From Flavobacterium plurextorum (GTDB lineage: Bacteria; Bacteroidota; Bacteroidia; Flavobacteriales; Flavobacteriaceae): DNA of 64,000 bases. Shown here piece by piece: positions 1 to 64,000 of the stretch. The stretch lies in NCBI RefSeq assembly GCF_002217395.1, contig NZ_MUHD01000016.1, forward strand, positions 251,860 to 315,859. Reading direction: 5' to 3'. The notes under the pieces are model-generated. The model was given only the letters and a program-made list of their open reading frames with translations, was not told the DNA's origin and did not search any database. Positions within the stretch are counted from its first letter, which is position 1. Every line of letters starts with the position of its first letter. The position numbers and the translations under genes are program-made.

Positions 1-213
1 ATTAGTAAATTTTTGATTTGTATCAAATTTAGTTTCATAATTAGAAACAGAATAGCATTATTCATTCATCTAATAGCACAAAAATTACACATTCGTTTTT
101 TTATCTAATTTTTAATGAATTTTTATTAAAAAATTAATACTAAATATGACTATATACTGATCGTTAGTGATTTAGTTTAAAAAATGTCTTACTCGAAAAA
201 ACCAAATAAATTG

Positions 214-245
214 TTTCTTACTACAATGCGCAATTCTTATATTTG
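214..245 (+). promoter_or_regulatory. Probable promoter of pheT
   Basis: A TATATTTG box at 238-245 matches the Bacteroidota -7 consensus TAnnTTTG. It is preceded 20 bases upstream by TTTC, a one-mismatch version of the -33 TTTG. It lies 29 bases before the pheT start. The rest of positions 1-213 is AT-rich and shows no gene. Confidence 0.4.
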
Positions 246-274
246 TAACCTCATACAAGAATAATAAAGCTAAC

Positions 275-2695
275 ATGAAAATATCTTACAACTGGTTAAA
301 ACAATTCATTAAAACAGATTGGACATCTGCGGAAACTTCAGAATTACTGACAGATTTAGGTCTTGAGGTTGAAGTTGTCGAAAAATACCAATCTATTAAA
401 GGCGGTTTAGAAGGGGTTGTTGTAGGACACGTACTGACTTGCGAAAAACACCCTGATGCCGACAGATTAAAAGTTACAACTGTAAATATTGGTTTAGAAG
501 CGCCTATACAAATTGTTTGCGGTGCTGCAAATGTTGCTGCTGGACAAAAAGTTCCGGTTGCAACTATTGGAACTGTTTTATACGATAAAGACGGCGGTGA
601 TTTTACTATTAAAAAAGGTAAGATACGCGGACAGGAAAGTCACGGAATGATTTGTGCCGAAGATGAGTTAGGTCTTGGTACTGGTCATGACGGAATTATG
701 GTTCTAGACGATAAACTAGTTCCGGGAACTCCAGCTGCTGAAGTTTTTCAAATTACAAATGATGAAGTTTTTGAAATTGGATTAACACCAAATCGTGCTG
801 ATGCGATGAGTCATTATGGTACTGCACGTGATTTAAGAGCAGGAATGCTGCAGCGTGGTGTAAACATAGAGTTAATTACACCTTCTGTAAGTAACTTTAG
901 AGTGGATATGCGTACGCTTAAAATCGATGTTAATGTCGAGGAACCTCTTTTGGCTCCAAGATATTGTGGTGTAACCATTTCAGGAATTACAGTACAAGAA
1001 TCTCCAAGCTGGTTACAAGATCGTTTGAAAGCCATTGGTTTAACTCCAAAAAACAATATTGTTGACGTTACTAATTATGTATTGCACGAGTTAGGTCAAC
1101 CTCTGCATGCTTTTGATGCTGCAAAAATTAACGGAAAAGTTATTGTAAAAACACTTCCTGAGGGAACAAAATTCACAACTTTAGACGATGTTGAAAGAAC
1201 ATTACACAAAGAGGATTTGATGATCTGCGACGAAAAAGGACCACTTTGTATTGCAGGAGTTTTTGGAGGTAAAAAATCTGGTGTTTCTGAAAGTACAACT
1301 ACTATATTCCTTGAAAGTGCTTATTTTGATGCTGTAAGTGTTCGTAAAACGGCAAAAAGACATCAATTAAATACTGATGCTTCTTTTAGATTTGAAAGAG
1401 GTATTGATCCAACTATTACTGAATATGCTTTAAAACGTGCTGCGCTTTTAATTCAAGAAGTGGCAGGTGGAAAAATAACTTCGGATGTTATAGAAGTTTA
1501 TCCTAAAAAAGTAGAAGATTTTGCTGTTTTGTTGAATTTCAGCCATGTTTCGAAAATTATTGGACAGGAAATTCCAAAAGATACCATCAAAAAAATACTA
1601 GTTTCTTTAGATATTAAAGTAAACAGTGTTTCTGATTCAGGTTTAGGACTTACTATTCCTGCTTATCGTGTAGATGTACAGCGTGAAATTGATGTAATTG
1701 AAGAAATTCTAAGAGTTTACGGTTACAACAATATTAATTTCTCTAAGAAATTCAATGCAACAGTTGCTAATTCGCCAAGAACAGAAGATTATAAAGTACA
1801 AAATACAATCGCTTCACAATTGAATTCACAAGGTTTTCATGAAATGATGGCGAACTCTTTGACAACGGCTTCGTATGCAAAATTATCGGCTTCTTTAAAA
1901 GAAGAGCATAATGTTTTAATGTTAAACCCATTGAGCAGTGATTTGGCAGCGTTACGTCAATCTTTATTGTTTTCTGGACTTGAAGCTGTTTCATACAATA
2001 TTAACAGACGTAATTCTGATTTAAAATTATTTGAATTCGGAAAAACATACCATAAGTTTTTAAGCGGTTACGAAGAGCATAAACACTTGACTTTATTGAT
2101 CTCTGGAAACAGAAATAAAGAGTCTTGGACAAATCCGCAAAAAGGTACTGACTTCTTCTTATTAAAAGGATATGTAAAAGGTATTTTGGCTCGTTTAGGA
2201 GTTGAAAAAATTTCGAATGCACCAGTACAGTCAGATGTGTTTTCTGAAGGAACTGCGATTACTTACAATAATGATGTATTAGTAGAAGCTGGAGTAATTA
2301 AAAAATCTATATTAAAGCATTTTGGAATAAAACAAGATGTGTATTATGCAGATTTTAACTGGAATTTAATTTTAAAAATCATCACTGGAAAAATTAAATA
2401 TACTGAGATTCCTAAATATCCTGAAGTACGTAGAGATTTAGCTTTATTGATTGATAAAAACACATCGTACGAAAGCATTTTTAACTTGGCTAAGCAAACG
2501 GAAAAAACACTTTTAAAGGATATTAATTTATTTGATGTTTATGAAGGTGAAAAACTTCCAGAAGGCAAAAAATCGTATGCTTTGAGTTTTACAATTCAAG
2601 ACAATACTAAAACGCTTACTGACGCTCAGATTGATAAAATCATGTCTAAATTACAGCAGACTTTTGAAACTGAACTTGGAGCAAGTTTAAGATAA
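275..2695 (+). CDS. pheT: Phenylalanine--tRNA ligase beta subunit
   Basis: This is the beta subunit of the heterotetrameric cytoplasmic phenylalanyl-tRNA synthetase, which charges tRNA-Phe together with PheS. The 806 residues match the usual length of the family. The N-terminal EMAP/tRNA-binding domain (about 40-155, with HPDADRLKV near 58) is followed by the B3/B4 editing region, where '...TPKNNIVDVTNYV' is typical. Next come B5 (about 400-470) and the catalytic-like domain, and a C-terminal anticodon-binding FDX-ACB domain begins at 'YPEVRRDLALL'. pheS is not adjacent, as is common in Bacteroidota. The ATG at 275 is the only start that keeps the full N-terminal helix. A strong hairpin terminator follows, so the gene is probably monocistronic. 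Confidence 0.97.
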   Translation: MKISYNWLKQFIKTDWTSAETSELLTDLGLEVEVVEKYQSIKGGLEGVVVGHVLTCEKHPDADRLKVTTVNIGLEAPIQIVCGAANVAAGQKVPVATIGTVLYDKDGGDFTIKKGKIRGQESHGMICAEDELGLGTGHDGIMVLDDKLVPGTPAAEVFQITNDEVFEIGLTPNRADAMSHYGTARDLRAGMLQRGVNIELITPSVSNFRVDMRTLKIDVNVEEPLLAPRYCGVTISGITVQESPSWLQDRLKAIGLTPKNNIVDVTNYVLHELGQPLHAFDAAKINGKVIVKTLPEGTKFTTLDDVERTLHKEDLMICDEKGPLCIAGVFGGKKSGVSESTTTIFLESAYFDAVSVRKTAKRHQLNTDASFRFERGIDPTITEYALKRAALLIQEVAGGKITSDVIEVYPKKVEDFAVLLNFSHVSKIIGQEIPKDTIKKILVSLDIKVNSVSDSGLGLTIPAYRVDVQREIDVIEEILRVYGYNNINFSKKFNATVANSPRTEDYKVQNTIASQLNSQGFHEMMANSLTTASYAKLSASLKEEHNVLMLNPLSSDLAALRQSLLFSGLEAVSYNINRRNSDLKLFEFGKTYHKFLSGYEEHKHLTLLISGNRNKESWTNPQKGTDFFLLKGYVKGILARLGVEKISNAPVQSDVFSEGTAITYNNDVLVEAGVIKKSILKHFGIKQDVYYADFNWNLILKIITGKIKYTEIPKYPEVRRDLALLIDKNTSYESIFNLAKQTEKTLLKDINLFDVYEGEKLPEGKKSYALSFTIQDNTKTLTDAQIDKIMSKLQQTFETELGASLR

Positions 2696-2713
2696 AAAAT
2701 CACTAGAAATAAT

Positions 2714-2760
2714 AAATCCCAATTCTGAATTAATTTTCGAATTGGGATTTTTTTTATTTT
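2714..2760 (+). terminator. Rho-independent terminator after pheT
   Basis: A 12-bp perfect stem (2714-2725 with 2739-2750) has a 13-base loop and is followed by a T-run. It lies between the convergent pheT and apt genes. The T-run is on the pheT side, so it serves pheT first. Confidence 0.85.
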
Positions 2761-2774
2761 GCTCTTTATACAAT

Positions 2775-3287
2775 CTAATATGTAATTGCAGAAAAGATTG
2801 GAAAGTCTTTAATTTTTTCACGACCGTTTAGAAAAGACAACTCCATTAAAAAATTGCATTGTACAATTTCACCGCCAAGTTTTTCTACAAGTTCACAAAC
2901 TGCTTTTGCGGTTCCTCCTGTTGCTAAAACATCATCGTGAATCAAAATACGTTCTCCCTTCTTTATAGCGTCTGTATGCATCTCTAAATTATCAGAACCA
3001 TATTCGAGTTCATACGAAGCAGAAATCGTCTCATACGGCAGTTTATTTGGCTTTCTTACCGGAATAAAACCTGCGTTTAATTCCTGCGCTAATAACATTC
3101 CGAAGAAAAACCCTCGACTCTCTGCTCCTACTACTTTATCAATTTTTTGATCTTTTAATGATTTTACTAAAATTTCAAGGCATTCTTTTCTTGCAATTGG
3201 GTCATTTAGCAGCGGAGTGATATCTTTAAACAAAATTCCTTCTTTTGGAAAGTCTTGAATATCACGTATATAATTTTTAATCTGCAT
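2775..3287 (-). CDS. apt: Adenine phosphoribosyltransferase
   Basis: The enzyme salvages adenine to AMP using PRPP in the cytoplasm. Its 170 residues match Apt proteins. The PRPP-binding signature DDVLATGGTA is at 118-127, and the N-terminal 'IRDIQDFPKEGILFKDITPLL' block is diagnostic of the family. The start at 3287 gives the standard N-terminus MQIKNYIRDI. It is convergent with pheT and divergent from the tRNA-Arg gene. No operon partner is evident. Confidence 0.96.
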   Translation of the reverse strand: MQIKNYIRDIQDFPKEGILFKDITPLLNDPIARKECLEILVKSLKDQKIDKVVGAESRGFFFGMLLAQELNAGFIPVRKPNKLPYETISASYELEYGSDNLEMHTDAIKKGERILIHDDVLATGGTAKAVCELVEKLGGEIVQCNFLMELSFLNGREKIKDFPIFSAITY

Positions 3288-3314
3288 TTTTTTTAATTTT
3301 TATGTTATTTTATG

Positions 3315-3345
3315 TTTGTATATGTCACATTTATGTCTATCTTTG
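3315..3345 (+). promoter_or_regulatory. Bacteroidota-type promoter of tRNA-Arg
   Basis: TTTG at 3315-3318 and TATCTTTG at 3338-3345 are separated by exactly 19 bases. This is a perfect match to the -33/-7 promoter of the phylum. It lies 56 bases upstream of the mature tRNA. Confidence 0.8.
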
Positions 3346-3401
3346 CACCCGCAATAAGCAATCAACAAAGCTACGAAAAATTAGCTAATTGATAACAAAA
3401 A

Positions 3402-3475
3402 GGCCTCGTGGCGCAACTGAATAGCGCATCTGATTACGGCTCAGAAGGTTACTGGTTTGAATCCAGTCGAGGTCA
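3402..3475 (+). tRNA. tRNA-Arg (anticodon ACG)
   Basis: A full cloverleaf can be folded. The acceptor arm pairs 3402-3408 with 3468-3474, allowing one G-U. The D stem is GCGC/GCGC, and the anticodon stem TCTGA/TCAGA encloses the loop TTACGGC, giving anticodon ACG. The T stem ACTGG/CCAGT encloses TTTGAAT. The discriminator base is A3475 and no CCA is encoded. The ACG anticodon would be read as ICG after deamination and decode CGU/CGC/CGA. A recombinase relic and a terminator directly follow. Confidence 0.96.
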
Positions 3476-3480
3476 CTTCT

Positions 3481-3520
3481 AAGGACAAAAGATAAAAATT
3501 ATCTTTTGTCCTTTTTTTTG
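3481..3520 (+). terminator. Terminator after tRNA-Arg
   Basis: A 15-bp perfect stem (3481-3495 with 3499-3513) with an AAA loop is followed by an eight-T run. It begins five bases after the tRNA discriminator. Confidence 0.9.
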
Positions 3521-3692
3521 CTTTTAACTGTTTATTAATAAGATAAATAGACTCCCCTATTTTGTTCGCTCTAGCGGTTTGTACTTTATTTTCGTGAATT
3601 GTGAAATTTTCAGGGTAAACTAAACCAATTAGGATTCTTTCATCTGATAAATCCCTTTTCAAATAAGAATCATTCAAGCAGTTATTTTTCTC
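3513..3692 (-). pseudogene. Relic of a serine-recombinase C-terminus next to tRNA-Arg
   Basis: The minus-strand frame reads '..LVYPENFTIHENKVQTARANKIG..IYLINKQLK'. This resembles the C-terminal tail of the large resolvase-type recombinases common on flavobacterial mobile elements (compare 'LVFPEG..y....fRT.rvN..f'). There is no ATG, an in-frame stop lies at 3693-3695, and the other end runs into the terminator and tRNA. Only about 60 codons survive. Such a scrap beside a tRNA gene fits the footprint of an integrated element that was lost. The family assignment rests on memory of the tail motif and is tentative. Confidence 0.4.
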
Positions 3693-3734
3693 TTAACTGC
3701 AGTCTAGTACTTATGTATAACAATAGAAAAATAA

Positions 3735-4460
3735 TTATTTTCCCTTTCTTATATTTTCTACATTTTTATTCATCTTATGCCTGACAATATTTCTAAAAAT
3801 AAACCTTTTTATGCTATTTAATTCCTGCTGATGTTCTGCATAAAAATCATCAGGAGTATAAAACAATCCAAAATCCTGATTAATACCCATTTTCTGGATA
3901 AATGTATTATCGAGATTCCAGTCTATTTTTGGATTTATAAAACTATCTGTATAAACTCCATAACCGCAAAATGCTGTGTTGCAGTTCTTAAATTTTTCCT
4001 GTAATTTACCTAGATAAATTTTATCTAATATAACACCCTCCAAAAAATACCATACTCCTTCAAGCTCTACTTCAACCCAGCTATGAAGTATGTTTTTGGG
4101 TGATAGTTGATACCAAATACCTGTAATTGCTCCTTTTTGCAAAGCTTTATCAATAGTAAAACCATGAATACGGTTTTGAATTCCAGTTGCCCTAAGCAAA
4201 GCCATCAACAAAGTTGCTTTTGTGTTACACTGCCCATATCCGTCCTTTAAAACGGATGAAGCAGGAAGATTATCCGCAATGTTGTAGCCAAATTTAATCT
4301 CATCCCTCACAAAGTTATAGATAGCTTTAATCCGGTTGGCAGTATTCAAATTTTGCCATTTTCTTTCCTTAATTAATTCCTGTATAGTATGATTATTATA
4401 ATCAAGAATTGGAGTTTCTTTAAGATAGTTATTCATATTTGTGTCTTTTTTAAAACTCAA
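3735..4460 (-). CDS. Transglutaminase-like domain protein
   Basis: This belongs to the transglutaminase/cysteine-peptidase-like superfamily. The catalytic Cys is in 'GYGQCNTKATLLMALLRA' (C78) and the His in 'ILHSWVEVEL' (H126), with a candidate acidic residue at D146 after the conserved Trp-Tyr strand. These are the three blocks expected of the fold. No signal peptide or membrane segment is seen, so it is probably cytoplasmic. The annotated start is residue 1, but the Met at residue 9 (codon at 4434-4436) is an equally good start. It lies 39 bases downstream of the AraC-type regulator gene on the same strand and is likely cotranscribed. Its substrate is unknown. Confidence 0.75.
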   Translation of the reverse strand: MSFKKDTNMNNYLKETPILDYNNHTIQELIKERKWQNLNTANRIKAIYNFVRDEIKFGYNIADNLPASSVLKDGYGQCNTKATLLMALLRATGIQNRIHGFTIDKALQKGAITGIWYQLSPKNILHSWVEVELEGVWYFLEGVILDKIYLGKLQEKFKNCNTAFCGYGVYTDSFINPKIDWNLDNTFIQKMGINQDFGLFYTPDDFYAEHQQELNSIKRFIFRNIVRHKMNKNVENIRKGK

Positions 4461-4499
4461 AGATGATAAACTTCACACTACCAAACTTGTACAAATTGG

Positions 4500-5204
4500 C
4501 TATTTTATCATTTTAAAAAATTTAGGCAAAAGGCCAAATGTTTCTTTAAAGGTTCTGGTATAATGTGGGCTATCTGTAAATCCAAATTGATGAGCTGTCT
4601 GGGTAATCGTATGCTCTTTCAAATAAGGCAATGACTTGATAAGTCTTATCCAGAGCTGGTATCTTCTAAAATTAAGACCCGTGTTTTCTTTGAAAAGATG
4701 TAAAAATCTCGATTTAGAAAGATTACAAAATTCTGCAATCTCTTCTAAAGAAATAATCCGATCAAAATGCTGTTCTACATATTGTAAAGTACCGTAAATT
4801 CTATCATCTAAAAGATCGTGTTCAGATCTACATTCAAATTGCTTTAGGCTCAAACTTACATGATTTATAAAATCCTCGAAAGCTAATTGCCGATTTAAAT
4901 ACGCTTTAAAAAAAACAGAAAGATCTTTAAAATCTTCCTGCAGATTTACAATTAATTTTTGACTATATTTTCTAAACAGCTTGTGGCCGATAGTACTCAA
5001 AGGGTTAATTAGAATAATTAGGCATATTTCACTACTGTGGAATTGATGACAAATATTGCTGTTAATAAAACATTGAGTGTAGGTATTCTGATTATTATCG
5101 GCATCTCTTATACTAATACTTTCATTTGAAGCAAAACTGATTTGCAAAGCATAATGCTGATGCATAACATTATCACAAAACTTGCCAATAAATAAGGCCC
5201 ACAT
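4500..5204 (-). CDS. AraC-family transcriptional regulator
   Basis: A DNA-binding regulator of 234 residues. The C-terminal AraC double helix-turn-helix covers about 132-230, with 'ISLEEIAEFCNLSKSRFLHLFKE' as the first HTH and 'ITQTAHQFGFTDSPHYTRTFKE' as the second, the latter containing the family signature GF.D..HY.R.FK. The N-terminal 120 residues carry an 'HQHYALQISFA' segment that looks like a cupin-type sensor strand. It probably regulates the transglutaminase-like gene just downstream. The inducer is unknown. Confidence 0.88.
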   Translation of the reverse strand: MWALFIGKFCDNVMHQHYALQISFASNESISIRDADNNQNTYTQCFINSNICHQFHSSEICLIILINPLSTIGHKLFRKYSQKLIVNLQEDFKDLSVFFKAYLNRQLAFEDFINHVSLSLKQFECRSEHDLLDDRIYGTLQYVEQHFDRIISLEEIAEFCNLSKSRFLHLFKENTGLNFRRYQLWIRLIKSLPYLKEHTITQTAHQFGFTDSPHYTRTFKETFGLLPKFFKMIK

Positions 5205-5341
5205 CTTGTCAATATGTATCTTGTTCGAATTAATTTTTTTTAAGGTATAATATATTTTGTTTTAGTAATAAGATGTAATAACTTTATTGTAGAAACAAGA
5301 TATCGCATCTAATAAAATAGCTCTATAATGACCATAAAAGA

Positions 5342-5725
5342 TTATGTCTCTATCTTTTTTCTTAGTAAGCCGAAAACAAGGACGATCGAATAAGCCCACA
5401 TGAGCCAGGAACTAAATACAACGCCATCAACCGTTGGCAAATTGGGAAAAACTAATGAAAAAAAATAAATGCACAATGTATCTAATAGCATTCCCGGAAG
5501 GATCATAATCACGGTAGAATGAATCGCCTCCAATTTATTCAATTTGTATTTATTAATTACACTATTAACAATAATTCCAAGCACTGGGATTAAAATAATG
5601 TACAATCCTATCAAAATAAAAGTATTGTCTGTTATAAAAAAATAATGTCCAAAAAGCCTAAATGTAATTGTTGCCATTAACCAAATACCGAAACCGACCA
5701 AGAAACTCAAAACTTTGTAATTCAT
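5342..5725 (-). CDS. DUF5367-like four-helix membrane protein
   Basis: A 127-residue integral membrane protein. Four hydrophobic segments lie at about 4-25, 35-57, 70-94 and 100-121, and it ends in a basic RKKIET tail. The pattern 'WLMATITFRLFGHYFF' and overall size fit DUF5367 proteins of Bacteroidota, whose function is not known. It is monocistronic by position, 137 bases upstream of the AraC regulator on the same strand. A role in regulation or transport cannot be inferred. Confidence 0.6.
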   Translation of the reverse strand: MNYKVLSFLVGFGIWLMATITFRLFGHYFFITDNTFILIGLYIILIPVLGIIVNSVINKYKLNKLEAIHSTVIMILPGMLLDTLCIYFFSLVFPNLPTVDGVVFSSWLMWAYSIVLVFGLLRKKIET

Positions 5726-5905
5726 TATAATTATCTGGTTTAAAATTGTATGTTTTATTTTTGTATAAATTCAGTAGTTATCAATTGCATTGATAGCAAA
5801 TTTAACAAAAAAAATACTTTTAAAAGATGCGTACAAATCAAAAGTTGGCAAACTATTCTAGTTTGTTTTACTTCAAATAAATTATTCAATACCTTTTTCT
5901 TCTAA

Positions 5906-6075
5906 TCAAATAACTTTTCCATCAATCCCCAACAGGACATCTAAACCAAATTGTGGAAGCCATTCAAATATACTTCTCAATCCTCTAAATTGAGATCCAA
6001 AAAAATATTCGAATTTATACATAAAATAGCATTTAGACTTTTAGTGATACTTTTAAATCTAATTGTAGACATGAT
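5906..6075 (-). repeat. Dispersed degenerate repeat, copy 1 (with a 38-codon open frame)
   Basis: This stretch matches about 25930-26075 in order, through shared blocks such as 'CAACAGGA.ATCTAAAC', 'AAAAATATTCGA' and 'TTAGTGATA.TTTTAAATCT.ATTGTAG'. On the minus strand 5906-6022 is open for 38 codons (MYKFEYFF...GLDVLLGIDGKVI) while the other copy is interrupted. This suggests two decayed copies of one gene end or small element. The parent family was not recognised. Confidence 0.5.
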
Positions 6076-6132
6076 AGTTCTTTACGTATCTCAAATTTGT
6101 GAGATAACTAAATAATTATCAACAAAATATGA

Positions 6133-6243
6133 ATGAGAACATTTTTTAAAACAAAAACTGATTTAGATCCTTCAGATTATAAAAAATTATTTGGAGACCC
6201 TTTTTGGAATGAACAAGGGAGCTCAATGGCAACAAAGTTTTAA
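6133..6243 (+). CDS. Short ORF or gene fragment (36 aa)
   Basis: An ATG-initiated frame of 36 codons includes 'DLDPSDYKKLFGDPFWNEQGS', which is acidic, aromatic and more protein-like than the surrounding AT-rich DNA. It ends at TAA 57 bases before the next gene. It may be a truncated N-terminus left by a deletion. No family was recognised. Confidence 0.3.
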   Translation: MRTFFKTKTDLDPSDYKKLFGDPFWNEQGSSMATKF

Positions 6244-6300
6244 TAAAACTTTTCAATCTGTTTTTTTTGGAGCGTTAAGTATAAAATTGAAATAGAAAAG

Positions 6301-6726
6301 ATGAAAAAAAAAATATACATAGGTTTAGCAATTGTAATTATTTTATTCTCCGTTTATTATTATTGGCAAAATAGATATGTAGAACTTCGCCCTGTACTTG
6401 TAAATGAAGATTTACTTGCGCCCGTATTGTTTCCAGAAACATTTCATAATCAATTATTTAAAATTGCAAAACCAAATGAAATTCCGCCAAATTTTTATAA
6501 AAATATAAAGTGGGTTTTAGAAAGGGAACATCAAGAATATATTGTAAAAAACGGAGTGATTTATATCAGATATAAATACATGAATGATTACGAAATGATA
6601 TGGAATCATACCACCAAAACCAACAATCTCGAATGGTTTAAATCACAAAGAAGGATGGATAGTATTAATAGAGAATACAAAAACACAGCAGAATTAGACA
6701 GGATTATTAAAGGTTTTCACAATTAA
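6301..6726 (+). CDS. Hypothetical membrane-anchored protein
   Basis: A 141-residue protein with one N-terminal hydrophobic helix (residues 4-21, after MKKK). The remainder is a polar, basic and aromatic-rich domain, so a periplasmic anchored protein is likely. No domain was recognised. It follows a decayed repeat and a short fragment and is closed by a strong terminator, which indicates that it is expressed alone. Its surroundings are typical of accessory DNA. Confidence 0.6.
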   Translation: MKKKIYIGLAIVIILFSVYYYWQNRYVELRPVLVNEDLLAPVLFPETFHNQLFKIAKPNEIPPNFYKNIKWVLEREHQEYIVKNGVIYIRYKYMNDYEMIWNHTTKTNNLEWFKSQRRMDSINREYKNTAELDRIIKGFHN

Positions 6727-6756
6727 TTATCTAGTATAGTAGATGTTACAAAATTT

Positions 6757-6790
6757 AAATCCCATTTCTAACGAAATGGGATTTTTTTTA
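6757..6790 (+). terminator. Terminator after the 141-aa hypothetical gene
   Basis: A 12-bp perfect stem (6757-6768 with 6773-6784) has a four-base loop and is followed by a T-run. Confidence 0.85.
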
Positions 6791-6810
6791 ATTTTTGAAA
6801 TGCGAAGTTA

Positions 6811-6854
6811 GGAGACATCCGCATAGCTTTTCATAAGAACTCTTCGGAGAGCTG
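6811..6854. repeat. Dispersed intergenic repeat, copy A
   Basis: The block GGAGACATCCGCATAGCTTT followed by 'TCATAAGAACTCTTCGGAGAGCTG' recurs with changes at 27362-27430 and 30528-30598. Copies sit just past gene ends and no coding sequence was recognised. Confidence 0.5.
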
Positions 6855-6900
6855 GTATGTATTTATGCGAAAATAAACTGAATTTTAATTTCCTTGCTAT

Positions 6901-8403
6901 CTATTGTTTTTTCAACCTTTTAAAATCCTCTATATATAAACCTTTGGCAGTATTTGTAGGGTTGAATGCAGCAAGATTATCATTTTTTAATGATAAAGAA
7001 GAATTGGTGTTTTTTGCTGTAGTTCGCACAGTTTTGCCTGTAATTAATTCGATAGCTTTATTCAAATAAGGATCTTTTACATTTCCAAATTCAACCAAAT
7101 TTAAGAAAGTGCTATAAGGATTGATTTCATAATCAGGTATGATTTTCGCAGGATTTGCGTCTTTATCTTTATTATAATATGAAAAAGTAATGGGTTGTAA
7201 TTGCCATTTGTGCTTAGTGCTTCGATTGACATAGGACGTATAATCACTAGCAGGAGAATCGTATAATGTGTTTGAGCCAACAAATTTACCAACGGTTTCT
7301 TCACCTATTGTGATTACGTTAATGTATTTTTTTAGACATTGTATCGTAAGCTCACTGGCAGAAGCGGTTTGAAAACTTACCAGCACATATATTTTTGTCA
7401 AAGCAAGGCTGTTTATACTTTCTTCTCTCAGAAAAGTTGGTTTGTTATCAACTAAGTTAAAAATGTTTACTTTTTCGGAAAGATTTTCATATCCGTCTTC
7501 ACTATTGTGTTTATTATTAAAGTCTAAATAAATATATGGCTTATTGGTAAAACTGCCATTAATCATTTGAGCCAGGGCAACTGCCGTTTCTAATGAACCG
7601 CCTCCATTGTATCTTAAATCTAAAACCAATTCGTTAATTCCATCCACTTGCATTTTAGCGAAAGCCAAATTGAGTTCATCATTATAATCGGATTTAAAAC
7701 CATTAAAAACTAGATAACCAACATTCTTTGCTCCGTATTCTTTCTTTTCGTAATAAGCAATTGGGTTTTCATCAATTTCAGCTTTTGATACAGTCACAGT
7801 TCCTGTTTTATCTGTGGTTACTAAACTACCACCTGAAAATTGCAAGCTTGCTGCCAAAGTAACTGTCAATTGCGCGTTTTCTAATTGGTCATAGTTACTT
7901 GAAGTAAGCTGGCTTCCATTTACTTTTGTAATAACGTCACCTCTTTTCAATCCTGCCAAAGCTGCTGGTGAATTAGGTACAATGTAGTTAATTAAGGCTA
8001 CCAAATTTGTATTGGATCCATCTTTAGGGTAGATTGCGTAATTAAAACCACCTTTTTTTTCGACTTCTGCAATTTTTGAAACACGCACTATCTCATTACT
8101 GTTTTCAATCCAAGAAAATCTATCTACAGTTCCTCTTTGATATAGAAGTGAATAAAAAAGCGCATCGGGAGTTTTTCCATTGACTAAATTGTTATATACT
8201 TCGGTAGAAGTGATTTTGTCGTCGGACAAATTAGCAACGTTAGGCTGCCAATAGTACCAAGAATTCATAGCTTTCCAAACAAAGTTGTTAATCTCGTCTG
8301 GCTTGGTAATTGCAGTCTCTTTTGTGTCAGAATCAGAATCCTTGCTGCAAGCTGTAAAAACCAATCCTACAAGTAATGTATTAACAATATATTTTAATTT
8401 CAT
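6901..8403 (-). CDS. S41 family (C-terminal processing-type) peptidase lipoprotein
   Basis: A periplasmic serine peptidase of the S41/Ctp family. Residues 1-20 form a lipoprotein signal with the lipobox 'FTAC' (Cys19). A PDZ-like domain (about 120-185, 'PAALAGLKRGDVITKVNG') precedes the S41 core (about 225-420). The likely Ser/Lys dyad is S348 in 'TASASE' and K373 in 'GEETVGKFVGS', and 'LDLRYNGGG' at 261-269 is also typical. It is divergent from a small lipoprotein gene with 64 bases between the starts. The substrate is unknown, and similar proteins in flavobacteria are usually annotated only as S41 peptidases. Confidence 0.88.
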   Translation of the reverse strand: MKLKYIVNTLLVGLVFTACSKDSDSDTKETAITKPDEINNFVWKAMNSWYYWQPNVANLSDDKITSTEVYNNLVNGKTPDALFYSLLYQRGTVDRFSWIENSNEIVRVSKIAEVEKKGGFNYAIYPKDGSNTNLVALINYIVPNSPAALAGLKRGDVITKVNGSQLTSSNYDQLENAQLTVTLAASLQFSGGSLVTTDKTGTVTVSKAEIDENPIAYYEKKEYGAKNVGYLVFNGFKSDYNDELNLAFAKMQVDGINELVLDLRYNGGGSLETAVALAQMINGSFTNKPYIYLDFNNKHNSEDGYENLSEKVNIFNLVDNKPTFLREESINSLALTKIYVLVSFQTASASELTIQCLKKYINVITIGEETVGKFVGSNTLYDSPASDYTSYVNRSTKHKWQLQPITFSYYNKDKDANPAKIIPDYEINPYSTFLNLVEFGNVKDPYLNKAIELITGKTVRTTAKNTNSSLSLKNDNLAAFNPTNTAKGLYIEDFKRLKKQ

Positions 8404-8415
8404 TATTTTTTCAAT

Positions 8416-8446
8416 TTTTTCAATCGTTTAATTTAAGTTAAATTTG
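8416..8446 (+). promoter_or_regulatory. Possible promoter of the 125-aa lipoprotein gene
   Basis: TAAATTTG at 8439-8446 fits TAnnTTTG. The -33 element 19 bases upstream is only TTTT, so the match is partial. Confidence 0.35.
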
Positions 8447-8467
8447 TAAGTATAAAACGCTAAAATT

Positions 8468-8845
8468 ATGAAAAATAGTATCCCTAAAACCGTCTTTTTA
8501 TTATTTTCTTTTGGACTTTTTTTCCTTTCCTGTTCAAGACAAGTTTTAGATATTAAAAATCAAACATATAAAAGTTATAACAGCAATAGTGAAAGAGGAT
8601 ATATAGTTAGTTTTAAATTAAATGATACTGCTGTTGTTCCTAAATCGGTTGTGATTAATGGTATTGTTCAGGATATATCCGAAGCAAATAAAAATGGAGA
8701 TACTTACCAAGTAAATATGATTGCACAAACTACAATAATTCATAATTACAAAGTAAAATTAGACAAAAAAGAAAATGGAATTTATTATGAGAAAAATTCT
8801 AATATATTTTTTCAACCTGTAAAATTCAAATTAATCACAGACTAA
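8468..8845 (+). CDS. Hypothetical small lipoprotein
   Basis: A 125-residue lipoprotein precursor whose signal peptide ends in the lipobox 'FFLSC' at Cys22. The mature part is about 100 residues with alternating polar and hydrophobic strands ('YIVSFKLNDTAVVPKSVVINGIV'), suggesting a small beta-sandwich. No family was recognised. It is divergent from the S41 peptidase and convergent with the RND operon, and it is closed by a hairpin shared with that operon. Confidence 0.65.
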   Translation: MKNSIPKTVFLLFSFGLFFLSCSRQVLDIKNQTYKSYNSNSERGYIVSFKLNDTAVVPKSVVINGIVQDISEANKNGDTYQVNMIAQTTIIHNYKVKLDKKENGIYYEKNSNIFFQPVKFKLITD

Positions 8846-8890
8846 TTGAAAAAGTTTAATTATAGTTGATTTTTTTCTTTAACATACAAA

Positions 8891-8930
8891 AATTCATCAT
8901 CTCAATCTGTCTTGATAGAGATGATGAATT
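8891..8930. terminator. Bidirectional hairpin between convergent genes
   Basis: A 13-bp perfect stem (8891-8903 with 8918-8930) sits between the 125-aa lipoprotein gene and the end of the RND operon. T-runs are weak on both sides. Confidence 0.6.
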
Positions 8931-8945
8931 AATATTATTTGGAGT

Positions 8946-10355
8946 TTACTCCACTCCTCCGCCTAAAGCACGGTAAAGGTTTACGGAAGCATTTAATCTT
9001 TCTAATTTTATAGTGACCAAATCGAGATCATTTTGCAATGCACTGTTTTGAGCTGCAATAATTTCAAGATAATTTGCCATTCCGCTTTTATATAAAAGTG
9101 AAGCATCGGCAGTAGCTTTGTCTAAAGAAGCTGCTTTTTCTTGAGCCAGTTCAATGCGCTCGTCAGCATATTTCAATCTTGACATGGCATCTGAAACTTC
9201 ACCAACAGCAGTAATAAATGATTGTTTAAACGATACAACTGCTTTTTCCTGTTCTAAAACGGCAACCTCGTAAGCTGTTCTTAAAGCTTTTTTCTGAAAA
9301 ATGGGTTGTGCCAAATTCGCTGCTATATTTTTTGTAACTGATCCAGGAAAATTAAACCAGGTATCAAACTCAAATGAATTGATTCCAATTGACGGACTTA
9401 AACTCAGCGTTGGGTACATCGTGGCTTTAGCTAAACCTGTTTTAGCTGTTGCTGACATAACTGCATATTCACTCGCTTTTACATCTGGTCTTCGGCTTAA
9501 AAGTGAAGCTGGAATTCCTGATGGCATCTCGAAAGCAAATTCATCAACGTTTAGATTTCCTGCACGCTCTATTGTATTTGGATATTCTCCACACAAAATC
9601 TGCAAGGCGTTTTCCTGAACAGCTATATTCGCTTTTGCTAAAGGAACGAGTAATTCTGCTGTTTTTTTCTGAGCCTCAGTCTGATTTACTGCCAAAGAGC
9701 TTATAGAGCCCGAATTGTACTGCAGTTTCATCATTTTAAGTGTATTGTCACTTAATTCAATATTCTTTTCAGCAATTTTCAATTGTTCATCTAATCCTAA
9801 AAGATTGTAATACGATTGTGCTACTTGAACAATAATTCTTGTTTTTAAAGCAGACAGGTTTTCTTTCTGAGCAAAATAAGCCGCTTTTGCATCTCTTTTC
9901 TGCATGGCTGCTTTTCCCCAAATATCAACTTCCCAAGACATTTTTAAAGAAGCGCTATAATCGTCCATATAATCTTTACTCGTAAACTGTGAACTTAAAG
10001 ATCCATTTAACGAATTCTTTGAAAGGTAGGAACGGCTTGCTCCTGCATCAAAATCAAGTGTTGGAAGTAAGGACAACTTGGCTTGCTTGTAAGCAAGATC
10101 AAGCTGTTCCATACTTTTCACTGCAATAAGCACCTCGTTGTTTTTAACGAGGGCTTTTTCAATCAAATTAACCAACAAAGGATCTTTGTAATAGTTTTTC
10201 CACGGCAGTAAAACCGTGTCTGCGGTAACCGCAATTTCTTCACGGTATTTTTCCGGCGCTTGTAAATCTGTACGGGAATATTTTTTTCCTACCACGCATG
10301 AGGTCATGAGCGTTCCAGTAAGCAAAACTATTCCAATTTTATATAGTGTTTTCAT
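8946..10355 (-). CDS. RND efflux outer-membrane factor (OprM/NodT family lipoprotein)
   Basis: A TolC-like outer-membrane channel for tripartite efflux. The lipobox 'LMTSC' puts the acylated Cys at residue 20. Two OEP repeats follow, with the family pattern 'SLLSRRPDVKASEYAV' near the middle and a C-terminal 'ALGGG'. The length (469) is standard. It starts two bases after the pump gene ends, so it is the last gene of the adaptor-pump-channel operon. Confidence 0.94.
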   Translation of the reverse strand: MKTLYKIGIVLLTGTLMTSCVVGKKYSRTDLQAPEKYREEIAVTADTVLLPWKNYYKDPLLVNLIEKALVKNNEVLIAVKSMEQLDLAYKQAKLSLLPTLDFDAGASRSYLSKNSLNGSLSSQFTSKDYMDDYSASLKMSWEVDIWGKAAMQKRDAKAAYFAQKENLSALKTRIIVQVAQSYYNLLGLDEQLKIAEKNIELSDNTLKMMKLQYNSGSISSLAVNQTEAQKKTAELLVPLAKANIAVQENALQILCGEYPNTIERAGNLNVDEFAFEMPSGIPASLLSRRPDVKASEYAVMSATAKTGLAKATMYPTLSLSPSIGINSFEFDTWFNFPGSVTKNIAANLAQPIFQKKALRTAYEVAVLEQEKAVVSFKQSFITAVGEVSDAMSRLKYADERIELAQEKAASLDKATADASLLYKSGMANYLEIIAAQNSALQNDLDLVTIKLERLNASVNLYRALGGGVE

Positions 10356-10357
10356 TA

Positions 10358-13300
10358 TTATTCTTTTATAGTTTGAACTTGCACCGCTGCTTTCTTTCCA
10401 GATACTTTTTCCTGTAAATATTGGAATACAATAAAAAGTAACGGGATGACAAAAATTCCCAAAATAACACCGCTCAACATTCCGATTGAAGCACTGACAC
10501 TAATCGATCTGTTCCCAACTGCGGTTCCTCCAGAAGCAAACATCAACGGAATCATACCTACAATAAAGGCCAATGAAGTCATGATAATTGGTCGTAACCT
10601 TGATCTTGCGCCTTCAATTGCTGCTTCCACAATACTTAAACCTGATAAACGTCTTTGCAATGCAAACTCTACAATCAAAATGGCATTCTTGGCGAGCAAT
10701 CCGACCAACATGATTAATCCGACCTGAACGTAAATGTTGTTATCTAACCCTACTGCTTTTACTCCTGCAAAAGCGCCTAATATTCCTGTTGGAATTGACA
10801 ATAAAACCGCCAACGGTAATAAATAACTTTCATATTGCGCTGCTAATAAAAAGAATACAAACAACAGACATAATCCGAAAATGGCAACTGTTTGGTTTCC
10901 TCCTGCTTTTTCTTCCAAACTTAAACCTGTCCATTCGTAACTGTAATCAGAAGGAAGTTTATCTAAAACCTTTTCTAAATTCCCCATAATCTGACCGTTG
11001 CTGTATCCTGGTAATGCCATTGCAGTAATATTTACGGAATTGTAAAGGTTGTAACGGTTTACCGATTCTGGTCCGTACACTTTATGGAATTTCACGATTG
11101 ATTTTACAGGAACCATCTGCATCTGAGCATTTCTAACGAAAATTTCATTAAAGGCATCCTGATCCATTCTGAATATTCCATCGGCTTTTACATTTACTCT
11201 GTAAAACTTACCAAATCTTGTAAAATCTGATGATTGATCTCCGGCAAAATACGTTTGGATATTTCCTAAAAGGTCCTTAACATTCACTCCCATTTGACGG
11301 GCTTTGTCTTCATCAACTTCCAATTCCAACTGCGGATAATCGGCTCTAAAAGTCGTATACGCATATTGAACTCCCGGCTGCTGCATAATCTGTCCGATTA
11401 CTTTATCTGACATTGCTTTTAAAGCTTCTGGACTTCTTGCCATTCTGTCCTGCAATACAATTTCGGCACCACTTGTTACACCAAATCCTTCAACCGGCGG
11501 CATTCTGAACACCATAATTGAACCTTCTTTGATTTTGGATAATTTAGCCGTTACACTGTTCAAAATTTCATCAATATCTTTAACTTCACCTCTTTCTTTT
11601 TTAGGTTTTAATTTAATAAATCCTAATCCATATGCGGTACTGGCACTGTTACTCAAAATATTAAATCCTGTAATACTGGTATTAACATCAATCGCTTTTT
11701 CTGATTCTAATATTTTCTCCATTCTCTGAACTACTTCAGTAGTACGATCAAGTGCGGTTCCCGGCGGCATTGATAAACTGTAAACCATAAATCCGTCATC
11801 TTCAAGCGGAACGAAACTTTTTGGTGTTGACATCATCATATATACTGCAAGAGCTGTTACTCCGGTAACCAATCCTGCTGCAATCCATTTTCTTCCAATA
11901 AGGAAACGAACACCTTTGATGTATCTTCCGGTAAAATTGTTGAAACTGGTATTAAAACCAACGAAAAAACGGTCTTTAAAACTAGTTTTATGCTCGTCGT
12001 TTCCATGTTTATTACCATGATTCTTTAATAGCAGCGCACATAAAGCCGGAGTCAGCGTCAAGGCATTTACTGCCGAGATAATAATAGCAATTGCCAGCGT
12101 GTAAGCAAATTGTTTATAGAAAATCCCCGAAGATCCTGTCATAAAACCAATTGGAATAAATACGGCTGACATGACTAAAGTAATCGAAACTACTGCTCCG
12201 GTAATTTCTGCCATTGCACCGTGAGTAGCTTCTTTTGCTGAAATTCCTGCATCTTCTTCCATTTTACTGTGAACAGCTTCGACGACAACAATAGCGTCAT
12301 CCACTACAATTCCGATGGCCAAAACCAACGCAAAGAGGGTTAGAATGTTGATGGTAAATCCGAAAACTAACAGAAAGAAAAAGGTTCCTACAATAGCCAC
12401 TGGCACTGCAATAGCTGGAATTATCGTCGAGCGAATGTCCTGAAGGAATATAAAAACGACGATAAATACTAGAATAAAAGCTTCAAACAAAGTCGATTTT
12501 ACCTGTCCAGTTGCTTCATCCAAACGCTCTTTGGTACTCATTACATTAACATATTTTATACCTGGAGGAAAAGACTTTGATAATCGCTCTACTTCTTTAT
12601 TAATCCCGATTTCAATATCGTTTGCATTAGATCCCGATGTCTGTAAAATTGCCATCGTAACCGCATTTTTACTGTTCGATTTGTTGTCTCCGCTATATGA
12701 AATAGAACCAAATTCAACTCGCGCAACATCTTTTAATCTTAGAACATTGCTTCCGTTATTTTTAACCACAATATTTTCATATTGCTCTGGTTTGTTCTTT
12801 TTTCCTTTGTAACGAATTACATATTCTAAAGCGGCTTTAGATTCTTCTCCTAATTTTCCTGGAGCCGATTCTAAACTTTGCTCTGCAATAGCCTGCGTAA
12901 CATCTGAAGGAACTAAACCTGCATTGGCCATTTTTCTAGGATCAAGCCATACACGCATCGAATAATCTTTTTGTCCAAAAATCTGAACCTGTCCCACACC
13001 TGGAACACGTTTCATTTGCGGCACTAAATTGATGTTGGCATAATTCTGCAAAAACAACTCATCATACTTGTTATTATCATCTGTATACAAGTTGAAGATA
13101 ACGATCATACTATTTTGCTGTTTCGAAGTCGTAAGTCCCATACGAATTACTTCCTGCGGTAATTTCGGAGTCGCTTGCTGTACTCTGTTCTGCACATTTA
13201 CCGCTGCCTGATCTGGATCTACACCTTGTTTAAAAATAACGCTGATCGAAAAAGATCCATCATTACTGGCAGTAGATTTTATGTACTCCATATTTTCAAC

Positions 13301-13513
13301 CCCGTTAATTTGTTCCTCTAATGGAGTTACCACTGAACGAATAACGGTTTCACTATTTCCTCCTGGATACGAACCGCTTACCATTACAGTGGGCGGAGAA
13401 ATATCAGGAAATCTCGTTACAGATAATCTGGTAAGACCAATGATCCCCAAGATTACCAATACAATAGAGATAACTGTGGCCAATACCGGCCTGTCTATTA
13501 TTTTCTTTAACAT
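10358..13513 (-). CDS. RND multidrug efflux permease (AcrB/HAE1 family)
   Basis: The inner-membrane proton-driven pump of a tripartite efflux system. The 1051 residues correspond to a full HAE1 protein with 12 membrane helices and two periplasmic loops. The helix-4 motif 'GIVVDDAIVVVEAVH' carries the paired Asp of proton relay, and 'GMIPLMFASGGTAVGNRS' is the typical C-terminal block. The absence of heavy-metal CusA/CzcA features points to hydrophobic drugs or detergents as substrates. The gene lies between the adaptor (31 bases upstream) and the outer-membrane factor (2 bases downstream). Confidence 0.97.
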   Translation of the reverse strand: MLKKIIDRPVLATVISIVLVILGIIGLTRLSVTRFPDISPPTVMVSGSYPGGNSETVIRSVVTPLEEQINGVENMEYIKSTASNDGSFSISVIFKQGVDPDQAAVNVQNRVQQATPKLPQEVIRMGLTTSKQQNSMIVIFNLYTDDNNKYDELFLQNYANINLVPQMKRVPGVGQVQIFGQKDYSMRVWLDPRKMANAGLVPSDVTQAIAEQSLESAPGKLGEESKAALEYVIRYKGKKNKPEQYENIVVKNNGSNVLRLKDVARVEFGSISYSGDNKSNSKNAVTMAILQTSGSNANDIEIGINKEVERLSKSFPPGIKYVNVMSTKERLDEATGQVKSTLFEAFILVFIVVFIFLQDIRSTIIPAIAVPVAIVGTFFFLLVFGFTINILTLFALVLAIGIVVDDAIVVVEAVHSKMEEDAGISAKEATHGAMAEITGAVVSITLVMSAVFIPIGFMTGSSGIFYKQFAYTLAIAIIISAVNALTLTPALCALLLKNHGNKHGNDEHKTSFKDRFFVGFNTSFNNFTGRYIKGVRFLIGRKWIAAGLVTGVTALAVYMMMSTPKSFVPLEDDGFMVYSLSMPPGTALDRTTEVVQRMEKILESEKAIDVNTSITGFNILSNSASTAYGLGFIKLKPKKERGEVKDIDEILNSVTAKLSKIKEGSIMVFRMPPVEGFGVTSGAEIVLQDRMARSPEALKAMSDKVIGQIMQQPGVQYAYTTFRADYPQLELEVDEDKARQMGVNVKDLLGNIQTYFAGDQSSDFTRFGKFYRVNVKADGIFRMDQDAFNEIFVRNAQMQMVPVKSIVKFHKVYGPESVNRYNLYNSVNITAMALPGYSNGQIMGNLEKVLDKLPSDYSYEWTGLSLEEKAGGNQTVAIFGLCLLFVFFLLAAQYESYLLPLAVLLSIPTGILGAFAGVKAVGLDNNIYVQVGLIMLVGLLAKNAILIVEFALQRRLSGLSIVEAAIEGARSRLRPIIMTSLAFIVGMIPLMFASGGTAVGNRSISVSASIGMLSGVILGIFVIPLLFIVFQYLQEKVSGKKAAVQVQTIKE

Positions 13514-13544
13514 GGAAAATGTTATTATAGGTTTAAATCAAAAA

Positions 13545-14690
13545 TTATTTACTGCTTATGGCTTTACCAGCGATTTTCGGAACTACTTCCATACTATCGT
13601 AAAGCATATCGATAGAATTTAAAGCTACTTTGTCTCCCGATTTTAACCCTGATTTTACGAAGTAATCTACTCCGGCGCTTCCTGCAATTTCAATGGGAAC
13701 CATAGCTACTTTATTGCCTTCTTTCAAAACAAAAACGAAAAATTTATCTTGAATATCTTTTACACTTGCCATTGGAACTGTTATAACTGATGCTAAACTT
13801 TTGTTTAATACCACTCTTGCTGAACCTCCAGAACGTAATTCTTTTTTCGGATTGGGAAAAATGGCTTTTAAGGCAATTGTACCTGTTGTGCGATCAATAT
13901 TTCCGCTGGCAACTTCGAGTTTTCCTTTTTGATCGTATAGGCTGTCATCGGCCATAATCAAACTTACTGTTTGATCGCTTTTTGAATCTTTCGAGAAAGC
14001 CAGATAATCTGCTTCTGTCAGCGAAAAATAAACAAACACATTGTTAATTTCTGAAAGTGTAGTTAAAGGAACGGCATCGTTTGGTGTAACTAAATTTCCT
14101 ATACGATTTGGAATACGACTAATATAACCGCTTACAGGAGCTTTAATCAAAGAAAAATCGGCATTTAACTTTGATGATCCTAAAGCTGCCTTAGCTTGTG
14201 CTACTTGAGCTGTTGCTGCTTCGTAACTGGCTTGTGCTGTTTTTAACTGCATATCAGAGAAAACTTTTCCTTCAACAAGCGGTTTAATTTTTTCTACTTC
14301 CAGCTTTGCATTGGCTTGATTCGCCAAAGCGCTTTTGTAAGCGGCAAGGCTGTTGTTTACCTGCTCGGCATATATGTCGCCTTTAATTTTAAAAAGAGAT
14401 TGTCCTTTGTTTACATAATCTCCTTCTTTGACATAAATGGCTTCAAGATAACCTGATACTTGCGCTTTTATATCAACGTTTACAGTACCTTCGACTGTTC
14501 CGGGATATTTTTTTTCTACATCGCCAGTTACGGAACTTGTCTGTAAAAAGTCAACTTCTGGTTTTGGCGGAGCTTGCTGCGCATCTGCACTTTTCCCACA
14601 CGAAGAGAAAGAAATGATTATCAATAAAACCGCAATCCTGCCAATTGCTTTATTATTCTTAAAAAACTGTTTTGTCATTTTACTTTTCAT
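13545..14690 (-). CDS. RND efflux periplasmic adaptor (AcrA/MexA family lipoprotein)
   Basis: A membrane-fusion protein that bridges the pump and the outer-membrane factor. A lipoprotein signal ends at 'ISFSSC' (Cys32 from the first Met). The lipoyl-type half motifs 'VDIKAQVSGYLEAIYVKEGDYV' and 'FSLIKAPVSGYISRIPNRIG' flank an Ala-rich coiled-coil hairpin (about 115-170). The Met at residue 5 is an alternative start. It is the first gene of the operon. The roughly 560 bases upstream hold repeats rather than a regulator gene, although a two-component system lies beyond them. Confidence 0.95.
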   Translation of the reverse strand: MKSKMTKQFFKNNKAIGRIAVLLIIISFSSCGKSADAQQAPPKPEVDFLQTSSVTGDVEKKYPGTVEGTVNVDIKAQVSGYLEAIYVKEGDYVNKGQSLFKIKGDIYAEQVNNSLAAYKSALANQANAKLEVEKIKPLVEGKVFSDMQLKTAQASYEAATAQVAQAKAALGSSKLNADFSLIKAPVSGYISRIPNRIGNLVTPNDAVPLTTLSEINNVFVYFSLTEADYLAFSKDSKSDQTVSLIMADDSLYDQKGKLEVASGNIDRTTGTIALKAIFPNPKKELRSGGSARVVLNKSLASVITVPMASVKDIQDKFFVFVLKEGNKVAMVPIEIAGSAGVDYFVKSGLKSGDKVALNSIDMLYDSMEVVPKIAGKAISSK

Positions 14691-15247
14691 TTTAAATGAA
14701 TTACCTCAAATTTGACAACAAATTAACAACTCAAAAGAGCTTTTTTACGTGATAAACTTACCCAAACGGCATTTTTTGATACTGAAACGAAGACGTAAGT
14801 CTACCCAAATAATAGCGCATAAAAAAAACCTTATGCTATAGGATTCTACACTATAGAAAGGCTTGTTTATAATTATTTTGAAAGAAGATTAAATCGCAAC
14901 GATTTTTCTCAGCAACGAGAAATAGGCATGCAGTCCCGATAGTTATCGGGAGCGAAGACGCAAAGATTTAGACATATAATTTTAAGCCTATTACAAAAAA
15001 CTTCAAAAGAGTTAGATAGAATTAAAGGATTGAAAAGTTTCTTTTTTTCTCGCAGATTATGCAGATTTTAGCAGATTTAATCATGCAATAGCAATACTAT
15101 GTTGCAAAGTTTTTTTTTACCGCAGATTAAAGGATTTTTTAGCAGCAATTTTGTTCTTCTGACGGAGGAAAAAACAACAAAAAGAGCTTTTCAACAAAAA
15201 AAGAAAAAAACTGTGTCGCTTTGAGCCTTTGTCACTTTGCGTCTTTC
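14691..15247. other. Repeat-rich intergenic region upstream of the RND operon
   Basis: No gene is supported here. It holds an 8-bp hairpin TCCCGATA/TATCGGGA at 14934-14951 and three spaced GCAGATT units at 15052-15078 plus a fourth at 15122-15128. The phrase 'GACGCAAAG' near 14957 is mirrored by 'CTTTGCGTC' near 15236. These look like flavobacterial intergenic repeats. The first 100 bases must contain the RND promoter, which was not located with confidence. Confidence 0.5.
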
Positions 15248-16000
15248 CTAGCGATCCATCCATTGTTTAAAATAAGGTGCTTTTTCGCGGCTTATAATTA
15301 CTTCGCGTTCGGGATCAGCTATTAAATGAACTTTAAGCTTAGCATTAAAATAATTAGCAATTGATTTTATGCTTTCGGCACGTATGAAAAATTGTCTGTT
15401 GGCGCGAAAAAAAACATCAGGATCAAGTTCCTGCTCCAATTCTTCCATAGTTTGTGGAATTGGAATCACCATTTCAGATTTTAAAACCAAATTTGAAGTT
15501 TTAAATTCGGAATAGATAAAATCAATATCGGTAACATTCACACTTTTGTAGCCGTCACGATACGTTACTAAAAAGCGAAGACGAAAATTTGGTTTATTTA
15601 TAAAACCTTTTAAAATTTCGGCAATATCAATATTACTGTCGGATTTAGATAATTTTCTAAACTTTTGCAAAGCAAATTCCAATTCGCTCTTATCAATCGG
15701 TTTCATCAAATAATCGATACTGTTAACCTTAAAGGCTCTTACCGCATATTCATCGTAAGCTGTGGTAAAAATAACGGGACTTGTAATTTTTATTTCTTCA
15801 AAAATAGAAAAACTGATTCCATCAGCCAGACGAATATCCATGGTTATTAAATCCGGTTTTTCATTTGCGCTTAGCCAATTTACAGCTCCTTCAACGGTAT
15901 CAATAATAGCAAGGATCTCGCAATTGGGTTCTAATTCTTCTAAGAGTCTTTTAAGTCGACTGGCATTAATACTCTCATCTTCAATAATCAAAATTCTCAT
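15248..16000 (-). CDS. LytTR-family response regulator
   Basis: A DNA-binding response regulator of 250 residues. The N-terminal receiver domain has its phospho-acceptor at D55 ('LITMDIRLADG') and the conserved Lys in 'YLMKPIDKSE'. The C-terminal LytTR domain (about 140-248) contains 'FLVTYRDGYKSVNVTDIDFIY' and 'FFRANRQFFI'. It starts five bases after the kinase gene, forming a LytS-like two-component pair. The RND operon downstream is one possible target by proximity only. Confidence 0.94.
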   Translation of the reverse strand: MRILIIEDESINASRLKRLLEELEPNCEILAIIDTVEGAVNWLSANEKPDLITMDIRLADGISFSIFEEIKITSPVIFTTAYDEYAVRAFKVNSIDYLMKPIDKSELEFALQKFRKLSKSDSNIDIAEILKGFINKPNFRLRFLVTYRDGYKSVNVTDIDFIYSEFKTSNLVLKSEMVIPIPQTMEELEQELDPDVFFRANRQFFIRAESIKSIANYFNAKLKVHLIADPEREVIISREKAPYFKQWMDR

Positions 16001-16005
16001 ACTCT

Positions 16006-17091
16006 CTATATTAATGGTAAACGCACTGTAAAACTTTCTAATGACTGTGAAAAAACAGGTTTTTTGTTGAATAGAATCTTATAGCGAAATTCTATATTTT
16101 TTCGCCCTACACCTGTAGAAACTAGGGATTTTCCTGAAGTAAGCTGTAAATTATTTTTTACTATTAAACTTTTTTCTTCTGAATAAATGGATATAATTAA
16201 CGGACTCGATAATGTTGCCATATTATGTTTTACGGCATTTTCGACCAATAACTGTAAAGTTAATGGCGGCAAATGAAGGTCAAGACAATCGCTGTCAACT
16301 TCTAGATGTAAGTCAATTTTTTCGCCCAATCGTTTTTTCAGCAGATAGAAATAGGCATTTAAAAACTCCATTTCTTCTCTTACCGTTATAGTATCTTTAT
16401 CTAAGTTCGAAATCATATAGCGGTACACTCGTGTAATATTTTCCAAGAAAGATCCTGCTGCTTGTTGATCTTCATGAATCAGTTCGGTCAATGTACTGAA
16501 ATTGTTAAATATAAAATGAGGATCTAACTGTAATTTTAGTGATTCTAACTGTGATCGTGTTACGGCTTCCTGAAGTTTTGAAGCTTTAATTTTAAGCTCA
16601 GCTGCTTCATTTGAGGTCACACGCCAGCGGTTCAATAAAAAAATTCCCGTATGTACTGAACTAATAAAAAGAGATAATATCACAGCCATAATATTTGACT
16701 GCCAAATAATAAGCAGTTCATTTTCTTCTAAACAAGCTTCGGGATATAGATAGTTCCATAAATATGAAAAAACATAGTTTAAAAGAATATTTCCCGCTAT
16801 GAGGCACATAAATTGCGCAACTGCTCTAAAAATAGGATTATGCTCCCAGCGTATCAAACGATTTAAACTTCGTCCAACAAAAAGACTTAATTCTGTAAGT
16901 ACACCACAGTATATCAGAATAATAAAAATATCGAATGTCGAATCAAGGGATATTAAAGATTCTTCTTGATACGGATTCAACAGATAATAGGAAGACAGAT
17001 AAACTAAAAAAACTACCGGAATGACTATAATCCTATAGTATTTGTAGAAAAAATTCTTCCCCGAAATTTTATTTTGAATGTTTCCTCCCAT
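16006..17091 (-). CDS. LytS/YehU-type sensor histidine kinase
   Basis: A membrane sensor kinase of the His_kinase (PF06580-like) class. About four hydrophobic segments occupy residues 20-155, followed by a short coiled coil. The phosphorylation motif is 'LKLQLDPHFIFNNF' with H192, and a C-terminal HATPase region contains 'LLVENAVKHN'. The C-terminus is shortened after the G box ('TGVGRKNIEFRYKILF'), as usual for this class. It is cotranscribed with the LytTR regulator. Confidence 0.93.
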   Translation of the reverse strand: MGGNIQNKISGKNFFYKYYRIIVIPVVFLVYLSSYYLLNPYQEESLISLDSTFDIFIILIYCGVLTELSLFVGRSLNRLIRWEHNPIFRAVAQFMCLIAGNILLNYVFSYLWNYLYPEACLEENELLIIWQSNIMAVILSLFISSVHTGIFLLNRWRVTSNEAAELKIKASKLQEAVTRSQLESLKLQLDPHFIFNNFSTLTELIHEDQQAAGSFLENITRVYRYMISNLDKDTITVREEMEFLNAYFYLLKKRLGEKIDLHLEVDSDCLDLHLPPLTLQLLVENAVKHNMATLSSPLIISIYSEEKSLIVKNNLQLTSGKSLVSTGVGRKNIEFRYKILFNKKPVFSQSLESFTVRLPLI

Positions 17092-17184
17092 TTACTTACA
17101 ACAACTGGTTTATGAATAAATTTAGACTTTTAATTTTAAACAAAGATAAAAATTGAAAAATCCTATTTTGATTCATCTATAAGA

Positions 17185-18231
17185 TTACGATAATTGTGGT
17201 TCAAAAACTTTCCTTTTTTGAATTGTTTTATTAGACTTCTGTGATTTTCTTTCTCTCATAACACCCCATTTTAAACAGGTTGCTCCCCAAGAAAATCCAG
17301 CTCCAAAAGTAGTTATAAGCAGGTTTTGTCCTTCTTTAAAATCGGCAGCATAATCCCATAAACATAACGGAATTGTCGCCGAGGTTGTATTACCATATCT
17401 TTCTATGTTAACTTTTACTTTTTTATTATCGATAGAAAGATTCTCGCTCACAGCATTTATAATTCTCAGGTTTGCCTGATGCGGGATAACCCAGTCAATT
17501 TCATCGGCATCCAGACCATTACTAATCAAGACATCTTTAGATATGTTTGACATCGCTTCAACAGCTCTTTTAAATACAAAAGATCCGTCTTGCTTTATAT
17601 AATGTTTTTTGTGCAGAATACTCTGCATACTTGCAGGAAATTTGGATCCTCCTGCCGGCACAATTAAAGATTCAGTACCGCTTCCGTCAGTTTTTAAAAT
17701 ACTCTTCATTAATCCGTATTCTGTTTCGGTCTTTTCTAAAAGCACTGCTCCTGCTCCATCTCCAAAAAGAATACAAGTATTTCGATCTTCATAATCAACA
17801 ATCGAACTCATTTTGTCCGCACCAACTACAATAATCTTCTTATAACGTCCGCTTTCAATCATAGTGGCACCCATTTCAAGAGCATATAAAAAACCACTGC
17901 AAGCTGCATTCATATCAAAACCAAAAGCATTTTTAAGTCCGCTCAGCTCACATATTTTACTGGCTGTTGGAGCTAGAACATGATCTGGCGTGGCTGTTGC
18001 GAGTATCAAAACTTCAATTTCAGAAGCATCAACATCATAATTGCTTATTAAATTTTCGATCGCACCGCAAGCAAGGTCAGAAGTGCTTTTACCTACTGCA
18101 ATTCGTCTTTCTTTTATTCCGGTTCTCTTCTCAATCCATTGCTCTGTAGTCTCAACAGTTTCCGAAATTGTTTTATTATTCAGGATTGAAGTGGGTACAA
18201 AACCGCCGATAGCTGTAATTACTGCCTTCAT
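17185..18231 (-). CDS. fabH: 3-oxoacyl-[acyl-carrier-protein] synthase III
   Basis: The condensing enzyme that starts fatty-acid synthesis by joining acyl-CoA to malonyl-ACP. The thiolase-fold catalytic triad is visible: C111 in 'NAACSGFLYA', H252 in 'VIPHQAN' and N282 in 'YGNTTSATIPL'. The last 25 residues (RERKSQKSNKTIQKRK...) form a basic tail beyond the usual end at 'KWG'. It follows a universal stress protein gene by 12 bases rather than sitting in a plsX-fabH-acc cluster. It may therefore be an additional FabH paralogue. Confidence 0.93.
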   Translation of the reverse strand: MKAVITAIGGFVPTSILNNKTISETVETTEQWIEKRTGIKERRIAVGKSTSDLACGAIENLISNYDVDASEIEVLILATATPDHVLAPTASKICELSGLKNAFGFDMNAACSGFLYALEMGATMIESGRYKKIIVVGADKMSSIVDYEDRNTCILFGDGAGAVLLEKTETEYGLMKSILKTDGSGTESLIVPAGGSKFPASMQSILHKKHYIKQDGSFVFKRAVEAMSNISKDVLISNGLDADEIDWVIPHQANLRIINAVSENLSIDNKKVKVNIERYGNTTSATIPLCLWDYAADFKEGQNLLITTFGAGFSWGATCLKWGVMRERKSQKSNKTIQKRKVFEPQLS

Positions 18232-18243
18232 TTTTTATTTTTT

Positions 18244-19077
18244 TTAATTCTTTGGAATAGATAATAATGGAATATCTAAACCTGCTGCCATAATTCTAGT
18301 TTTACTTCTATGAATCAGTGAATCCCAGAAACCATATTTTTGAGGTGCCATTACTAAGATATCAGCTTCAAAATTTTTAATTTCTTTCTTAATTTCATCG
18401 ATCACGGCATTTGATCTTACGTTTTTATAAATGTATTTTACATCTTCAAACTTTTTTTCGATTGAAGAATTTAGTAAAATTTTGCCTTGTTCTTCTCTTA
18501 TTTCGTCCAATTTTTCGTCAACGCTGAAAAATTCAATTTCAGAACCTAAGTTACCAATCACCTCTCTAATCCAGCTGAATCTTCTAATTGACGATAAACT
18601 TAGTGTATCACAGGCATACAGGATTTTTTTTGCATTTTGAAAACGGGCATTTTGTGGAACAGCCAAAATAGGAATATTTAAATTTTTAATAACCGAAGTG
18701 GTTGTATTTCCTAATAAATCCTGCTCCAATGAACGTTCTGCCATTCCCATAACAACAAGATCAGCATTGGTCTGATCAATGATAGCAGGAAGTTCATCTT
18801 CTAAAAAGGAATAGCTGCAAATGCTTTCTACCGAAATTTTAAACAAATCTGCGATCTCTGAACCTAAAACCTGAACTCGTAAAGTTGCCTTATCCATTTG
18901 TTTCTGCATCGATTCGGCGGTAATCAAAGAATTAGCGCTGTGAACACTTAACGAAAATGAGTTGAACAAAATAAGTTTGGCACCTGTTGCTTTTGCAAGT
19001 TCCGCAGCATAAGTTACTGCATTACCTGCTATAGTAGAAAAATTTGTAGCCGCGATTATGGTAAGTGGAGTGATCAT
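18244..19077 (-). CDS. Universal stress protein (two tandem Usp domains)
   Basis: A 277-residue cytoplasmic protein with an N-terminal Usp domain beginning 'PLTIIAATNFSTIAGNAVTYAAELAK'. The ATP-loop-like motif near 115 is 'MGMAERSLEQDLLGNTTTSVI'. A second, degenerate Usp domain runs from about 150 and ends 'DILVMAPQKYGFWDSLIHRS'. Tandem Usp proteins of this size are common in Bacteroidota and act in stress or low-oxygen survival. The gene is 12 bases upstream of fabH, so both are probably one unit. An 11-bp inverted repeat lies immediately before the start. Confidence 0.9.
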   Translation of the reverse strand: MITPLTIIAATNFSTIAGNAVTYAAELAKATGAKLILFNSFSLSVHSANSLITAESMQKQMDKATLRVQVLGSEIADLFKISVESICSYSFLEDELPAIIDQTNADLVVMGMAERSLEQDLLGNTTTSVIKNLNIPILAVPQNARFQNAKKILYACDTLSLSSIRRFSWIREVIGNLGSEIEFFSVDEKLDEIREEQGKILLNSSIEKKFEDVKYIYKNVRSNAVIDEIKKEIKNFEADILVMAPQKYGFWDSLIHRSKTRIMAAGLDIPLLSIPKN

Positions 19078-19087
19078 AAATATATTG

Positions 19088-19119
19088 ATTAAGCAATTAT
19101 TCCCGTAAAATTGCTTAAT
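19088..19119. promoter_or_regulatory. 11-bp inverted repeat in the usp 5' region
   Basis: ATTAAGCAATT (19088-19098) and AATTGCTTAAT (19109-19119) form a perfect inverted repeat with a 10-base spacer, starting 11 bases upstream of the usp start codon. It could be an operator or a 5'-UTR hairpin. Confidence 0.5.
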
Positions 19120-19297
19120 TAAACTTTTCCTTTTTTTTTAAAATTACTGAAGAATCATATTTTTAGTCTCAACCGTAATTTTTACATCCTGAAAATTTTT
19201 ACTGAAGCTTTTTTCATTCAATATTACTTTGGAGCAGATCTCTTTTTTACCACAAAAAGTTAAGGATGTTTATTTTTACTTAAAAAAAAATACAGAA

Positions 19298-19777
19298 CTA
19301 AACTCTTTCTATTTTACAAATAAAACAACAGGCCTCCGAATTTCTTGCGTGAAGATATTCAACATCGCACTTTGTTTCAAAGATTTCAGCAATTAATAAA
19401 TCGATATCATTATCGCCAACTAATTTAGTAAAAATCATTTTTTGTTCTTTGCTATATCCGATTAGCGACAAAGGGAAATTTTCTTTATCTGCTTTTATTT
19501 CTTTGGGAAAATTGTAAATATCCGAATATTGCTCCACTTCGTTTTTGTGAATAAATATAGGTCCAGATTGATTAAAGGCATTATGTTCTGCAAACGGACT
19601 ATAAGCAAAAACCAAACGAATATCCTGATTAACATTAAATGGTTTCAACGAAACTCGACATGGTCCTTTTCCCGTTGCTAATTGCTCGTAAACTTGATTA
19701 CCAAAATTATCAATATTTGTTTCGCGAATTTGTCTTACAAACTCTTTAGATAACGGAACAATTTTAAAATTTTTCAT
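19298..19777 (-). CDS. DUF1203 domain protein
   Basis: A 159-residue soluble protein. The conserved blocks 'GPCRVSLKPF', 'RLVFAYSPFAEHNAFNQSGPIFIH' and the C-terminal 'VEYLHARNSEACCFICKI' identify the DUF1203 family, whose role is not established. TAAATTTG on the minus strand (19802-19809) fits a -7 box 25 bases upstream of the start. There is no operon partner. Confidence 0.8.
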   Translation of the reverse strand: MKNFKIVPLSKEFVRQIRETNIDNFGNQVYEQLATGKGPCRVSLKPFNVNQDIRLVFAYSPFAEHNAFNQSGPIFIHKNEVEQYSDIYNFPKEIKADKENFPLSLIGYSKEQKMIFTKLVGDNDIDLLIAEIFETKCDVEYLHARNSEACCFICKIERV

Positions 19778-20061
19778 GTTTTTTTACATTTTAATTCAAA
19801 ACAAATTTATATTCTGTTCCTCTTATTAAAAATCCGTTTCTTGCTCAATTAAAGCTCCTATATCATAAAAGAAAATTTCAACAGCATATTGATTTTTCAA
19901 GCCTTTACAACTTAACATTTTATGGTTTTATATTTTTACAAATAATCCTTAGTCTTAATAATAGAAATTCAAATTAAAGCTAAGTATACTATACATCACA
20001 CTCGAAAAAGGTTAGTGATCTATTATTGATCTCTCCTAAAACAAAAATATTTTGAAATAAA

Positions 20062-20092
20062 TTTGCTTAAACGTTTAACTTTATTATATTTG
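20062..20092 (+). promoter_or_regulatory. Promoter of the LacI-type regulator gene, overlapped by its operator
   Basis: TTTG (20062-20065) and TATATTTG (20085-20092) are 19 bases apart, a perfect Bacteroidota promoter. The palindrome TTAAACGTTTAA lies inside the spacer. Regulator binding would block this promoter, which implies autoregulation. Confidence 0.75.
20065..20078. promoter_or_regulatory. LacI-type operator, copy 1
   Basis: GCTTAAACGTTTAA contains a perfect 12-bp palindrome with a central CG, typical of LacI/GalR-family operators. The same 14 bases recur at 21158-21171 and 21292-21305. Confidence 0.8.
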
Positions 20093-20113
20093 CCTTTCCA
20101 AGAAAACGTTATA

Positions 20114-21136
20114 GTGAAAAAAGTTTCCATAAAAGATGTAGCATTAAAAGCAGGTGTATCTATCGCCTCGGTTTCGTATGTGCTTAATAATAAGCCCAAC
20201 GGCCGCATTGGAAAAGAAACTACGGAAAAAGTTATAAAGGCAGCCGAAGAATTAAACTATCGTGCCAACACTGCGGCTAAAAATCTAAAAACGAAACGCA
20301 CCAATATTATTGGACTCATTGTGGCAGATATTGCCAATCCTTATTTCTCGCAAATAGCCAGAATAATCGAAAATGAAGCCACTAAAAAAGGATACACGCT
20401 TATTATTGGAAGTTCTGACGAAAATAAAGAAAAATTTGAAAGTCTTGTAAGTATGTTTTACCACCGTCAAGCGGAAGGACTTATTATTGCACCAGTTGAA
20501 AATTCAGAAGCCTGCCTGCAAAAATTACAAAAGCAAAATATTCCATTTGTTTTCATAGACCGTTATCTTCCAAAGATCAAGGCAGACAATATTCAGATTA
20601 ACAATTATGACATTAGTTATAATGTAACCCAGCATCTTATCAAAGAAAAACGAAGCAATATACTTCTTGTAGCCTATGATACAACTCTGGATCATTTGAT
20701 GCAAAGAACACAGGGTTTCAAAGATGCTTTGAAGAAATACAACATCCCGTATAATGATTATAATGTATTGAATATTAATAAGGATCATATTGATCAGGAT
20801 ATTGATCAAGGTTTTAGTGCTATATTTCAAAGCAAAAACAAACCCGATGCCGTATTTTTTGTTAGTAATAAATTGGCCGTTTCAGGTCTGAAAAAACTCA
20901 TGAAATTGGGTATTGCTATTCCTGCTGATCTAGCGGTTGTGGCTTTTGATGAAACGGAAGCCTACGAACTCTTCAGTGTTCCATTATCTTATGTAAGTCA
21001 GCCTTTAACTGATATTGGAATTTCAGCAGTCGAGCTTATTCATAATAAAATTACAGATCCGCTGCTTCCAATAAAAAATATTACACTAGAAGCTCAAATG
21101 CATATTAAAGCCTCTTCAAAATCCAACAATTTATAA
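20114..21136 (+). CDS. LacI-family sugar-operon regulator
   Basis: A transcriptional repressor of 340 residues. The LacI HTH 'KKVSIKDVALKAGVSIASVSYVLNN' is at residues 2-26, with the hinge helix 'RANTAAKNLKTKRT'. The periplasmic-binding-protein-like core starts at 'NIIGLIVADIANPYFSQ'. I choose the GTG at 20114 as the start because the longer frame from TTG 20063 would place the promoter and operator inside the coding region. The GTG start also gives the standard N-terminus. The gene heads the sugar operon and shares its operator with it. Confidence 0.93.
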   Translation: MKKVSIKDVALKAGVSIASVSYVLNNKPNGRIGKETTEKVIKAAEELNYRANTAAKNLKTKRTNIIGLIVADIANPYFSQIARIIENEATKKGYTLIIGSSDENKEKFESLVSMFYHRQAEGLIIAPVENSEACLQKLQKQNIPFVFIDRYLPKIKADNIQINNYDISYNVTQHLIKEKRSNILLVAYDTTLDHLMQRTQGFKDALKKYNIPYNDYNVLNINKDHIDQDIDQGFSAIFQSKNKPDAVFFVSNKLAVSGLKKLMKLGIAIPADLAVVAFDETEAYELFSVPLSYVSQPLTDIGISAVELIHNKITDPLLPIKNITLEAQMHIKASSKSNNL

Positions 21137-21157
21137 TATTTTTTTATTTATCATTTT

Positions 21158-21171
21158 GCTTAAACGTTTAA
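21158..21171. promoter_or_regulatory. LacI-type operator, copy 2
   Basis: The sequence is identical to operator copy 1 over 14 bases. It lies 22 bases after the regulator stop codon, in the first unit of the tandem duplication. Confidence 0.75.
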
Positions 21172-21291
21172 CTTAATCACTTATGAAATTAGAAACTCTA
21201 CTTCTTCCTATACAAAATAGCATATCAGAAACACAAATCAATATGCCTTTCAAAATTTAATAATTTATAATATTTTTTTATTTAATACTTT

Positions 21292-21305
21292 GCTTAAACG
21301 TTTAA
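21292..21305. promoter_or_regulatory. LacI-type operator, copy 3
   Basis: The sequence is identical over 14 bases and lies 11 bases before the fructokinase-like start codon. It is placed to repress the catabolic genes. Confidence 0.8.
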
Positions 21306-21316
21306 TCTAACCACTT

Positions 21317-22240
21317 ATGAAAGAACAAACCACTAAATCGTCCATATACTGTTATGGAGAAGTACTTTGGGATATATTCCCTGACGGAGCTCGCGCTGGA
21401 GGAGCTCCTTTTAATGTAGCTTACAATTTGATGAGAATGGGAATAGATGCCCATATGATCAGCCGAATTGGAAATGATAAACTGGGCCGTGATCTTATGA
21501 AACAACTCAGTGACTGGAATATAGCTACTGAAAACACACAGATTGACAACCATTATCCCACCGGAACTGTATTGGCTCATATCGACGAGCACAATGAAGC
21601 ACATTATGACATTACAGAACCTGTTGCTTGGGACTTTATTGAACTTAGAGACGACCAAATTAATAAAGTAAGTAATGCGGCAGCTTTTGTTTTTGGAAGC
21701 CTAATTACCAGAGGAGAAAAATCTCGAAATACACTTTTTCAACTTTTGGAAACAGCTAAATTCAAAGTATTTGATGTCAATATCAGGCCTCCTTTCTTTT
21801 CTGTACCTGTAGTCAAAGAACTTCTTTATAAAGCAGATCTGGTGAAGATGAATAAAGCTGAATTACGACTTATACTAGACTTTTTAGGCAGGGATTATAT
21901 CAATGAAGACGACAGCATTCGCTACATACAAGATGAGTTTAATATAAATGAAGTTCTGATAAGTAAAGGCAGTAAAGGCGCTATTTATTATAACGGAGAC
22001 GATCATTATCAAGCTTTGGCAGTTCCTGTAAAAATAGCAGATACGGTAGGAAGCGGAGACGCATTTCTGGCAGGATTTCTCTCTAAGAGAATTACCCATT
22101 CAAGTCCCGAAGAAATTATGGCACAAGCCGTTGCATTAGGAGGTTTTATTACTTCTAAAGAAGGCGCTTGTCCTTCTTATACCTTAACGGATTTTAATGC
22201 TTTCCGCCAAGATCACAAACTGATTTATTCTTCAATTTAA
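21317..22240 (+). CDS. PfkB-family carbohydrate kinase, probably fructokinase
   Basis: A cytoplasmic ribokinase-fold sugar kinase of 307 residues. The N-terminal 'CYGEVLWDIFPDGARAGGAPFNVAYNLMRMG' matches ScrK-like fructokinases, with the GG sugar-binding turn. The catalytic anion-hole motif 'DTVGSGDAFLAGFL' lies near 243-256. It is the first structural gene of the operon controlled by the upstream LacI-type regulator, followed 11 bases later by an MFS transporter. Fructose is the most likely substrate by similarity, but other ketoses are possible given the epimerase at the operon end. Confidence 0.88.
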   Translation: MKEQTTKSSIYCYGEVLWDIFPDGARAGGAPFNVAYNLMRMGIDAHMISRIGNDKLGRDLMKQLSDWNIATENTQIDNHYPTGTVLAHIDEHNEAHYDITEPVAWDFIELRDDQINKVSNAAAFVFGSLITRGEKSRNTLFQLLETAKFKVFDVNIRPPFFSVPVVKELLYKADLVKMNKAELRLILDFLGRDYINEDDSIRYIQDEFNINEVLISKGSKGAIYYNGDDHYQALAVPVKIADTVGSGDAFLAGFLSKRITHSSPEEIMAQAVALGGFITSKEGACPSYTLTDFNAFRQDHKLIYSSI

Positions 22241-22251
22241 TTAACTATCTG

Positions 22252-23514
22252 ATGTCACAAGCTAAATTTACAGAGAAAAAATATGCGATTACCTTCATAT
22301 TTGTAACATCACTATTCCTATTTTGGGCAATTGCCATTACAATGGGTGATGTATTGAACAAACATTTTCAAAATGTTTTACACATTAGTAAATCAGAATC
22401 AGGACTGGTACAATTGTCAATTTTTGGTGCTTATGCCGTAATGGGAATTCCGGCTGGTTTGTTCATGAAAAAGTACGGATACAAAAAAGGAGTATTACTA
22501 GGGCTTATTCTATATGCACTGGGCGCCTTTTTATTTATACCGGCGGCTCAAAACGAATCTTTCTCTTTTTTCAGAGCTGCTTTGTTTATACTGGCTTCTG
22601 GTCTTGCAACTCTTGAAACCGTAGCGCATCCTTTCGTTGCGTCACTTGGAGACGAGCGCACAAGCGATCAGCGTATTAATTTTGCACAATCATTTAATGG
22701 TTTAGGCGCCATAATTGGACCTCTTCTAGGTGGTTTTTTCATACTGAATACAAAAGGTGCTGAAGGTTTAGAATCTGTTAAAACCCTTTACATGATTATC
22801 GGATTTGTGATTCTTGCCATTGCTCTTGCTTTTTGGTTTGTAAAAGTACCAGCCCTAAAAGATCCGCACGGCGAGCAAGCAGAAAATACGACTGATTCAG
22901 CAAACCTGGATGTAGTGCCTAATGCACCTTTGCACCGTCAGCGCCATTTTATGTGGGCAGTAGCAGCACAGTTCTTTAACATTGGAGCACAAGGCGGAAC
23001 TTGGGCTTACTTTATCAATTATGGTGTAGAAAAAACAGGTCTTCCTGACAATCAGGTGGCTTATTATTTTTCTCTAAGTATGGCTATGATGATGATTGGA
23101 CGTTTTATTGGTACATTTTTAATGCGTTACATTGCGCCAAACAAATTACTGGCTGTATACAGCATTTGCAATATGCTGCTTTGCGTGATCATTTCACAAA
23201 GTTTTGGATGGGTTTCGTTTGGAGCTTTAATCATGCTTAACTTCTTTTTAAGTGTAATGTATCCAACTATTTTTAGTCTGGGATTAAAAAAACTAGGTAA
23301 TAAAACGGAGCAAGCTTCTTCTTTCTTAGTAATGGCAATGTTTGGCGGGGCAGTATTCCCTCCTATTATGGGATTTGCAGCCAACACCAATATTGCTTAC
23401 GCTTATCTTTTACCAATAGTTTGTTATGTGGTTATTCTTTTATTCGCTGTCAAATACTACAAGCCAAAAACACTTGGATTAGGAGAACTTACTATAAACA
23501 AAAGCAGTATATGA
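22252..23514 (+). CDS. MFS sugar permease (FucP/GluP-like)
   Basis: An inner-membrane sugar:proton symporter candidate of 420 residues with 12 hydrophobic helices. Features of the fucose/glucose permease branch include 'MGDVLNKHFQNVLHISKSESGLVQ' in the first loop, 'GIPAGLFMKKYGYKKGVLLGL' as the helix 2-3 motif, and 'ETVAHPFVASLGDE'. Its stop codon overlaps the next gene's ATG (ATGA at 23511-23514). It probably imports the sugar phosphorylated by the adjacent kinase. Confidence 0.88.
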   Translation: MSQAKFTEKKYAITFIFVTSLFLFWAIAITMGDVLNKHFQNVLHISKSESGLVQLSIFGAYAVMGIPAGLFMKKYGYKKGVLLGLILYALGAFLFIPAAQNESFSFFRAALFILASGLATLETVAHPFVASLGDERTSDQRINFAQSFNGLGAIIGPLLGGFFILNTKGAEGLESVKTLYMIIGFVILAIALAFWFVKVPALKDPHGEQAENTTDSANLDVVPNAPLHRQRHFMWAVAAQFFNIGAQGGTWAYFINYGVEKTGLPDNQVAYYFSLSMAMMMIGRFIGTFLMRYIAPNKLLAVYSICNMLLCVIISQSFGWVSFGALIMLNFFLSVMYPTIFSLGLKKLGNKTEQASSFLVMAMFGGAVFPPIMGFAANTNIAYAYLLPIVCYVVILLFAVKYYKPKTLGLGELTINKSSI

Positions 23515-24923
23515 TACCTGCTGTTTTTTACAGGTTTGCAGCATTAGTAATCTTACTGTTATGTTCTATTTCTACTAACAGTCAAATTGTTATCAGCAAT
23601 AAAAACTTTTCATTTGGAACTACCGGAAGAATAGGATTTGGTTATTCTCCGGACATTGAAGGTCATACAGGAAGGCAGCTTAACCTTTTGAATCAGGGTT
23701 CTCTTGGGGGGAGAATGGATCAGGGAGATTATGTAGATTTGCTGCCTTCCTTTCACTTTATGCCGGTAAATGCCAATAAAGAGCAAACTGCTATTGACTT
23801 TCAAGTAAGACTGGCTTTTTATTCTTCTAACGGTACATTTTTAGGAAACGTAAATTCAGGATCTACAGATGGTATGATTGTTAGTTTACCCGAAGCATTT
23901 GTAGAAGCACGCAATATTGTTGGAAGTCAATGGAGCGTTTGGGCGGGAGCCAGATACATGCGTTATGATGATGTGCACATAGCCGATTATTTTTATTTTG
24001 ACGATCACTCCTCTCAGGGATTTGGCATCAAATACAAAAAAAGCTCGTTTTCTATGTTTTTTCCGGCTGCTATAGATACCACTTCTTCTGGTATGGGGAC
24101 GCCTTATTCCTATTCTAATATCATAACAGGTAATAAGTCGTTAACCTATCGTCAACGTGAAGTAATGGTTGCCGAACACAGTTTTAATTTATCGAGAAAA
24201 CATATTGTAAAACTATTGGCAGAATATCACCATGTGCCTGCAGTGAGTAAAAATGCAACACCAGCCTTTCCATCTGATAATGGTTTTGTGGCAGGTTTTA
24301 AAATAAATTCAGAACTTGAAACTCAAAAAATAGGATCCTTCAATCAGTTTTCTATGCGTTATGGAACTGGAATTGCTAATGGTGGAGACAATGGAAATAC
24401 TCAAACATGGCGTACTTTTGGAGCACCGGGAATTGAGGATAAAACCTATAAAGGAGCTTACTCTTTTACAATAGTTGAACATCTTATGCTGAATCTTTCT
24501 AATAGAATAAGTATTAATCCGTATGCTGTTTATACTCAAAGCAAAGGCGGCGCTGATACAATGGACAAAGCTCCCGATTTTTATAACAGGGATATTTACA
24601 ACTATAAAACAGATTTAGCAGTTGGCACAAGAGTAATTTATTATATGACCAATTGGTTTCATTTGGTCTCTGAACTGCATTATACCGCGCGTCAGGATAG
24701 TAACAATCCCACAGCTTCAATGGTAAAATTTGCATTTGCGCCTACTATTGTGCCAACTGCCGAGCGGAGTCCATGGGCGCGACCGCATTTGAGATTTATT
24801 GCAGAAGTTTCCCGCTATAACGATTATGCAAAAAATGCTATGTATTCACCGTTTTTACAACAAGCTGGACAAAAAAGATTTGGTACTTATTTTGGAGTGC
24901 GATCTGAATGGTGGGTATTTTAA
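23511..24923 (+). CDS. LamB/ScrY-like outer-membrane sugar porin
   Basis: An outer-membrane beta-barrel of 470 residues with a signal peptide ('FAALVILLLCSISTNSQ'). The segment 'SVWAGARYMRYDDVHIADYFYFDDHSSQGFGIKY' resembles the LamB channel sequence 'WAGkRfyqRhDvHi.DfyYwd'. The protein ends in an aromatic residue (SEWWVF), as barrel proteins do. The start at 23511 is chosen over an upstream frame because it gives the signal peptide and ATGA coupling to the permease. It would admit di- or monosaccharides to the periplasm. Confidence 0.82.
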   Translation: MIPAVFYRFAALVILLLCSISTNSQIVISNKNFSFGTTGRIGFGYSPDIEGHTGRQLNLLNQGSLGGRMDQGDYVDLLPSFHFMPVNANKEQTAIDFQVRLAFYSSNGTFLGNVNSGSTDGMIVSLPEAFVEARNIVGSQWSVWAGARYMRYDDVHIADYFYFDDHSSQGFGIKYKKSSFSMFFPAAIDTTSSGMGTPYSYSNIITGNKSLTYRQREVMVAEHSFNLSRKHIVKLLAEYHHVPAVSKNATPAFPSDNGFVAGFKINSELETQKIGSFNQFSMRYGTGIANGGDNGNTQTWRTFGAPGIEDKTYKGAYSFTIVEHLMLNLSNRISINPYAVYTQSKGGADTMDKAPDFYNRDIYNYKTDLAVGTRVIYYMTNWFHLVSELHYTARQDSNNPTASMVKFAFAPTIVPTAERSPWARPHLRFIAEVSRYNDYAKNAMYSPFLQQAGQKRFGTYFGVRSEWWVF

Positions 24924-24938
24924 CTTAAAAACAATACA

Positions 24939-25781
24939 ATGAAAATAAAATTTGGAGCTTCTCTCCTATCTTGGATAACACCTCTTTGGAATGCCGAAGC
25001 AGGACATTATGCTATAAAAAAAACAGCTCAAACAGGTTTTGATATGATTGAAATCCTACTTCCTAATAGTATGGATTTTGATGCAAAAACAGTAAAAAAA
25101 CAACTTCAAGAAAATAATCTTGATGTTGCCTGTTCCTTAAACCTGCCTAAAGAAGCCCATATTCCTTTTTATCCTAAAGAAGCATTAACATTGATTTGTA
25201 AAGCGTTGGATAAAACCGCTGCTTTAGACGCTGTTTTTTTGGGAGGTGTGCTACACGGAGGAATTGGAGTTTTTACAGGAAATCCAATTACAGATAATGA
25301 AAAAGAAATCATTACAGAAGTTTGGCAAGAAGCAGCGCTATATGCTCAAAAACTTGGAATTACAATTGGTATCGAACCTATCAATCGTTATGAAAGTTAT
25401 TGCTGTAATACAGCAGAAAATGTGTTAGAACTCATTAAAAAAACAAGTACAGCAAATCTTGCAGTTCATTTGGATACCTTTCATATGAATATTGAAGAAA
25501 GTAATTTTTATGATCCGATTTTAAACTGTGGGAAATTACTAAAACACATGCACATTACCGAAAGTAACCGTGGAATGCCAGGAGAAGGAACTGTTAATTG
25601 GAGCGAACTCTTTAAGGCTCTTAAAAAAATTGATTTTGAAGGAAATCTTGTCTTGGAAAATTTTTCATCAGATGTGCCGGGAATGCAGCAAGCTGTTTCT
25701 TTATGGCAGAAATCTCCACATAATGCAGAAGAATTGGCTAAAGGAAGTCTTAATTTTCTAAAACAGCATTTAAAAGATTAA
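24939..25781 (+). CDS. Ketose 3-epimerase-like TIM-barrel protein
   Basis: A 280-residue xylose-isomerase-like TIM barrel. Metal ligands of the D-tagatose/D-psicose 3-epimerase family are recognisable: Glu in 'IGIEPINRYES', Asp in 'VHLDTFHMNIEE', His in 'HMHITESNRGMPGEG' and Glu in 'LVLENFS'. It closes the operon 15 bases after the porin gene and is followed by a terminator. It could convert a C3 epimer such as tagatose, sorbose or psicose into a substrate for the kinase. Confidence 0.83.
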   Translation: MKIKFGASLLSWITPLWNAEAGHYAIKKTAQTGFDMIEILLPNSMDFDAKTVKKQLQENNLDVACSLNLPKEAHIPFYPKEALTLICKALDKTAALDAVFLGGVLHGGIGVFTGNPITDNEKEIITEVWQEAALYAQKLGITIGIEPINRYESYCCNTAENVLELIKKTSTANLAVHLDTFHMNIEESNFYDPILNCGKLLKHMHITESNRGMPGEGTVNWSELFKALKKIDFEGNLVLENFSSDVPGMQQAVSLWQKSPHNAEELAKGSLNFLKQHLKD

Positions 25782-25810
25782 GCATTAGTATTTTTACAAA
25801 CATTTATTAA

Positions 25811-25850
25811 AAAAGAACTCTAAATCTTAGGATTACAGAGTTCTTTTTTT
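25811..25850 (+). terminator. Terminator of the sugar operon
   Basis: An 11-bp perfect stem (25811-25821 with 25837-25847) is followed by a T-run. It lies 30 bases after the epimerase gene. Confidence 0.85.
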
Positions 25851-25929
25851 GGGTAATTGTATACTTGTTTACAAAACCTTTTATTGCAGAATTTGAAGCT
25901 TATTACATTTTATTGTGAAATCAAATTTT

Positions 25930-26075
25930 ACATCAATCCACAACAGGAAATCTAAACTTATCACTCCTCAAAATTGCAATCTAGAAAAATATTCGATTTT
26001 TTATAAAAACTAATATTTTAGACTCTTAGTGATATTTTAGACTCTTAGTGATATTTTTAAATCTTATTGTAGTAA
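25930..26075. repeat. Dispersed degenerate repeat, copy 2
   Basis: This copy corresponds to 5906-6075. It contains a local duplication of 'TTTTAGACTCTTAGTGATA' in tandem at about 26027-26055. Its minus-strand reading frame is interrupted, unlike copy 1. The rest of 25782-26130 shows no gene. Confidence 0.5.
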
Positions 26076-26130
26076 GTATAAAATTGAAATTTTCATAATA
26101 ACATATTTTAAAGTTTGAATAAGAGATATA

Positions 26131-26691
26131 TTATTCTGTTTGAGAATTAATCTGATTCGTTTTCTTGATTTTCTCAACGCCTCTTTCTCTCATTAGTTCT
26201 GCTGCATTGAGCATTTTAATTAAATGAATATAAGGCGCCGCCAAGTCAAAGTCTGGATCTTCGGCGTGGGGAGACAATGAAAGCTCGAGGATTTGACATA
26301 GAAACAGTTCAAATTCTTCAAGAGTTTTTTCGTCAAATGCTTTTTGAAATACAATAAAAGGTTTATCGTATTCTTCCTTTGTAAGAGATGAAAGATGAAA
26401 AACCGTTTCACATTGCAAAGACTCTTTCACTTTCCATTTTTTGCTTTTCCTTTGCAAACAATAACAAATTTTAAGAAAAGAATTGAGAGCAGTATACAAA
26501 ACAAAAATAGTAGAAGGATTGTCCTTTTTGCATACTTCTTTTTTATAGCTGCAAATCACCACTTCGCTTAAATTTTGTTTATAATAATCAAGATCTGCAT
26601 AAGTAAAAAAGGCATCAATTGCCTTAAATGGATTTCCTGTTGCATATCCTGCCCAAAAGCTGGTTTCGAAAGATATTTTATTCTTTTTCAT
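26131..26691 (-). CDS. Hypothetical protein divergent from an XRE regulator
   Basis: A 186-residue soluble protein from the preferred start MKKNKISFETSFW (an upstream Met extends it by eight residues). It is helical and rich in Cys, Lys and Glu, with 'DPDFDLAAPYIHLIKMLNAAELMRERG' near the C-terminus. No signal peptide or known motif was recognised. It faces an HTH gene 181 bases away and both probably share the intergenic control region. It might be a sensor or partner of that regulator. Confidence 0.6.
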   Translation of the reverse strand: MKKNKISFETSFWAGYATGNPFKAIDAFFTYADLDYYKQNLSEVVICSYKKEVCKKDNPSTIFVLYTALNSFLKICYCLQRKSKKWKVKESLQCETVFHLSSLTKEEYDKPFIVFQKAFDEKTLEEFELFLCQILELSLSPHAEDPDFDLAAPYIHLIKMLNAAELMRERGVEKIKKTNQINSQTE

Positions 26692-26872
26692 AATAAAGAG
26701 ATTTAAAATTATCAAGCGAAGTTCTATTCATTCAAAAGGATAAACTATTCTAAAATTAGATATATTATCTTACAAAATATTATTTTATGAGATATTTTTT
26801 TATCTTTGAAATTCATGCATTTTTAATGCAAATGGCTTTATCTTTGAGCCTTTAGTAAAATTGATATTCATT

Positions 26873-27277
26873 ATGGAACAGAAAATACATCAGGGAAGAA
26901 ACGTAAAACGTTTCAGAGAAATGCTTAACATAAAGCAGGAAGCATTAGCTTATGATCTGGGCGAAGACTGGAACCAAAAGAAAATTTCAATGCTCGAGCA
27001 GAAAGATGTAATTGAAGACAATTTGTTAAAACAAATCTCGGCAGTATTAAAAATTCCTGTTGAAGCTTTTCAGAATTTTGACGAAGAGCAAGCGATAAAT
27101 ATTATTTCTAATACCTTTGACAATTGTCAGCAACCTGCATCAGTATTTTACAATTCAACTGTTAATCAAATTGATCAGTTTATTAAACTACACGAAGAAA
27201 AAATTGCTTTATATGAAAGGATGTTGAAAGAGAAAGATGAAATGATGGCGAGGCTTGAAAAATTGATTGGAAAATAA
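26873..27277 (+). CDS. XRE-like helix-turn-helix protein with C-terminal coiled coil
   Basis: A small regulator of 134 residues. The HTH region is 'GRNVKRFREMLNIKQEALAYDLGEDWNQKKISMLEQ' (about 8-43). A linker and a charged C-terminal helix follow, 'FIKLHEEKIALYERMLKEKDEMMARLEKLI', probably for dimerisation. The start MEQKIHQG is preferred over MIFIMEQ. Flavobacteria commonly carry several paralogues of this type. A decayed copy of its 3' end appears at 30500-30530. Its target is unknown. Confidence 0.78.
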   Translation: MEQKIHQGRNVKRFREMLNIKQEALAYDLGEDWNQKKISMLEQKDVIEDNLLKQISAVLKIPVEAFQNFDEEQAINIISNTFDNCQQPASVFYNSTVNQIDQFIKLHEEKIALYERMLKEKDEMMARLEKLIGK

Positions 27278-27301
27278 TCATTTATAAAAGATATATAAAA
27301 C

Positions 27302-27333
27302 AAAAAAAGAGACTTTCGAAGTCTCTTTTTTTG
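27302..27333 (+). terminator. Terminator after the XRE-like gene
   Basis: A 14-bp perfect stem (27302-27315 with 27319-27332) with a three-base loop has a T-rich right arm. Being A/T-symmetrical, it can act in both directions. Confidence 0.85.
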
Positions 27334-27361
27334 TTTTGGAAGTATTTGTTCAATTTATAAT

Positions 27362-27430
27362 CTGATCAAGATTATGAGTACAAAGTCAAGAGACATTTAA
27401 GCAGTTTCTCATTAGAATTTTATGGAGAGC
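27362..27430. repeat. Dispersed intergenic repeat, copy B
   Basis: It begins CTGATCAAGATTATGAG, identical over 17 bases to copy C at 30528. It then reads 'AGAGACATTTAAGCAGTTTCTCATTAGAA...GGAGAG', paralleling copy A. It lies between the XRE gene terminator and the 3' end of the HEPN/DGLQR cassette. Confidence 0.6.
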
Positions 27431-27502
27431 ATTTTTTTTCATCGTAAACCAAAAAACGCTTTTAGTTAATAAAATATCTTTTTTCTTTTCCAAAAAACAT
27501 TA

Positions 27503-28681
27503 CTATTGAAAAAAAGTAACCAAATGAGCAATTAAAACTTCAGTTGCGACATTAATATCATTCATACTTGATTCAGTAATATTACTATCTATAACAGGAT
27601 CGTGCATCAATCTGTAATTATGCACCAACTTATTCCTATAGCCATAAAACACATCTGTAAGATTTAATTCTTCATGCTTAGTAGGGTCATTAAATTCTAA
27701 ATCATTGATATGGATATAGAATGCCAATAATAAACTTTTTAAATGGTCATCTAACACCTTAGGAGGGCGCGCATAAGTAGTTAGAAGTGCTGAAATTCTT
27801 TTCTTTTCAGAACTCTGCTCTCCTAAAACTTCTTTAATTTTTCGACCTGACATACTTTCAAGTTGTGAACAAACCTTATTCATTACCTCCACCTTTATAA
27901 CCTTGTCTATTAAAATTTCTATAACTTGGTAAAACATTATAAACCTTGTAACAGTTTCATTTTCTTTTTGAACAAGTTTTTTAAATAAGTGTCTTACAAA
28001 ATGTTCATCTATTAAATGAGCATTTGCTTTAGGTATTTTTAAGTGCTTTCTTTTTCTGTTTAATGTTTCTGTTTTCAAATAATTATCACCCAAAATTGGA
28101 GATAAATTTTTTTTTTCAATGGGATTTTCTTTAGTAAAAGAAGTAAATCCGTAAAGAAATAGATGAGATAAATAATTATCAATTGAGAAATTAGAGATCT
28201 GTGCTGTATACTGGTCACAAAGTACTAGTATAATTGTATCATCATCAAAAAAATCAACTATTTTTGGTGAAGAAGTTAAATCTACATCTTTAGTTTGAAT
28301 AGAATTATCTTGAGAAAATAGGTACTGAACTGCATAATGCGCATAAGTAAAATTATGTTTGTCCATTTCTAAAATATCTGGCTCAAATAATGCATCTAAT
28401 CTAAAAAAGTATCCCATTCGTCCATTATAATCCAAATTTTCATCGGAAAGTCGAAGCTCTACAATATCTTTCTGTGCATAAAAAGGATTCTTAAATAAAT
28501 AAACTGTCACTGAAAATCCTTCATATATAACTTGAGTTTCATGCTGCAGGACAAAATCTAATTTTAAATCTGCATAAGTCAAACTATCAAGCGAATACAC
28601 TAACTTGTTCTCATTTTCGATAGTCGTTACCAAAGAAAAGTTATGTAAATCACCAGTCGTTTTATCACGTAATACTAACAT
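27503..28681 (-). CDS. Large protein with C-terminal HEPN-like Rx4H motif
   Basis: A 392-residue soluble protein of unrecognised family. The C-terminal third is all-helical and contains 'FYGYRNKLVHNYRLM' with R349-x4-H354. This is the RNase signature of HEPN domains and sits on the expected helix. The N-terminal 200 residues are beta-rich and may form a sensor domain, the arrangement seen in ApeA-like defence proteins. The gene starts six bases after the DGLQR-domain gene, so the two form an operon. Inference: an abortive-infection or toxin RNase controlled by its partner. The assignment rests on the motif and context alone. Confidence 0.55.
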   Translation of the reverse strand: MLVLRDKTTGDLHNFSLVTTIENENKLVYSLDSLTYADLKLDFVLQHETQVIYEGFSVTVYLFKNPFYAQKDIVELRLSDENLDYNGRMGYFFRLDALFEPDILEMDKHNFTYAHYAVQYLFSQDNSIQTKDVDLTSSPKIVDFFDDDTIILVLCDQYTAQISNFSIDNYLSHLFLYGFTSFTKENPIEKKNLSPILGDNYLKTETLNRKRKHLKIPKANAHLIDEHFVRHLFKKLVQKENETVTRFIMFYQVIEILIDKVIKVEVMNKVCSQLESMSGRKIKEVLGEQSSEKKRISALLTTYARPPKVLDDHLKSLLLAFYIHINDLEFNDPTKHEELNLTDVFYGYRNKLVHNYRLMHDPVIDSNITESSMNDINVATEVLIAHLVTFFQ

Positions 28682-28687
28682 ATCAAA

Positions 28688-29887
28688 CTACTTATATTCT
28701 TTTTCTTTCCTTGTTCTATCAAAAGCATATTCAGTCGCTTTTTTAAAGTTTAAGTAACTATTGTTTTCTCTATCGAACAACCCCTTGAAAAAATATCTAA
28801 AATAGTATCGTTGATCATTACCAATCTTTTTTGATTTTTCTTTTATAATGTCAAGATGTTTGAGAAGCTGATAAATAACGTAATCCCAATCGTCTCCCTC
28901 AGCATTTATTTTTTCAAACAATTCCCTAACTATAATTAAATCCAGACCATTATCTTCCCTAAGACTACCCAAGCCAGCTCCAAATCCTGTAATTGCTTGA
29001 GACTTCTTAAATATATCAAGTATTGACTTTCCAAATGGATTGGCATTTAGTCTAAGTGAATCATCCACAATACTTTTATCATACGACCAACCATCAGTTT
29101 TAAACAGAAGCACTTCCAAAAATATCTTGTAAGTAATCAGGAAATCCTTAAAAATATCTTTATTATCATTTTCTTTATTTAAAACTTCTAAAGTATTTAT
29201 ATTATCCAATATAGTAGTCCTGTCAATTAGCGATTCGTCTTTTTCTAAGTAAGAATTGAAACCATCAAGAATAGTTTTAAAATTGTAATCATATATTGAG
29301 TCGGAAATAAATGTATCTTCTTTGTCAGTGGTCAATTTTATCCCTTCAATTCCTACCCTAGAATAATCAAAATAAAGAATCTCCATTAAATGTCTGGTAG
29401 ACATTGTTGTTTGCCCTGTATTTAATGTGATCATTCGGTATAATAACCCAACTCTACTTAATCCCAAATAAACTTCTGCCCTAATAGTGTGACTATAAAG
29501 TTTTTCAAGCTCTACCGTTCTATTATTCTTTTTTAGATCATCCTCTAACTCTAGCAACACAAATGTTCTTTGCAACCCATCAATAATCATAATATCATTT
29601 GATTCAGTAGCTTTCTTTATAATTTCACCCGTATCTTCATAGTTCCTTTCATTTTGTAATTCTGCCCTATCATAATTACTGACAGCTAAAACTATTGACG
29701 GCATAAGGCAATTTCTTTGTAAATCAGCTTTTAAAATTTCTTTAATTTTTGATTTAATAACCTTTCTGCGTTGATATTCATTATTATCTATAATTTTTCT
29801 AGCAAAAGATAAATAATCACCAATTTTTATTTCTATTAATGCATTAAGGGCATCTATTCGTTCATCAAGCAAAATCGATTTTACCAT
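28688..29887 (-). CDS. DGLQR (ParB/DGQHR/DUF262-like) domain protein
   Basis: A 399-residue soluble protein. Around residue 100, 'NDIMIIDGLQRTFVLLELED' has the D-G-x-Q-R core at 103-107 shared by the DGQHR (DndB-like) and DUF262 (GmrS-like) ParB-fold families. 'RMITLNTGQTTMSTRHLMEILY' at 151-172 resembles the 'iNtgqt..s' segment of the same proteins. The C-terminal half is helical and unrecognised. It is the first gene of a two-gene unit with the HEPN-like protein. Possible roles are NTP- or DNA-sensing in defence, or regulation of the partner RNase. No Dnd or restriction genes are nearby. Confidence 0.5.
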   Translation of the reverse strand: MVKSILLDERIDALNALIEIKIGDYLSFARKIIDNNEYQRRKVIKSKIKEILKADLQRNCLMPSIVLAVSNYDRAELQNERNYEDTGEIIKKATESNDIMIIDGLQRTFVLLELEDDLKKNNRTVELEKLYSHTIRAEVYLGLSRVGLLYRMITLNTGQTTMSTRHLMEILYFDYSRVGIEGIKLTTDKEDTFISDSIYDYNFKTILDGFNSYLEKDESLIDRTTILDNINTLEVLNKENDNKDIFKDFLITYKIFLEVLLFKTDGWSYDKSIVDDSLRLNANPFGKSILDIFKKSQAITGFGAGLGSLREDNGLDLIIVRELFEKINAEGDDWDYVIYQLLKHLDIIKEKSKKIGNDQRYYFRYFFKGLFDRENNSYLNFKKATEYAFDRTRKEKEYK

Positions 29888-30002
29888 GAGTTTTGATATA
29901 TTTAGTAAGTAGTAGTGTTTTAATTTATTTAGTAATGCTAATGTATGATTATTGTTTAAAACTCACAACCACTAAGAAAAATGAATGACAACATACTCGA
30001 TA

Positions 30003-30028
30003 GCGCGGATTTGTAATCCGTGCCCGCG
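30003..30028. repeat. REP-like palindrome, copy 1
   Basis: CGCGGATTTGTAATCCGTG folds into an 8-bp stem (one G-U) with a TGT loop and is followed by CCCGCGAAGTATAATTTTG. A degenerate copy lies at 31938-31980. Such GGATTnnnAATCC palindromes accompany REP-associated transposases in Bacteroidota, but none is present in the window. Confidence 0.5.
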
Positions 30029-30064
30029 AAGTATAATTTTGAAATAGGCTAAATTAAATATAAC

Positions 30065-30211
30065 CTAAACTATTTGCCAGATTAGTAAAACGGTAATAAA
30101 GGAAACTATAGCAAACACAATTAAGTTAATGGCTCTATCTTTACTTCGTATAGATTTATTTGATAAATATTGTTTCGTAATCTCTTTATTTCTAGTGTTT
30201 TTTGTTTTCAT
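30065..30211 (-). CDS. Small single-span membrane protein (48 aa)
   Basis: An ATG-initiated ORF of 48 codons. It has a basic, polar N-terminus (MKTKNTRNKEITKQYLSNK...) and one clear C-terminal transmembrane helix ('INLIVFAIVSFITVLLIW', about 28-45). This charge and hydrophobicity pattern is unlikely by chance in AT-rich DNA. It lies 177 bases upstream of the DGLQR gene on the same strand. It may be an independent small membrane protein or a lost element's remnant. No homologue was recognised. Confidence 0.45.
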   Translation of the reverse strand: MKTKNTRNKEITKQYLSNKSIRSKDRAINLIVFAIVSFITVLLIWQIV

Positions 30212-30499
30212 ATTTCTTTAAAATTGATAATGTTTGGGGTTATAATTCTATTATTACAGCTGTAATGAAAATTATATAGCTTTCAAAATTGATGTAATCC
30301 TATATATTTATGCAAAACAGTTGATTTATTTTTGATAAACAAAAACAAATTGCATGCCAATAAAACTCAAGAAACATCAAACAATTAATTATCAATCAAA
30401 TACAAAACAAAAACTATCATGCCATTTATAAATCCTATCAAAATGATATGATCAGCCTTCCAAAATGAGAGACATAATTGACCTTTGACTATGGAAATA

Positions 30500-30530
30500 G
30501 AGAAAAAATGATGACAAGACTCGAAAACTG
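30500..30530 (+). pseudogene. Relic of an XRE-type gene 3' end
   Basis: 'AAATGATGACAAGACTCGAAAA' and its flanks correspond closely to 27238-27263, the codons for the C-terminal EMMARLEK of the XRE-like gene. Dispersed repeat copy C follows directly, as copy B follows the intact gene. Everything upstream is decayed. The match is short. Confidence 0.35.
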
Positions 30531-30598
30531 ATCAAGATTATGAGTTCTAAATCTGGAGACATTCATACAGCTTTCTATAAGAACTCTTGGCGCAGCTG
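30528..30598. repeat. Dispersed intergenic repeat, copy C
   Basis: It starts CTGATCAAGATTATGAG, as copy B does, and continues 'GGAGACATTCATACAGCTTTC...AAGAACTCTTGG', matching copy A. It is the most complete of the three copies. Confidence 0.6.
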
Positions 30599-30679
30599 CT
30601 GTTCGGAACTGATTATTTTTTATTAAAGATAAAAGTCAGCATGATCATTAAAAAAAGTATACTATAACACTTTAAATGT

Positions 30680-31792
30680 CTAATTAATTAGTAACTCGGC
30701 TATTTTATTGTTGAACGCAGCACCTTTGTCACAATTTGTAAAAAAAATGTACCCATTTTGATTGGCTCTGTTAATCTTAAAGCCCGACTGGAAGTCGCCA
30801 TTGTTACCTCCATGCTCATATATGGTTCCAAACGAAACTGGTCGAATTGCTATTCCTAAACCCCAGCCAGTATCGCCATTAACGAGGTAATGTGGTGATT
30901 TTTTATCTAAAGCAACTTGTTCATTAAACATTTCATTCACAAGAGATTTAGAGATGCCCTTACCTTTCATCAAACCAATCAGAAAAGCTGAAAAATCCAG
31001 CGCTTCCGTATGCAGTCCGCCAGCAGCATCGAACCAAGTAGAATCTTGCTCGGGAAAAGAAGTGGGCCAACTCTTTTTAGAGACCATGCCATTTACATGT
31101 CCCGTAATTTTATGATTACTTATGTAATTGTTACCACTAAACCATGCGTGCTTCATATGCAATGGTACAGCAACCTCTTTTTGAAAGAGCGGATCCAATG
31201 TCTGTATTGATAATCCGTTTAAATGAGCAATCACTAGAGACAAGTAACGGTAACCTTCGCCAGAATAAGCAAATTCTGTTCCGGGAGTAAACTTAAGATA
31301 CAATTCACCGTATTTATAAAGGTTTTCGTCGCGCTTATCAAAATACCGCCAGTTAGGAAATCCAGTGGTATGCGATAAAACCATCCGAGCGGTGATCAAT
31401 TTGTAACGTTCGTCTTTTTCAATGTCTTTATAGGGTAAATAACGATATAATGGCGTATCTAAATCTAAAAGCTTTTTATCAACCATTCTAAGTACAAAAT
31501 AAGCAAACACAGTTTTAGACATGGATGCTGCTTCAAAAATCGACTGATCATTAACTTTCAATTTGGTTTCTAGACTGGTTACACCTAAAGATCTGTGATA
31601 AACGACTTTGCCGTTATTGATAAGTGCAAACGACAAACCCGGCATAGCGAGAGAATCCATTTGTTTCTTGATATACTTATCCAAGTCTTCTGAATTCAGC
31701 TTTTTTCCACTTAACGTTTGCAATTGCGAATAACTACTATTGCTTAACAGCAATAATAGTAATACTATTATGGCGGGTATTTTCTTGACCAT
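30680..31792 (-). CDS. Serine beta-lactamase-like hydrolase (class C / PBP fold)
   Basis: An exported serine hydrolase of 370 residues. I place the start at 31792 because MVKKIPAIIVLLLLLLSNSSYSQ is a clean signal peptide, and the longer frame adds 27 unrelated residues. Motifs are S-x-x-K in 'AASMSKTVFAYF', Y-S-G in 'FAYSGEGYRYLSLVI', and the third box 'YEHGGNNGDFQSG'. These proteins act as esterases, D-aminopeptidases or PBPs, and true beta-lactamase activity cannot be assumed. It appears monocistronic. Confidence 0.87.
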   Translation of the reverse strand: MVKKIPAIIVLLLLLLSNSSYSQLQTLSGKKLNSEDLDKYIKKQMDSLAMPGLSFALINNGKVVYHRSLGVTSLETKLKVNDQSIFEAASMSKTVFAYFVLRMVDKKLLDLDTPLYRYLPYKDIEKDERYKLITARMVLSHTTGFPNWRYFDKRDENLYKYGELYLKFTPGTEFAYSGEGYRYLSLVIAHLNGLSIQTLDPLFQKEVAVPLHMKHAWFSGNNYISNHKITGHVNGMVSKKSWPTSFPEQDSTWFDAAGGLHTEALDFSAFLIGLMKGKGISKSLVNEMFNEQVALDKKSPHYLVNGDTGWGLGIAIRPVSFGTIYEHGGNNGDFQSGFKINRANQNGYIFFTNCDKGAAFNNKIAELLIN

Positions 31793-31937
31793 TTTGATTA
31801 TTATTTTAGTGAAGTCTGAAATAATCCAGCATTTTGAATCATTCTCTAACCATTGGTCGTGAAGATGTTGCAAATGTTACATGCTATAAAAAAGGCTATT
31901 CCTATTTACATTTTTTTTTCGCAGCATGTAAACAACT

Positions 31938-31980
31938 CGATCTTTCGGATTTATAATCTTTGCCATCAAAGTATATCTTG
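31938..31980. repeat. REP-like palindrome, degenerate copy 2
   Basis: 'CGGATTTATAATCTTTGCC' followed by 'AAGTATATCTTG' aligns with 30007-30040 ('CGGATTTGTAATCCGTGCC...AAGTATAATTTTG'). Stem pairing is partly lost. The surrounding 31793-32108 holds no supported gene. Confidence 0.45.
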
Positions 31981-32108
31981 ACGGATTTAAAAAAGTAGAC
32001 TCAGTTTTTATTAGTGTTAGGAAAGAGCACAGAAAGAATTTACGAGCGATCAGAAAATAAATAAGTCTCAAAAGAGATTTAAATCGGAATCTCTTTTACT
32101 TTTGCCAA

Positions 32109-32804
32109 ATGTTAGAAATTCTTTACCAAGACCAGTATATTATTGCCATTAATAAACCAAGCGGGTTGTTGGTTCACAAATCATTTTATGCGCGCGATGC
32201 AAAAGTGTATGCCATTCAGGAACTGAGAAATCAAATAGGGCAACACGTTTATCCTATTCATCGATTAGACCGCAAAACATCTGGTGTTTTGTTATTTGCG
32301 CTGGACACAGCTGTTTTGAAAATTATGAATGATCGTTTTGCGACACGTGAAGTCGAAAAAAAATATTTAGCCATTTTACGTGGCTGGTCACCCCAAGAAC
32401 AAACGATTGATTATGATTTAACAAATGATGATAACATTACACAAAATGCAATAACCTACTTTCATCGTTTGCAAAATGCGGAAATTGAGCTTAAACTTAA
32501 CAATAAACCCACGTCTCGATATTGTTTGGTAGAAGCGATTCCTGAAACTGGGCGTATGCATCAGTTACGAAAACATTTTAAGCATATTTTTCATCCCATT
32601 TTAGGAAGCCGTCCGCATGGTTGCAACAAACAAAATAAACTATGGCTGGAGAATTTTGAACTGAAAGGAATGATGCTTCATGCACATCAGTTAATTTTTA
32701 ATCATCCCATAAACAATCAACAACTAATACTGAATGCAAAGGTTAATGAAGAATTTAGCAAAGTTGGTACTATTCTTCGTCTGGATTTGAGTAAGTATCA
32801 ATAG
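32109..32804 (+). CDS. truC: RluA-family pseudouridine synthase, TruC type
   Basis: It isomerises a uridine in RNA, probably U65 of tRNAs. The 231 residues begin with the family block 'LEILYQDQYIIAINKPSGLLVHKS'. The catalytic Asp lies in 'IHRLDRKTSGVLLFAL' (near residue 57), and 'PETGRMHQLRKHFKHIFHPILG' is the RNA-binding block. It lacks an S4 domain, which separates it from RluC/RluD. It is convergent with a lipoprotein gene and has no partner. Confidence 0.92.
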   Translation: MLEILYQDQYIIAINKPSGLLVHKSFYARDAKVYAIQELRNQIGQHVYPIHRLDRKTSGVLLFALDTAVLKIMNDRFATREVEKKYLAILRGWSPQEQTIDYDLTNDDNITQNAITYFHRLQNAEIELKLNNKPTSRYCLVEAIPETGRMHQLRKHFKHIFHPILGSRPHGCNKQNKLWLENFELKGMMLHAHQLIFNHPINNQQLILNAKVNEEFSKVGTILRLDLSKYQ

Positions 32805-32877
32805 AATAGCTCTAAATCGATATTCATCTTTATTTTCTGCTGGTATTCTAGAAATGTTAAGAGAGTCTGAATTGATC

Positions 32878-32913
32878 AAAAAAAAAGCCGTCTAAAAATT
32901 AATTTAGACGACT
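32878..32913 (-). terminator. Terminator of the small lipoprotein gene (minus strand)
   Basis: An 8-bp stem (32889-32896 with 32903-32910) is followed, read on the minus strand, by a nine-T run. It lies past the 3' end of the gene at 32995. Confidence 0.65.
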
Positions 32914-32994
32914 TAACTAAATACAATTAACTACCTGAATAGTTAAAATGATATATTAAGTTTGAAATAATTTACTACAAGTTATTTTTTATTA

Positions 32995-33510
32995 TTATTT
33001 CAAAGGATACGGTTTGTGTACTACACGTACAATAACCATATTTTGTGGTTGTACCGGAACCCCGTTAACTTGCTCAGGAAGAGATTGTGTATATTCATTA
33101 ATTCCACTATCAAGTCTTGTCATTGTTGCCAATGCAGTACTGCCATTAGGAAAAGTTAATATACGAATACCATCTTTTAACTCAAAAGATCCTTGTGCTC
33201 TTGGCGTTCCTTCGGGATCACTTACATTTCTAAATTCAAATGTACCTGAATTGGTTTCGCCCGCTGTTAATCTCCAGGTTGAAACGCTAACTGTGCTAGG
33301 ATAATCTGCAATTTTGTTTTCTATTCCTCCATTTACAAAAACTTCAGTGGTTTGCCATCTTGTAGAAGTTATTATTTGACCAGGAGTTTGTACAGGTGTT
33401 ACAACTTGAGCGTCATCATCCGAGCTGCAAGAGACACACATAAATAGAATGCTCGCACAGATAGATGCATAAGCATAATTTCTTTTTTTGAAATTCATCA
33501 TTTTTTTCAT
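32995..33510 (-). CDS. Hypothetical lipoprotein (possibly DUF4822-like)
   Basis: A 171-residue lipoprotein. From the start MKKMMNFKKRN the signal peptide ends in the lipobox 'MCVSC', followed by an SSDDD sorting segment typical of Bacteroidota surface or periplasmic lipoproteins. The mature domain 'TRWQTTEVFVNGGIENKIADYP...STWRL...GTFEF' resembles DUF4822/lipocalin-like strands. The assignment is tentative. It is transcribed alone. Confidence 0.6.
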   Translation of the reverse strand: MKKMMNFKKRNYAYASICASILFMCVSCSSDDDAQVVTPVQTPGQIITSTRWQTTEVFVNGGIENKIADYPSTVSVSTWRLTAGETNSGTFEFRNVSDPEGTPRAQGSFELKDGIRILTFPNGSTALATMTRLDSGINEYTQSLPEQVNGVPVQPQNMVIVRVVHKPYPLK

Positions 33511-33620
33511 AAGTATTAATTTTAGCATACAAGAATAAAAAAAAGAATATCCATAAAAAGTCATAAAAATGCCATTTTAAGGTACTCTTAGATTGTGTCA
33601 GTTCTAAAAATTAAAAAGCA

Positions 33621-33655
33621 AAAAAAATCCCACTTCTAAATAAATGGGATTTTTT
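33621..33655 (-). terminator. Terminator after the DUF1826 gene
   Basis: AAAAATCCCA and TGGGATTTTT form a stem around 'CTTCTAAATAAA' between two minus-strand genes. T-runs exist on both strands, so it can serve the gene ending at 33705. Confidence 0.65.
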
Positions 33656-33704
33656 ACAGGACTATATATTGATCATCAAATTATTGCATTGTCGAACAAT
33701 TTCC

Positions 33705-34403
33705 TCAACAAATCAACAATAACCGATATTCTCCATCATTTTCTATTGGTGCTCTATGAATACAAGGTAATACTTCTTGTTTTGGATGATCTACAGCCAG
33801 ACGCCAAAGATGTCCTAATCCTAAATTAATAGGTTCTGCATTGGGATGTAATTGATAATGTAAATCAAAATAATTTTCTTTTAGAAAGTCTTCGAATTCT
33901 TCCTCTGGTCCATCATGCAGTTCTTTTAGCTTGGCTCGAATTTCTGGAATTAGAATTTTTTGCTCTGCTTTCGAATTGGAAACAATATCACTTGCTGCGC
34001 CGAAATAAGTACATAAAAAAGTATCTGTTGCAATGGGCGAACGATCAACGTGAAACGAATACACATCTGTAGATATGAAATCAAATTCGTCATCACGTTC
34101 GTAACACTTTAGCAAATTAAGCGAAGGCGAAGCTCCAAAATCAGCTAACAATTTGAGATCATTTAAGATTATTTCTCTTGCTGTATTTCCCTTTTCTGAG
34201 AGTTGGAGAGCTATTAGATCTTCGGGAAAAACTTCGGTTATATTTTCTTTTAAAGACAACTTGGTTACAATCTCATTAAAATCACCATCTAAATTTCTGT
34301 ACCAGCATAACGCATTCATTTCTCCTTTGAAATTGGTATGTACAAGATCAGAGAAACTAGCTGCTACTCCAATTTGGCTGTTATCAGAAAATATATTGCT
34401 CAT
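33705..34403 (-). CDS. DUF1826 family protein
   Basis: A 232-residue soluble protein from the start MSNIFSDNSQIG. The longer frame to 34508 adds 35 hydrophobic, low-complexity residues and is rejected. 'VYSFHVDRSPIATDTFLCTYFGAASDIV' and the C-terminal 'CIHRAPIENDGEYRLLLIC' correspond to the DUF1826 His/Asp blocks, a double-stranded beta-helix-like family sometimes linked to zinc homeostasis. No Zur or COG0523 partner is present here. Its function is unknown. Confidence 0.7.
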   Translation of the reverse strand: MSNIFSDNSQIGVAASFSDLVHTNFKGEMNALCWYRNLDGDFNEIVTKLSLKENITEVFPEDLIALQLSEKGNTAREIILNDLKLLADFGASPSLNLLKCYERDDEFDFISTDVYSFHVDRSPIATDTFLCTYFGAASDIVSNSKAEQKILIPEIRAKLKELHDGPEEEFEDFLKENYFDLHYQLHPNAEPINLGLGHLWRLAVDHPKQEVLPCIHRAPIENDGEYRLLLIC

Positions 34404-34634
34404 GGTATAATATGATGTAATAACGCATTGACTGTAATTATTTTTAAACACATAGAAAAATAGACTCTGCCTTCTCAAAAAAAAAAAAAGCATTTCACTT
34501 ATTTGCAAAACATATCACCTATATGTGTTAGATACGAGTTTGTTTTAATTTTCTTTTTTTAGAAAAGAAATAACTATGTTTTTATGTGTTTAAATAATAT
34601 TGCTATACATTATAATAATGCAGTAAAAGCTGCT

Positions 34635-36059
34635 TTATTTTTTTGTTTTAAAAACTTTGTAGAATACAAAAAGAATACCCAGCCAAATAGGAATTAATTC
34701 TACAGACAATTTCATATTTGTCATCCACATGATGGATAAAATTCCCAATAAAAACACGAAACAGATGTAATTACTTACTGGATAAAATATTGACGGAAAC
34801 TTAGTTTTTGTGTTCTCCTTGTCTTTCGCAAGTCTAAATTGCAAATGCGTATACGAAATCATAACCCAGTTAATAACTAAGCAAGAAACCACTAAAGACA
34901 TTAAAATACTAAAAGCTTCTTCTGGAATTACTTTATTTATTAAAATACAGATTGCAGCAAAGCATGAAGAAATTAAAATGGCATTAACTGGAACCGATTG
35001 TTTGTTTAGCTTCTTTAAAAATTTAGGTGCACTGCCCTGATCAGCTAAACCAAATAACATTCTTGAATTACTGTATACACTGCTGTTATATACTGATAAA
35101 GCGGCGGTTAATACAATTAAATTAAGCACATTGGCTATAAGTTTTGTAAAATATATTTTATTTCCAAGCAGCTCAAATTCCATTCCGTTTAAGTTTTGAA
35201 AAACCATTACAAACGGACTGCTGTCTGTAGTAATTTGTCTCCACGGTGACAAAGCAAATAAAATAACCAATGCACCAACATAAAATATCAGGATTCTATA
35301 AATAACTTGATTGGTAGCTTTTGGAATGTTTTTTTCTGGATTTTCGGCTTCAGCAGCGGTAATTCCAATTAGTTCTAAACCTCCAAAAGAGAACATAATT
35401 AAAGCCATTGCAGCTAATAAACCTTGAAAACTCCCATCAGTATTTTTTTCAAAGAAACCTTTTGGAAAAAAGCCGCCATCGTTATATAGATTATGAATTG
35501 AAGCGTTTTCTCCTCCTGTACCGCTTATAAGCAAGTAAGTACCAAAAAGAATCATTGCAATAATTGCGACAACTTTTATGATTGAAAACCAAAACTCCGT
35601 TTCTCCGTAAACTTTTACAGAAGCAAAATTCAAAGCATTAATAACCAAGAAGAAAAATAAACTGGATGCCCACAGCGGAATTTCGGGCCACCAAAACTGC
35701 ACATAAACACCAATAGCTGTAAGTTCAGCCATGCTGACTAAAATATACAAAATCCAATAATTCCAACCTGATGCAAAACCCGCAAAAGAACCACAATACT
35801 TATAAGCAAAGTGACTGAAACTTCCTGATACAGGCTCTTCAACAACCATTTCACCAAGTTGTCTCATAATAAAAAAAGCGATAATTCCAGCAACAGCATA
35901 TCCTAAAATAACAGATGGACCTGCTAATACGGCCGCTGGACCAATACCTAGAAAAAGACCTGTTCCTATTGATCCGCCTAAGGCAATTAATTGAATGTGG
36001 CGATTAGTCAGCCCGCGTTTAAGCTGATTGTCTTGTACGTCTTCATGTTGTTTTTTCAC
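34635..36059 (-). CDS. APC-family amino acid permease
   Basis: An inner-membrane amino acid:proton symporter of the AAT branch (AroP/CycA/PheP-like). It has 474 residues and 12 hydrophobic segments. The opening 'LKRGLTNRHIQLIALGGSIGTGLFLGIG' and 'SFSHFAYKYCGSFAGFASGWNYWILYI' are strongly diagnostic. 'FGGLELIGITAAEAENPEKNIPKA' is the helix 6-7 block. The substrate could be aromatic amino acids, alanine/glycine/serine or proline. It is monocistronic. Confidence 0.92.
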   Translation of the reverse strand: MKKQHEDVQDNQLKRGLTNRHIQLIALGGSIGTGLFLGIGPAAVLAGPSVILGYAVAGIIAFFIMRQLGEMVVEEPVSGSFSHFAYKYCGSFAGFASGWNYWILYILVSMAELTAIGVYVQFWWPEIPLWASSLFFFLVINALNFASVKVYGETEFWFSIIKVVAIIAMILFGTYLLISGTGGENASIHNLYNDGGFFPKGFFEKNTDGSFQGLLAAMALIMFSFGGLELIGITAAEAENPEKNIPKATNQVIYRILIFYVGALVILFALSPWRQITTDSSPFVMVFQNLNGMEFELLGNKIYFTKLIANVLNLIVLTAALSVYNSSVYSNSRMLFGLADQGSAPKFLKKLNKQSVPVNAILISSCFAAICILINKVIPEEAFSILMSLVVSCLVINWVMISYTHLQFRLAKDKENTKTKFPSIFYPVSNYICFVFLLGILSIMWMTNMKLSVELIPIWLGILFVFYKVFKTKK

Positions 36060-36457
36060 AAACCAAATTTTTAAATGAGCTAAATGTACTCACAAATGTA
36101 TAAACCGCGAAGATAAGTTAAAAAAGGAATCGTGCAAAACAAAGCGTTTTTCTATTATTTCAGATCTATAGTTTTAGAGGTATTACAAGATAAGTTTTTA
36201 TTAATTCTTAGGCTGACTTGATCAAAATTCTCACAGATGAAATTCCTTTAAAATTATTTCGCTATTCATGAATATTTTATTTATCAAATATTAAAATTTA
36301 ATTAAATTCGCGAATAAGTTTTACAAAATAAGCCTAAATGGCTTTTCACGAAGTATAAAAGTGAGCCGTTTAGTAAAATAGAATCTTCGCGATAATACCA
36401 CCAGAAACGCGTAACAAAAGAATAACCATTAATTGACAAAAACACCAGAACGAACCA
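36060..36457. other. Intergenic region between permease and DUF3667 gene
   Basis: About 400 AT-rich bases lie between divergent genes. A short hairpin AAGCC..GGCTT and two 'TTCGCGA' words (about 36307 and 36387) are visible. No gene or clear promoter was found. Confidence 0.5.
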
Positions 36458-37195
36458 ATGACAAATAACTGTTTAAATTGTAATGAAGAAACTACAGCGA
36501 AATTTTGCAGCAATTGCAGTCAAGCAACATCAACACATAGATTTTCTTTATCTCACGTTATTAAGCATGATTTTATACACGGAATCTTTCATTTTGACAA
36601 AGGTTTTTTCTACACGATAAAAGAACTGTTTTCAAGACCAGGACACAGCATTAGAGAATATGTGCAGGGAAAAAGGGTAAAACACTTTAATTATTTTGCC
36701 ACAATAATTCTTTTACTGACAATCAATTATTTTCTGAAAAAATGGACAAAAATTGACATATCAACTTTGTTTAATAAAACTGCAGTCTCTGGACTTTTTA
36801 AAGTTCTAAAAGACTACTCAAAAATTACCGCTTTTTTGCACATTCCTATTATTGCTTTTGTCAGTTACTTATTATTCAAAAAAAGCAAACAAAATTATAC
36901 AGAAAACTTAGTACTGAATTTGTATTTGTTATGCGGAGTATTGACAATCAGCCTTATTTTTCCAATTAGTATGATTCTTAGTGATAACAAGGAGTTTCTT
37001 CTTGGAGTAAATATTTTATTGTCTGTACTAACCTTTTTGTATATAGCATTTTTCTATTATCAATATTTTTCGGTCTTTGATTTAAAAAAGTATAAACTCA
37101 TCATTCGATCTATTCTAATTGCAGCCTTGTATTTGCTGACTAAACAAGTAATAAACAGTATTTTGAATACTGTTGGGACTAAATTTTTAAGTTAA
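36458..37195 (+). CDS. DUF3667 membrane protein with zinc ribbon
   Basis: A 245-residue protein. The N-terminal zinc ribbon 'CLNCNEETTAKFCSNCSQ' has two CxxC pairs. Next comes the DUF3667 signature 'HDFIHGIFHFDKGFFYTIKELFSRPGHSIREYVQGKRVKHFNYF'. Five or so hydrophobic segments follow (about 78-95, 120-135, 150-170, 175-200 and 215-235). The family is widespread in Bacteroidota and its function is unknown. It precedes a DUF1254 gene by 240 bases with a large palindrome between. Confidence 0.87.
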   Translation: MTNNCLNCNEETTAKFCSNCSQATSTHRFSLSHVIKHDFIHGIFHFDKGFFYTIKELFSRPGHSIREYVQGKRVKHFNYFATIILLLTINYFLKKWTKIDISTLFNKTAVSGLFKVLKDYSKITAFLHIPIIAFVSYLLFKKSKQNYTENLVLNLYLLCGVLTISLIFPISMILSDNKEFLLGVNILLSVLTFLYIAFFYYQYFSVFDLKKYKLIIRSILIAALYLLTKQVINSILNTVGTKFLS

Positions 37196-37312
37196 TTACA
37201 AACTAAGATACCCTAACTAAACGGGCTTAAAACATAAATCACTGATTTATAGATTTATGCATTAAAAAATGCAGTCTTTCTAAATCCGTCTAGTAAAAAC
37301 AATCCTCGAAAC

Positions 37313-37354
37313 TACAAATATGGTTGCAACTTATAAGTTGCAACCATATTTGTA
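37313..37354. promoter_or_regulatory. Perfect 42-bp palindrome upstream of a DUF1254 gene
   Basis: Two 21-base arms pair perfectly around the centre at 37333/37334, with the core GTTGCAACTTATAAGTTGC. There is no T-run after it, so it is unlikely to be a plain terminator of the DUF3667 gene. Related half-conserved palindromes at 41127-41148 and 55153-55174 also precede DUF1254 units. It is probably an operator. Confidence 0.7.
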
Positions 37355-37435
37355 TATAAAAGAATTAAAGTTTTTCTTTTAAATTCTACTTTTAAAATCA
37401 GGAAATAATTCTATTTACAAACAAATTCCCTGATT

Positions 37436-38842
37436 ATGAAAAATCTAACTTCTTTTTTAATCATTTCACTTTTAGTAATTACTGCTTGTAAAAAAAACTC
37501 ATCAAGCGATCAAAAAGAAAGCACTGATACAGCAATATCTGCTGATTCTATAACCGCTATTGCAAAAGAAGCATGGATTTATGGATATCCTATTTTTTAC
37601 AACTATAAAACTATTTATGCGAGCGCTATAAATAAAGAAGCGAAAGAATATGCAGGTTTCAATAAATTTAAAAGTTTTGCGATGAGTGCAACTCCTGCAG
37701 ATACTTTGGTAATAACGATAAACAATGATACTCCTTATTCTATGGCTGCCATTAATGTTTCAGATGAACCTGTTGTTATGGAAGTTCCAAAAATAGAAAA
37801 CGACAGATATTATGTAATGCAGTTTGTAGATTTATATACTTTTAATTATGAATATATTGGATCGAGAACTACAGGAAACAATCCTGGGAAATATCTAATC
37901 GCTGGACCTGATTGGAAAGGCGAAACTCCAAAAGGTATTAATAAGGTTTTACGCTCTGAAACAAATTTAATTTTTCTTGTTGGACGCACCCAGCTTCATG
38001 ATCCATCGGATGTATCTAATCTTAAAAAAATACAAGCACAATATAAGTTAATTCCACTTCATGAATTCACGCAAAGCGCAGCTCCAAAAGTAAAAAAATA
38101 CAATTTACCACTTCCTGTTTGGAAAGAAAGCGATTATAGTTCTCCGCAGTTTATCAACGTATTAAATTCATTATTACAATATACAAGCGAAGACAGCAGT
38201 GAAAAAGAACTTAGAGCCCGTTTTGCAAAAATTGGAATTGTTCCGGGAACTCCTTTTGACAGCTCCAAATATCCGCCAGAAACTATTAAAGCAATAGAAA
38301 AAGGAATTGCAGAAGCAAAACAAGAACTGGAATCCAGCTTAAATAATGCTACCGATTTTGCAAATCTTTTTGGCACTCGTGCAGCACTTAAAAACAATTA
38401 CTTAACCAGAGCAGTTGCCGCCGCCGCAGGAATTTATGGAAACACAAAAGAAGAAGCAGTTTACACTGGAAGTATTAATGATAAAAACAATCAACCGCTT
38501 ACAGGGAAAAATAATTACATAATAAAATTCAGCAAGGATCAACTTCCAAAAGCAAAATACTTTTGGAGTATAACTATGTATAATCTGCCAAAACGTTTTC
38601 TTGTTCCAAACTCAATCAAAAGGTATTCGATTGGTAACAAAACTAAAGGATTAAAGTATGAAGCTAATGGAGATTTGATTATTTATTTACAAAACACAAC
38701 ACCTGGAAAAGACAAAGAAAGCAACTGGCTCCCTACTCCTAAAGATGAAAACTTCATGTTTGTTATGAGAATTTACGGCCCCGAAGCTGATGTGCTTAAC
38801 AACATTTGGAAAATGCCTTTACCTGAAATTGTGAAAAAATAA
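37436..38842 (+). CDS. DUF1254/DUF1214 lipoprotein (paralogue 1)
   Basis: A 468-residue exported lipoprotein with lipobox 'VITAC' at Cys18. The N-terminal DUF1254 region has 'EAWIYGYPIFYNYKTIYA' and 'TINNDTPYSMAAINVSDEPVVMEVP'. The C-terminal DUF1214 region has 'YFWSITMYNLPKRFLVPN' and 'SNWLPTPKDENFMFVMRIYGPE'. No enzymatic activity is established for these proteins. It is followed 38 bases later by a cupin gene. A perfect palindrome lies 81 bases upstream. Three paralogues occur in this window. Confidence 0.9.
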   Translation: MKNLTSFLIISLLVITACKKNSSSDQKESTDTAISADSITAIAKEAWIYGYPIFYNYKTIYASAINKEAKEYAGFNKFKSFAMSATPADTLVITINNDTPYSMAAINVSDEPVVMEVPKIENDRYYVMQFVDLYTFNYEYIGSRTTGNNPGKYLIAGPDWKGETPKGINKVLRSETNLIFLVGRTQLHDPSDVSNLKKIQAQYKLIPLHEFTQSAAPKVKKYNLPLPVWKESDYSSPQFINVLNSLLQYTSEDSSEKELRARFAKIGIVPGTPFDSSKYPPETIKAIEKGIAEAKQELESSLNNATDFANLFGTRAALKNNYLTRAVAAAAGIYGNTKEEAVYTGSINDKNNQPLTGKNNYIIKFSKDQLPKAKYFWSITMYNLPKRFLVPNSIKRYSIGNKTKGLKYEANGDLIIYLQNTTPGKDKESNWLPTPKDENFMFVMRIYGPEADVLNNIWKMPLPEIVKK

Positions 38843-38880
38843 TCCAACATTAATTTTATAAATTAATCTAAAAAAAACTC

Positions 38881-39351
38881 ATGGCAAAAGATAATCTTAT
38901 TGACGAAACTGCCCCAACAGCTTCAAAAATCATAACTGCCGAAGAAGGCTTACATCAAAATATTTTAGGAGATATTCAAAAGATAAAGCTTTCGGGAAAA
39001 GACACTGCGGGCAGATTCACCATATTTGAAAATGATAATCCGCCTGGAGTTGGAATACCACTGCACGTTCATGCAAATGAAGATGAAGTCTTTAGAATAC
39101 TTGAAGGAGAAATGGAATTTATTGTCGAAGGCAGCACAAGCGTATTAAAAGCGGGTGATACTATTTTTCTGCCAAGGCAAATACCACATTCTTTTAAAGT
39201 CGTGGGAGAACAAAATGCCAAAGCTATTGTTACAATAATACCTTCGGGAATTGAAGAAATGTTTACGCAGCTAAATCTCCTGCCTGCCGGACCGCCGGAT
39301 ATGAAGAAAGTCTTGGATATTTGCGGAAGTTTTGGAATTACTTTTTTATAA
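38881..39351 (+). CDS. Cupin domain protein
   Basis: A 156-residue single-domain cupin without a signal peptide. Cupin motif 1 is 'GVGIPLHVHANEDEVFRILEGEMEF', with metal ligands His, His and Glu. Motif 2 is 'GDTIFLPRQIPHSFKV', with the last His. It is probably cotranscribed with the DUF1254 gene and shares its terminator region with the convergent DUF1254 paralogue. Its reaction is unknown. Such small cupins may be dioxygenases, isomerases or binding proteins. Confidence 0.88.
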   Translation: MAKDNLIDETAPTASKIITAEEGLHQNILGDIQKIKLSGKDTAGRFTIFENDNPPGVGIPLHVHANEDEVFRILEGEMEFIVEGSTSVLKAGDTIFLPRQIPHSFKVVGEQNAKAIVTIIPSGIEEMFTQLNLLPAGPPDMKKVLDICGSFGITFL

Positions 39352-39429
39352 AAAGCTCCTTCAGCAAATTGAATCGTTAAAATATAAAGATTTAATATTG
39401 ACATCCCTAAAAACAACTCAATTATATAA

Positions 39430-39468
39430 AAAAAAGCATGGTCTTGAAACCATGCTTTTTTTTCTTTT
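39430..39468. terminator. Bidirectional terminator between cupin and DUF1254 genes
   Basis: An AAAAAAGCATGGT / ACCATGCTTTTTT stem with a short loop has A- and T-runs on its two sides. It is well placed for both convergent genes. Confidence 0.85.
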
Positions 39469-39482
39469 ATCAAACTGTTTAT

Positions 39483-40994
39483 TTATTGTTTTACTACTTG
39501 AGGGATCTTGTATTTACCACTCAAAATTTCATCACTAGGTTGATAAAGTCTTAATATCAAATAAAAACCTCCCTTAGGTGCCGGAAGCCAATTATTAGTA
39601 TCCTTTGGTTTTGCATTAGAAATCGTAATTTCAAATGTACCATCTGCTTTTTTCACAAAACCTTTTATATCATTACTAATTTTATACCTATTTAGTTCAT
39701 TTTTTACAAGCAATTTATTACTAGCGTCATACATTGTAAGAGACCAGAAAGCATTAACAGGCGGTTCTTTATCAAAAGATATCTTATAAGTATTTTTTCC
39801 GTCTAATGCATTATTTTCACTATCTGTATATCTAATAGGATATAAAGCTTCTTTTTCTCCTTGTCCGCCCAAATAAGGACCTGCAACCATAGAACGTAAA
39901 GCATAATCATAACCAAAATTATCTAATTTATTTACCCATTGCCAGCCATTTACAATTGAAGCTGCAGATTTTACAGATGCAATAATAGTCAATGGAGCCT
40001 CAAGTGTTGCATCATACAAACCTTTTCGCTGCATTTTATTTAATTTTGAGTCATCGAACTTTCCAGGAATAATACCAATTTTTTCAAACTGACCAACCAA
40101 CGCTTTATCTACTTCGGGAATTGGATTATTTGCCATAACAAAAGCTAGTTTTTTGTAAAATCCTAAACTATCTTTATCAGTCACATTTGGAAGAGCTGGT
40201 AAACTTGATGCTAATTTTGGAGCAGCACCACCATTAAATTCGGATAAAGAAACTAGCTTAAACTGATCTTGCAAAGCGTGTAGTTGTTTCATATCTTCCC
40301 CTTGTTTTACATTTAAACGTCCCCATAACCAAACTTTTTGTGTTGCTGGCGAAATTACTTTAGAAATACCTTTTGGTATATTTCCTTTCCAATTTGGAGG
40401 AACAATTAAAAATGCACCTGGTTTAGTACCTGTTTCTCTTCTACCAATATAACTGATAAGATTTTGGTACATATCAAAAACATCGACCACATAATAACGA
40501 TCTTTTGTGTCGGGAGTTTTTAGAACCATTGGCTGTTGAAGATCTACAACGGCGCTTAAATAAAAAGTATCGTTATTAGCTGTTGGCATATCTGCATCAG
40601 CATCTGTAGGCAAAGTCCTCGCCCATCCTATTTGATTTAAAGGAGCACGATAACTTGTTGCTGGTTTTGGATTTGGAACATCAATATATGATCGCATGCT
40701 TTCTTCCATTCTCAGCAGCGCATAACCCCATTGATAAGCAAGTGTTCCTGCCGTTTTTGCAGCATAATAATCTCCAAGATCTTGAACTTCATTAGTTCCA
40801 GGTATTTCGATCACAGGATCTTTTTTAGACGCTACCTGATCTAATATACTTTTTGTATCCGTTCCAACGCCTTCCTCCTTAGCTTTCCTTTCTTCATTAT
40901 CACTCTTTTTACAAGATGACAGTACAAGAGAAACAGCTAAGATATAAACACTAATCTTAACAAATTTCTTCAGGGTTTTGAATTCATTTTTCAT
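39483..40994 (-). CDS. DUF1254/DUF1214 lipoprotein (paralogue 2)
   Basis: A 503-residue lipoprotein whose signal ends 'SLVLSSC' (Cys28). The DUF1254 half contains 'YQWGYALLRMEESMRSYIDVP' and 'MPTANNDTFYLSAVVDLQQPMVLKTP'. The DUF1214 half contains 'NAFWSLTMYDASNKLLVKN' and 'NNWLPAPKGGFYLILRLYQP'. It is transcribed towards the cupin gene. A partial copy of the shared palindrome lies about 133 bases upstream at 41127-41148. Its function is unknown. Confidence 0.9.
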   Translation of the reverse strand: MKNEFKTLKKFVKISVYILAVSLVLSSCKKSDNEERKAKEEGVGTDTKSILDQVASKKDPVIEIPGTNEVQDLGDYYAAKTAGTLAYQWGYALLRMEESMRSYIDVPNPKPATSYRAPLNQIGWARTLPTDADADMPTANNDTFYLSAVVDLQQPMVLKTPDTKDRYYVVDVFDMYQNLISYIGRRETGTKPGAFLIVPPNWKGNIPKGISKVISPATQKVWLWGRLNVKQGEDMKQLHALQDQFKLVSLSEFNGGAAPKLASSLPALPNVTDKDSLGFYKKLAFVMANNPIPEVDKALVGQFEKIGIIPGKFDDSKLNKMQRKGLYDATLEAPLTIIASVKSAASIVNGWQWVNKLDNFGYDYALRSMVAGPYLGGQGEKEALYPIRYTDSENNALDGKNTYKISFDKEPPVNAFWSLTMYDASNKLLVKNELNRYKISNDIKGFVKKADGTFEITISNAKPKDTNNWLPAPKGGFYLILRLYQPSDEILSGKYKIPQVVKQ

Positions 40995-41126
40995 TGATCG
41001 ACTTTTTATGATTAAATTAATTTATAAAAAAAGCTGTTTTCTATTGAGTGAAAAACAAACTCTTTCTTGCGCTGTTGAATGCAAAATAAATTTACAAAAA
41101 GCCTTTTGCGAAATTCTATATATGAT

Positions 41127-41148
41127 GTTGCAGATTATAATTTGCAAC
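41127..41148. promoter_or_regulatory. Shared palindromic operator upstream of DUF1254 paralogue 2
   Basis: GTTGCAGATTATAATTTGCAAC keeps the TTGCA..TTATAA..TGCAAC framework of the 42-bp palindrome at 37313-37354, with two mismatched pairs near the centre. Confidence 0.6.
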
Positions 41149-41163
41149 CAATTTGAAATGTTA

Positions 41164-42684
41164 TTATTTAAAAATATTCATTTCTTCATTATAAATAGGA
41201 CTTTCAATACTTAAAAAGTTTAAAACACTGTGAAAAACATGGTTTTGAGTCAGTGTTTTATTCGTCTTCAGTTCTCGTGAATTATCAGAAACCCATACAA
41301 TAAAAGGTATTTCATATTGCTCTTTAGGAGCAAAACTTATAGGAACTCCGTGCATGTACAGATTTTTTTCTCCTAAAGATTCTCCATGATCCGAAACAAA
41401 AATCATCGTACTTTTATATTCCTTCAATTGTTTTAAATCTTCAATTACACGATGCAGAATATAATCTGTGTAAACTATAGTATTGTCATAAGCGTTGATA
41501 AGTTCCTTTTGAGAACATTTTCCTAATTCTACACTATTACAAACTGGTTTAAAAATCTCAAATTGAGACGGATATTTTTTGCTGTAAGCAGGTCCGTGAC
41601 TTGTACTTGTGTGTAATACGATAAGAATTTTATTTTTCTTACTAGCCGATATCTGCTCTTTTAATCCAGTTAAAAGAACCTCATCATAATTACACTCTGC
41701 TCCTATACAATCCTTTCTTAAAACATCTCTATTTTGATATTTTTCAATATGTACTGGTGGTTCTCCCCAATTGGTAGTTCTCCAGATAACCTCAACATTA
41801 TTTCTGAATAAATAATTGGGTAATATCTCATAAATATCATCACTACTGGTATGTTCCAAAATACATTTTACGCCAGCAGTTGTATAAGTTGCACAAGAAA
41901 CAGCATTAAAATGAAATACATTCTGTGTTCTAGAAAGCAGCGGATTGGTGTTTTTCTCATAACCATATAAAGAGAAATTCTCACTTCTTGCTGATTCTCC
42001 TATTACTAAAACAACAATCGCTTTCTGATTGTCTTTTATTACCGCATTTGGCAGTAAAATTTCCTTTTGATTCTTTTTGTATTTATGGATATAGAAAAGT
42101 GACGTATTTACAGAATATGACCAAGGCATTGCAAGACCTCCTAATTGTTTTGAGTTTTTATCAATCCACAACCAATTGCTTGCATTTGCAAATATTAAAA
42201 CAGCAATAAACAATAACGTAAGAGAAGAAATGATTAAAAATCTCTTCCACGTTTCATTTATTATTTTCGTTTTAATGATATAAATACTGGGAATTATCCC
42301 AAGGAAAACAATGTATAAAACTAGTTTAATCGAAAAAAAACTGCTCGATTCTTCATAATTGGAATTGAGAACATTACCAATCATACTTTCATCTATGATA
42401 ACATTATAAGTATTGATAAAATAAAGCGCTGTAGAATTGATTACAAAGAATAAAACCAATAAAAATTTTCCAATATAATGCGAAATAAAAAATAGCAAGA
42501 AAAAAACAAACGCATTTAAAACCAACATTAAAACTATTAAACTTCCAATCAAGACAATACCATTCATGCTTTTATAATCAACGTTATTAAAGACATAAAC
42601 ATAAAATGGTAAATGAAAAAAAAGAAAGTTCAAAAAACTCATCAGTAAAACAAAATGAGTTATTCTTAAGTTATTTTTCAACAT
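41164..42684 (-). CDS. EptA-like lipid A phosphoethanolamine transferase
   Basis: An inner-membrane enzyme that adds phosphoethanolamine to lipid A, usually giving resistance to cationic peptides such as polymyxin. Five N-terminal helices (about 8-175) precede a periplasmic sulfatase-fold domain. Zn ligand E220 is in 'VLVIGESARSENFSLYGY', the phospho-acceptor Thr is in 'AVSCATYTTAGVKC' (256-259), and 'IFVSDHGESLGE' and 'MHGVPISFAP' supply further ligands. Its 506 residues are slightly shorter than the usual 540 or so. It is divergent from a two-component system, an arrangement reminiscent of eptA-pmrAB. Confidence 0.88.
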   Translation of the reverse strand: MLKNNLRITHFVLLMSFLNFLFFHLPFYVYVFNNVDYKSMNGIVLIGSLIVLMLVLNAFVFFLLFFISHYIGKFLLVLFFVINSTALYFINTYNVIIDESMIGNVLNSNYEESSSFFSIKLVLYIVFLGIIPSIYIIKTKIINETWKRFLIISSLTLLFIAVLIFANASNWLWIDKNSKQLGGLAMPWSYSVNTSLFYIHKYKKNQKEILLPNAVIKDNQKAIVVLVIGESARSENFSLYGYEKNTNPLLSRTQNVFHFNAVSCATYTTAGVKCILEHTSSDDIYEILPNYLFRNNVEVIWRTTNWGEPPVHIEKYQNRDVLRKDCIGAECNYDEVLLTGLKEQISASKKNKILIVLHTSTSHGPAYSKKYPSQFEIFKPVCNSVELGKCSQKELINAYDNTIVYTDYILHRVIEDLKQLKEYKSTMIFVSDHGESLGEKNLYMHGVPISFAPKEQYEIPFIVWVSDNSRELKTNKTLTQNHVFHSVLNFLSIESPIYNEEMNIFK

Positions 42685-43027
42685 AAAGCGTACTAATTTT
42701 ATCTAATGTAACAGCTAAGCTAGTAAATGCTAAGTAAAAGATACTCAAGTTATCACTAATTATTTTATTAATTGAACAAATACAGAAAATTACAAATCAC
42801 ATAATCCAAACAGAATACTATTTTTTAGTGTTTATCCTTTTTCAAATTTCTATATTTTCAGCTTATAAAAATCTAAAAAAAAACTTCCTGTGATTACATG
42901 AAACGGATTGACAGACTAGGTTTTTGCTGCTATTTAATCTAAAAACATTACCTTAGATTTTCATAAAAACAACACCGATTCTTATAATATTCAACTTTTC
43001 TTCAAAATTTAAGCATAAACTTGTCGC
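42685..43027. other. Divergent control region, eptA-like gene / response regulator
   Basis: A 343-base AT-rich region with no ORF. It must hold promoters for both directions. No confident -33/-7 pair was located. Confidence 0.4.
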
Positions 43028-43705
43028 ATGAAAATTTTAATTATAGAAGATGAGCTGGAAATTGCTCAAAGCATCAAGAATTATTTTAAAACCAACGGTA
43101 TTCAATGCGAAATGGCCGAAAACTATGATTTGGCGCTTAACAAAATTGATTCTTACGATTACGACTGCATACTTCTAGATTTAATGCTTCCAGATGGTGA
43201 CGGATTTGACATATTAAGGGAACTAAAACGCAAAAACAAAACTGATGGTGTAATTGTAATTTCGGCCAAAGAAACTCTTGAAACACGTTTGGAAGGTTTT
43301 AATCTTGGCGCAGATGATTTTCTAACAAAACCTTTTCATTTATCAGAACTTCTCGTTCGAATGCAGGCTCTTATACGCCGTAAAAACTTTAAAGGAAACA
43401 ACAGTATAACTTTCAATGAGATTGTTATTGATATATTGTCTAAATCTGTAGCTGTAAATAACACAAAATTAGATCTGACCAAGAAAGAACTGGATTTGCT
43501 TCTTTTTTTAATTGGGAATGAAAATAAAGTATTATCCAAATCGGCTATTGCAGAACATCTTTCTGGAGATATGGCTGATATGCTCGATAATCATGATTTT
43601 ATTTATGCACACATCAAAAACCTAAAGAAAAAACTCTCTCAAGCAGGAAGCGGCGATTACATTAAAACAATTTATGGTCTTGGATATAAATGGGAAAATG
43701 AATAA
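43028..43705 (+). CDS. OmpR/PhoB-family response regulator
   Basis: A 225-residue DNA-binding response regulator. The receiver has the acidic pocket 'IIEDE', phospho-acceptor D51 in 'CILLDLMLPDGDG' and K101 in 'DDFLTKPF'. The C-terminal winged helix (about 128-222) ends in 'YIKTIYGLGYKWENE'. It overlaps the kinase start by eight bases (ATGAATAA). It probably controls the adjacent PepSY and receptor genes and perhaps the divergent EptA-like gene. Confidence 0.95.
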   Translation: MKILIIEDELEIAQSIKNYFKTNGIQCEMAENYDLALNKIDSYDYDCILLDLMLPDGDGFDILRELKRKNKTDGVIVISAKETLETRLEGFNLGADDFLTKPFHLSELLVRMQALIRRKNFKGNNSITFNEIVIDILSKSVAVNNTKLDLTKKELDLLLFLIGNENKVLSKSAIAEHLSGDMADMLDNHDFIYAHIKNLKKKLSQAGSGDYIKTIYGLGYKWENE

Positions 43706-44963
43706 TAAAAAACTACTTAACAAAACAACTAACAGCTTTCTAGCCTACTCTATCGTTATTTTATTGATAGCTGCTCCCTTATTTTATTTCATAAGCCAAT
43801 ATCTTTATATTTATGAAACCGATGAGGTGCTGCATTTTCATAAAGGCGCGTTTATAAACGAAATCCATGAAGATTTTACTCAAAACGATATTGATTTATG
43901 GAACAAATACAACCATGAAGTTATGATTGTACCTGATATGGGTGTAAAAAAGGATTCTATAGTTGGAAAAATGCTGTATGATTCTGTGGCAAAGGAGAAA
44001 GAACCTTTTCGAGTGCTTTATGCTCCTGTTACTATAAATGGAAAAAAGTACACCTACACGGAGAGAATGAATGTCCTGGAAATGGAAGAAATGTTTTTTA
44101 GTATTGCTCTTATATTCCTTTTTATCATTATTATGCTTTTGTGCGGTATTATATGGATTTCAAAAATGACAGCCGCAAAAATTTGGCATCCTTTTTATAA
44201 TACATTAAATCAGATTGAGAGTTTTGAAATAGATAAAAATAAACCACCGCATTTTATCCCTACTGATATCAATGAATTTGATCGTCTTAATAAAAGTTTA
44301 GATCGACTTATCGAAAAAAATACAGCCATTTATAAAAGTCAGAGAGAATTTATTGAAAATGCAGCACATGAGCTTCAAACTCCTTTAGCTTTATTTCAGA
44401 CTAAAATTGATACGCTTGCGCAGCTCAATCTTGATAAAGAACAATCTAAACTAGTTTCATCTTTAAATACAGATGTAGCAAGACTAAACAGACTTAATAA
44501 AAATTTATTACTGCTCTCTAAAATAGACAACGAAAGTTATCTCGAAAAAAACACCATCATCCTTAATGACTATATTAAAAAACATTTAGACTTTTTTACA
44601 GAACAGGCTAACGCTAAAAACCTGAGCATTATAACCGAATTCACTTCTACTTTAACTATAAGCGGAAATCCTGCACTTACAGAAGTATTAATTAATAATC
44701 TATTTCTAAATGCCATACGTCACAACAAAAAAGACGGTCAAATTATCATTAGAACTTTAGAGAATGAGTTAGTATTTTCAAATACTGGTCAAAGCAGCGC
44801 TCTGAAAAATGAAAAACTTTTTAACCGTTTTTCAAAAAGCAATCCTTCATCTCAAGGAAATGGTCTTGGTTTGGCGATTATCAAAAAAATCACCACACTT
44901 AATGGCTGGAAAATAAACTATACTTTTAATAACAATCTGCATATTTTCAGCGTCAAATTCTAA
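43698..44963 (+). CDS. Sensor histidine kinase
   Basis: A 421-residue membrane kinase with two transmembrane helices (about 15-34 and 131-153) flanking a small periplasmic domain. The HisKA motif is 'FIENAAHELQTPLALFQ' with H224. HATPase boxes are 'NNLFLNAIRHNKKDG' and 'NGLGLAIIKKI'. The start at 43698 is chosen because it overlaps the regulator's stop codon and gives a normal membrane N-terminus. Its cognate partner is the upstream OmpR-type regulator. Confidence 0.94.
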   Translation: MNNKKLLNKTTNSFLAYSIVILLIAAPLFYFISQYLYIYETDEVLHFHKGAFINEIHEDFTQNDIDLWNKYNHEVMIVPDMGVKKDSIVGKMLYDSVAKEKEPFRVLYAPVTINGKKYTYTERMNVLEMEEMFFSIALIFLFIIIMLLCGIIWISKMTAAKIWHPFYNTLNQIESFEIDKNKPPHFIPTDINEFDRLNKSLDRLIEKNTAIYKSQREFIENAAHELQTPLALFQTKIDTLAQLNLDKEQSKLVSSLNTDVARLNRLNKNLLLLSKIDNESYLEKNTIILNDYIKKHLDFFTEQANAKNLSIITEFTSTLTISGNPALTEVLINNLFLNAIRHNKKDGQIIIRTLENELVFSNTGQSSALKNEKLFNRFSKSNPSSQGNGLGLAIIKKITTLNGWKINYTFNNNLHIFSVKF

Positions 44964-45034
44964 AAATTCAGACTTCCTACAGATTCGCATTTGATCTTTG
45001 TGCTATCATTTTAATCAATTAAAAGAAAGTACAT

Positions 45035-45463
45035 ATGAAAAACTCAATGCTAACCTGTTTAGTACTGCTTTTTTCTTTTTTTGCCACAGCGCAAAAAATG
45101 AAAGAAAAAGACATTCCTAACATTGTAAAAACGTCCTTTTTTAAATCTTATCCCAAACAAACAAATGTAAAATGGGAAAAAGAAAAAGGGAATTACGAAG
45201 CCAATTTTACTATTGGAAAAACTGCGCATGCCATGCTTTTAGATTCTAATGGCAGTATTATAGAAACTGAAGAGGAAATCAGCATAAAAAAACTGCCTGC
45301 CAAAGCCGTGGCTTATATTCAAAAGAACTACAAAAATAAAGAGATCAAAGAAGCTGCTATTATTACGGATGCTCACGGCACTGTGACTTTTGAGGCACAA
45401 GTGACTTCTATTGACTTGATTTTTGACAAGCAAGGAACTTATATTAAAAGCATAGCAGATTAA
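45035..45463 (+). CDS. PepSY-like periplasmic protein
   Basis: A 142-residue exported protein with a signal peptide ('MLTCLVLLFSFFATAQ'). It has two repeats of the PepSY-like (DUF2874/BLIP-like) fold: 'IVKTSFFKSYPKQTNVKWEKEKGNYEANF' and 'VAYIQKNYKNKEIKEAAIITDAHGTVTFEAQV'. Flavobacteria often place these beside two-component systems and TonB-dependent outer-membrane receptors. It is 71 bases after the kinase and 10 bases before the receptor, so one operon is likely. It may be a periplasmic binding or inhibitor protein. Confidence 0.8.
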   Translation: MKNSMLTCLVLLFSFFATAQKMKEKDIPNIVKTSFFKSYPKQTNVKWEKEKGNYEANFTIGKTAHAMLLDSNGSIIETEEEISIKKLPAKAVAYIQKNYKNKEIKEAAIITDAHGTVTFEAQVTSIDLIFDKQGTYIKSIAD

Positions 45464-45473
45464 AACCATACAA

Positions 45474-47885
45474 ATGAAATTAAAGTTTATATTGATATTA
45501 TCGTTTCTTGTAATGAAAATTTACACTGTAACGGCACAAAACAACTCAGCTACAATCTCAGGATTAATTAAAGATAAAACATCAAAAACGGTGCTTCCTT
45601 ATGTGAATGTAGTTTTAAAAACTGCAAAAGACCAAAAAATGATCGCAGGTACGGTTACAAATGAAGAAGGCCGTTTTAATATTCCCGCAATACCAACAGG
45701 AAATTATATACTCGAAATTACTACTGTAGGTTACAAAATTAAATCTCAGAAAGTTTTCGTAGGCACACTATCTGATTTTCTAGATCTGAACACAATCGAC
45801 ATCGAAGAAGATATCAATGCTTTATCTGAAGTAATTGTAACCTCAAAACCTTCTGAGATAAGCAGTAAAATGGATAAAAAAGTATTCTCTGTAGCCGATA
45901 ATATTACGCAAAGCGGAGGCTCTGTTCTGCAATCTATGCAAAGCCTTCCCGGCGTAACATTACACGACGGAAAAGTACAATTGCGCGGTAATGATAAAGT
46001 AATGGTGCTTATTGATGGAAAACAAACTGCTCTAACAGGTTTTGGAAACCAGTCTGGTCTTGACAATATTCCTGCATCAGCCATTGAAAGAATCGAGATT
46101 ATAAACAATCCTTCTGCAAAATTTGATGCCAATGGAAATGCAGGTATTATCAATATCATTTATAAAAAAAACAAACAGGAAGGATTTAATGGTAAAGTAG
46201 GAATAAGTTCTGGATATGGAGCACTTTGGGAACGTAAAGCCAATTTGCCGACTATTCGTCCGCAGTATCAAGTGACGCCAAAAATAAATCCCTCTCTTTC
46301 CCTTAATTACCGCAAAGAAAAAATAAACGCCTACATTCAGGCAGATTATCTCTATACTGAAACACTTAATAAAAATGAATTTGTAACACGAACTTATGAT
46401 GATGGTATAATTATCAACCAACAAACGGTGAGAAATCGAGATACACATTTTACAACTCTTAAATCAGGAATAGATTGGAATTATAACGAACACAATAGTT
46501 TTTCTTTTTCTGGTCTTTTTGGAAGTGAAAAAATTATAGACAACGGAGATGAACCGTTTTTTAATCAGGATTATTCTCAAAGGCTTCGACTTTGGTCATT
46601 TCTAGAAGATGAACTTAAAACAACTGTAATGGCGAGTGCTTCTTATGAACATAAGTTCAGTCAGCCCGGACATAAGTTAAATGCGGGGATAAACTATACC
46701 TATCATCGTGAAGACGAAAAATACTTTTTCACCAATACAATGCCCGATTTTACAGGACAAGATTCTTTTAAACTTTTATCTGATGAAAAAGTAATTGATA
46801 TTAATCTTGATTACATCAAACCTTTAAAATACGGCCGATTTGAAACGGGTTTTAAATTCAGAAACCGCGAAATTCCAACCAATATGCAGTTCTTTCCCGG
46901 ACAGAACTCGCCTATTGACGCCAATGCGGGAGGATGGGCAAATTATAAAGAAATTATTCCCGCTCTTTATTCTAATTATATTTTTGAAACAGATAAAATT
47001 GAAGCTGAACTTGGACTGCGTCTGGAATATGTAAAACTGCAATATGATGTTAATCCAGATCATCCAACTTATAAAAGTGACGGATATAATTATACAGAAC
47101 CGTTTCCGAATGTACGTTTTGGATATAAAATCAATGATAAAAACAAGATCACAGCTTTCTATAACCGAAGAGTAGACAGACCAGCTGAGGTCGATATTCG
47201 TATTTTTCCAAAATACGATGATGCTGAAATAATAAAAGTTGGAAATCCTGCCTTGCGACCGCAATTTACCAGCGCTTTTGAAGTGGGATATAAAAACACA
47301 ATGAAAAAAGGATATTTTACTTCAGCTGTTTATTATCGAATCATAAACGGAACGATTGCACGTATTGCAACTACTGTTCCCGGAAGTAATTTGATTTATA
47401 ATGTGTTTCAAAACGCAGACAAAAGCAGTTCGGTAGGAATTGAAGCCGTTTACTCGAAAGAAATTTCATCTTGGTATTCGTTTAATATCAACGGAAATCT
47501 GTATCAAAATACCATAGATGCTTTTACGGTTACAAATTTATATCCAGTTCCAAGTATTTATAACGGTGAACGTCAGCAAATGGTTTCAGGAAATTTAAAA
47601 TGGAATAATACCTTACAATTCAACAAAACCTTAAAAGGTCAGGTTTCTGCTGTTTATCTCGCACCTGATATTATTCCGCAAGGAAAAATTGGCTCAAGAT
47701 TCTCTGTCGATCTAGGAATTAAAAAAACGGTTCAGAAAGGTAAAGGTGAAGTGTTCTTGAATGCCACAGATATTTTTAATACATTAAGCATACAAAAAGA
47801 AATAAAAGGCGAAGGTTTCAGCTATAGCAGTAAAGATTATTACGAAACACAGGTAATACGTTTTGGATATAGTTACAAATTCTAA
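45474..47885 (+). CDS. TonB-dependent receptor, outer-membrane beta-barrel family
   Basis: An 803-residue outer-membrane receptor. The signal peptide is followed by a CarboxypepD_reg-like domain (about 28-110, 'TISGLIKDKTSKTVLPYVNVVL'). A plug with 'VLQSMQSLPGVTLHDGKVQLRGNDKVMVLIDGK' and 'IERIEIINNPSAKFDANGNAGIINI' follows. The C-terminal barrel of the OMP_b-brl_3 type ends 'VIRFGYSYKF'. It is the last gene of the two-component operon and is closed by a terminator. The ligand is unknown; a metal chelate or peptide is possible. Confidence 0.9.
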   Translation: MKLKFILILSFLVMKIYTVTAQNNSATISGLIKDKTSKTVLPYVNVVLKTAKDQKMIAGTVTNEEGRFNIPAIPTGNYILEITTVGYKIKSQKVFVGTLSDFLDLNTIDIEEDINALSEVIVTSKPSEISSKMDKKVFSVADNITQSGGSVLQSMQSLPGVTLHDGKVQLRGNDKVMVLIDGKQTALTGFGNQSGLDNIPASAIERIEIINNPSAKFDANGNAGIINIIYKKNKQEGFNGKVGISSGYGALWERKANLPTIRPQYQVTPKINPSLSLNYRKEKINAYIQADYLYTETLNKNEFVTRTYDDGIIINQQTVRNRDTHFTTLKSGIDWNYNEHNSFSFSGLFGSEKIIDNGDEPFFNQDYSQRLRLWSFLEDELKTTVMASASYEHKFSQPGHKLNAGINYTYHREDEKYFFTNTMPDFTGQDSFKLLSDEKVIDINLDYIKPLKYGRFETGFKFRNREIPTNMQFFPGQNSPIDANAGGWANYKEIIPALYSNYIFETDKIEAELGLRLEYVKLQYDVNPDHPTYKSDGYNYTEPFPNVRFGYKINDKNKITAFYNRRVDRPAEVDIRIFPKYDDAEIIKVGNPALRPQFTSAFEVGYKNTMKKGYFTSAVYYRIINGTIARIATTVPGSNLIYNVFQNADKSSSVGIEAVYSKEISSWYSFNINGNLYQNTIDAFTVTNLYPVPSIYNGERQQMVSGNLKWNNTLQFNKTLKGQVSAVYLAPDIIPQGKIGSRFSVDLGIKKTVQKGKGEVFLNATDIFNTLSIQKEIKGEGFSYSSKDYYETQVIRFGYSYKF

Positions 47886-47903
47886 CTTGTATTTTATTAT
47901 TTT

Positions 47904-47952
47904 ATCTCTAAATAGGTTTCTTTTTCAAGTAACTATTTAGAGATTTTTTTTT
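47904..47952 (+). terminator. Terminator after the outer-membrane receptor gene
   Basis: A 12-bp perfect stem (47904-47915 with 47933-47944) is followed by a nine-T run, between convergent genes. Confidence 0.88.
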
Positions 47953-47974
47953 ATGCATTTTATATCAATATCAT

Positions 47975-48223
47975 CTATCTAAAAAGTGATATTGTATCTG
48001 CCAGATTCTCTTTAATTATAAATGCATTAATAAATTCCTGCACCTCCATATTTGTTTCAACAGGAGTTTCAAAAGAGTTGATATGAAACTCATCATCTTG
48101 ATCCAGAATATGTATAATTTCTGTGTAGCCCTTAGTAATTAAACTTCCTTTTAATTTAATTATATTCAACTGTTGTTGACTATTCAACTCCTTGCGGACT
48201 TTTAGTTTTATAGCTTTTTCCAT
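47975..48223 (-). CDS. Hypothetical small protein (82 aa)
   Basis: An 82-residue charged soluble protein starting MEKAIKLKVRKELNSQQQ. No signal peptide, membrane helix or known motif is seen. Coding is supported by the clean ATG frame and its own intergenic spaces rather than by homology. It lies convergent to the receptor gene and 345 bases from the next receptor. Confidence 0.5.
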   Translation of the reverse strand: MEKAIKLKVRKELNSQQQLNIIKLKGSLITKGYTEIIHILDQDDEFHINSFETPVETNMEVQEFINAFIIKENLADTISLFR

Positions 48224-48568
48224 CGTAAATATTTTTAAATTAATAAAGATTCAATTCCTATCAAATGTAGAAAATTTTTATTTTTTGTTCTGTTAAAAAA
48301 ACAGATATAAATCATTATTTACTAACATATTAACATTAAAACCTCAACTTAGAAAATATCTTAAACAAAACGTTTAGAAAAGAGAGCAGGTTTTAGAAAA
48401 AATAAAAACAGTCCATACCGTAATAAAATAAGATCTGTCTAATAAGTAGTTTTTCAAGAGTTTTTCTGTCAATCACACTAATTTACTAAGAAACAGTACT
48501 GATATTAAGCCTTATATTTTATTACATTTCATATATTTGCGCTTGTTTTAATTAAGTCTAAATAAATA
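48224..48568. other. Control region of the siderophore-type receptor
   Basis: A 345-base AT-rich gap. TATATTTG at 48532-48539 fits a -7 box for the downstream receptor, but no TTTG lies 19 bases upstream. A CAAAACGTTTAG word at about 48367 resembles the LacI-type operator core only partly. Confidence 0.4.
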
Positions 48569-50743
48569 ATGATAAAATTTTCTACTCTACTCCTAGTGTT
48601 CTTTTCGATAAGTACACTTTCTGCACAACAAGTTTCTAAAACAAATACAAACAACCAAAAAGACAAAACCACTAAAAGTCAAGACAGTATCTTAAACGAT
48701 AAATCGAAAGCTGATAATGAATTGCAAGAAATTGTAGTTTCTGCGTCTAGAAAGGCTGAAATTCTAGATGAGGTTCCTTCATCGGTAACATTGTTATCCA
48801 AAAAACAAATTCAACAACAATTAAGTATAAGCTCAAATCTAAGCGACATATTAGGTGCAACAGTTCCAGGTTTGGGTTTTTCGACTAATAGAACTCAAAA
48901 CTTAGGTCAGACTTTACGCGGCCGACGTGTTTTGGTCATGATTGATGGAATTCCGCAATCTACACCGCTTAGAGATGGCGCTAAAGACATGCGATCTCTT
49001 GATCCTACTGTTCTAGATCGCGTAGAAGTTATTAAAGGAGCAACTGCTATTTATGGTAATGGTGCCGATGGCGGTTTGATAAATTATATTACTAAAAAAT
49101 CAAATCCAGACAAAGCAATAAGTGGATCAACAGAAGTTGGAACAGCTTTTTCTTTGGTTAAACCGGCTGAAACTGCTGGTTTCTTTGTATCGCAGTTATT
49201 TACTGGAAAAATAAAAAAGTTCGATTATGTGGTGAGCGGACGTTATGAGGAAACTGGTCTTTATCGTGATTCAAAAGGACGTGTACTTTCACCTGAATAT
49301 GGAATGAATGATCTTAAAAATTGGAATGCTTTTGCGAAAGTCGGCTATGATTTTAATGCAAACAATCGTTTAGAATTAATGTATAATTACTTTGAGAGTA
49401 CACAGCATACTGATTATGTTGCTAAAGCTGGTGTTTATGGCAATTTTGATTCGCCTACAACTGGTGTAAAAGGACAACGTCCGGGAGAGCCTGAAGGAAC
49501 TCCGTATAACCATAATGCCAGTTTAAGTTATATTGGAAAAAACTTCATTGGAAAAACGGATGTTAATGCTTCTCTTTATTTTCAAGATTATCTTACGTTA
49601 ATTAATTACAGCGATTTTTTTGAAAACAACGGACAGCCTGCTACTCAAAGTAAAAAACTTGGTTTTCGTTTAAATTTAAATACGCCTTATGAATTCAGTT
49701 CACTTATATCGGGTAATTTAACTTATGGTTTAGATATCCTATCTGATATAACTGATACTCATCTTACTGATGGACGATTGGTAATTCCAGAAATGAAGAT
49801 GAATAACATAGCTCCTTATTTCCAGCTTAAAAATATGTTTGGACCAAACTTGGTTTTAAAAACAGGCTTAAGACTTGAAAATGTAAATATCGATGTGCCA
49901 GATTATACTACTATTGGTATTCGTAATTATGTAAACGGTACTTATGTAGGCGGCGGAATTGCTGTAAATGGCGGTGAATTAGATTTTAATGCACTTATGT
50001 TTAATGCGGGACTTCGTTATACAAAATGGAGGTTATTTAAGCCTTTTGTAAGTTTCTCTCAAAGTTTTAGTGTTGCAGATTTAGGTTTAGTATTACGCGC
50101 TGCCAAAGAGAATACCGTAAACAATACTTCGATAAAAGCGGTTGCGGCAAACAATTACGAATTTGGTTTCTCAGGAGCTTGGGCTAATCTTTCTTATGAT
50201 GCTGCGGTGTATTACAGTACTTCAAAATTAGGAGCTTCATATGTATACATTGATGGTAATCCGCAGATTTCACGCTCACCTGAGAAAATTTATGGTTTTG
50301 AGTTGTCAGCAAAATATCGTCTGCACTCTAAAGTTGATATTGGAGCCAATTATTCTTTTACTGAAGGAAAAAGAGAACTTACAGACAAAAAAGTTTATTT
50401 AGGAGGCGATCGTATAAATCCGCCAAAAATTACTGCATTTACTGTTATCAGACCTTTAGAAGCTTGGTCAATCTATTTGCAAATGATAAATACACCGGGA
50501 AGAGATCGTTTTGAACCTGTAAATGGCGCTTATACTTATGGAACTGGGCCTATTAAATCTTTCACAGCTTTTAATCTTTCTTCAAGTTATACCTTCAGAG
50601 AAAAAAGTACAATTCGCTTAGGTGTTGAAAACCTATTCAACAAAGATTATTACTCTGTTATCTCTCAATGGCAGTCAAACAATATGAATTATGTAAAAGA
50701 AAATGGCACACGTTTGACGGTTAGTTTTACACAAGCTTTCTAA
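48569..50743 (+). CDS. TonB-dependent siderophore-type receptor
   Basis: A 724-residue outer-membrane active transporter. The signal peptide is followed by a TonB box-like 'LQEIVVSASRKAEI'. The plug has 'LRGRRVLVMIDGIPQSTPLRDGAKDMRSLDP' and 'VEVIKGATAIYGNGADGGLINYITKK', the pattern of ferric-siderophore receptors. The barrel ends in 'RLTVSFTQAF' with the terminal aromatic residue. It lacks the CarboxypepD_reg domain of the preceding receptor. Iron chelate uptake is the likely role; the ligand is not predictable. A strong terminator follows. Confidence 0.92.
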   Translation: MIKFSTLLLVFFSISTLSAQQVSKTNTNNQKDKTTKSQDSILNDKSKADNELQEIVVSASRKAEILDEVPSSVTLLSKKQIQQQLSISSNLSDILGATVPGLGFSTNRTQNLGQTLRGRRVLVMIDGIPQSTPLRDGAKDMRSLDPTVLDRVEVIKGATAIYGNGADGGLINYITKKSNPDKAISGSTEVGTAFSLVKPAETAGFFVSQLFTGKIKKFDYVVSGRYEETGLYRDSKGRVLSPEYGMNDLKNWNAFAKVGYDFNANNRLELMYNYFESTQHTDYVAKAGVYGNFDSPTTGVKGQRPGEPEGTPYNHNASLSYIGKNFIGKTDVNASLYFQDYLTLINYSDFFENNGQPATQSKKLGFRLNLNTPYEFSSLISGNLTYGLDILSDITDTHLTDGRLVIPEMKMNNIAPYFQLKNMFGPNLVLKTGLRLENVNIDVPDYTTIGIRNYVNGTYVGGGIAVNGGELDFNALMFNAGLRYTKWRLFKPFVSFSQSFSVADLGLVLRAAKENTVNNTSIKAVAANNYEFGFSGAWANLSYDAAVYYSTSKLGASYVYIDGNPQISRSPEKIYGFELSAKYRLHSKVDIGANYSFTEGKRELTDKKVYLGGDRINPPKITAFTVIRPLEAWSIYLQMINTPGRDRFEPVNGAYTYGTGPIKSFTAFNLSSSYTFREKSTIRLGVENLFNKDYYSVISQWQSNNMNYVKENGTRLTVSFTQAF

Positions 50744-50800
50744 TAACATAACTAGTAAAATCTCCATAAATAGATTCTGCAGATTTTTCTAAAAACAAAT

Positions 50801-50845
50801 AGAGCCTCCAAAATCATTTGACTTTGGAGGCTCTGCGTTTTTACG
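50801..50845. terminator. Terminator after the siderophore-type receptor
   Basis: A GC-containing 12-bp perfect stem (50801-50812 with 50823-50834) is followed by 'GCGTTTTT', between convergent genes. Confidence 0.8.
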
Positions 50846-50911
50846 AACAATTAAAAAATATAATTGTCTGCTTTAATTCTATAATATAAAGTATTCTAAG
50901 TGCTGTTTGAA

Positions 50912-51721
50912 TTAAAAAATAACCTGAAACTGAAGTATCGCCTGCCAATTTCCAATTAAATCTGGTCTTTCTACATTATAAAAACCCTGAGCTGCTGCGG
51001 AATAAAAGAGCTTGCTTTTTGTACCTATTTGAAATGTTTTTCCTGGTCCGCCGCCAATAGGAACCAACCATTGATTACCACTTGAAGCCAGCCAGTTAAC
51101 CACTACCGTAGCGTTACTTTCAACAAACCATCCTTTTGGAAAATTGTAATAAGCAATATACTGAATGCTTCCTGAATTGACTTTATTTACACCATCACCG
51201 CCAAGAGACCAATAATTTTGCAATACGATTCCGCCAGAAAATTTGTCTCCAGCCATATATAATAAAGCCGAAGGTCCTAAGCTTAAACGATTACTTCCCA
51301 ATGCAGGATTTGTTCTGGTAGGAATTTGCATGGCGGGACCAATACCCCAACTGAACTTCCCTTTTTTTTGAATACTTGAAAAATATCCATTAAATAGAAT
51401 ATTTCCCATTCCCCCTTCATGTGTACCACCGTCAAAAAGCGGTGGTACGGTTTGAAAAGGAATAATAGTATAGGTTATCAGTTTTAAATTACTTGCCAAT
51501 TTAAAAGGATAGACAGGTTGTATCGAAAAAGAACTTGCTGTACCATCTGCAACTGGCAACAAAACTTCCTGCAAAAAAACACTGCGCAGACCACTTACAG
51601 GGTCTTGTCTTTTTTTGCTCATTTCTTCAATCGAAGTCTTTTCACTCTCATTTGACTGTCCGAAAATCGGAAAACAAATACAGAAAAATAAAATACTTAA
51701 AGCACTAGATTTAAAATTCAT
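50912..51721 (-). CDS. Outer-membrane barrel-like protein
   Basis: A 269-residue exported protein with signal peptide 'ALSILFFCICFPIFGQ'. The mature region is rich in alternating aromatic strands and Gly turns ('GMGNILFNGYFSSIQKKGKFSWGIGPAMQIPTRTNPALGS') and ends 'AILQFQVIF'. This fits a small outer-membrane barrel, somewhat like the phenol-degradation 'MetA-like' transporters. It is the last gene of an operon with two DUF1254 lipoproteins, 41 bases downstream. Its role is unknown. Confidence 0.7.
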   Translation of the reverse strand: MNFKSSALSILFFCICFPIFGQSNESEKTSIEEMSKKRQDPVSGLRSVFLQEVLLPVADGTASSFSIQPVYPFKLASNLKLITYTIIPFQTVPPLFDGGTHEGGMGNILFNGYFSSIQKKGKFSWGIGPAMQIPTRTNPALGSNRLSLGPSALLYMAGDKFSGGIVLQNYWSLGGDGVNKVNSGSIQYIAYYNFPKGWFVESNATVVVNWLASSGNQWLVPIGGGPGKTFQIGTKSKLFYSAAAQGFYNVERPDLIGNWQAILQFQVIF

Positions 51722-51762
51722 AGTATTTGTGTTTACTTTTAATATTTATCAAAAAGCGCTGT

Positions 51763-53307
51763 TTATTTTACTTTTTCAAAATCACCCGGTTTATATTTTC
51801 GATCAAAAAATTCTTGTTTTGGTCCATAAAAACGGAATAAAGCAAACCATCCTTTGCCTGGGACTGTTTTTAACCAATTTGCTTCGCCTGAAGGTTTATC
51901 AGGTCCTACAATAAAAGTTACCGATTTATCTGCATTGTAAATAAGCTTGTTCATAGAGTTTAATGACGGATATACTTGATCTTTTGCATCAACTCCAGAA
52001 GCAGTTTCTGCATCATATAAAGTCAACGACCAGAATAAACCTGCCGGCGGATTTGCTGGGAAAGTAATTTTATAGGTATTCTCTCCCATCAAAAAGTTAC
52101 CGTCTTTATCTTTATAAGCATTTCCATATTTCGCTCCTAAACCAGGAATAGAAGACATCATTCCAGTACTGATAGAATAATGGTTAATATACATTTGTAT
52201 TTTTGCATTTACATCTGTATGTTTTGTTATTCTGTTACGATATTCTTCGTCCAGTAAAGTACGCATAAAATCATCTTGTTTGGTTTTAGCATGAGCAATC
52301 CATTTTCGGTCAGCCCACCAAAGTGCATCTTTTTCTTTATCATAATTTCCCGCAACATTTTTAGCCATTTTCCATGCCGTTTGCGCTGCCTTACCTAACA
52401 ATTCTTTTTGTTTCTCTGTAGGTTTAAACGCTTCTCCCTTTTTGATTCCTATGGCTTCAAGCATACCGTGCATATAAGGATCTATATCATCTACTTTATC
52501 ACTTTGTATGAATCTGTCCAGCATTTCAAAATAACTAAAATCGTGCGCAAATAACGCATTTGAAGCAATATCAGAAACGTGTTTAAAATTCATAGGTTTT
52601 CTTTCTCCGCTGAGAGGATAAATTTTTATTCCTTCAACAGATTTTACTCCCGGCGACAAATCATCTACAGATTGAAAGAAACCACGCTGAAAAATAAAAA
52701 GTCCATTTGTTTTACATCTAAAAACGAAATAGTTTTTTTCGTCAACAGCGCCTTTATAATCTGATGGAATTACCAAATACTTCCCTCCTTTTCCTTTATC
52801 AGGTCCAGGAAGACCAATATCACCTAAATAAGTAGTCCCGTCTGGTTTTGCAGGACCTGCGAGCGGTCTGTGCCAATAATCATCTAATATTCCCTGAAGC
52901 ATTGGTGGAACTTCTAAAACTAAAGGTCCTGTTTTGCTCAGATCAGCAAATCCTAAGGCATAAATTACATCAGAATTTGGCGTTGTAATTACGGTTTTTG
53001 GTTTCAGTCTTTTTTCAAAAACAGAAATCACATTATATCCTTCGCCGGATATTTTGCCTAAACCTTCTTTCATCGCATACATATTTACAGCAGGTAATGC
53101 CCATAAATAAACTTGTGTGGCTCTTTGAAAATATAAATCATCATTTAACTTTTCAGAAGATTCGGCTGTTGGATAACCTCCAACAATCTCTCCATCTGTT
53201 GCTTTATCAGATGAAGTACTGCTGTTTACGGTATTATCTTTTGAAGATTCTTTACAACCTACGAGAAATAAAACTGACAAGATTGCGGTTACAATTATTC
53301 TTTTCAT
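51763..53307 (-). CDS. DUF1254/DUF1214 lipoprotein (paralogue 3)
   Basis: A 514-residue lipoprotein with lipobox 'LFLVGC' (Cys18). The DUF1254 half has 'ATQVYLWALPAVNMYAMKEG' and 'VITTPNSDVIYALGFADLSKTGPLVLEVP'. The DUF1214 half has 'LFWSLTLYDAETASGVDAKD' and 'ANWLKTVPGKGWFALFRFYGP'. The sequence departs most from the other three, with an extra central segment. It is cotranscribed behind paralogue 4 with a 30-base gap. Its function is unknown. Confidence 0.9.
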   Translation of the reverse strand: MKRIIVTAILSVLFLVGCKESSKDNTVNSSTSSDKATDGEIVGGYPTAESSEKLNDDLYFQRATQVYLWALPAVNMYAMKEGLGKISGEGYNVISVFEKRLKPKTVITTPNSDVIYALGFADLSKTGPLVLEVPPMLQGILDDYWHRPLAGPAKPDGTTYLGDIGLPGPDKGKGGKYLVIPSDYKGAVDEKNYFVFRCKTNGLFIFQRGFFQSVDDLSPGVKSVEGIKIYPLSGERKPMNFKHVSDIASNALFAHDFSYFEMLDRFIQSDKVDDIDPYMHGMLEAIGIKKGEAFKPTEKQKELLGKAAQTAWKMAKNVAGNYDKEKDALWWADRKWIAHAKTKQDDFMRTLLDEEYRNRITKHTDVNAKIQMYINHYSISTGMMSSIPGLGAKYGNAYKDKDGNFLMGENTYKITFPANPPAGLFWSLTLYDAETASGVDAKDQVYPSLNSMNKLIYNADKSVTFIVGPDKPSGEANWLKTVPGKGWFALFRFYGPKQEFFDRKYKPGDFEKVK

Positions 53308-53337
53308 AATTAATTGAATTTTGGTTTATCTCTATGT

Positions 53338-54828
53338 TTATTTCACTTTTACAACTGCCGGCGGATTCCAACTGTCGTTTAAAACCTTTTCTTCAGGCCA
53401 ATAGCATCTTACATACAAAGAGAAAACTTCTTTTGGCGCTGGAAGCCAATTGCTGATTTTGTCTTCAGATGGCGGCGTATTTTGAACATAAATAGTTAAT
53501 GAACCGTCAGCATTCTTTTTCAGGTTTTTATTTTTTGTTCCCAATGAATATCTCTTAAGCTCATTTGGTGCAAAAAAATGTTCAGCGTTGTACAGTGTAA
53601 GTGACCAAAATCCTTTTACAGGCGGAAGTTCTCCACTTGCAAATGTTACTGTATATTTGTTTGAACCGCTTAATCGAGTTCCGTTTTCATCACGATCTTG
53701 ATAAAAATATCTGGTCTCATTTGGTTTATTTACAAAAATATTGGCTTTAGCACAAGAAAGTCGAGTCAAATAATCGTATCCAAATTGTGCACCGTTACGC
53801 TGTGTTGTCCAATTGTATTTTACTGGATAACCTACATTTGCAAACTGGAATAATGGTGCAACTAGATTTTTATCAGCATCGATTGCAGCATTTATTGCTA
53901 TTTCTTTCAGTTTCGGATTTTTATTTAATGCATCTAAAAGTGCGTGTGCCTGAGCATAAAAAGCTTCTTCTCCCGGCATTGGTGGAACTTCTTTTAAAAT
54001 ATCAGCCAATTGATCAAAGAAAGTTTCCGGTTTTACCCATTTGGTTTCTCCTTTTTCTCCACCTGCATCTGGCGGAGTTACTTTTGTTTTTTTCCAGTCT
54101 GTAATTTTCATTTTGCCATCAAAATCTTCGAGAGGATATATCGCTATTTGGTTAATTAACGGCTGAACTGCTTTTTTATCAGCTGGGTCATCCGTTTGAA
54201 ATACACGAGGAATTACAATACCTCGAAGTGTTGAAGATTTAAAAACAGCCGCAATTCCATCAGGCACTTTTCCATTCCAGTCTTTGTGAGCAAGAAGGTA
54301 AAAGCCGGGTTTTGTACCATACATTTTACCAAAACTTGCAAAACCATCAGTACGCTGGTCACAAACCTGATATACCCAAAAACGATCTCCAAAATCTGGT
54401 ACCTGTACGACTACCGGCCCTAATGAAAGATCTAATGGCGACAAGCCGTAAACTACATCTTGATTAGGACAGGCAACAGCTCTTTCTGCTGGTTCGACAT
54501 AATCGTTCAGCATGCACAAATGATTTGGCGGCGCTAAAGGAAGTACTCCACCAGCATAAATTGCACCTGGTAGCGATCTAAATGTTTCTACTCGATTATG
54601 AATATTAACCAGTGGCCAGCCCCATCCGTAAATATTGGCAGCAAGATTTTTTACAAAAGCTTCTGTCATTATGGTATTAGGAATTGGCGCTGCAGGCCAT
54701 TTCTGCTTGGTAGTATCTGCTGTAACTGCAGTTGCATCGGCCGCACTAGATTTTAGTTCATTATCTTGCTTTTTACAAGATAAAAAAACTGAAGTTATCG
54801 CTAATAATAGAAATACATTTTTTTTCAT
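53338..54828 (-). CDS. DUF1254/DUF1214 lipoprotein (paralogue 4)
   Basis: A 496-residue lipoprotein with lipobox 'SVFLSC' (Cys18). The DUF1254 half has 'NIYGWGWPLVNIHNRVE' and 'VACPNQDVVYGLSPLDLSLGPVVVQVP'. The DUF1214 half has 'GFWSLTLYNAEHFFAPNELKRYSLGTKNK' and 'SNWLPAPKEVFSLYVRCYWPE'. It heads a three-gene operon. A sulfatase relic and a copy of the shared palindrome lie upstream. It pairs closely with paralogue 3 and may act with it in the periplasm. Confidence 0.9.
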   Translation of the reverse strand: MKKNVFLLLAITSVFLSCKKQDNELKSSAADATAVTADTTKQKWPAAPIPNTIMTEAFVKNLAANIYGWGWPLVNIHNRVETFRSLPGAIYAGGVLPLAPPNHLCMLNDYVEPAERAVACPNQDVVYGLSPLDLSLGPVVVQVPDFGDRFWVYQVCDQRTDGFASFGKMYGTKPGFYLLAHKDWNGKVPDGIAAVFKSSTLRGIVIPRVFQTDDPADKKAVQPLINQIAIYPLEDFDGKMKITDWKKTKVTPPDAGGEKGETKWVKPETFFDQLADILKEVPPMPGEEAFYAQAHALLDALNKNPKLKEIAINAAIDADKNLVAPLFQFANVGYPVKYNWTTQRNGAQFGYDYLTRLSCAKANIFVNKPNETRYFYQDRDENGTRLSGSNKYTVTFASGELPPVKGFWSLTLYNAEHFFAPNELKRYSLGTKNKNLKKNADGSLTIYVQNTPPSEDKISNWLPAPKEVFSLYVRCYWPEEKVLNDSWNPPAVVKVK

Positions 54829-54904
54829 GGTGAGTAATTTTAGCTGTTAAAAAGTCATTTAATCAGTATTCCGTTTTCTGAAAAATGAAAACGGAATATC
54901 AGTA

Positions 54905-55117
54905 TTATTTTAAATCAATATCTACTTTATCAATTTTGCCAGTGAACTTAAAGGGTACTTGATAGGAAGTGGTAACTGGAGAACCAGAATCTTCACCAAT
55001 TCCAAAAGTATCAATACCAAATCTGGCGGCAACAGTTTTATCAATTCGTCCTTCACCTGCCAATTTATTGTTGATGTAGAGAATGATTTCATAGTTTACA
55101 ATTTTATTGACACTAAT
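54905..55117 (-). pseudogene. C-terminal relic of an arylsulfatase gene
   Basis: The minus-strand frame reads '..YEIILYINNKLAGEGRIDKTVAARFGIDTFGIGEDSGSPV..YQVPFKFTGKIDKVDIDLK' and ends at a TAA. This matches the C-terminal beta-domain of arylsulfatases ('dg..va.GrieKT....f...etfdvGeD.gspV...y..PF.FtG.i.kV.i.l'). The N-terminal 450 or so residues with the catalytic Cys are missing, and an in-frame stop lies at 55118-55120. The deletion placed the DUF1254 operon next to its present control region. Confidence 0.75.
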
Positions 55118-55152
55118 TTACAATTAGGAGTCAAACAAAATTTTAAAATGAT

Positions 55153-55174
55153 GTTGCAAGTTATAATATGAAAC
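55153..55174. promoter_or_regulatory. Shared palindromic operator between DUF1254 operon and methyltransferase gene
   Basis: GTTGCAAGTTATAATATGAAAC matches the TTGCAnnTTATAAnnTG..AAC framework seen at 37323-37344 and 41127-41148. It lies between divergent genes, so it could act on either or both. Confidence 0.55.
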
Positions 55175-55349
55175 CATTTTACATAAACCTTTGACGTAAG
55201 GCTAAATTACCGCTGTTCTAATATTTATGCTGCAAAAAAACGCTTACTCCAACTTTTTCATAAAAAGTTAATGCAGCAATTATTTTTTAGAAATACCATT
55301 CTTAAGTTTAAAAAAATCATTATTTTTAGTAAACTTTCATTCTTTTATT

Positions 55350-56957
55350 ATGACTGATAAATCACAACTTCGCAGTTCTATTTTTAGACATCTAGACGGT
55401 TTGGCTGTTGCTCCAGCTGCAATAGCACTTAAGAATAATGCGGTTTTAGAATTTATCTTAAGTAAAAAGCGAGTACAATTGTCAGAGCTTGCTGCTGTTT
55501 TTAAAGCAAATGAAGGCTATCTGAATGTGAGTTTGAGAATTTTAGCTTCTCAAGGATTTCTGAATTATGCGGTTGATAATCATAAGCAGGAAATTACAAT
55601 TTCTGTAAACGAAAAAACAGAAATAGCTTTTTCATTGTTTTATCTCTATCAAGATGTTGTCGATTTACTTCAGTTGTCTATCCAATTTCATCCTCGTCTA
55701 TTTGAAGATGTTCCTTTTGAAAAACTCAATGTTATTTTTGAAAGGTATAAAACAAAATACGGAATTGAATCGTCTGAGGATCCCTTGACAAACAGCATTC
55801 AGGATCAGATTTTAAAACACATTGAAGGGCATTTGATTGGTCCTACAATAGTTCGTTTGGCAATGAACGGGATGTTTCATAAATATTTTATGGAAACTTC
55901 TTTCAAACCAGAAGAGTTTCATAAATCGCCTGAAAATTTCAAAAAAATACTGGATTTCTTTGTCCTTCTTGGATGGTTTTTAGAAAAAAAAGGCAATTAT
56001 CAATTTACTGAAGAAGGTTTGTTTTTTGCCAAAAGAGCCAGTGCTTATGGCGTTACGGTTTCTTATTTGCCAACGTTTGCTAAAATTGAAGAATTAATTT
56101 TTGGTAATCCTGATGTTTTACGAATGGCTGCCGATGGAGAAAATGAAATTCATGTTGATCGCGTAATGAATGTTTGGGGAAGTGGCGGTGCTCACGATAC
56201 GTATTTTAAAGTTGTTGATGAGATTATTATTAACCTGTTTAATCTGCCGATTAATGAACAGCCAAAAGGGATTTTGGATATGGGCTGCGGCAACGGTACT
56301 TTTTTGCAACACATTTTTGAAGTAATCGAAAGACAGACTTTACGAGGAAAAATGCTGGATGAATATCCATTGTTTTTGGTTGGAGCAGATTATAATCAAG
56401 CTGCTTTGAAAGTTACCAGAGCAAATTTGATAAAGGCCGATATTTGGGCAAAAGTAATTTGGGGAGATATTGGACGTCCTGATTTACTTTCGGATGATTT
56501 AAGGGAAAATTATAATATTGACTTAAAGGATTTGCTTAATGTGAGAACTTTTCTGGACCATAACCGAATCTGGAAAGATCCAAAACATATTAATAAAGAC
56601 AGAGTCAGCGCTTCAACCGGAGCATTTGCTTATAGAGGAAAAAGAATCAGCAACAATTTAGTAGAAGACAATCTTTTGGAACATTTACAAAAATGGTCAC
56701 CGTATGTTCGCAAGTTTGGCTTACTTTTAATTGAATTACATACCATAAATCCAGAACTTGCAGCGGCCAATTTAGGAAAAACTCCTGCCACAGCTTATGA
56801 TGCTACGCATGGATTTTCGGATCAATATATTGTCGAGATCGATGTTTTTAATGCTATTGCGGCAGAAGCTGGATTGTTTCCTGACCAATCTACTTTTAAG
56901 CGATTTCCAGAAGCAGATATCGCAACGGTGAGTATTAATTTATTGAAAGGAAAATAA
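55350..56957 (+). CDS. Large SAM-dependent methyltransferase
   Basis: A 535-residue cytoplasmic protein. Two winged-helix-like blocks (about 10-90 and 165-235) precede a class I methyltransferase domain with motif I 'GILDMGCGNGTFLQHIFE' near residue 312. Similar multi-HTH methyltransferases are tailoring enzymes of polyketide or peptide pathways, but no biosynthetic genes are nearby. Motif I and the acidic 'VGADYNQAALKV' segment support SAM binding. It is divergent from the DUF1254 operon and shares its control region. The substrate is unknown. Confidence 0.75.
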   Translation: MTDKSQLRSSIFRHLDGLAVAPAAIALKNNAVLEFILSKKRVQLSELAAVFKANEGYLNVSLRILASQGFLNYAVDNHKQEITISVNEKTEIAFSLFYLYQDVVDLLQLSIQFHPRLFEDVPFEKLNVIFERYKTKYGIESSEDPLTNSIQDQILKHIEGHLIGPTIVRLAMNGMFHKYFMETSFKPEEFHKSPENFKKILDFFVLLGWFLEKKGNYQFTEEGLFFAKRASAYGVTVSYLPTFAKIEELIFGNPDVLRMAADGENEIHVDRVMNVWGSGGAHDTYFKVVDEIIINLFNLPINEQPKGILDMGCGNGTFLQHIFEVIERQTLRGKMLDEYPLFLVGADYNQAALKVTRANLIKADIWAKVIWGDIGRPDLLSDDLRENYNIDLKDLLNVRTFLDHNRIWKDPKHINKDRVSASTGAFAYRGKRISNNLVEDNLLEHLQKWSPYVRKFGLLLIELHTINPELAAANLGKTPATAYDATHGFSDQYIVEIDVFNAIAAEAGLFPDQSTFKRFPEADIATVSINLLKGK

Positions 56958-57147
56958 TCTATAACTTAATTCAATAAGAAATAGAACTAAGAGAAACACT
57001 GCTTTATTTTATAAAAAAACAAAATGTTACTTTTTCTTTTCTATTCTTTATATCTCTTTCTGTTTATTTAGATAAAAGCGGTTTTTTAGATTTATTCTTT
57101 TAAAAATAAAATAATATCTTTAACTTTAAAATTATTATAAATCTATT

Positions 57148-57516
57148 GTGACTAAATTTTACATCATATTGATCGCTGTTCTTGGCCTATTCTTAGTGCC
57201 AACGGTAACTTTTGCATGTAAAAAACCATCTGTAAATCATTCTTATACAAAAAATACTTCTAAAACTGAGAAGAAAAACTGTTGTGCTAAAATGAGTCAT
57301 TCGAAAGATAAAAATGATGACGGCTGCAGCGGAAAATGCAAACACTCGATGTGTAGCTGTACTTTTGCTTGTAATGGAGGGATTACTATTTTTAATGAAT
57401 CACAATTCAATACCAATTTTTTCCGTTTTAATTCGGAAAAAGAAAAGTTTTATAATTCAGAAACCTTTACTTCCGCTGGTTTCCAATCTCTTTGGCTTAT
57501 ACCTAAAATAAGCTAA
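57148..57516 (+). CDS. Cysteine-rich exported protein
   Basis: A 122-residue protein with a GTG start and a signal peptide ('FYIILIAVLGLFLVPTVTFA'). Eight cysteines are packed in 'ACKK', 'NCCAKMSH' and 'GCSGKCKHSMCSCTFAC', together with Met and His. This composition suggests periplasmic metal binding, probably of copper or zinc. No family was named. It lies 306 bases upstream of a DUF3347-like lipoprotein and a haem-binding-domain gene, a context often linked to copper handling in flavobacteria. Confidence 0.65.
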   Translation: MTKFYIILIAVLGLFLVPTVTFACKKPSVNHSYTKNTSKTEKKNCCAKMSHSKDKNDDGCSGKCKHSMCSCTFACNGGITIFNESQFNTNFFRFNSEKEKFYNSETFTSAGFQSLWLIPKIS

Positions 57517-57822
57517 ATTCTTTATTGACAGCCATAAGTGTGTCAATTCTAAAGCATAACTGCTTGCTGCTATTTATTTTCAACCTAATCAATTACAAAA
57601 ATATTGTATTTCTACAGTATTCTATTTTGTTCTTGTTTAAAAAAAGGCACAAAATCTATTCTTAAAAAAGAAACACGATAATACTTTTATTAGCAGCATT
57701 GTTCTGTAAGTTGAAAAAATAAAGCAAGCCAAACCAAGAGAATAAAACTAAATCCTTAATACTAATCTAAAGTATTGAGGTAAAGTTAAATAGTAAAAAT
57801 AACAACCTAAAACTTAGAAAAA
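57517..57822. other. Intergenic region upstream of the DUF3347-like gene
   Basis: A 306-base AT-rich gap. An imperfect inverted repeat around 'AATACT...AGTATT' near 57757-57775 is visible. No gene or consensus promoter is evident. Confidence 0.35.
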
Positions 57823-58392
57823 ATGAAAAATCTAATTCTATCAACTATAACAGCAGCATTTGTAATGGTTTCATGTAATCAAAAAAACAAAGAAGCTGTA
57901 ACACCAGATCCAAAAGAAAATCAAAATCAATCAAATGCAAAGGAAAGTACTGATAAATCTAATTTTTCTATAAATGAGATTACAACTAATTATCTGCATC
58001 TGAAAAATGCATTGGTTAATGACGACTCAAAAAATGCCGCCAATGCAGGGAAAGAATTACTTGCTGCATTTAATAATATCAATTCAGCAGCGATCGATGA
58101 GAAATTAAAAATCAAGTATAATGATATTGCTGATGTTGCCAAAGAACATGCTGAACATATTGGTGATAATGACGGAAATATAGAACATCAAAGAGAGCAT
58201 TTTGTGTTACTAAGTAAAGATGTAAACGATTTAATAGAGGAATTTGGTACAGATCAAAAGTTGTATCAAGATTTTTGTCCAATGACAAACGATGGTAAAG
58301 GCGCAATATGGATTAGTGAAACTAAAGAAATAAAAAATCCCTATTACGGTTCAAAAATGAGCAGCTGCGGATCGATTAAGAAAACGCTTTAA
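57823..58392 (+). CDS. DUF3347-like lipoprotein
   Basis: A 189-residue lipoprotein with lipobox 'VMVSC' (Cys18) and a low-complexity linker. The helical DUF3347 region begins 'ITTNYLHLKNALVNDDSKNAANAGKELLAAF'. The C-terminal block 'QDFCPMTNDGKGAIWISETKEIKNPYYGSKMSSCG' carries two Cys and two Met. The same block follows DUF3347 in CusB-like metal-efflux adaptors. It is cotranscribed with the haem-binding-domain gene (2-base gap). A periplasmic copper role is inferred. Confidence 0.82.
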   Translation: MKNLILSTITAAFVMVSCNQKNKEAVTPDPKENQNQSNAKESTDKSNFSINEITTNYLHLKNALVNDDSKNAANAGKELLAAFNNINSAAIDEKLKIKYNDIADVAKEHAEHIGDNDGNIEHQREHFVLLSKDVNDLIEEFGTDQKLYQDFCPMTNDGKGAIWISETKEIKNPYYGSKMSSCGSIKKTL

Positions 58393-58394
58393 AA

Positions 58395-58865
58395 ATGAAA
58401 CCTTATATTAAAAAGATAATTTTCGTTGGTGCAATTGTTCTTGTACTTATTCAATTTTATCAGCCTGCTCGTAATTCCGATTACGGGCAGGTTTTACCCA
58501 TTCATTTTTCTAAAATCTATTCTGTTCCTCAAAATGTCGAAGCGATTTTGCAAACTTCCTGTTACGACTGCCATAGTAATAACACACGTTATCCTTGGTA
58601 TTCAAACATACAGCCCATGCGTTTTTTTATGGACGGTCACATTTCTGAAGGAAAAGATGATTTAAATTTTAGTGAATGGGGAAATTATTCGAAAAGAAAA
58701 CAAGAAACTAAACTGAACCGAATGATCAAGCAAATAAAGGATGATAAAATGCCTTTAAGTTCTTATACTTTAATTCATAGAGATGCAATACTGGATTCCA
58801 CGCAAAAGAAATTACTAACTACTTGGCTTGAAAGCGTAAATGACAGCATTGCAAAAAACAATTAA
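58395..58865 (+). CDS. Haem-binding-domain (CxxCH) membrane-anchored protein
   Basis: A 156-residue protein with an N-terminal membrane anchor ('IIFVGAIVLVLIQFY'). The c-type haem motif CYDCH lies in 'ILQTSCYDCHSNNTRYPWYSNIQPM', the hallmark of the Haem_bd (PF14376-like) family in Bacteroidota. A Met in 'DDKMPLSSYTLIHRDA' could be the distal ligand. It starts two bases after the DUF3347-like gene. It is likely a periplasmic monohaem cytochrome. Confidence 0.9.
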   Translation: MKPYIKKIIFVGAIVLVLIQFYQPARNSDYGQVLPIHFSKIYSVPQNVEAILQTSCYDCHSNNTRYPWYSNIQPMRFFMDGHISEGKDDLNFSEWGNYSKRKQETKLNRMIKQIKDDKMPLSSYTLIHRDAILDSTQKKLLTTWLESVNDSIAKNN

Positions 58866-58933
58866 AGTAATGGTAACAACAGAATCACTATTATCGCTCA
58901 AGTATATAAGAGCTTATTTGTTTTTTTTATAAA

Positions 58934-58975
58934 AAAAGCTCCAAAGTCAAATGACTTTGGAGCTTTTAAATTTTA
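58934..58975. terminator. Bidirectional terminator after the haem-protein gene
   Basis: A 16-bp perfect stem (58934-58949 with 58952-58967) has a two-base loop and A/T runs at both sides, between convergent genes. Confidence 0.85.
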
Positions 58976-58990
58976 TTTAATGAATTACAT

Positions 58991-59437
58991 TTAGTTCAAA
59001 TCATTGAACTCATGTAATGATTTTAATGTGCCTTCATAAAACAAGATTGCCGCGATAAGATTTCCTTTATCTGAGTATGGCATCATTTTTCTTTGAAACT
59101 CTACTGTAGTGTCTAAGAAGTTTGTAGTTCCTACTGCTTGACCATCAAGTATTTTTTTATGATCTCCATCGTCTGGAATACCTAAATCTGCCATTGTAAC
59201 ACCTGGTTTAGTAACCAAAGCAATATAAGGAAGCGTTTTTACTAAAACTTTAATACGCTCAATGTACAATTCTAAAAGTTCTCCTTTTTGCATACCGCTC
59301 AATTCTTTTTGATCGTGGTATTTACGGATGATAGCTGTTGTACTGATAATACTTCTTGGAGCGTTTTTTGCCTGAGCTGATACAGCGCCGGTTGTCAAGA
59401 AGAAAAGGAAACTTAGTAAAATAATCTTACTCTTCAT
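58991..59437 (-). CDS. Hypothetical periplasmic protein (148 aa)
   Basis: A 148-residue exported protein with signal peptide 'IILLSFLFFLTTGAVSAQA'. The mature part is helical, including 'QKELSGMQKGELLELYIERIKVLVKTLPYIALVTKPGVTMADLGIPDDGDH'. No domain was recognised, though it looks like a conserved flavobacterial protein. It is monocistronic and shares a terminator with the convergent haem-protein operon. Confidence 0.65.
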   Translation of the reverse strand: MKSKIILLSFLFFLTTGAVSAQAKNAPRSIISTTAIIRKYHDQKELSGMQKGELLELYIERIKVLVKTLPYIALVTKPGVTMADLGIPDDGDHKKILDGQAVGTTNFLDTTVEFQRKMMPYSDKGNLIAAILFYEGTLKSLHEFNDLN

Positions 59438-59540
59438 TTTAATAATAGGATTTGGGTGTTGTTCTTAAAAACAAAAATATATAAATTAACTTAAATTACA
59501 ACTTATTAATTTCTTTTTTATGTTTAGAATTTCATTACTT

Positions 59541-60179
59541 CTACGTTTTGATTATTCTAAAACGTCCTGGATACTTTATCCAAATGCTTTTTCTAGTGCC
59601 ATAATAGTCCATAAATTCTTCACAAACAAAAACGGCATGCGCTTTTGACCATGCAACAACTCCACAAAATTCGCTTCCAGATTGTCGCTTTAATTTTTGT
59701 ATTTGTTTGCCAACCGTAAATCCTAAATACTTATAAATGGTTGGAGTGTAAATGGTACCGTCTTCTAAATCCTCTAATGCCTTATCAAATACAGCATCTT
59801 TGTCGATGATTTGTTTGTATTTTGCCATTACAGCGTATGTAAGTATAGCATAATCTGTGATTTTTTCACTTTCGCAATTGTCTTTTATATAGACAAAACC
59901 AGCAGAAATTTTGGCTTTGTTAATTTCGTCACTATTCAAATTAAATGATGCATTATTCTTTAAAGTGATTTTGTACAAACTGTCGTTTATCTTTTCGCTA
60001 ACAAAAAGATTATCTAATCCATAAACATTTAAAGAAGCTTTGATAAATGCAATTGAAGAACAATTGGTACGTTCACCTTGTTTAAAACTTTCGAATATTT
60101 TATCTGAACTCAATTGAGAGTAAGCATTTGAGCCTACTAATATTAAAAATAAATATATTGAAGTAACCGATTTTATCAT
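59541..60179 (-). CDS. Exported protein with a possible Cys/His hydrolase core
   Basis: A 212-residue exported protein. I choose the Met at 60179 because it starts a signal peptide ('SVTSIYLFLILVGSNAYSQ'); the longer frame adds 33 residues. The mature protein has 'GERTNCSSIAFIKASLNVYG' near its start and 'GVVAWSKAHAVFVCEEFMDYYGTR' near its end. This is a Cys ... His arrangement like papain/C39-fold proteins, which is inference only. No family was named. It lies downstream of a urea transporter gene. Confidence 0.5.
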   Translation of the reverse strand: MIKSVTSIYLFLILVGSNAYSQLSSDKIFESFKQGERTNCSSIAFIKASLNVYGLDNLFVSEKINDSLYKITLKNNASFNLNSDEINKAKISAGFVYIKDNCESEKITDYAILTYAVMAKYKQIIDKDAVFDKALEDLEDGTIYTPTIYKYLGFTVGKQIQKLKRQSGSEFCGVVAWSKAHAVFVCEEFMDYYGTRKSIWIKYPGRFRIIKT

Positions 60180-60335
60180 TTTTAGATTTTGTAATTGTTT
60201 TCCAATTGATTTCTTAGGAAGAATCAGATTATACAAATCTATAAAAATCAACTCGTAATTGTTTTCTTTACATCTCAACTTTTTTCTAAAATTAGAATAT
60301 AAATTAAACGCTTAAGATTTTATGTTTTAATAGTT

Positions 60336-61238
60336 TTATGGATATGTCTTAAAGCTGAAGTATTTACTAAGCAGTTTTTGCATTATTAAAACAATACAGG
60401 TTGCTGCAACAAAAGGAAAAGTAAGTGGTATAAACTGATAGTTATTCATAGTAAAACCTATAAAAACAGATAAAACAACTGCAATAAAAGTCCAAACAAT
60501 GTTTATCACCCGATTTCCTGCAAAAACAATAGCGCACAAAACGGCATTGTAACTGAATAATCCCATCATAATTTCTTGCGTTGAAGCATTGTAGAATGCT
60601 GCTATAAAACCTGCGGCAAGACCTCCAAATAATCCGTAAACGGCACGAATTGGGGAACTTACAAAAACTCCAATAAAAAACACCACTCCTGCAAAAAGAC
60701 TTTCCTGAAATATCACCTGTCCAAATCCCCGCAGTGCTAATACTGCATGAAGTTTACTGTCTATAACGCTATTTAAAGATACTGTTCTGGGTGCTAAAAA
60801 AACGTTTTCAAGCATATAGATAAAAAACCAGCAGACCAAAATAAATGGTAATGTATAAACAGGAATACGTTTACGATTAAACCAATGCTGTATAACAACT
60901 GCCAGTATACTCCCAATTACAACCGCCAGCCATAATACTAAAACTGGTTTGAAATAAAAAGCTAATCCAGCCCCGACTAGAGCTGCGTTAAAACCATAAA
61001 TTCCTTGGGCAATTTCTATTTTATCATATTTTAAAACTCCTGCTGTGATTGTGCCGCAGCAAGAAGCAAGTAAAACAGCAATTCCCATTTCTAATGAACC
61101 ATAAAATATCCCTATCAAAAAAAGTAATCCAGTATATACAGATTCTTGAAGCATAATCTGCCCAATACCTTTAAGTATAACAGAAGGAAATTGGTTCTCA
61201 ATTATTCTAGTCTGTTTCGAAAATAGTTTTATATGCAT
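60336..61238 (-). CDS. Urea transporter (UT family)
   Basis: A 300-residue inner-membrane channel for urea. The UT inverted repeat is visible. 'LKGIGQIMLQESVYTGLLFLIGIFYGS' is echoed by 'LRGFGQVIFQESLFAGVVFFIGVFVSS', and 'YDKIEIAQGIYGFNAALVGAGLAFYF' by 'TQEIMMGLFSYNAVLCAIVFA'. Each half has about five helices. No urease genes are in the window, so urea may be scavenged by enzymes encoded elsewhere. Confidence 0.9.
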   Translation of the reverse strand: MHIKLFSKQTRIIENQFPSVILKGIGQIMLQESVYTGLLFLIGIFYGSLEMGIAVLLASCCGTITAGVLKYDKIEIAQGIYGFNAALVGAGLAFYFKPVLVLWLAVVIGSILAVVIQHWFNRKRIPVYTLPFILVCWFFIYMLENVFLAPRTVSLNSVIDSKLHAVLALRGFGQVIFQESLFAGVVFFIGVFVSSPIRAVYGLFGGLAAGFIAAFYNASTQEIMMGLFSYNAVLCAIVFAGNRVINIVWTFIAVVLSVFIGFTMNNYQFIPLTFPFVAATCIVLIMQKLLSKYFSFKTYP

Positions 61239-61825
61239 AATATAAATTGTACGATTATTTTTATCAATATTTACTAAGTCTAAAGTTAGTAAAAATTCTA
61301 GTATTTTTCTGATAGCCGATGCTATTATTGTAAGTATAAAAATGTAGTAAACTTAGAAAATAAACCGCAGCTAAATCGATACAATTAAATATCACACTTT
61401 AATTCAATTTGTTCTAAAAAGACGTATAAATACGCTCTATTACTAGTTTATTTATTACTAAACTTGCATATAATTTAGTCTGAAATTAAAACACTGGAAT
61501 TCTTAATGCATTAATAACTTTACTTAGGTTGTTATTTCATTTGATTTTTATAATTTTATAAGAATCATCTTGTTATACAAATCGATTGTAAAAAGCTATT
61601 ATATAATCATTTACACAAACCAGTAGTGATAATGAATTTGATCGTAAATAGATACAAACCATTTTCTAGAAGTCATACAATTAACATAAACACATTTAAT
61701 AGAAAATATAGCTCAAGAGTACTTTTCTATCATTTTTTGTTTATCAATTAGTCTATGATTGCACATTTTTAAATAAATAAACCAAACTATATTTCCAAAA
61801 ACAATTTTAATTAAATCAATCACTT
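61239..61825. other. Long intergenic region upstream of the tail-collar gene
   Basis: 587 AT-rich bases lie between divergent genes. A 39-codon frame (61632-61751) lacks protein-like features. No promoter, repeat or RNA was recognised with confidence, although the length leaves room for one. Confidence 0.4.
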
Positions 61826-62413
61826 ATGAAAAAAAACTACTTTATTTTATTATTTGTATTTACTGCGTTTTTTAGCACAAATAAAGCTTCTGCACAAGCA
61901 GATCCACTAATCGGTCAAATTTCGATGTTTGCGGGTACTTTTGCCCCTCGTGGCTGGTTGTTTTGTAATGGCCAACTTCTTCCAATTCCGCAATATAGCA
62001 CTTTGTTTTCGATTATAGGAACTACTTATGGCGGCGATGGAATAAACAATTTTGCATTACCCGATTTAAGAGGCAGAGTTCCTGTTGGTCAAGGTCAAGG
62101 ACCTGGCTTAAGCCCGAGAAATTTAGGTGAAACTTCTGGTAATGAAAATGTTACTTTAACGATTAGTAATATGCCTGCACATAATCATCAATTGAATGCA
62201 AGTACTGCAGTGGGAACTTCTAATGTACCAACAGGAAATGTGCTTGCAAACACTTCTGTACTTGATAAAGAGTATAATGGCTCGCCCAACACTGCTATGA
62301 ATAATGCATCAATTGGCATTTCAGGTTCAAACGCACCAGTTACTATTATGCAGCCCTTTCAAACTATTAATTTTATTATTGCCATTGAAGGTATTTATCC
62401 TCCGCGTCCTTAA
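61826..62413 (+). CDS. Secreted phage-tail-collar (microcystin-dependent) domain protein
   Basis: A 195-residue protein with a signal peptide ('FILLFVFTAFFSTNKASAQA'). The tail-collar domain is unmistakable: 'IGQISMFAGTFAPRGWLFCNGQLLPIPQYSTLFSIIGTTYGGDG', 'FALPDLRGRVPVGQGQGPGL' and 'NMPAHNH'. No phage genes are near. The signal peptide suggests a surface or secreted protein of the MdpB kind. It lies 120 bases upstream of an adhesin, so the pair may be displayed together. Confidence 0.9.
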   Translation: MKKNYFILLFVFTAFFSTNKASAQADPLIGQISMFAGTFAPRGWLFCNGQLLPIPQYSTLFSIIGTTYGGDGINNFALPDLRGRVPVGQGQGPGLSPRNLGETSGNENVTLTISNMPAHNHQLNASTAVGTSNVPTGNVLANTSVLDKEYNGSPNTAMNNASIGISGSNAPVTIMQPFQTINFIIAIEGIYPPRP

Positions 62414-62533
62414 ACGCCTTATTTGTTTAAAAATGTTTGTTTTAACTGCTGTTTGTGCAAACAAACAATAGTTAAAATTGTATTGATACGGCCTATAAAA
62501 GGCTGGCGATAACTAATATAAAATTTTATACAA

Positions 62534-64000
62534 ATGAAAAAATATAATAATAAATTAATACTGTTTTTTCTGTTCTTTCTCTTTACTTATTTTGCAAATG
62601 CACAAGACATTACCATAACTGGTTCTTGTTTTGCAGGAACACAAACTTTTGTTTTGGGTGGAGATTCAAGTATTCCAACTCTTAATGGAAAACCAGTTTA
62701 TTACAATGCAAATGTAGATATTCAAGGCAGTGCCGAAAAGGCACAAGGATATTTGGCATTTTTATTAAAAGAAGAATTAGGAACACCTGAAGACAGATGG
62801 GTAATTCTTTTAGGTGGGCAGCCTTATTTCTATGCCATTTCGACAGCAGCAACAGCCCCCAGTGCTACTTATTCACGATTTGATGAAATTGCATCACTAT
62901 TAGATTGTACAGGAAGTGTAGTCGTTACGCCGCCAAATAGCGCTCCAACTGATCTCGTATTAACAATTCCGTCAGTAAACGAAAACGTACCTGCCAACAG
63001 CATCGTAGGTATTTTAACCACCACAGATCCAGATGTAGGAAATACATTTAACTATTCGTTAGTATTTGGAACTGGAGATGTTGATAATGCTTATTTTTCT
63101 ATTTTTGGCAATACTTTACAAATAAGGCTCAGTCCTGATTTTGAAGCAAAGAATTTCTATTCGATACGTATTAGAACAACAGATCAGGCAGGGGCATCTT
63201 TAGAAAAAGTGTTCATTGTAAATGTAATTAATGTATGTGATATCGAACTAACTGCCAGTTCTCAAATTAATGTAAGCTGTAATGGAGGTTCAAATGGCTC
63301 TTTAACGGTTGTTGCTTCGAGCGGTGCTTCTCCTTACTCCTATTCTTGGTCTAATGGAAAAACTACCGCTGCAATAAACAATCTGGCAAGAGGAAATTAC
63401 ACTGTTACTGTCACAGACGCAAGTTCTTGTACTAAAACACAAATTTTCTCTATAACGGAGCCTCCTGTTTTAACAACATCAAAAGGAGTGGTTAATAATG
63501 TTAGCTGCAATGGAGGTTCAAATGGAACTGCCGCTGTAAATGCAGCAGGCGGAACTTCTCCTTATACTTATTTGTGGTCAAACGGTGCGACTTCACAAAA
63601 CGTAACTGGTTTAACAAAAGGAAACTATAGTGTTACTGTAACGGATAGCAAATTATGTGAAGCTATACAAAATTTTTCTATCACGGAACCAGACGCACTT
63701 TCTCTGACAGCTTCTCAAACTGACATAGTATGTAACGGCTATGCCACAGGATCTGCAAGTATAGTTGTTACCGGAGGAACTGGCGCATATTCGTATTCAT
63801 GGAACCCGCCAGTAGGAACATCTGGTGCAAGCGCTTCCAACCTTACTGCAGGAACTTATACTGTTACGGCTACTGACGCTAAAAACTGTTCAATTCAAAA
63901 AGAATTCATTATAACTGAACCTCTTGCCTTAACAGCTTCTAAAGGAACAACTGTAAATGTAAACTGTCATGGTGAAGCTTCTGGATCTGCAACTGTAAAC
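62534..64000 (+). CDS. SprB-repeat cell-surface adhesin (partial, runs off the window)
   Basis: At least 489 codons are open to the window end. A signal peptide ('ILFFLFFLFTYFANAQ') precedes a unique domain (about 25-135). A cadherin-like repeat follows ('APTDLVLTIPSVNENVPANSIVGILTTTDPDVG...'). Three SprB repeats and the start of a fourth come next, each about 75-80 residues. The repeat pattern is 'vsCnGgsnGsa...GG.sPYtYsWsnG.....nL..GnYtVTVTDa..C....fsITEP'. SprB repeats occur in gliding and surface adhesins exported by the type IX system. The C-terminus is outside the window. Confidence 0.92.
   Translation, partial: MKKYNNKLILFFLFFLFTYFANAQDITITGSCFAGTQTFVLGGDSSIPTLNGKPVYYNANVDIQGSAEKAQGYLAFLLKEELGTPEDRWVILLGGQPYFYAISTAATAPSATYSRFDEIASLLDCTGSVVVTPPNSAPTDLVLTIPSVNENVPANSIVGILTTTDPDVGNTFNYSLVFGTGDVDNAYFSIFGNTLQIRLSPDFEAKNFYSIRIRTTDQAGASLEKVFIVNVINVCDIELTASSQINVSCNGGSNGSLTVVASSGASPYSYSWSNGKTTAAINNLARGNYTVTVTDASSCTKTQIFSITEPPVLTTSKGVVNNVSCNGGSNGTAAVNAAGGTSPYTYLWSNGATSQNVTGLTKGNYSVTVTDSKLCEAIQNFSITEPDALSLTASQTDIVCNGYATGSASIVVTGGTGAYSYSWNPPVGTSGASASNLTAGTYTVTATDAKNCSIQKEFIITEPLALTASKGTTVNVNCHGEASGSATVN

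Follow-up and report, generated by a model that had tools for sequence, protein, structure and literature searches.

A palindrome phased to the promoters of sulfatase, DUF1254 and other envelope genes in Flavobacterium is a candidate class-I activator site

What is the short palindrome that recurs in front of the DUF1254/DUF1214 genes of Flavobacterium plurextorum, and which genes does it serve? The stretch of DNA analysed here, 64 kb long and hereafter called the window, carries three 22-bp copies, at 37323-37344, 41127-41148 and 55153-55174, all of which match the framework GTTGCANNTTATAANNTGNAAC given in a preliminary description with 0 mismatches on the + strand. That description saw no further copy in the window, and a search allowing ≤3 mismatches returns these three places alone (6 strand hits); shuffled versions of the window gave a mean of 0.71 strand hits and a maximum of 4, and 0 of 100 reached the observed 6. 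The recurring palindrome has the look of a genuine gene switch, and the sites and the features around them are as follows.

37323..37344, no strand: site 1, GTTGCAACTTATAAGTTGCAAC, a perfect palindrome in front of DUF1254 paralogue 1 and the cupin gene
37387..37394, + strand: predicted -7 box TACTTTTA (5/6), 42 bases past site 1; predicted start at about 37399
37436..38842, + strand: DUF1254/DUF1214 paralogue 1, 468 aa (PF06863 and PF06742), N-terminus lipoprotein-like by eye
38881..39351, + strand: cupin (PF07883), 38 bp downstream of paralogue 1
39483..40994, - strand: DUF1254/DUF1214 paralogue 2, 503 aa (PF06863 and PF06742)
41087..41094, - strand: predicted -7 box TAAATTTA (5/6), 32 bases past site 2
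41127..41148, no strand: site 2, flanked by the stop of an EptA-like gene on one side and the paralogue 2 start on the other
50912..51721, - strand: outer-membrane-like protein (by eye; no Pfam family), third gene of the operon of paralogues 4 and 3
51763..53307, - strand: DUF1254/DUF1214 paralogue 3, 514 aa (PF06863 and PF06742)
53338..54828, - strand: DUF1254/DUF1214 paralogue 4, 496 aa (PF06863 and PF06742)
54905..55092, - strand: sulfatase remnant
55113..55120, - strand: predicted -7 box TAAATTAG (5/6), 32 bases past site 3 on the operon side
55153..55174, no strand: site 3, between the 4-3 operon and the methyltransferase gene
55350..56957, + strand: AprA-like methyltransferase (PF23525/PF23589/PF23526), divergent from site 3

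These gene positions agree with the preliminary description, which placed the sites upstream of paralogue 1 with its cupin, of paralogue 2, and of the 4-3 operon divergent from the methyltransferase. The 4-3 operon probably extends across a 41-bp gap into the outer-membrane-like gene; G057 (L271) has two DUF1254 genes behind a site (47% and 45% identity with paralogues 4 and 3), and after them an outer-membrane-like gene whose product is 87% identical to that encoded at 50912-51721. Towards the methyltransferase, site 3 has no -7 match better than 4/6 at the usual distances, so control of the methyltransferase by this site is doubtful.

The sulfatase remnant consists of a start codon and about four codons fused out of frame to a final 58 codons, the latter 84% identical to residues 746-803 of an 803-residue protein in G088 and 86% identical to residues 733-790 of 790 in F. 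daemonense. Both ends of an otherwise deleted sulfatase gene thus remain at site 3. In F. daemonense (L140), a TAAATTAG box at the identical offset precedes a full-length sulfatase.

The motif is conserved between related species: the pattern GTTKCANNTTATAANNTGMAAC (≤1 mismatch) occurs at 197 sites across 101 genomes of the genus, compared with 7 for the reversed pattern. The source genome has six sites beyond the three of the window (symmetric pattern, ≤1 mismatch), two of them on contig C22, serving an operon that includes DUF1254. The consensus is kGTTKCAwwTTATAAwwTGMAACm, in which the half-sites GTTKCA/TGMAAC, spaced 16 bp from centre to centre, enclose a conserved TTATAA; a preference for A/T extends about 15 bp from the centre, and 10 of 14 close site pairs are spaced by 50 or 51 bp. 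A scan of a genome collection returned at least 120 stretches with the palindrome, and 114 among the matches listed belong to Flavobacterium or a close relative. The palindrome is thus almost confined to Flavobacterium among the matches listed, and 21 of the 101 genus genomes hold at least two sites. In 297 genomes of the family outside the genus, two have a single exact site and none has more than one, and no second genus with the regulon was found by this motif search.

Palindromes that occur in many intergenic regions could also be mobile or REP-like repeats scattered through the genome, or a hairpin or terminator acting in the transcript, but we consider this extremely unlikely. Across 14 loci of the pyrD/porin region, the palindrome occupies the same place, and identity is 94% in the site versus 44% in the 60-bp flanks; at the DUF1254 sites the corresponding values are 84% and 36%. 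Flanks are 36-44% identical in four target groups and 78% in a fifth, probably orthologous group, indicating that a larger shared element is absent. The fixed distances of the palindrome upstream of the predicted start also argue against a repeat.

These distances are measured to the Flavobacterium -7 box (TAnnTTTG), which begins 32 or 42-43 bases past the palindrome. Of 184 target flanks, 66 contain an exact box at offsets 31-33 (18 flanks) or 41-44 (48 flanks), versus 0 and 3 of 184 when the offsets are shifted by -5 and +5, 0 of 184 at offsets 34-39, and 3 of 103 non-target flanks at the favoured offsets. With matches of at least 5/6, the counts are 124 of 184 target flanks, 13 and 19 with shifted offsets, and 14 of 103 non-target flanks. 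Held-out sites behave similarly, both for exact boxes (17/74, versus 1 and 0 shifted by -5 and +5, and 1/28 in non-target flanks) and for boxes of at least 5/6 (50/74, versus 9 and 6 shifted, and 4/28 in non-target flanks), orthologous promoters being non-independent observations in all of these counts. According to a study of F. johnsoniae (PMC6847099), the -7 box covers -12 to -5, so that the palindrome falls at about -55 or -66. The distances upstream of the promoter step by about one helical turn (offsets 32 and 42-43), and the predicted positions are those of a class-I activator working from a single helix face. This phasing is newly found here, and it narrows the "dedicated regulator" of the preliminary description to an activator.

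Perfect symmetry of this kind is typical of repressor operators, and the sites could instead keep their genes off until a ligand removes a repressor. Consistent with this, a second 5/6 -7-like match, CATATTTG, abuts site 1 at offset 0. We regard repression as distinctly unlikely, as the sites lie upstream of the -7 box at a constant helical spacing, with centres at about -55/-66 and outside the -7 region. Matches of at least 5/6 number 34-42 of 184 at each of offsets 32, 42 and 43, versus 0-5 at each of offsets 0-10, where exact matches amount to one in the 184-flank set and none in the held-out set. Weighing against the activator reading, 60 of the 184 target flanks lack a -7 box of at least 5/6 at the favoured offsets, and the boxes of the window itself are all 5/6 with other 5/6 matches nearby (at offset 37 for site 2, and at offsets 9, 13 and 46 on the operon side of site 3). 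The -33 TTG was not seen in 64 aligned promoters. Its absence was dropped as a sign of activator dependence, since a poor -33 element is a general property of F. johnsoniae promoters (PMC6847099).

The reading that we favour, with a probability of about 0.72, is that one activator of the F. johnsoniae group acts on the palindrome and drives an envelope regulon for sulfate esters through class-I geometry. The palindrome would be the binding site of a single transcription activator, probably a dimer, specific to this group; bound upstream of -7 box promoters and centred near -55.5 or -65.5/-66.5, it would act from a single helical face to recruit RNA polymerase and turn on genes for using sulfate esters. 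These would include arylsulfatases with the formylglycine Cys motif, the formylglycine-generating enzyme, porins and other outer-membrane proteins, as well as DUF1254/DUF1214 lipoproteins, often within sulfatase gene runs, other lipoproteins and a giant adhesin. The sequence evidence covers the site, its conservation, promoter phasing, neighbouring genes and co-occurrence; from it we infer that the protein is an activator, that it is dimeric, that one protein serves all sites, and that the regulon concerns sulfate esters.

The targets are mostly exported or cell-surface proteins, with the palindrome at a set distance in front. Among 144 distinct sites, counting first genes only and excluding genes deeper in a run, the first gene encodes an arylsulfatase at 51, an adhesin at 16 and a DUF1254 protein at 14; further targets are porins, DUF2490 proteins and lipoproteins. 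The set comprises 151 sites minus 7 context duplicates, 80 from named contigs (stretches L126-L205, five non-Flavobacterium ones having been excluded beforehand) and 64 from the window and G-handle loci (L021-L026, L052-L091 and L102-L121); the 3-kb loci L001-L020, L027-L051 and L092-L101 were left out. The held-out set combined the other 40 stretches, minus the non-Flavobacterium L244, with 14 loci chosen for DUF1254; 2 of its 53 sites were removed as previously seen, and the remaining 51 have 18 sulfatase and 14 DUF1254 targets, to be read with the choice of 14 of the 53 loci for DUF1254 in mind. Genes are longest-ORF calls, which leaves some doubt over start codons and very short genes, and proteins were clustered by single-linkage BLAST, with some members checked against Pfam.

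In the sulfatase cluster, 41 of 42 long members have CxPxR or CxAxR (two members were Pfam-checked), and a formylglycine-generating enzyme (FGE-sulfatase) is encoded in a site-headed gene run on contig C7. A site lies upstream of 2 of the 16 PF00884 matches in G000, so most sulfatase-family genes there fall outside the regulon. Several targets have no evident link to sulfate esters, including AspT with an aminotransferase-family gene, a PAP2 phosphatase, an aspartase-like lyase near a site, and TolC/EmrA-like efflux genes and the adhesin (named by eye).

The same gene list might describe a sulfur-limitation regulon, the Flavobacterium counterpart of the CysB/Cbl response. Sulfatases, FGE and porins are among its targets, a luciferase-like monooxygenase lies behind sites, and, as named by eye, one site is followed by a biotin synthase, while three loci have a methionine-type ABC transporter close to a site. 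In those three loci, however, the site lies past the 3' end of the transporter rather than in front of it, and by eye no cysteine-biosynthesis gene was recognised among the listed targets. Nor are the targets Cys/Met-poor, as a sulfur-starvation regulon would be expected to be: mean Cys+Met content is 2.48% in 40 target clusters versus 2.59% in 376 others (p = 0.56). We consider a sulfur-limitation regulon rather unlikely.

A dedicated site serving a regulon had been proposed, and both its conservation between species and its enrichment at DUF1254 genes bear this out; a regulon centred on DUF1254, with DUF1254 as its main target, is not supported, given arylsulfatases at 51 of 144 sites versus DUF1254 at 14. 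The association with DUF1254 is nevertheless strong, the gene being present in 20 of 21 genomes with at least two sites versus 2 of 80 others (Fisher p = 7e-18, not corrected for phylogeny and confounded by kinship). By hand tally in eight genomes, a site (≤1 mismatch) lies upstream, at most 6.5 kb away, of 25 of the 40 DUF1254 genes: 5/6 in G000, 3/3 in G006, 2/7 in G015, 4/6 in G042, 2/3 each in G052 and G066, 2/4 in G075 and 5/8 in G088. The long distances mostly correspond to gene runs headed by a sulfatase. A site at every DUF1254 transcription unit, as first described, is true within the window but not genome-wide: the sixth DUF1254 gene of G000 (G000:C20:250168) has no site with ≤2 mismatches in the 6.8 kb around it, and several DUF1254 genes in site-bearing genomes have none nearby (L274, L276, L278).

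Which protein binds the palindrome was pursued in chosen genomes by searches of the Crp (14 genomes), Rrf2 (14), TetR (10), GerE (6) and AraC (3) families and for the AraC regulator c31, and these did not find it. A Crp/Fnr-family protein beside a truncated-haemoglobin-like gene (G000:C6:332244) could be the activator; class-I geometry fits Crp, orthologues with the same surroundings occur in seven of eight sampled motif-bearing genomes, and its score class is not prominent in six motif-poor genomes (two of their matches were read as sequence). We nonetheless consider it very unlikely. Crp/Fnr half-sites lie about 11 bp apart with a TGTGA or TTGAT core, whereas here the centres are 16 bp apart with GTTKCA. 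Motif-bearing G033 has no such match (two of its 7 matches were read), no site with ≤2 mismatches lies in the 12 kb around the gene, and its recognition helix, VETVIR, is FNR-like.

A 197-aa TetR protein, 66-99% identical, is present in all six motif-bearing genomes searched, where it adjoins RND efflux genes with no site near; in four motif-poor genomes no TetR match stood out, and the four matches fetched are other TetRs. Both the Crp class and this TetR look clade-specific and poorly linked to the regulon. An Rrf2 regulator was rejected, the same score classes (by score, not tree) occurring in eight motif-bearing and six motif-poor genomes at 2-5 matches each. The GerE search gave nothing clear in its six genomes, and the AraC matches (37, 27 and 26) were not separable into orthologues. 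The best lead by neighbourhood was c31, divergent from DUF1254 in G006 and G088, which we rejected on distribution and surroundings: it occurs in 20 of 101 genomes, is missing from motif-bearing G004, G033 and G066 and present in motif-free G036 and G056, and its loci in 12 further genomes (14 of the 20 read, 2 + 12) have no site in the 12-13 kb around it.

Structures of the DUF1254/DUF1214 proteins VPA0106 and VPA0735 have been solved; in the open-licence literature we found neither a function for this family nor a link between DUF1254 and sulfatases. Operator, neighbourhood and co-occurrence tie these proteins to arylsulfatases and the formylglycine-generating enzyme, giving them a first testable role. 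Tentatively, a regulator of a type not known to bind such a site may have arisen in the F. johnsoniae clade together with the DUF1254 genes, and DUF1254 may be the partner of exported sulfatases in sulfate-ester uptake. As a working partner, DUF1254 would allow operators to pass between sulfatase and DUF1254 genes, a passage that the remnant at site 3 suggests.

The rule that the palindrome stands 32 or 42-43 bases before TAnnTTTG also provides a well-defined case in which to test class-I-type activation in the Bacteroidetes. Like class-I activator sites, of which the E. coli CRP site at -61.5 is the familiar example, the 22-bp palindrome occupies distinct upstream positions separated by roughly one turn of the helix; unlike the CRP site TGTGA-N6-TCACA, it has GTTKCA/TGMAAC halves around a TTATAA centre, and unlike the T-N11-A form of LysR-type sites, its centre falls between two bases. 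It resembles the CysB/Cbl regulons, the sulfur-scavenging regulons of enterics, in having sulfatases, outer-membrane proteins and a luciferase-like monooxygenase among its targets, and differs from them in its lack of a recognisable cysteine-synthesis gene and of Cys/Met-poor targets. The carrageenan regulon of Zobellia galactanivorans (PMC5698469) is described as serving the catabolism of one marine polysaccharide, a kind of specificity not evident here. Both are flavobacterial regulons, and that paper names sulfatases 35 times.

The three 22-bp palindromes reported in the preliminary description, at window positions 37323-37344 (site 1), 41127-41148 (site 2) and 55153-55174 (site 3), are correctly placed and exact to the shared framework, and the whole 64-kb window holds no further copy even at three mismatches. 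Their upstream distances to the DUF1254/DUF1214 paralogues 1, 2 and 4 are 92 bp, 133 bp and 325 bp, respectively. The symmetric pattern GTTKCANNTTATAANNTGMAAC, allowing at most one mismatch, finds nine sites in the 5.06-Mb genome (G000) and the reversed-pattern control none; the sites are distributed over its contigs as follows.

C8 (window, G000:C8:251860-315859): three sites, all inside the window
C7: one site, before an OmpX-like protein, a Porin_O_P, a DUF6515 protein and a formylglycine-generating enzyme (FGE-sulfatase)
C22: two sites, before an arylsulfatase, a HAD-family protein, an outer-membrane-like protein, a DUF1254 protein, DUF2252, DUF2092 and DUF6515, with DUF4136 last, past a 254-bp gap
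C23: two sites, flanked by an arylsulfatase on one side and a giant adhesin on the other
C20: one site, before a DUF2490 protein

The genes behind these nine sites indicate a sulfatase/porin/DUF1254 regulon in this genome. Only two of the 16 PF00884 matches have a site upstream, and a further DUF1254 gene, at C20:250168, has none near it.

Across 101 genomes of the genus, sites total 197 versus seven control matches; 26 genomes carry one or more sites and 21 carry two or more, with a maximum of 17. In a family-level search for exact matches only (299 genomes, two of them from the genus), two of the 297 non-genus genomes had a single site and none had more. A one-genome-per-species collection yielded at least 120 site-bearing stretches; among the matches listed, 114 of 120 belong to Flavobacterium, "Flavobacteriaceae bacterium PS02336" or "[Flexibacter] sp. 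ATCC 35103", and the other six are scattered (Nitrosomonas, Neolewinella, two Aquimarina, Saccharospirillum and a Saprospiraceae MAG). Among the named site-bearing species are F. johnsoniae, F. pectinovorum, F. hydatis, F. aquidurense, F. anhuiense, F. saccharophilum and F. araucananum. Of the 101 genomes, 22 carry DUF1254 genes, and 20 of those 22 fall within the 21 having two or more sites, a count that ignores phylogeny; the site-bearing genomes are mostly large and may form a single clade. The exceptions are G033 (three sites, no DUF1254) and G001 and G009 (DUF1254, no site).

Genes were called around 144 distinct sites (151 minus seven duplicates), of which six fall within an ORF and 13 have no gene start inside 420 bp. 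The tally below takes the first gene behind each site and leaves out genes lower in the run.

First genes behind 144 sites
Sulfatase cluster: 51
Giant adhesin: 16
DUF1254: 14
pyrD: 14 (bystander, opposite a porin or sulfatase)
Conserved protein of 80-84 aa: 10 (tested member without Pfam family)
Lipoprotein of 850 aa: 6 (without Pfam family)
DUF2490: 5
AspT: 4
Porin_O_P: 4
Remainder: a tail of other targets

The proposal of a regulon built around DUF1254 lipoproteins thus holds as to a regulon, given the sites in related genomes and the co-occurrence with DUF1254, but its DUF1254 centre is too narrow (14 of 144 sites, versus 51 for sulfatases). The Cys-type formylglycine motif is present in 41 of 42 sulfatases longer than 400 aa. 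The 80-84-aa protein is conserved behind sites in differing surroundings (L060:5180-5422, L072:5180-5434, L048, L161, L169 and L187). The giant adhesins, named by eye and incomplete in these loci, are repeat-rich surface proteins of more than 1,500 aa (L023:9557-19000; relatives in L057, L078 and L089). Sites at L037:1501-1522, the only one in G060, and L117:5001-5022 (G066) precede a gene resembling, by eye, the first gene of an extracellular contractile injection system.

The palindrome is conserved where its flanks have diverged, which speaks against a copied repeat element: identity is 94% versus 44% for 60-bp flanks in the pyrD/porin region (14 loci), and 84% versus 36% at DUF1254 sites. 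On the porin side, a -7-like box keeps its distance in the aligned rows.

Promoter geometry points to activation. The -7 element TAnnTTTG spans -12 to -5 in F. johnsoniae, where a -33 element is scarcely visible (as described in part of PMC6847099), and occupies the same position in F. psychrophilum (part of PMC9723704). Downstream of the palindrome, exact TAnnTTTG peaks at offsets (bases between palindrome and box) of 32 (15), 42 (17) and 43 (29). Offsets 31-33 and 41-44 hold it in 66 of 184 target flanks (18 and 48), versus 0 and 3 with the windows moved by -5 and +5, and 3 of 103 non-target flanks; none of the 184 has it at offsets 34-39. At -10 and +10 the counts are 20 and 47, since such a shift brings one window onto the other. 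Boxes matching at least five of the six fixed letters occur in 124 of 184 target flanks versus 13 and 19 shifted (non-target, 14/103). Among sites held out, exact boxes number 17/74 versus 1 and 0 shifted (non-target, 1/28), and five-of-six boxes 50/74 versus 9 and 6 (non-target, 4/28). Both sets of counts include orthologous promoters, which do not count as independent observations. The implied palindrome centres are near -55.5 and -65.5/-66.5, and we read the palindrome as a putative class-I activator site. No -33 TTG was seen in 64 aligned promoters, which is ordinary for the genus and proves nothing. In 10 of 14 close site pairs (<400 bp), the spacing is 50-51 bp, near a whole number of helical turns. 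The window's own boxes are each five of six, with further such matches elsewhere in the flanks.

Site 1: TACTTTTA, offset 42
Site 2: TAAATTTA, offset 32
Site 3, operon side: TAAATTAG, offset 32

On the methyltransferase side of site 3, the best match in the favoured windows is four of six. That methyltransferase (55350-56957) matches the AprA family (PF23525, PF23589, PF23526), and no polyketide genes were recognised beside it by eye.

Between site 3 and paralogue 4 of the DUF1254 operon lies one further feature.

54905-55092, minus strand: sulfatase remnant

A sulfatase start codon plus about four codons is followed, in a different frame, by the final 58 codons of the gene. These 58 are 84% identical to the end of a G088 sulfatase (803 aa) and 86% to that of one from F. 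daemonense (790 aa). Both full sulfatases stand directly behind a site with a box at offset 32 (TAAATTTA in G088; TAAATTAG, as in the window, in F. daemonense). Loss of a sulfatase by internal deletion would explain this most simply, with its operator left standing before the DUF1254 operon. In G057, a similar run comprises two DUF1254 genes, 47% identical to paralogue 4 and 45% to paralogue 3, followed by the outer-membrane-like protein (87% identical). A site of its own lies 92 bp upstream with no sulfatase between, so both arrangements exist.

No binding protein was identified among AraC, Rrf2, Crp, TetR and GerE candidates in the genomes sampled. An AraC regulator (c31) beside DUF1254 in two genomes fails on distribution, Rrf2 has no score class specific to motif-bearing genomes, and the GerE and AraC family searches resolved no candidate. 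A Crp-family gene, neighbour to a truncated-haemoglobin-like gene, looks clade-specific in this sample, but no site lies near it and Crp geometry does not fit the palindrome. This Crp/Fnr-family gene (L246:6230-6826; L247-L252) has an FNR-like recognition helix, and the haemoglobin-like gene, assigned by eye, adjoins it in all seven motif-bearing genomes read. A TetR of 197 aa, adjacent to an RND pump, likewise looks clade-specific among the genomes sampled, with no site near.

The grouping of sulfatases, their maturation enzyme and porins suggests that the regulon serves sulfate-ester uptake and hydrolysis, with DUF1254 lipoproteins as possible partners. Two findings speak against a plain sulfur-starvation response: Cys and Met are not depleted in the target proteins, and the AspT, efflux and adhesin targets do not fit. 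The sulfatase/porin/DUF1254 system is a new regulon, ordinary in type, with good sequence evidence for activation by a putative regulator.
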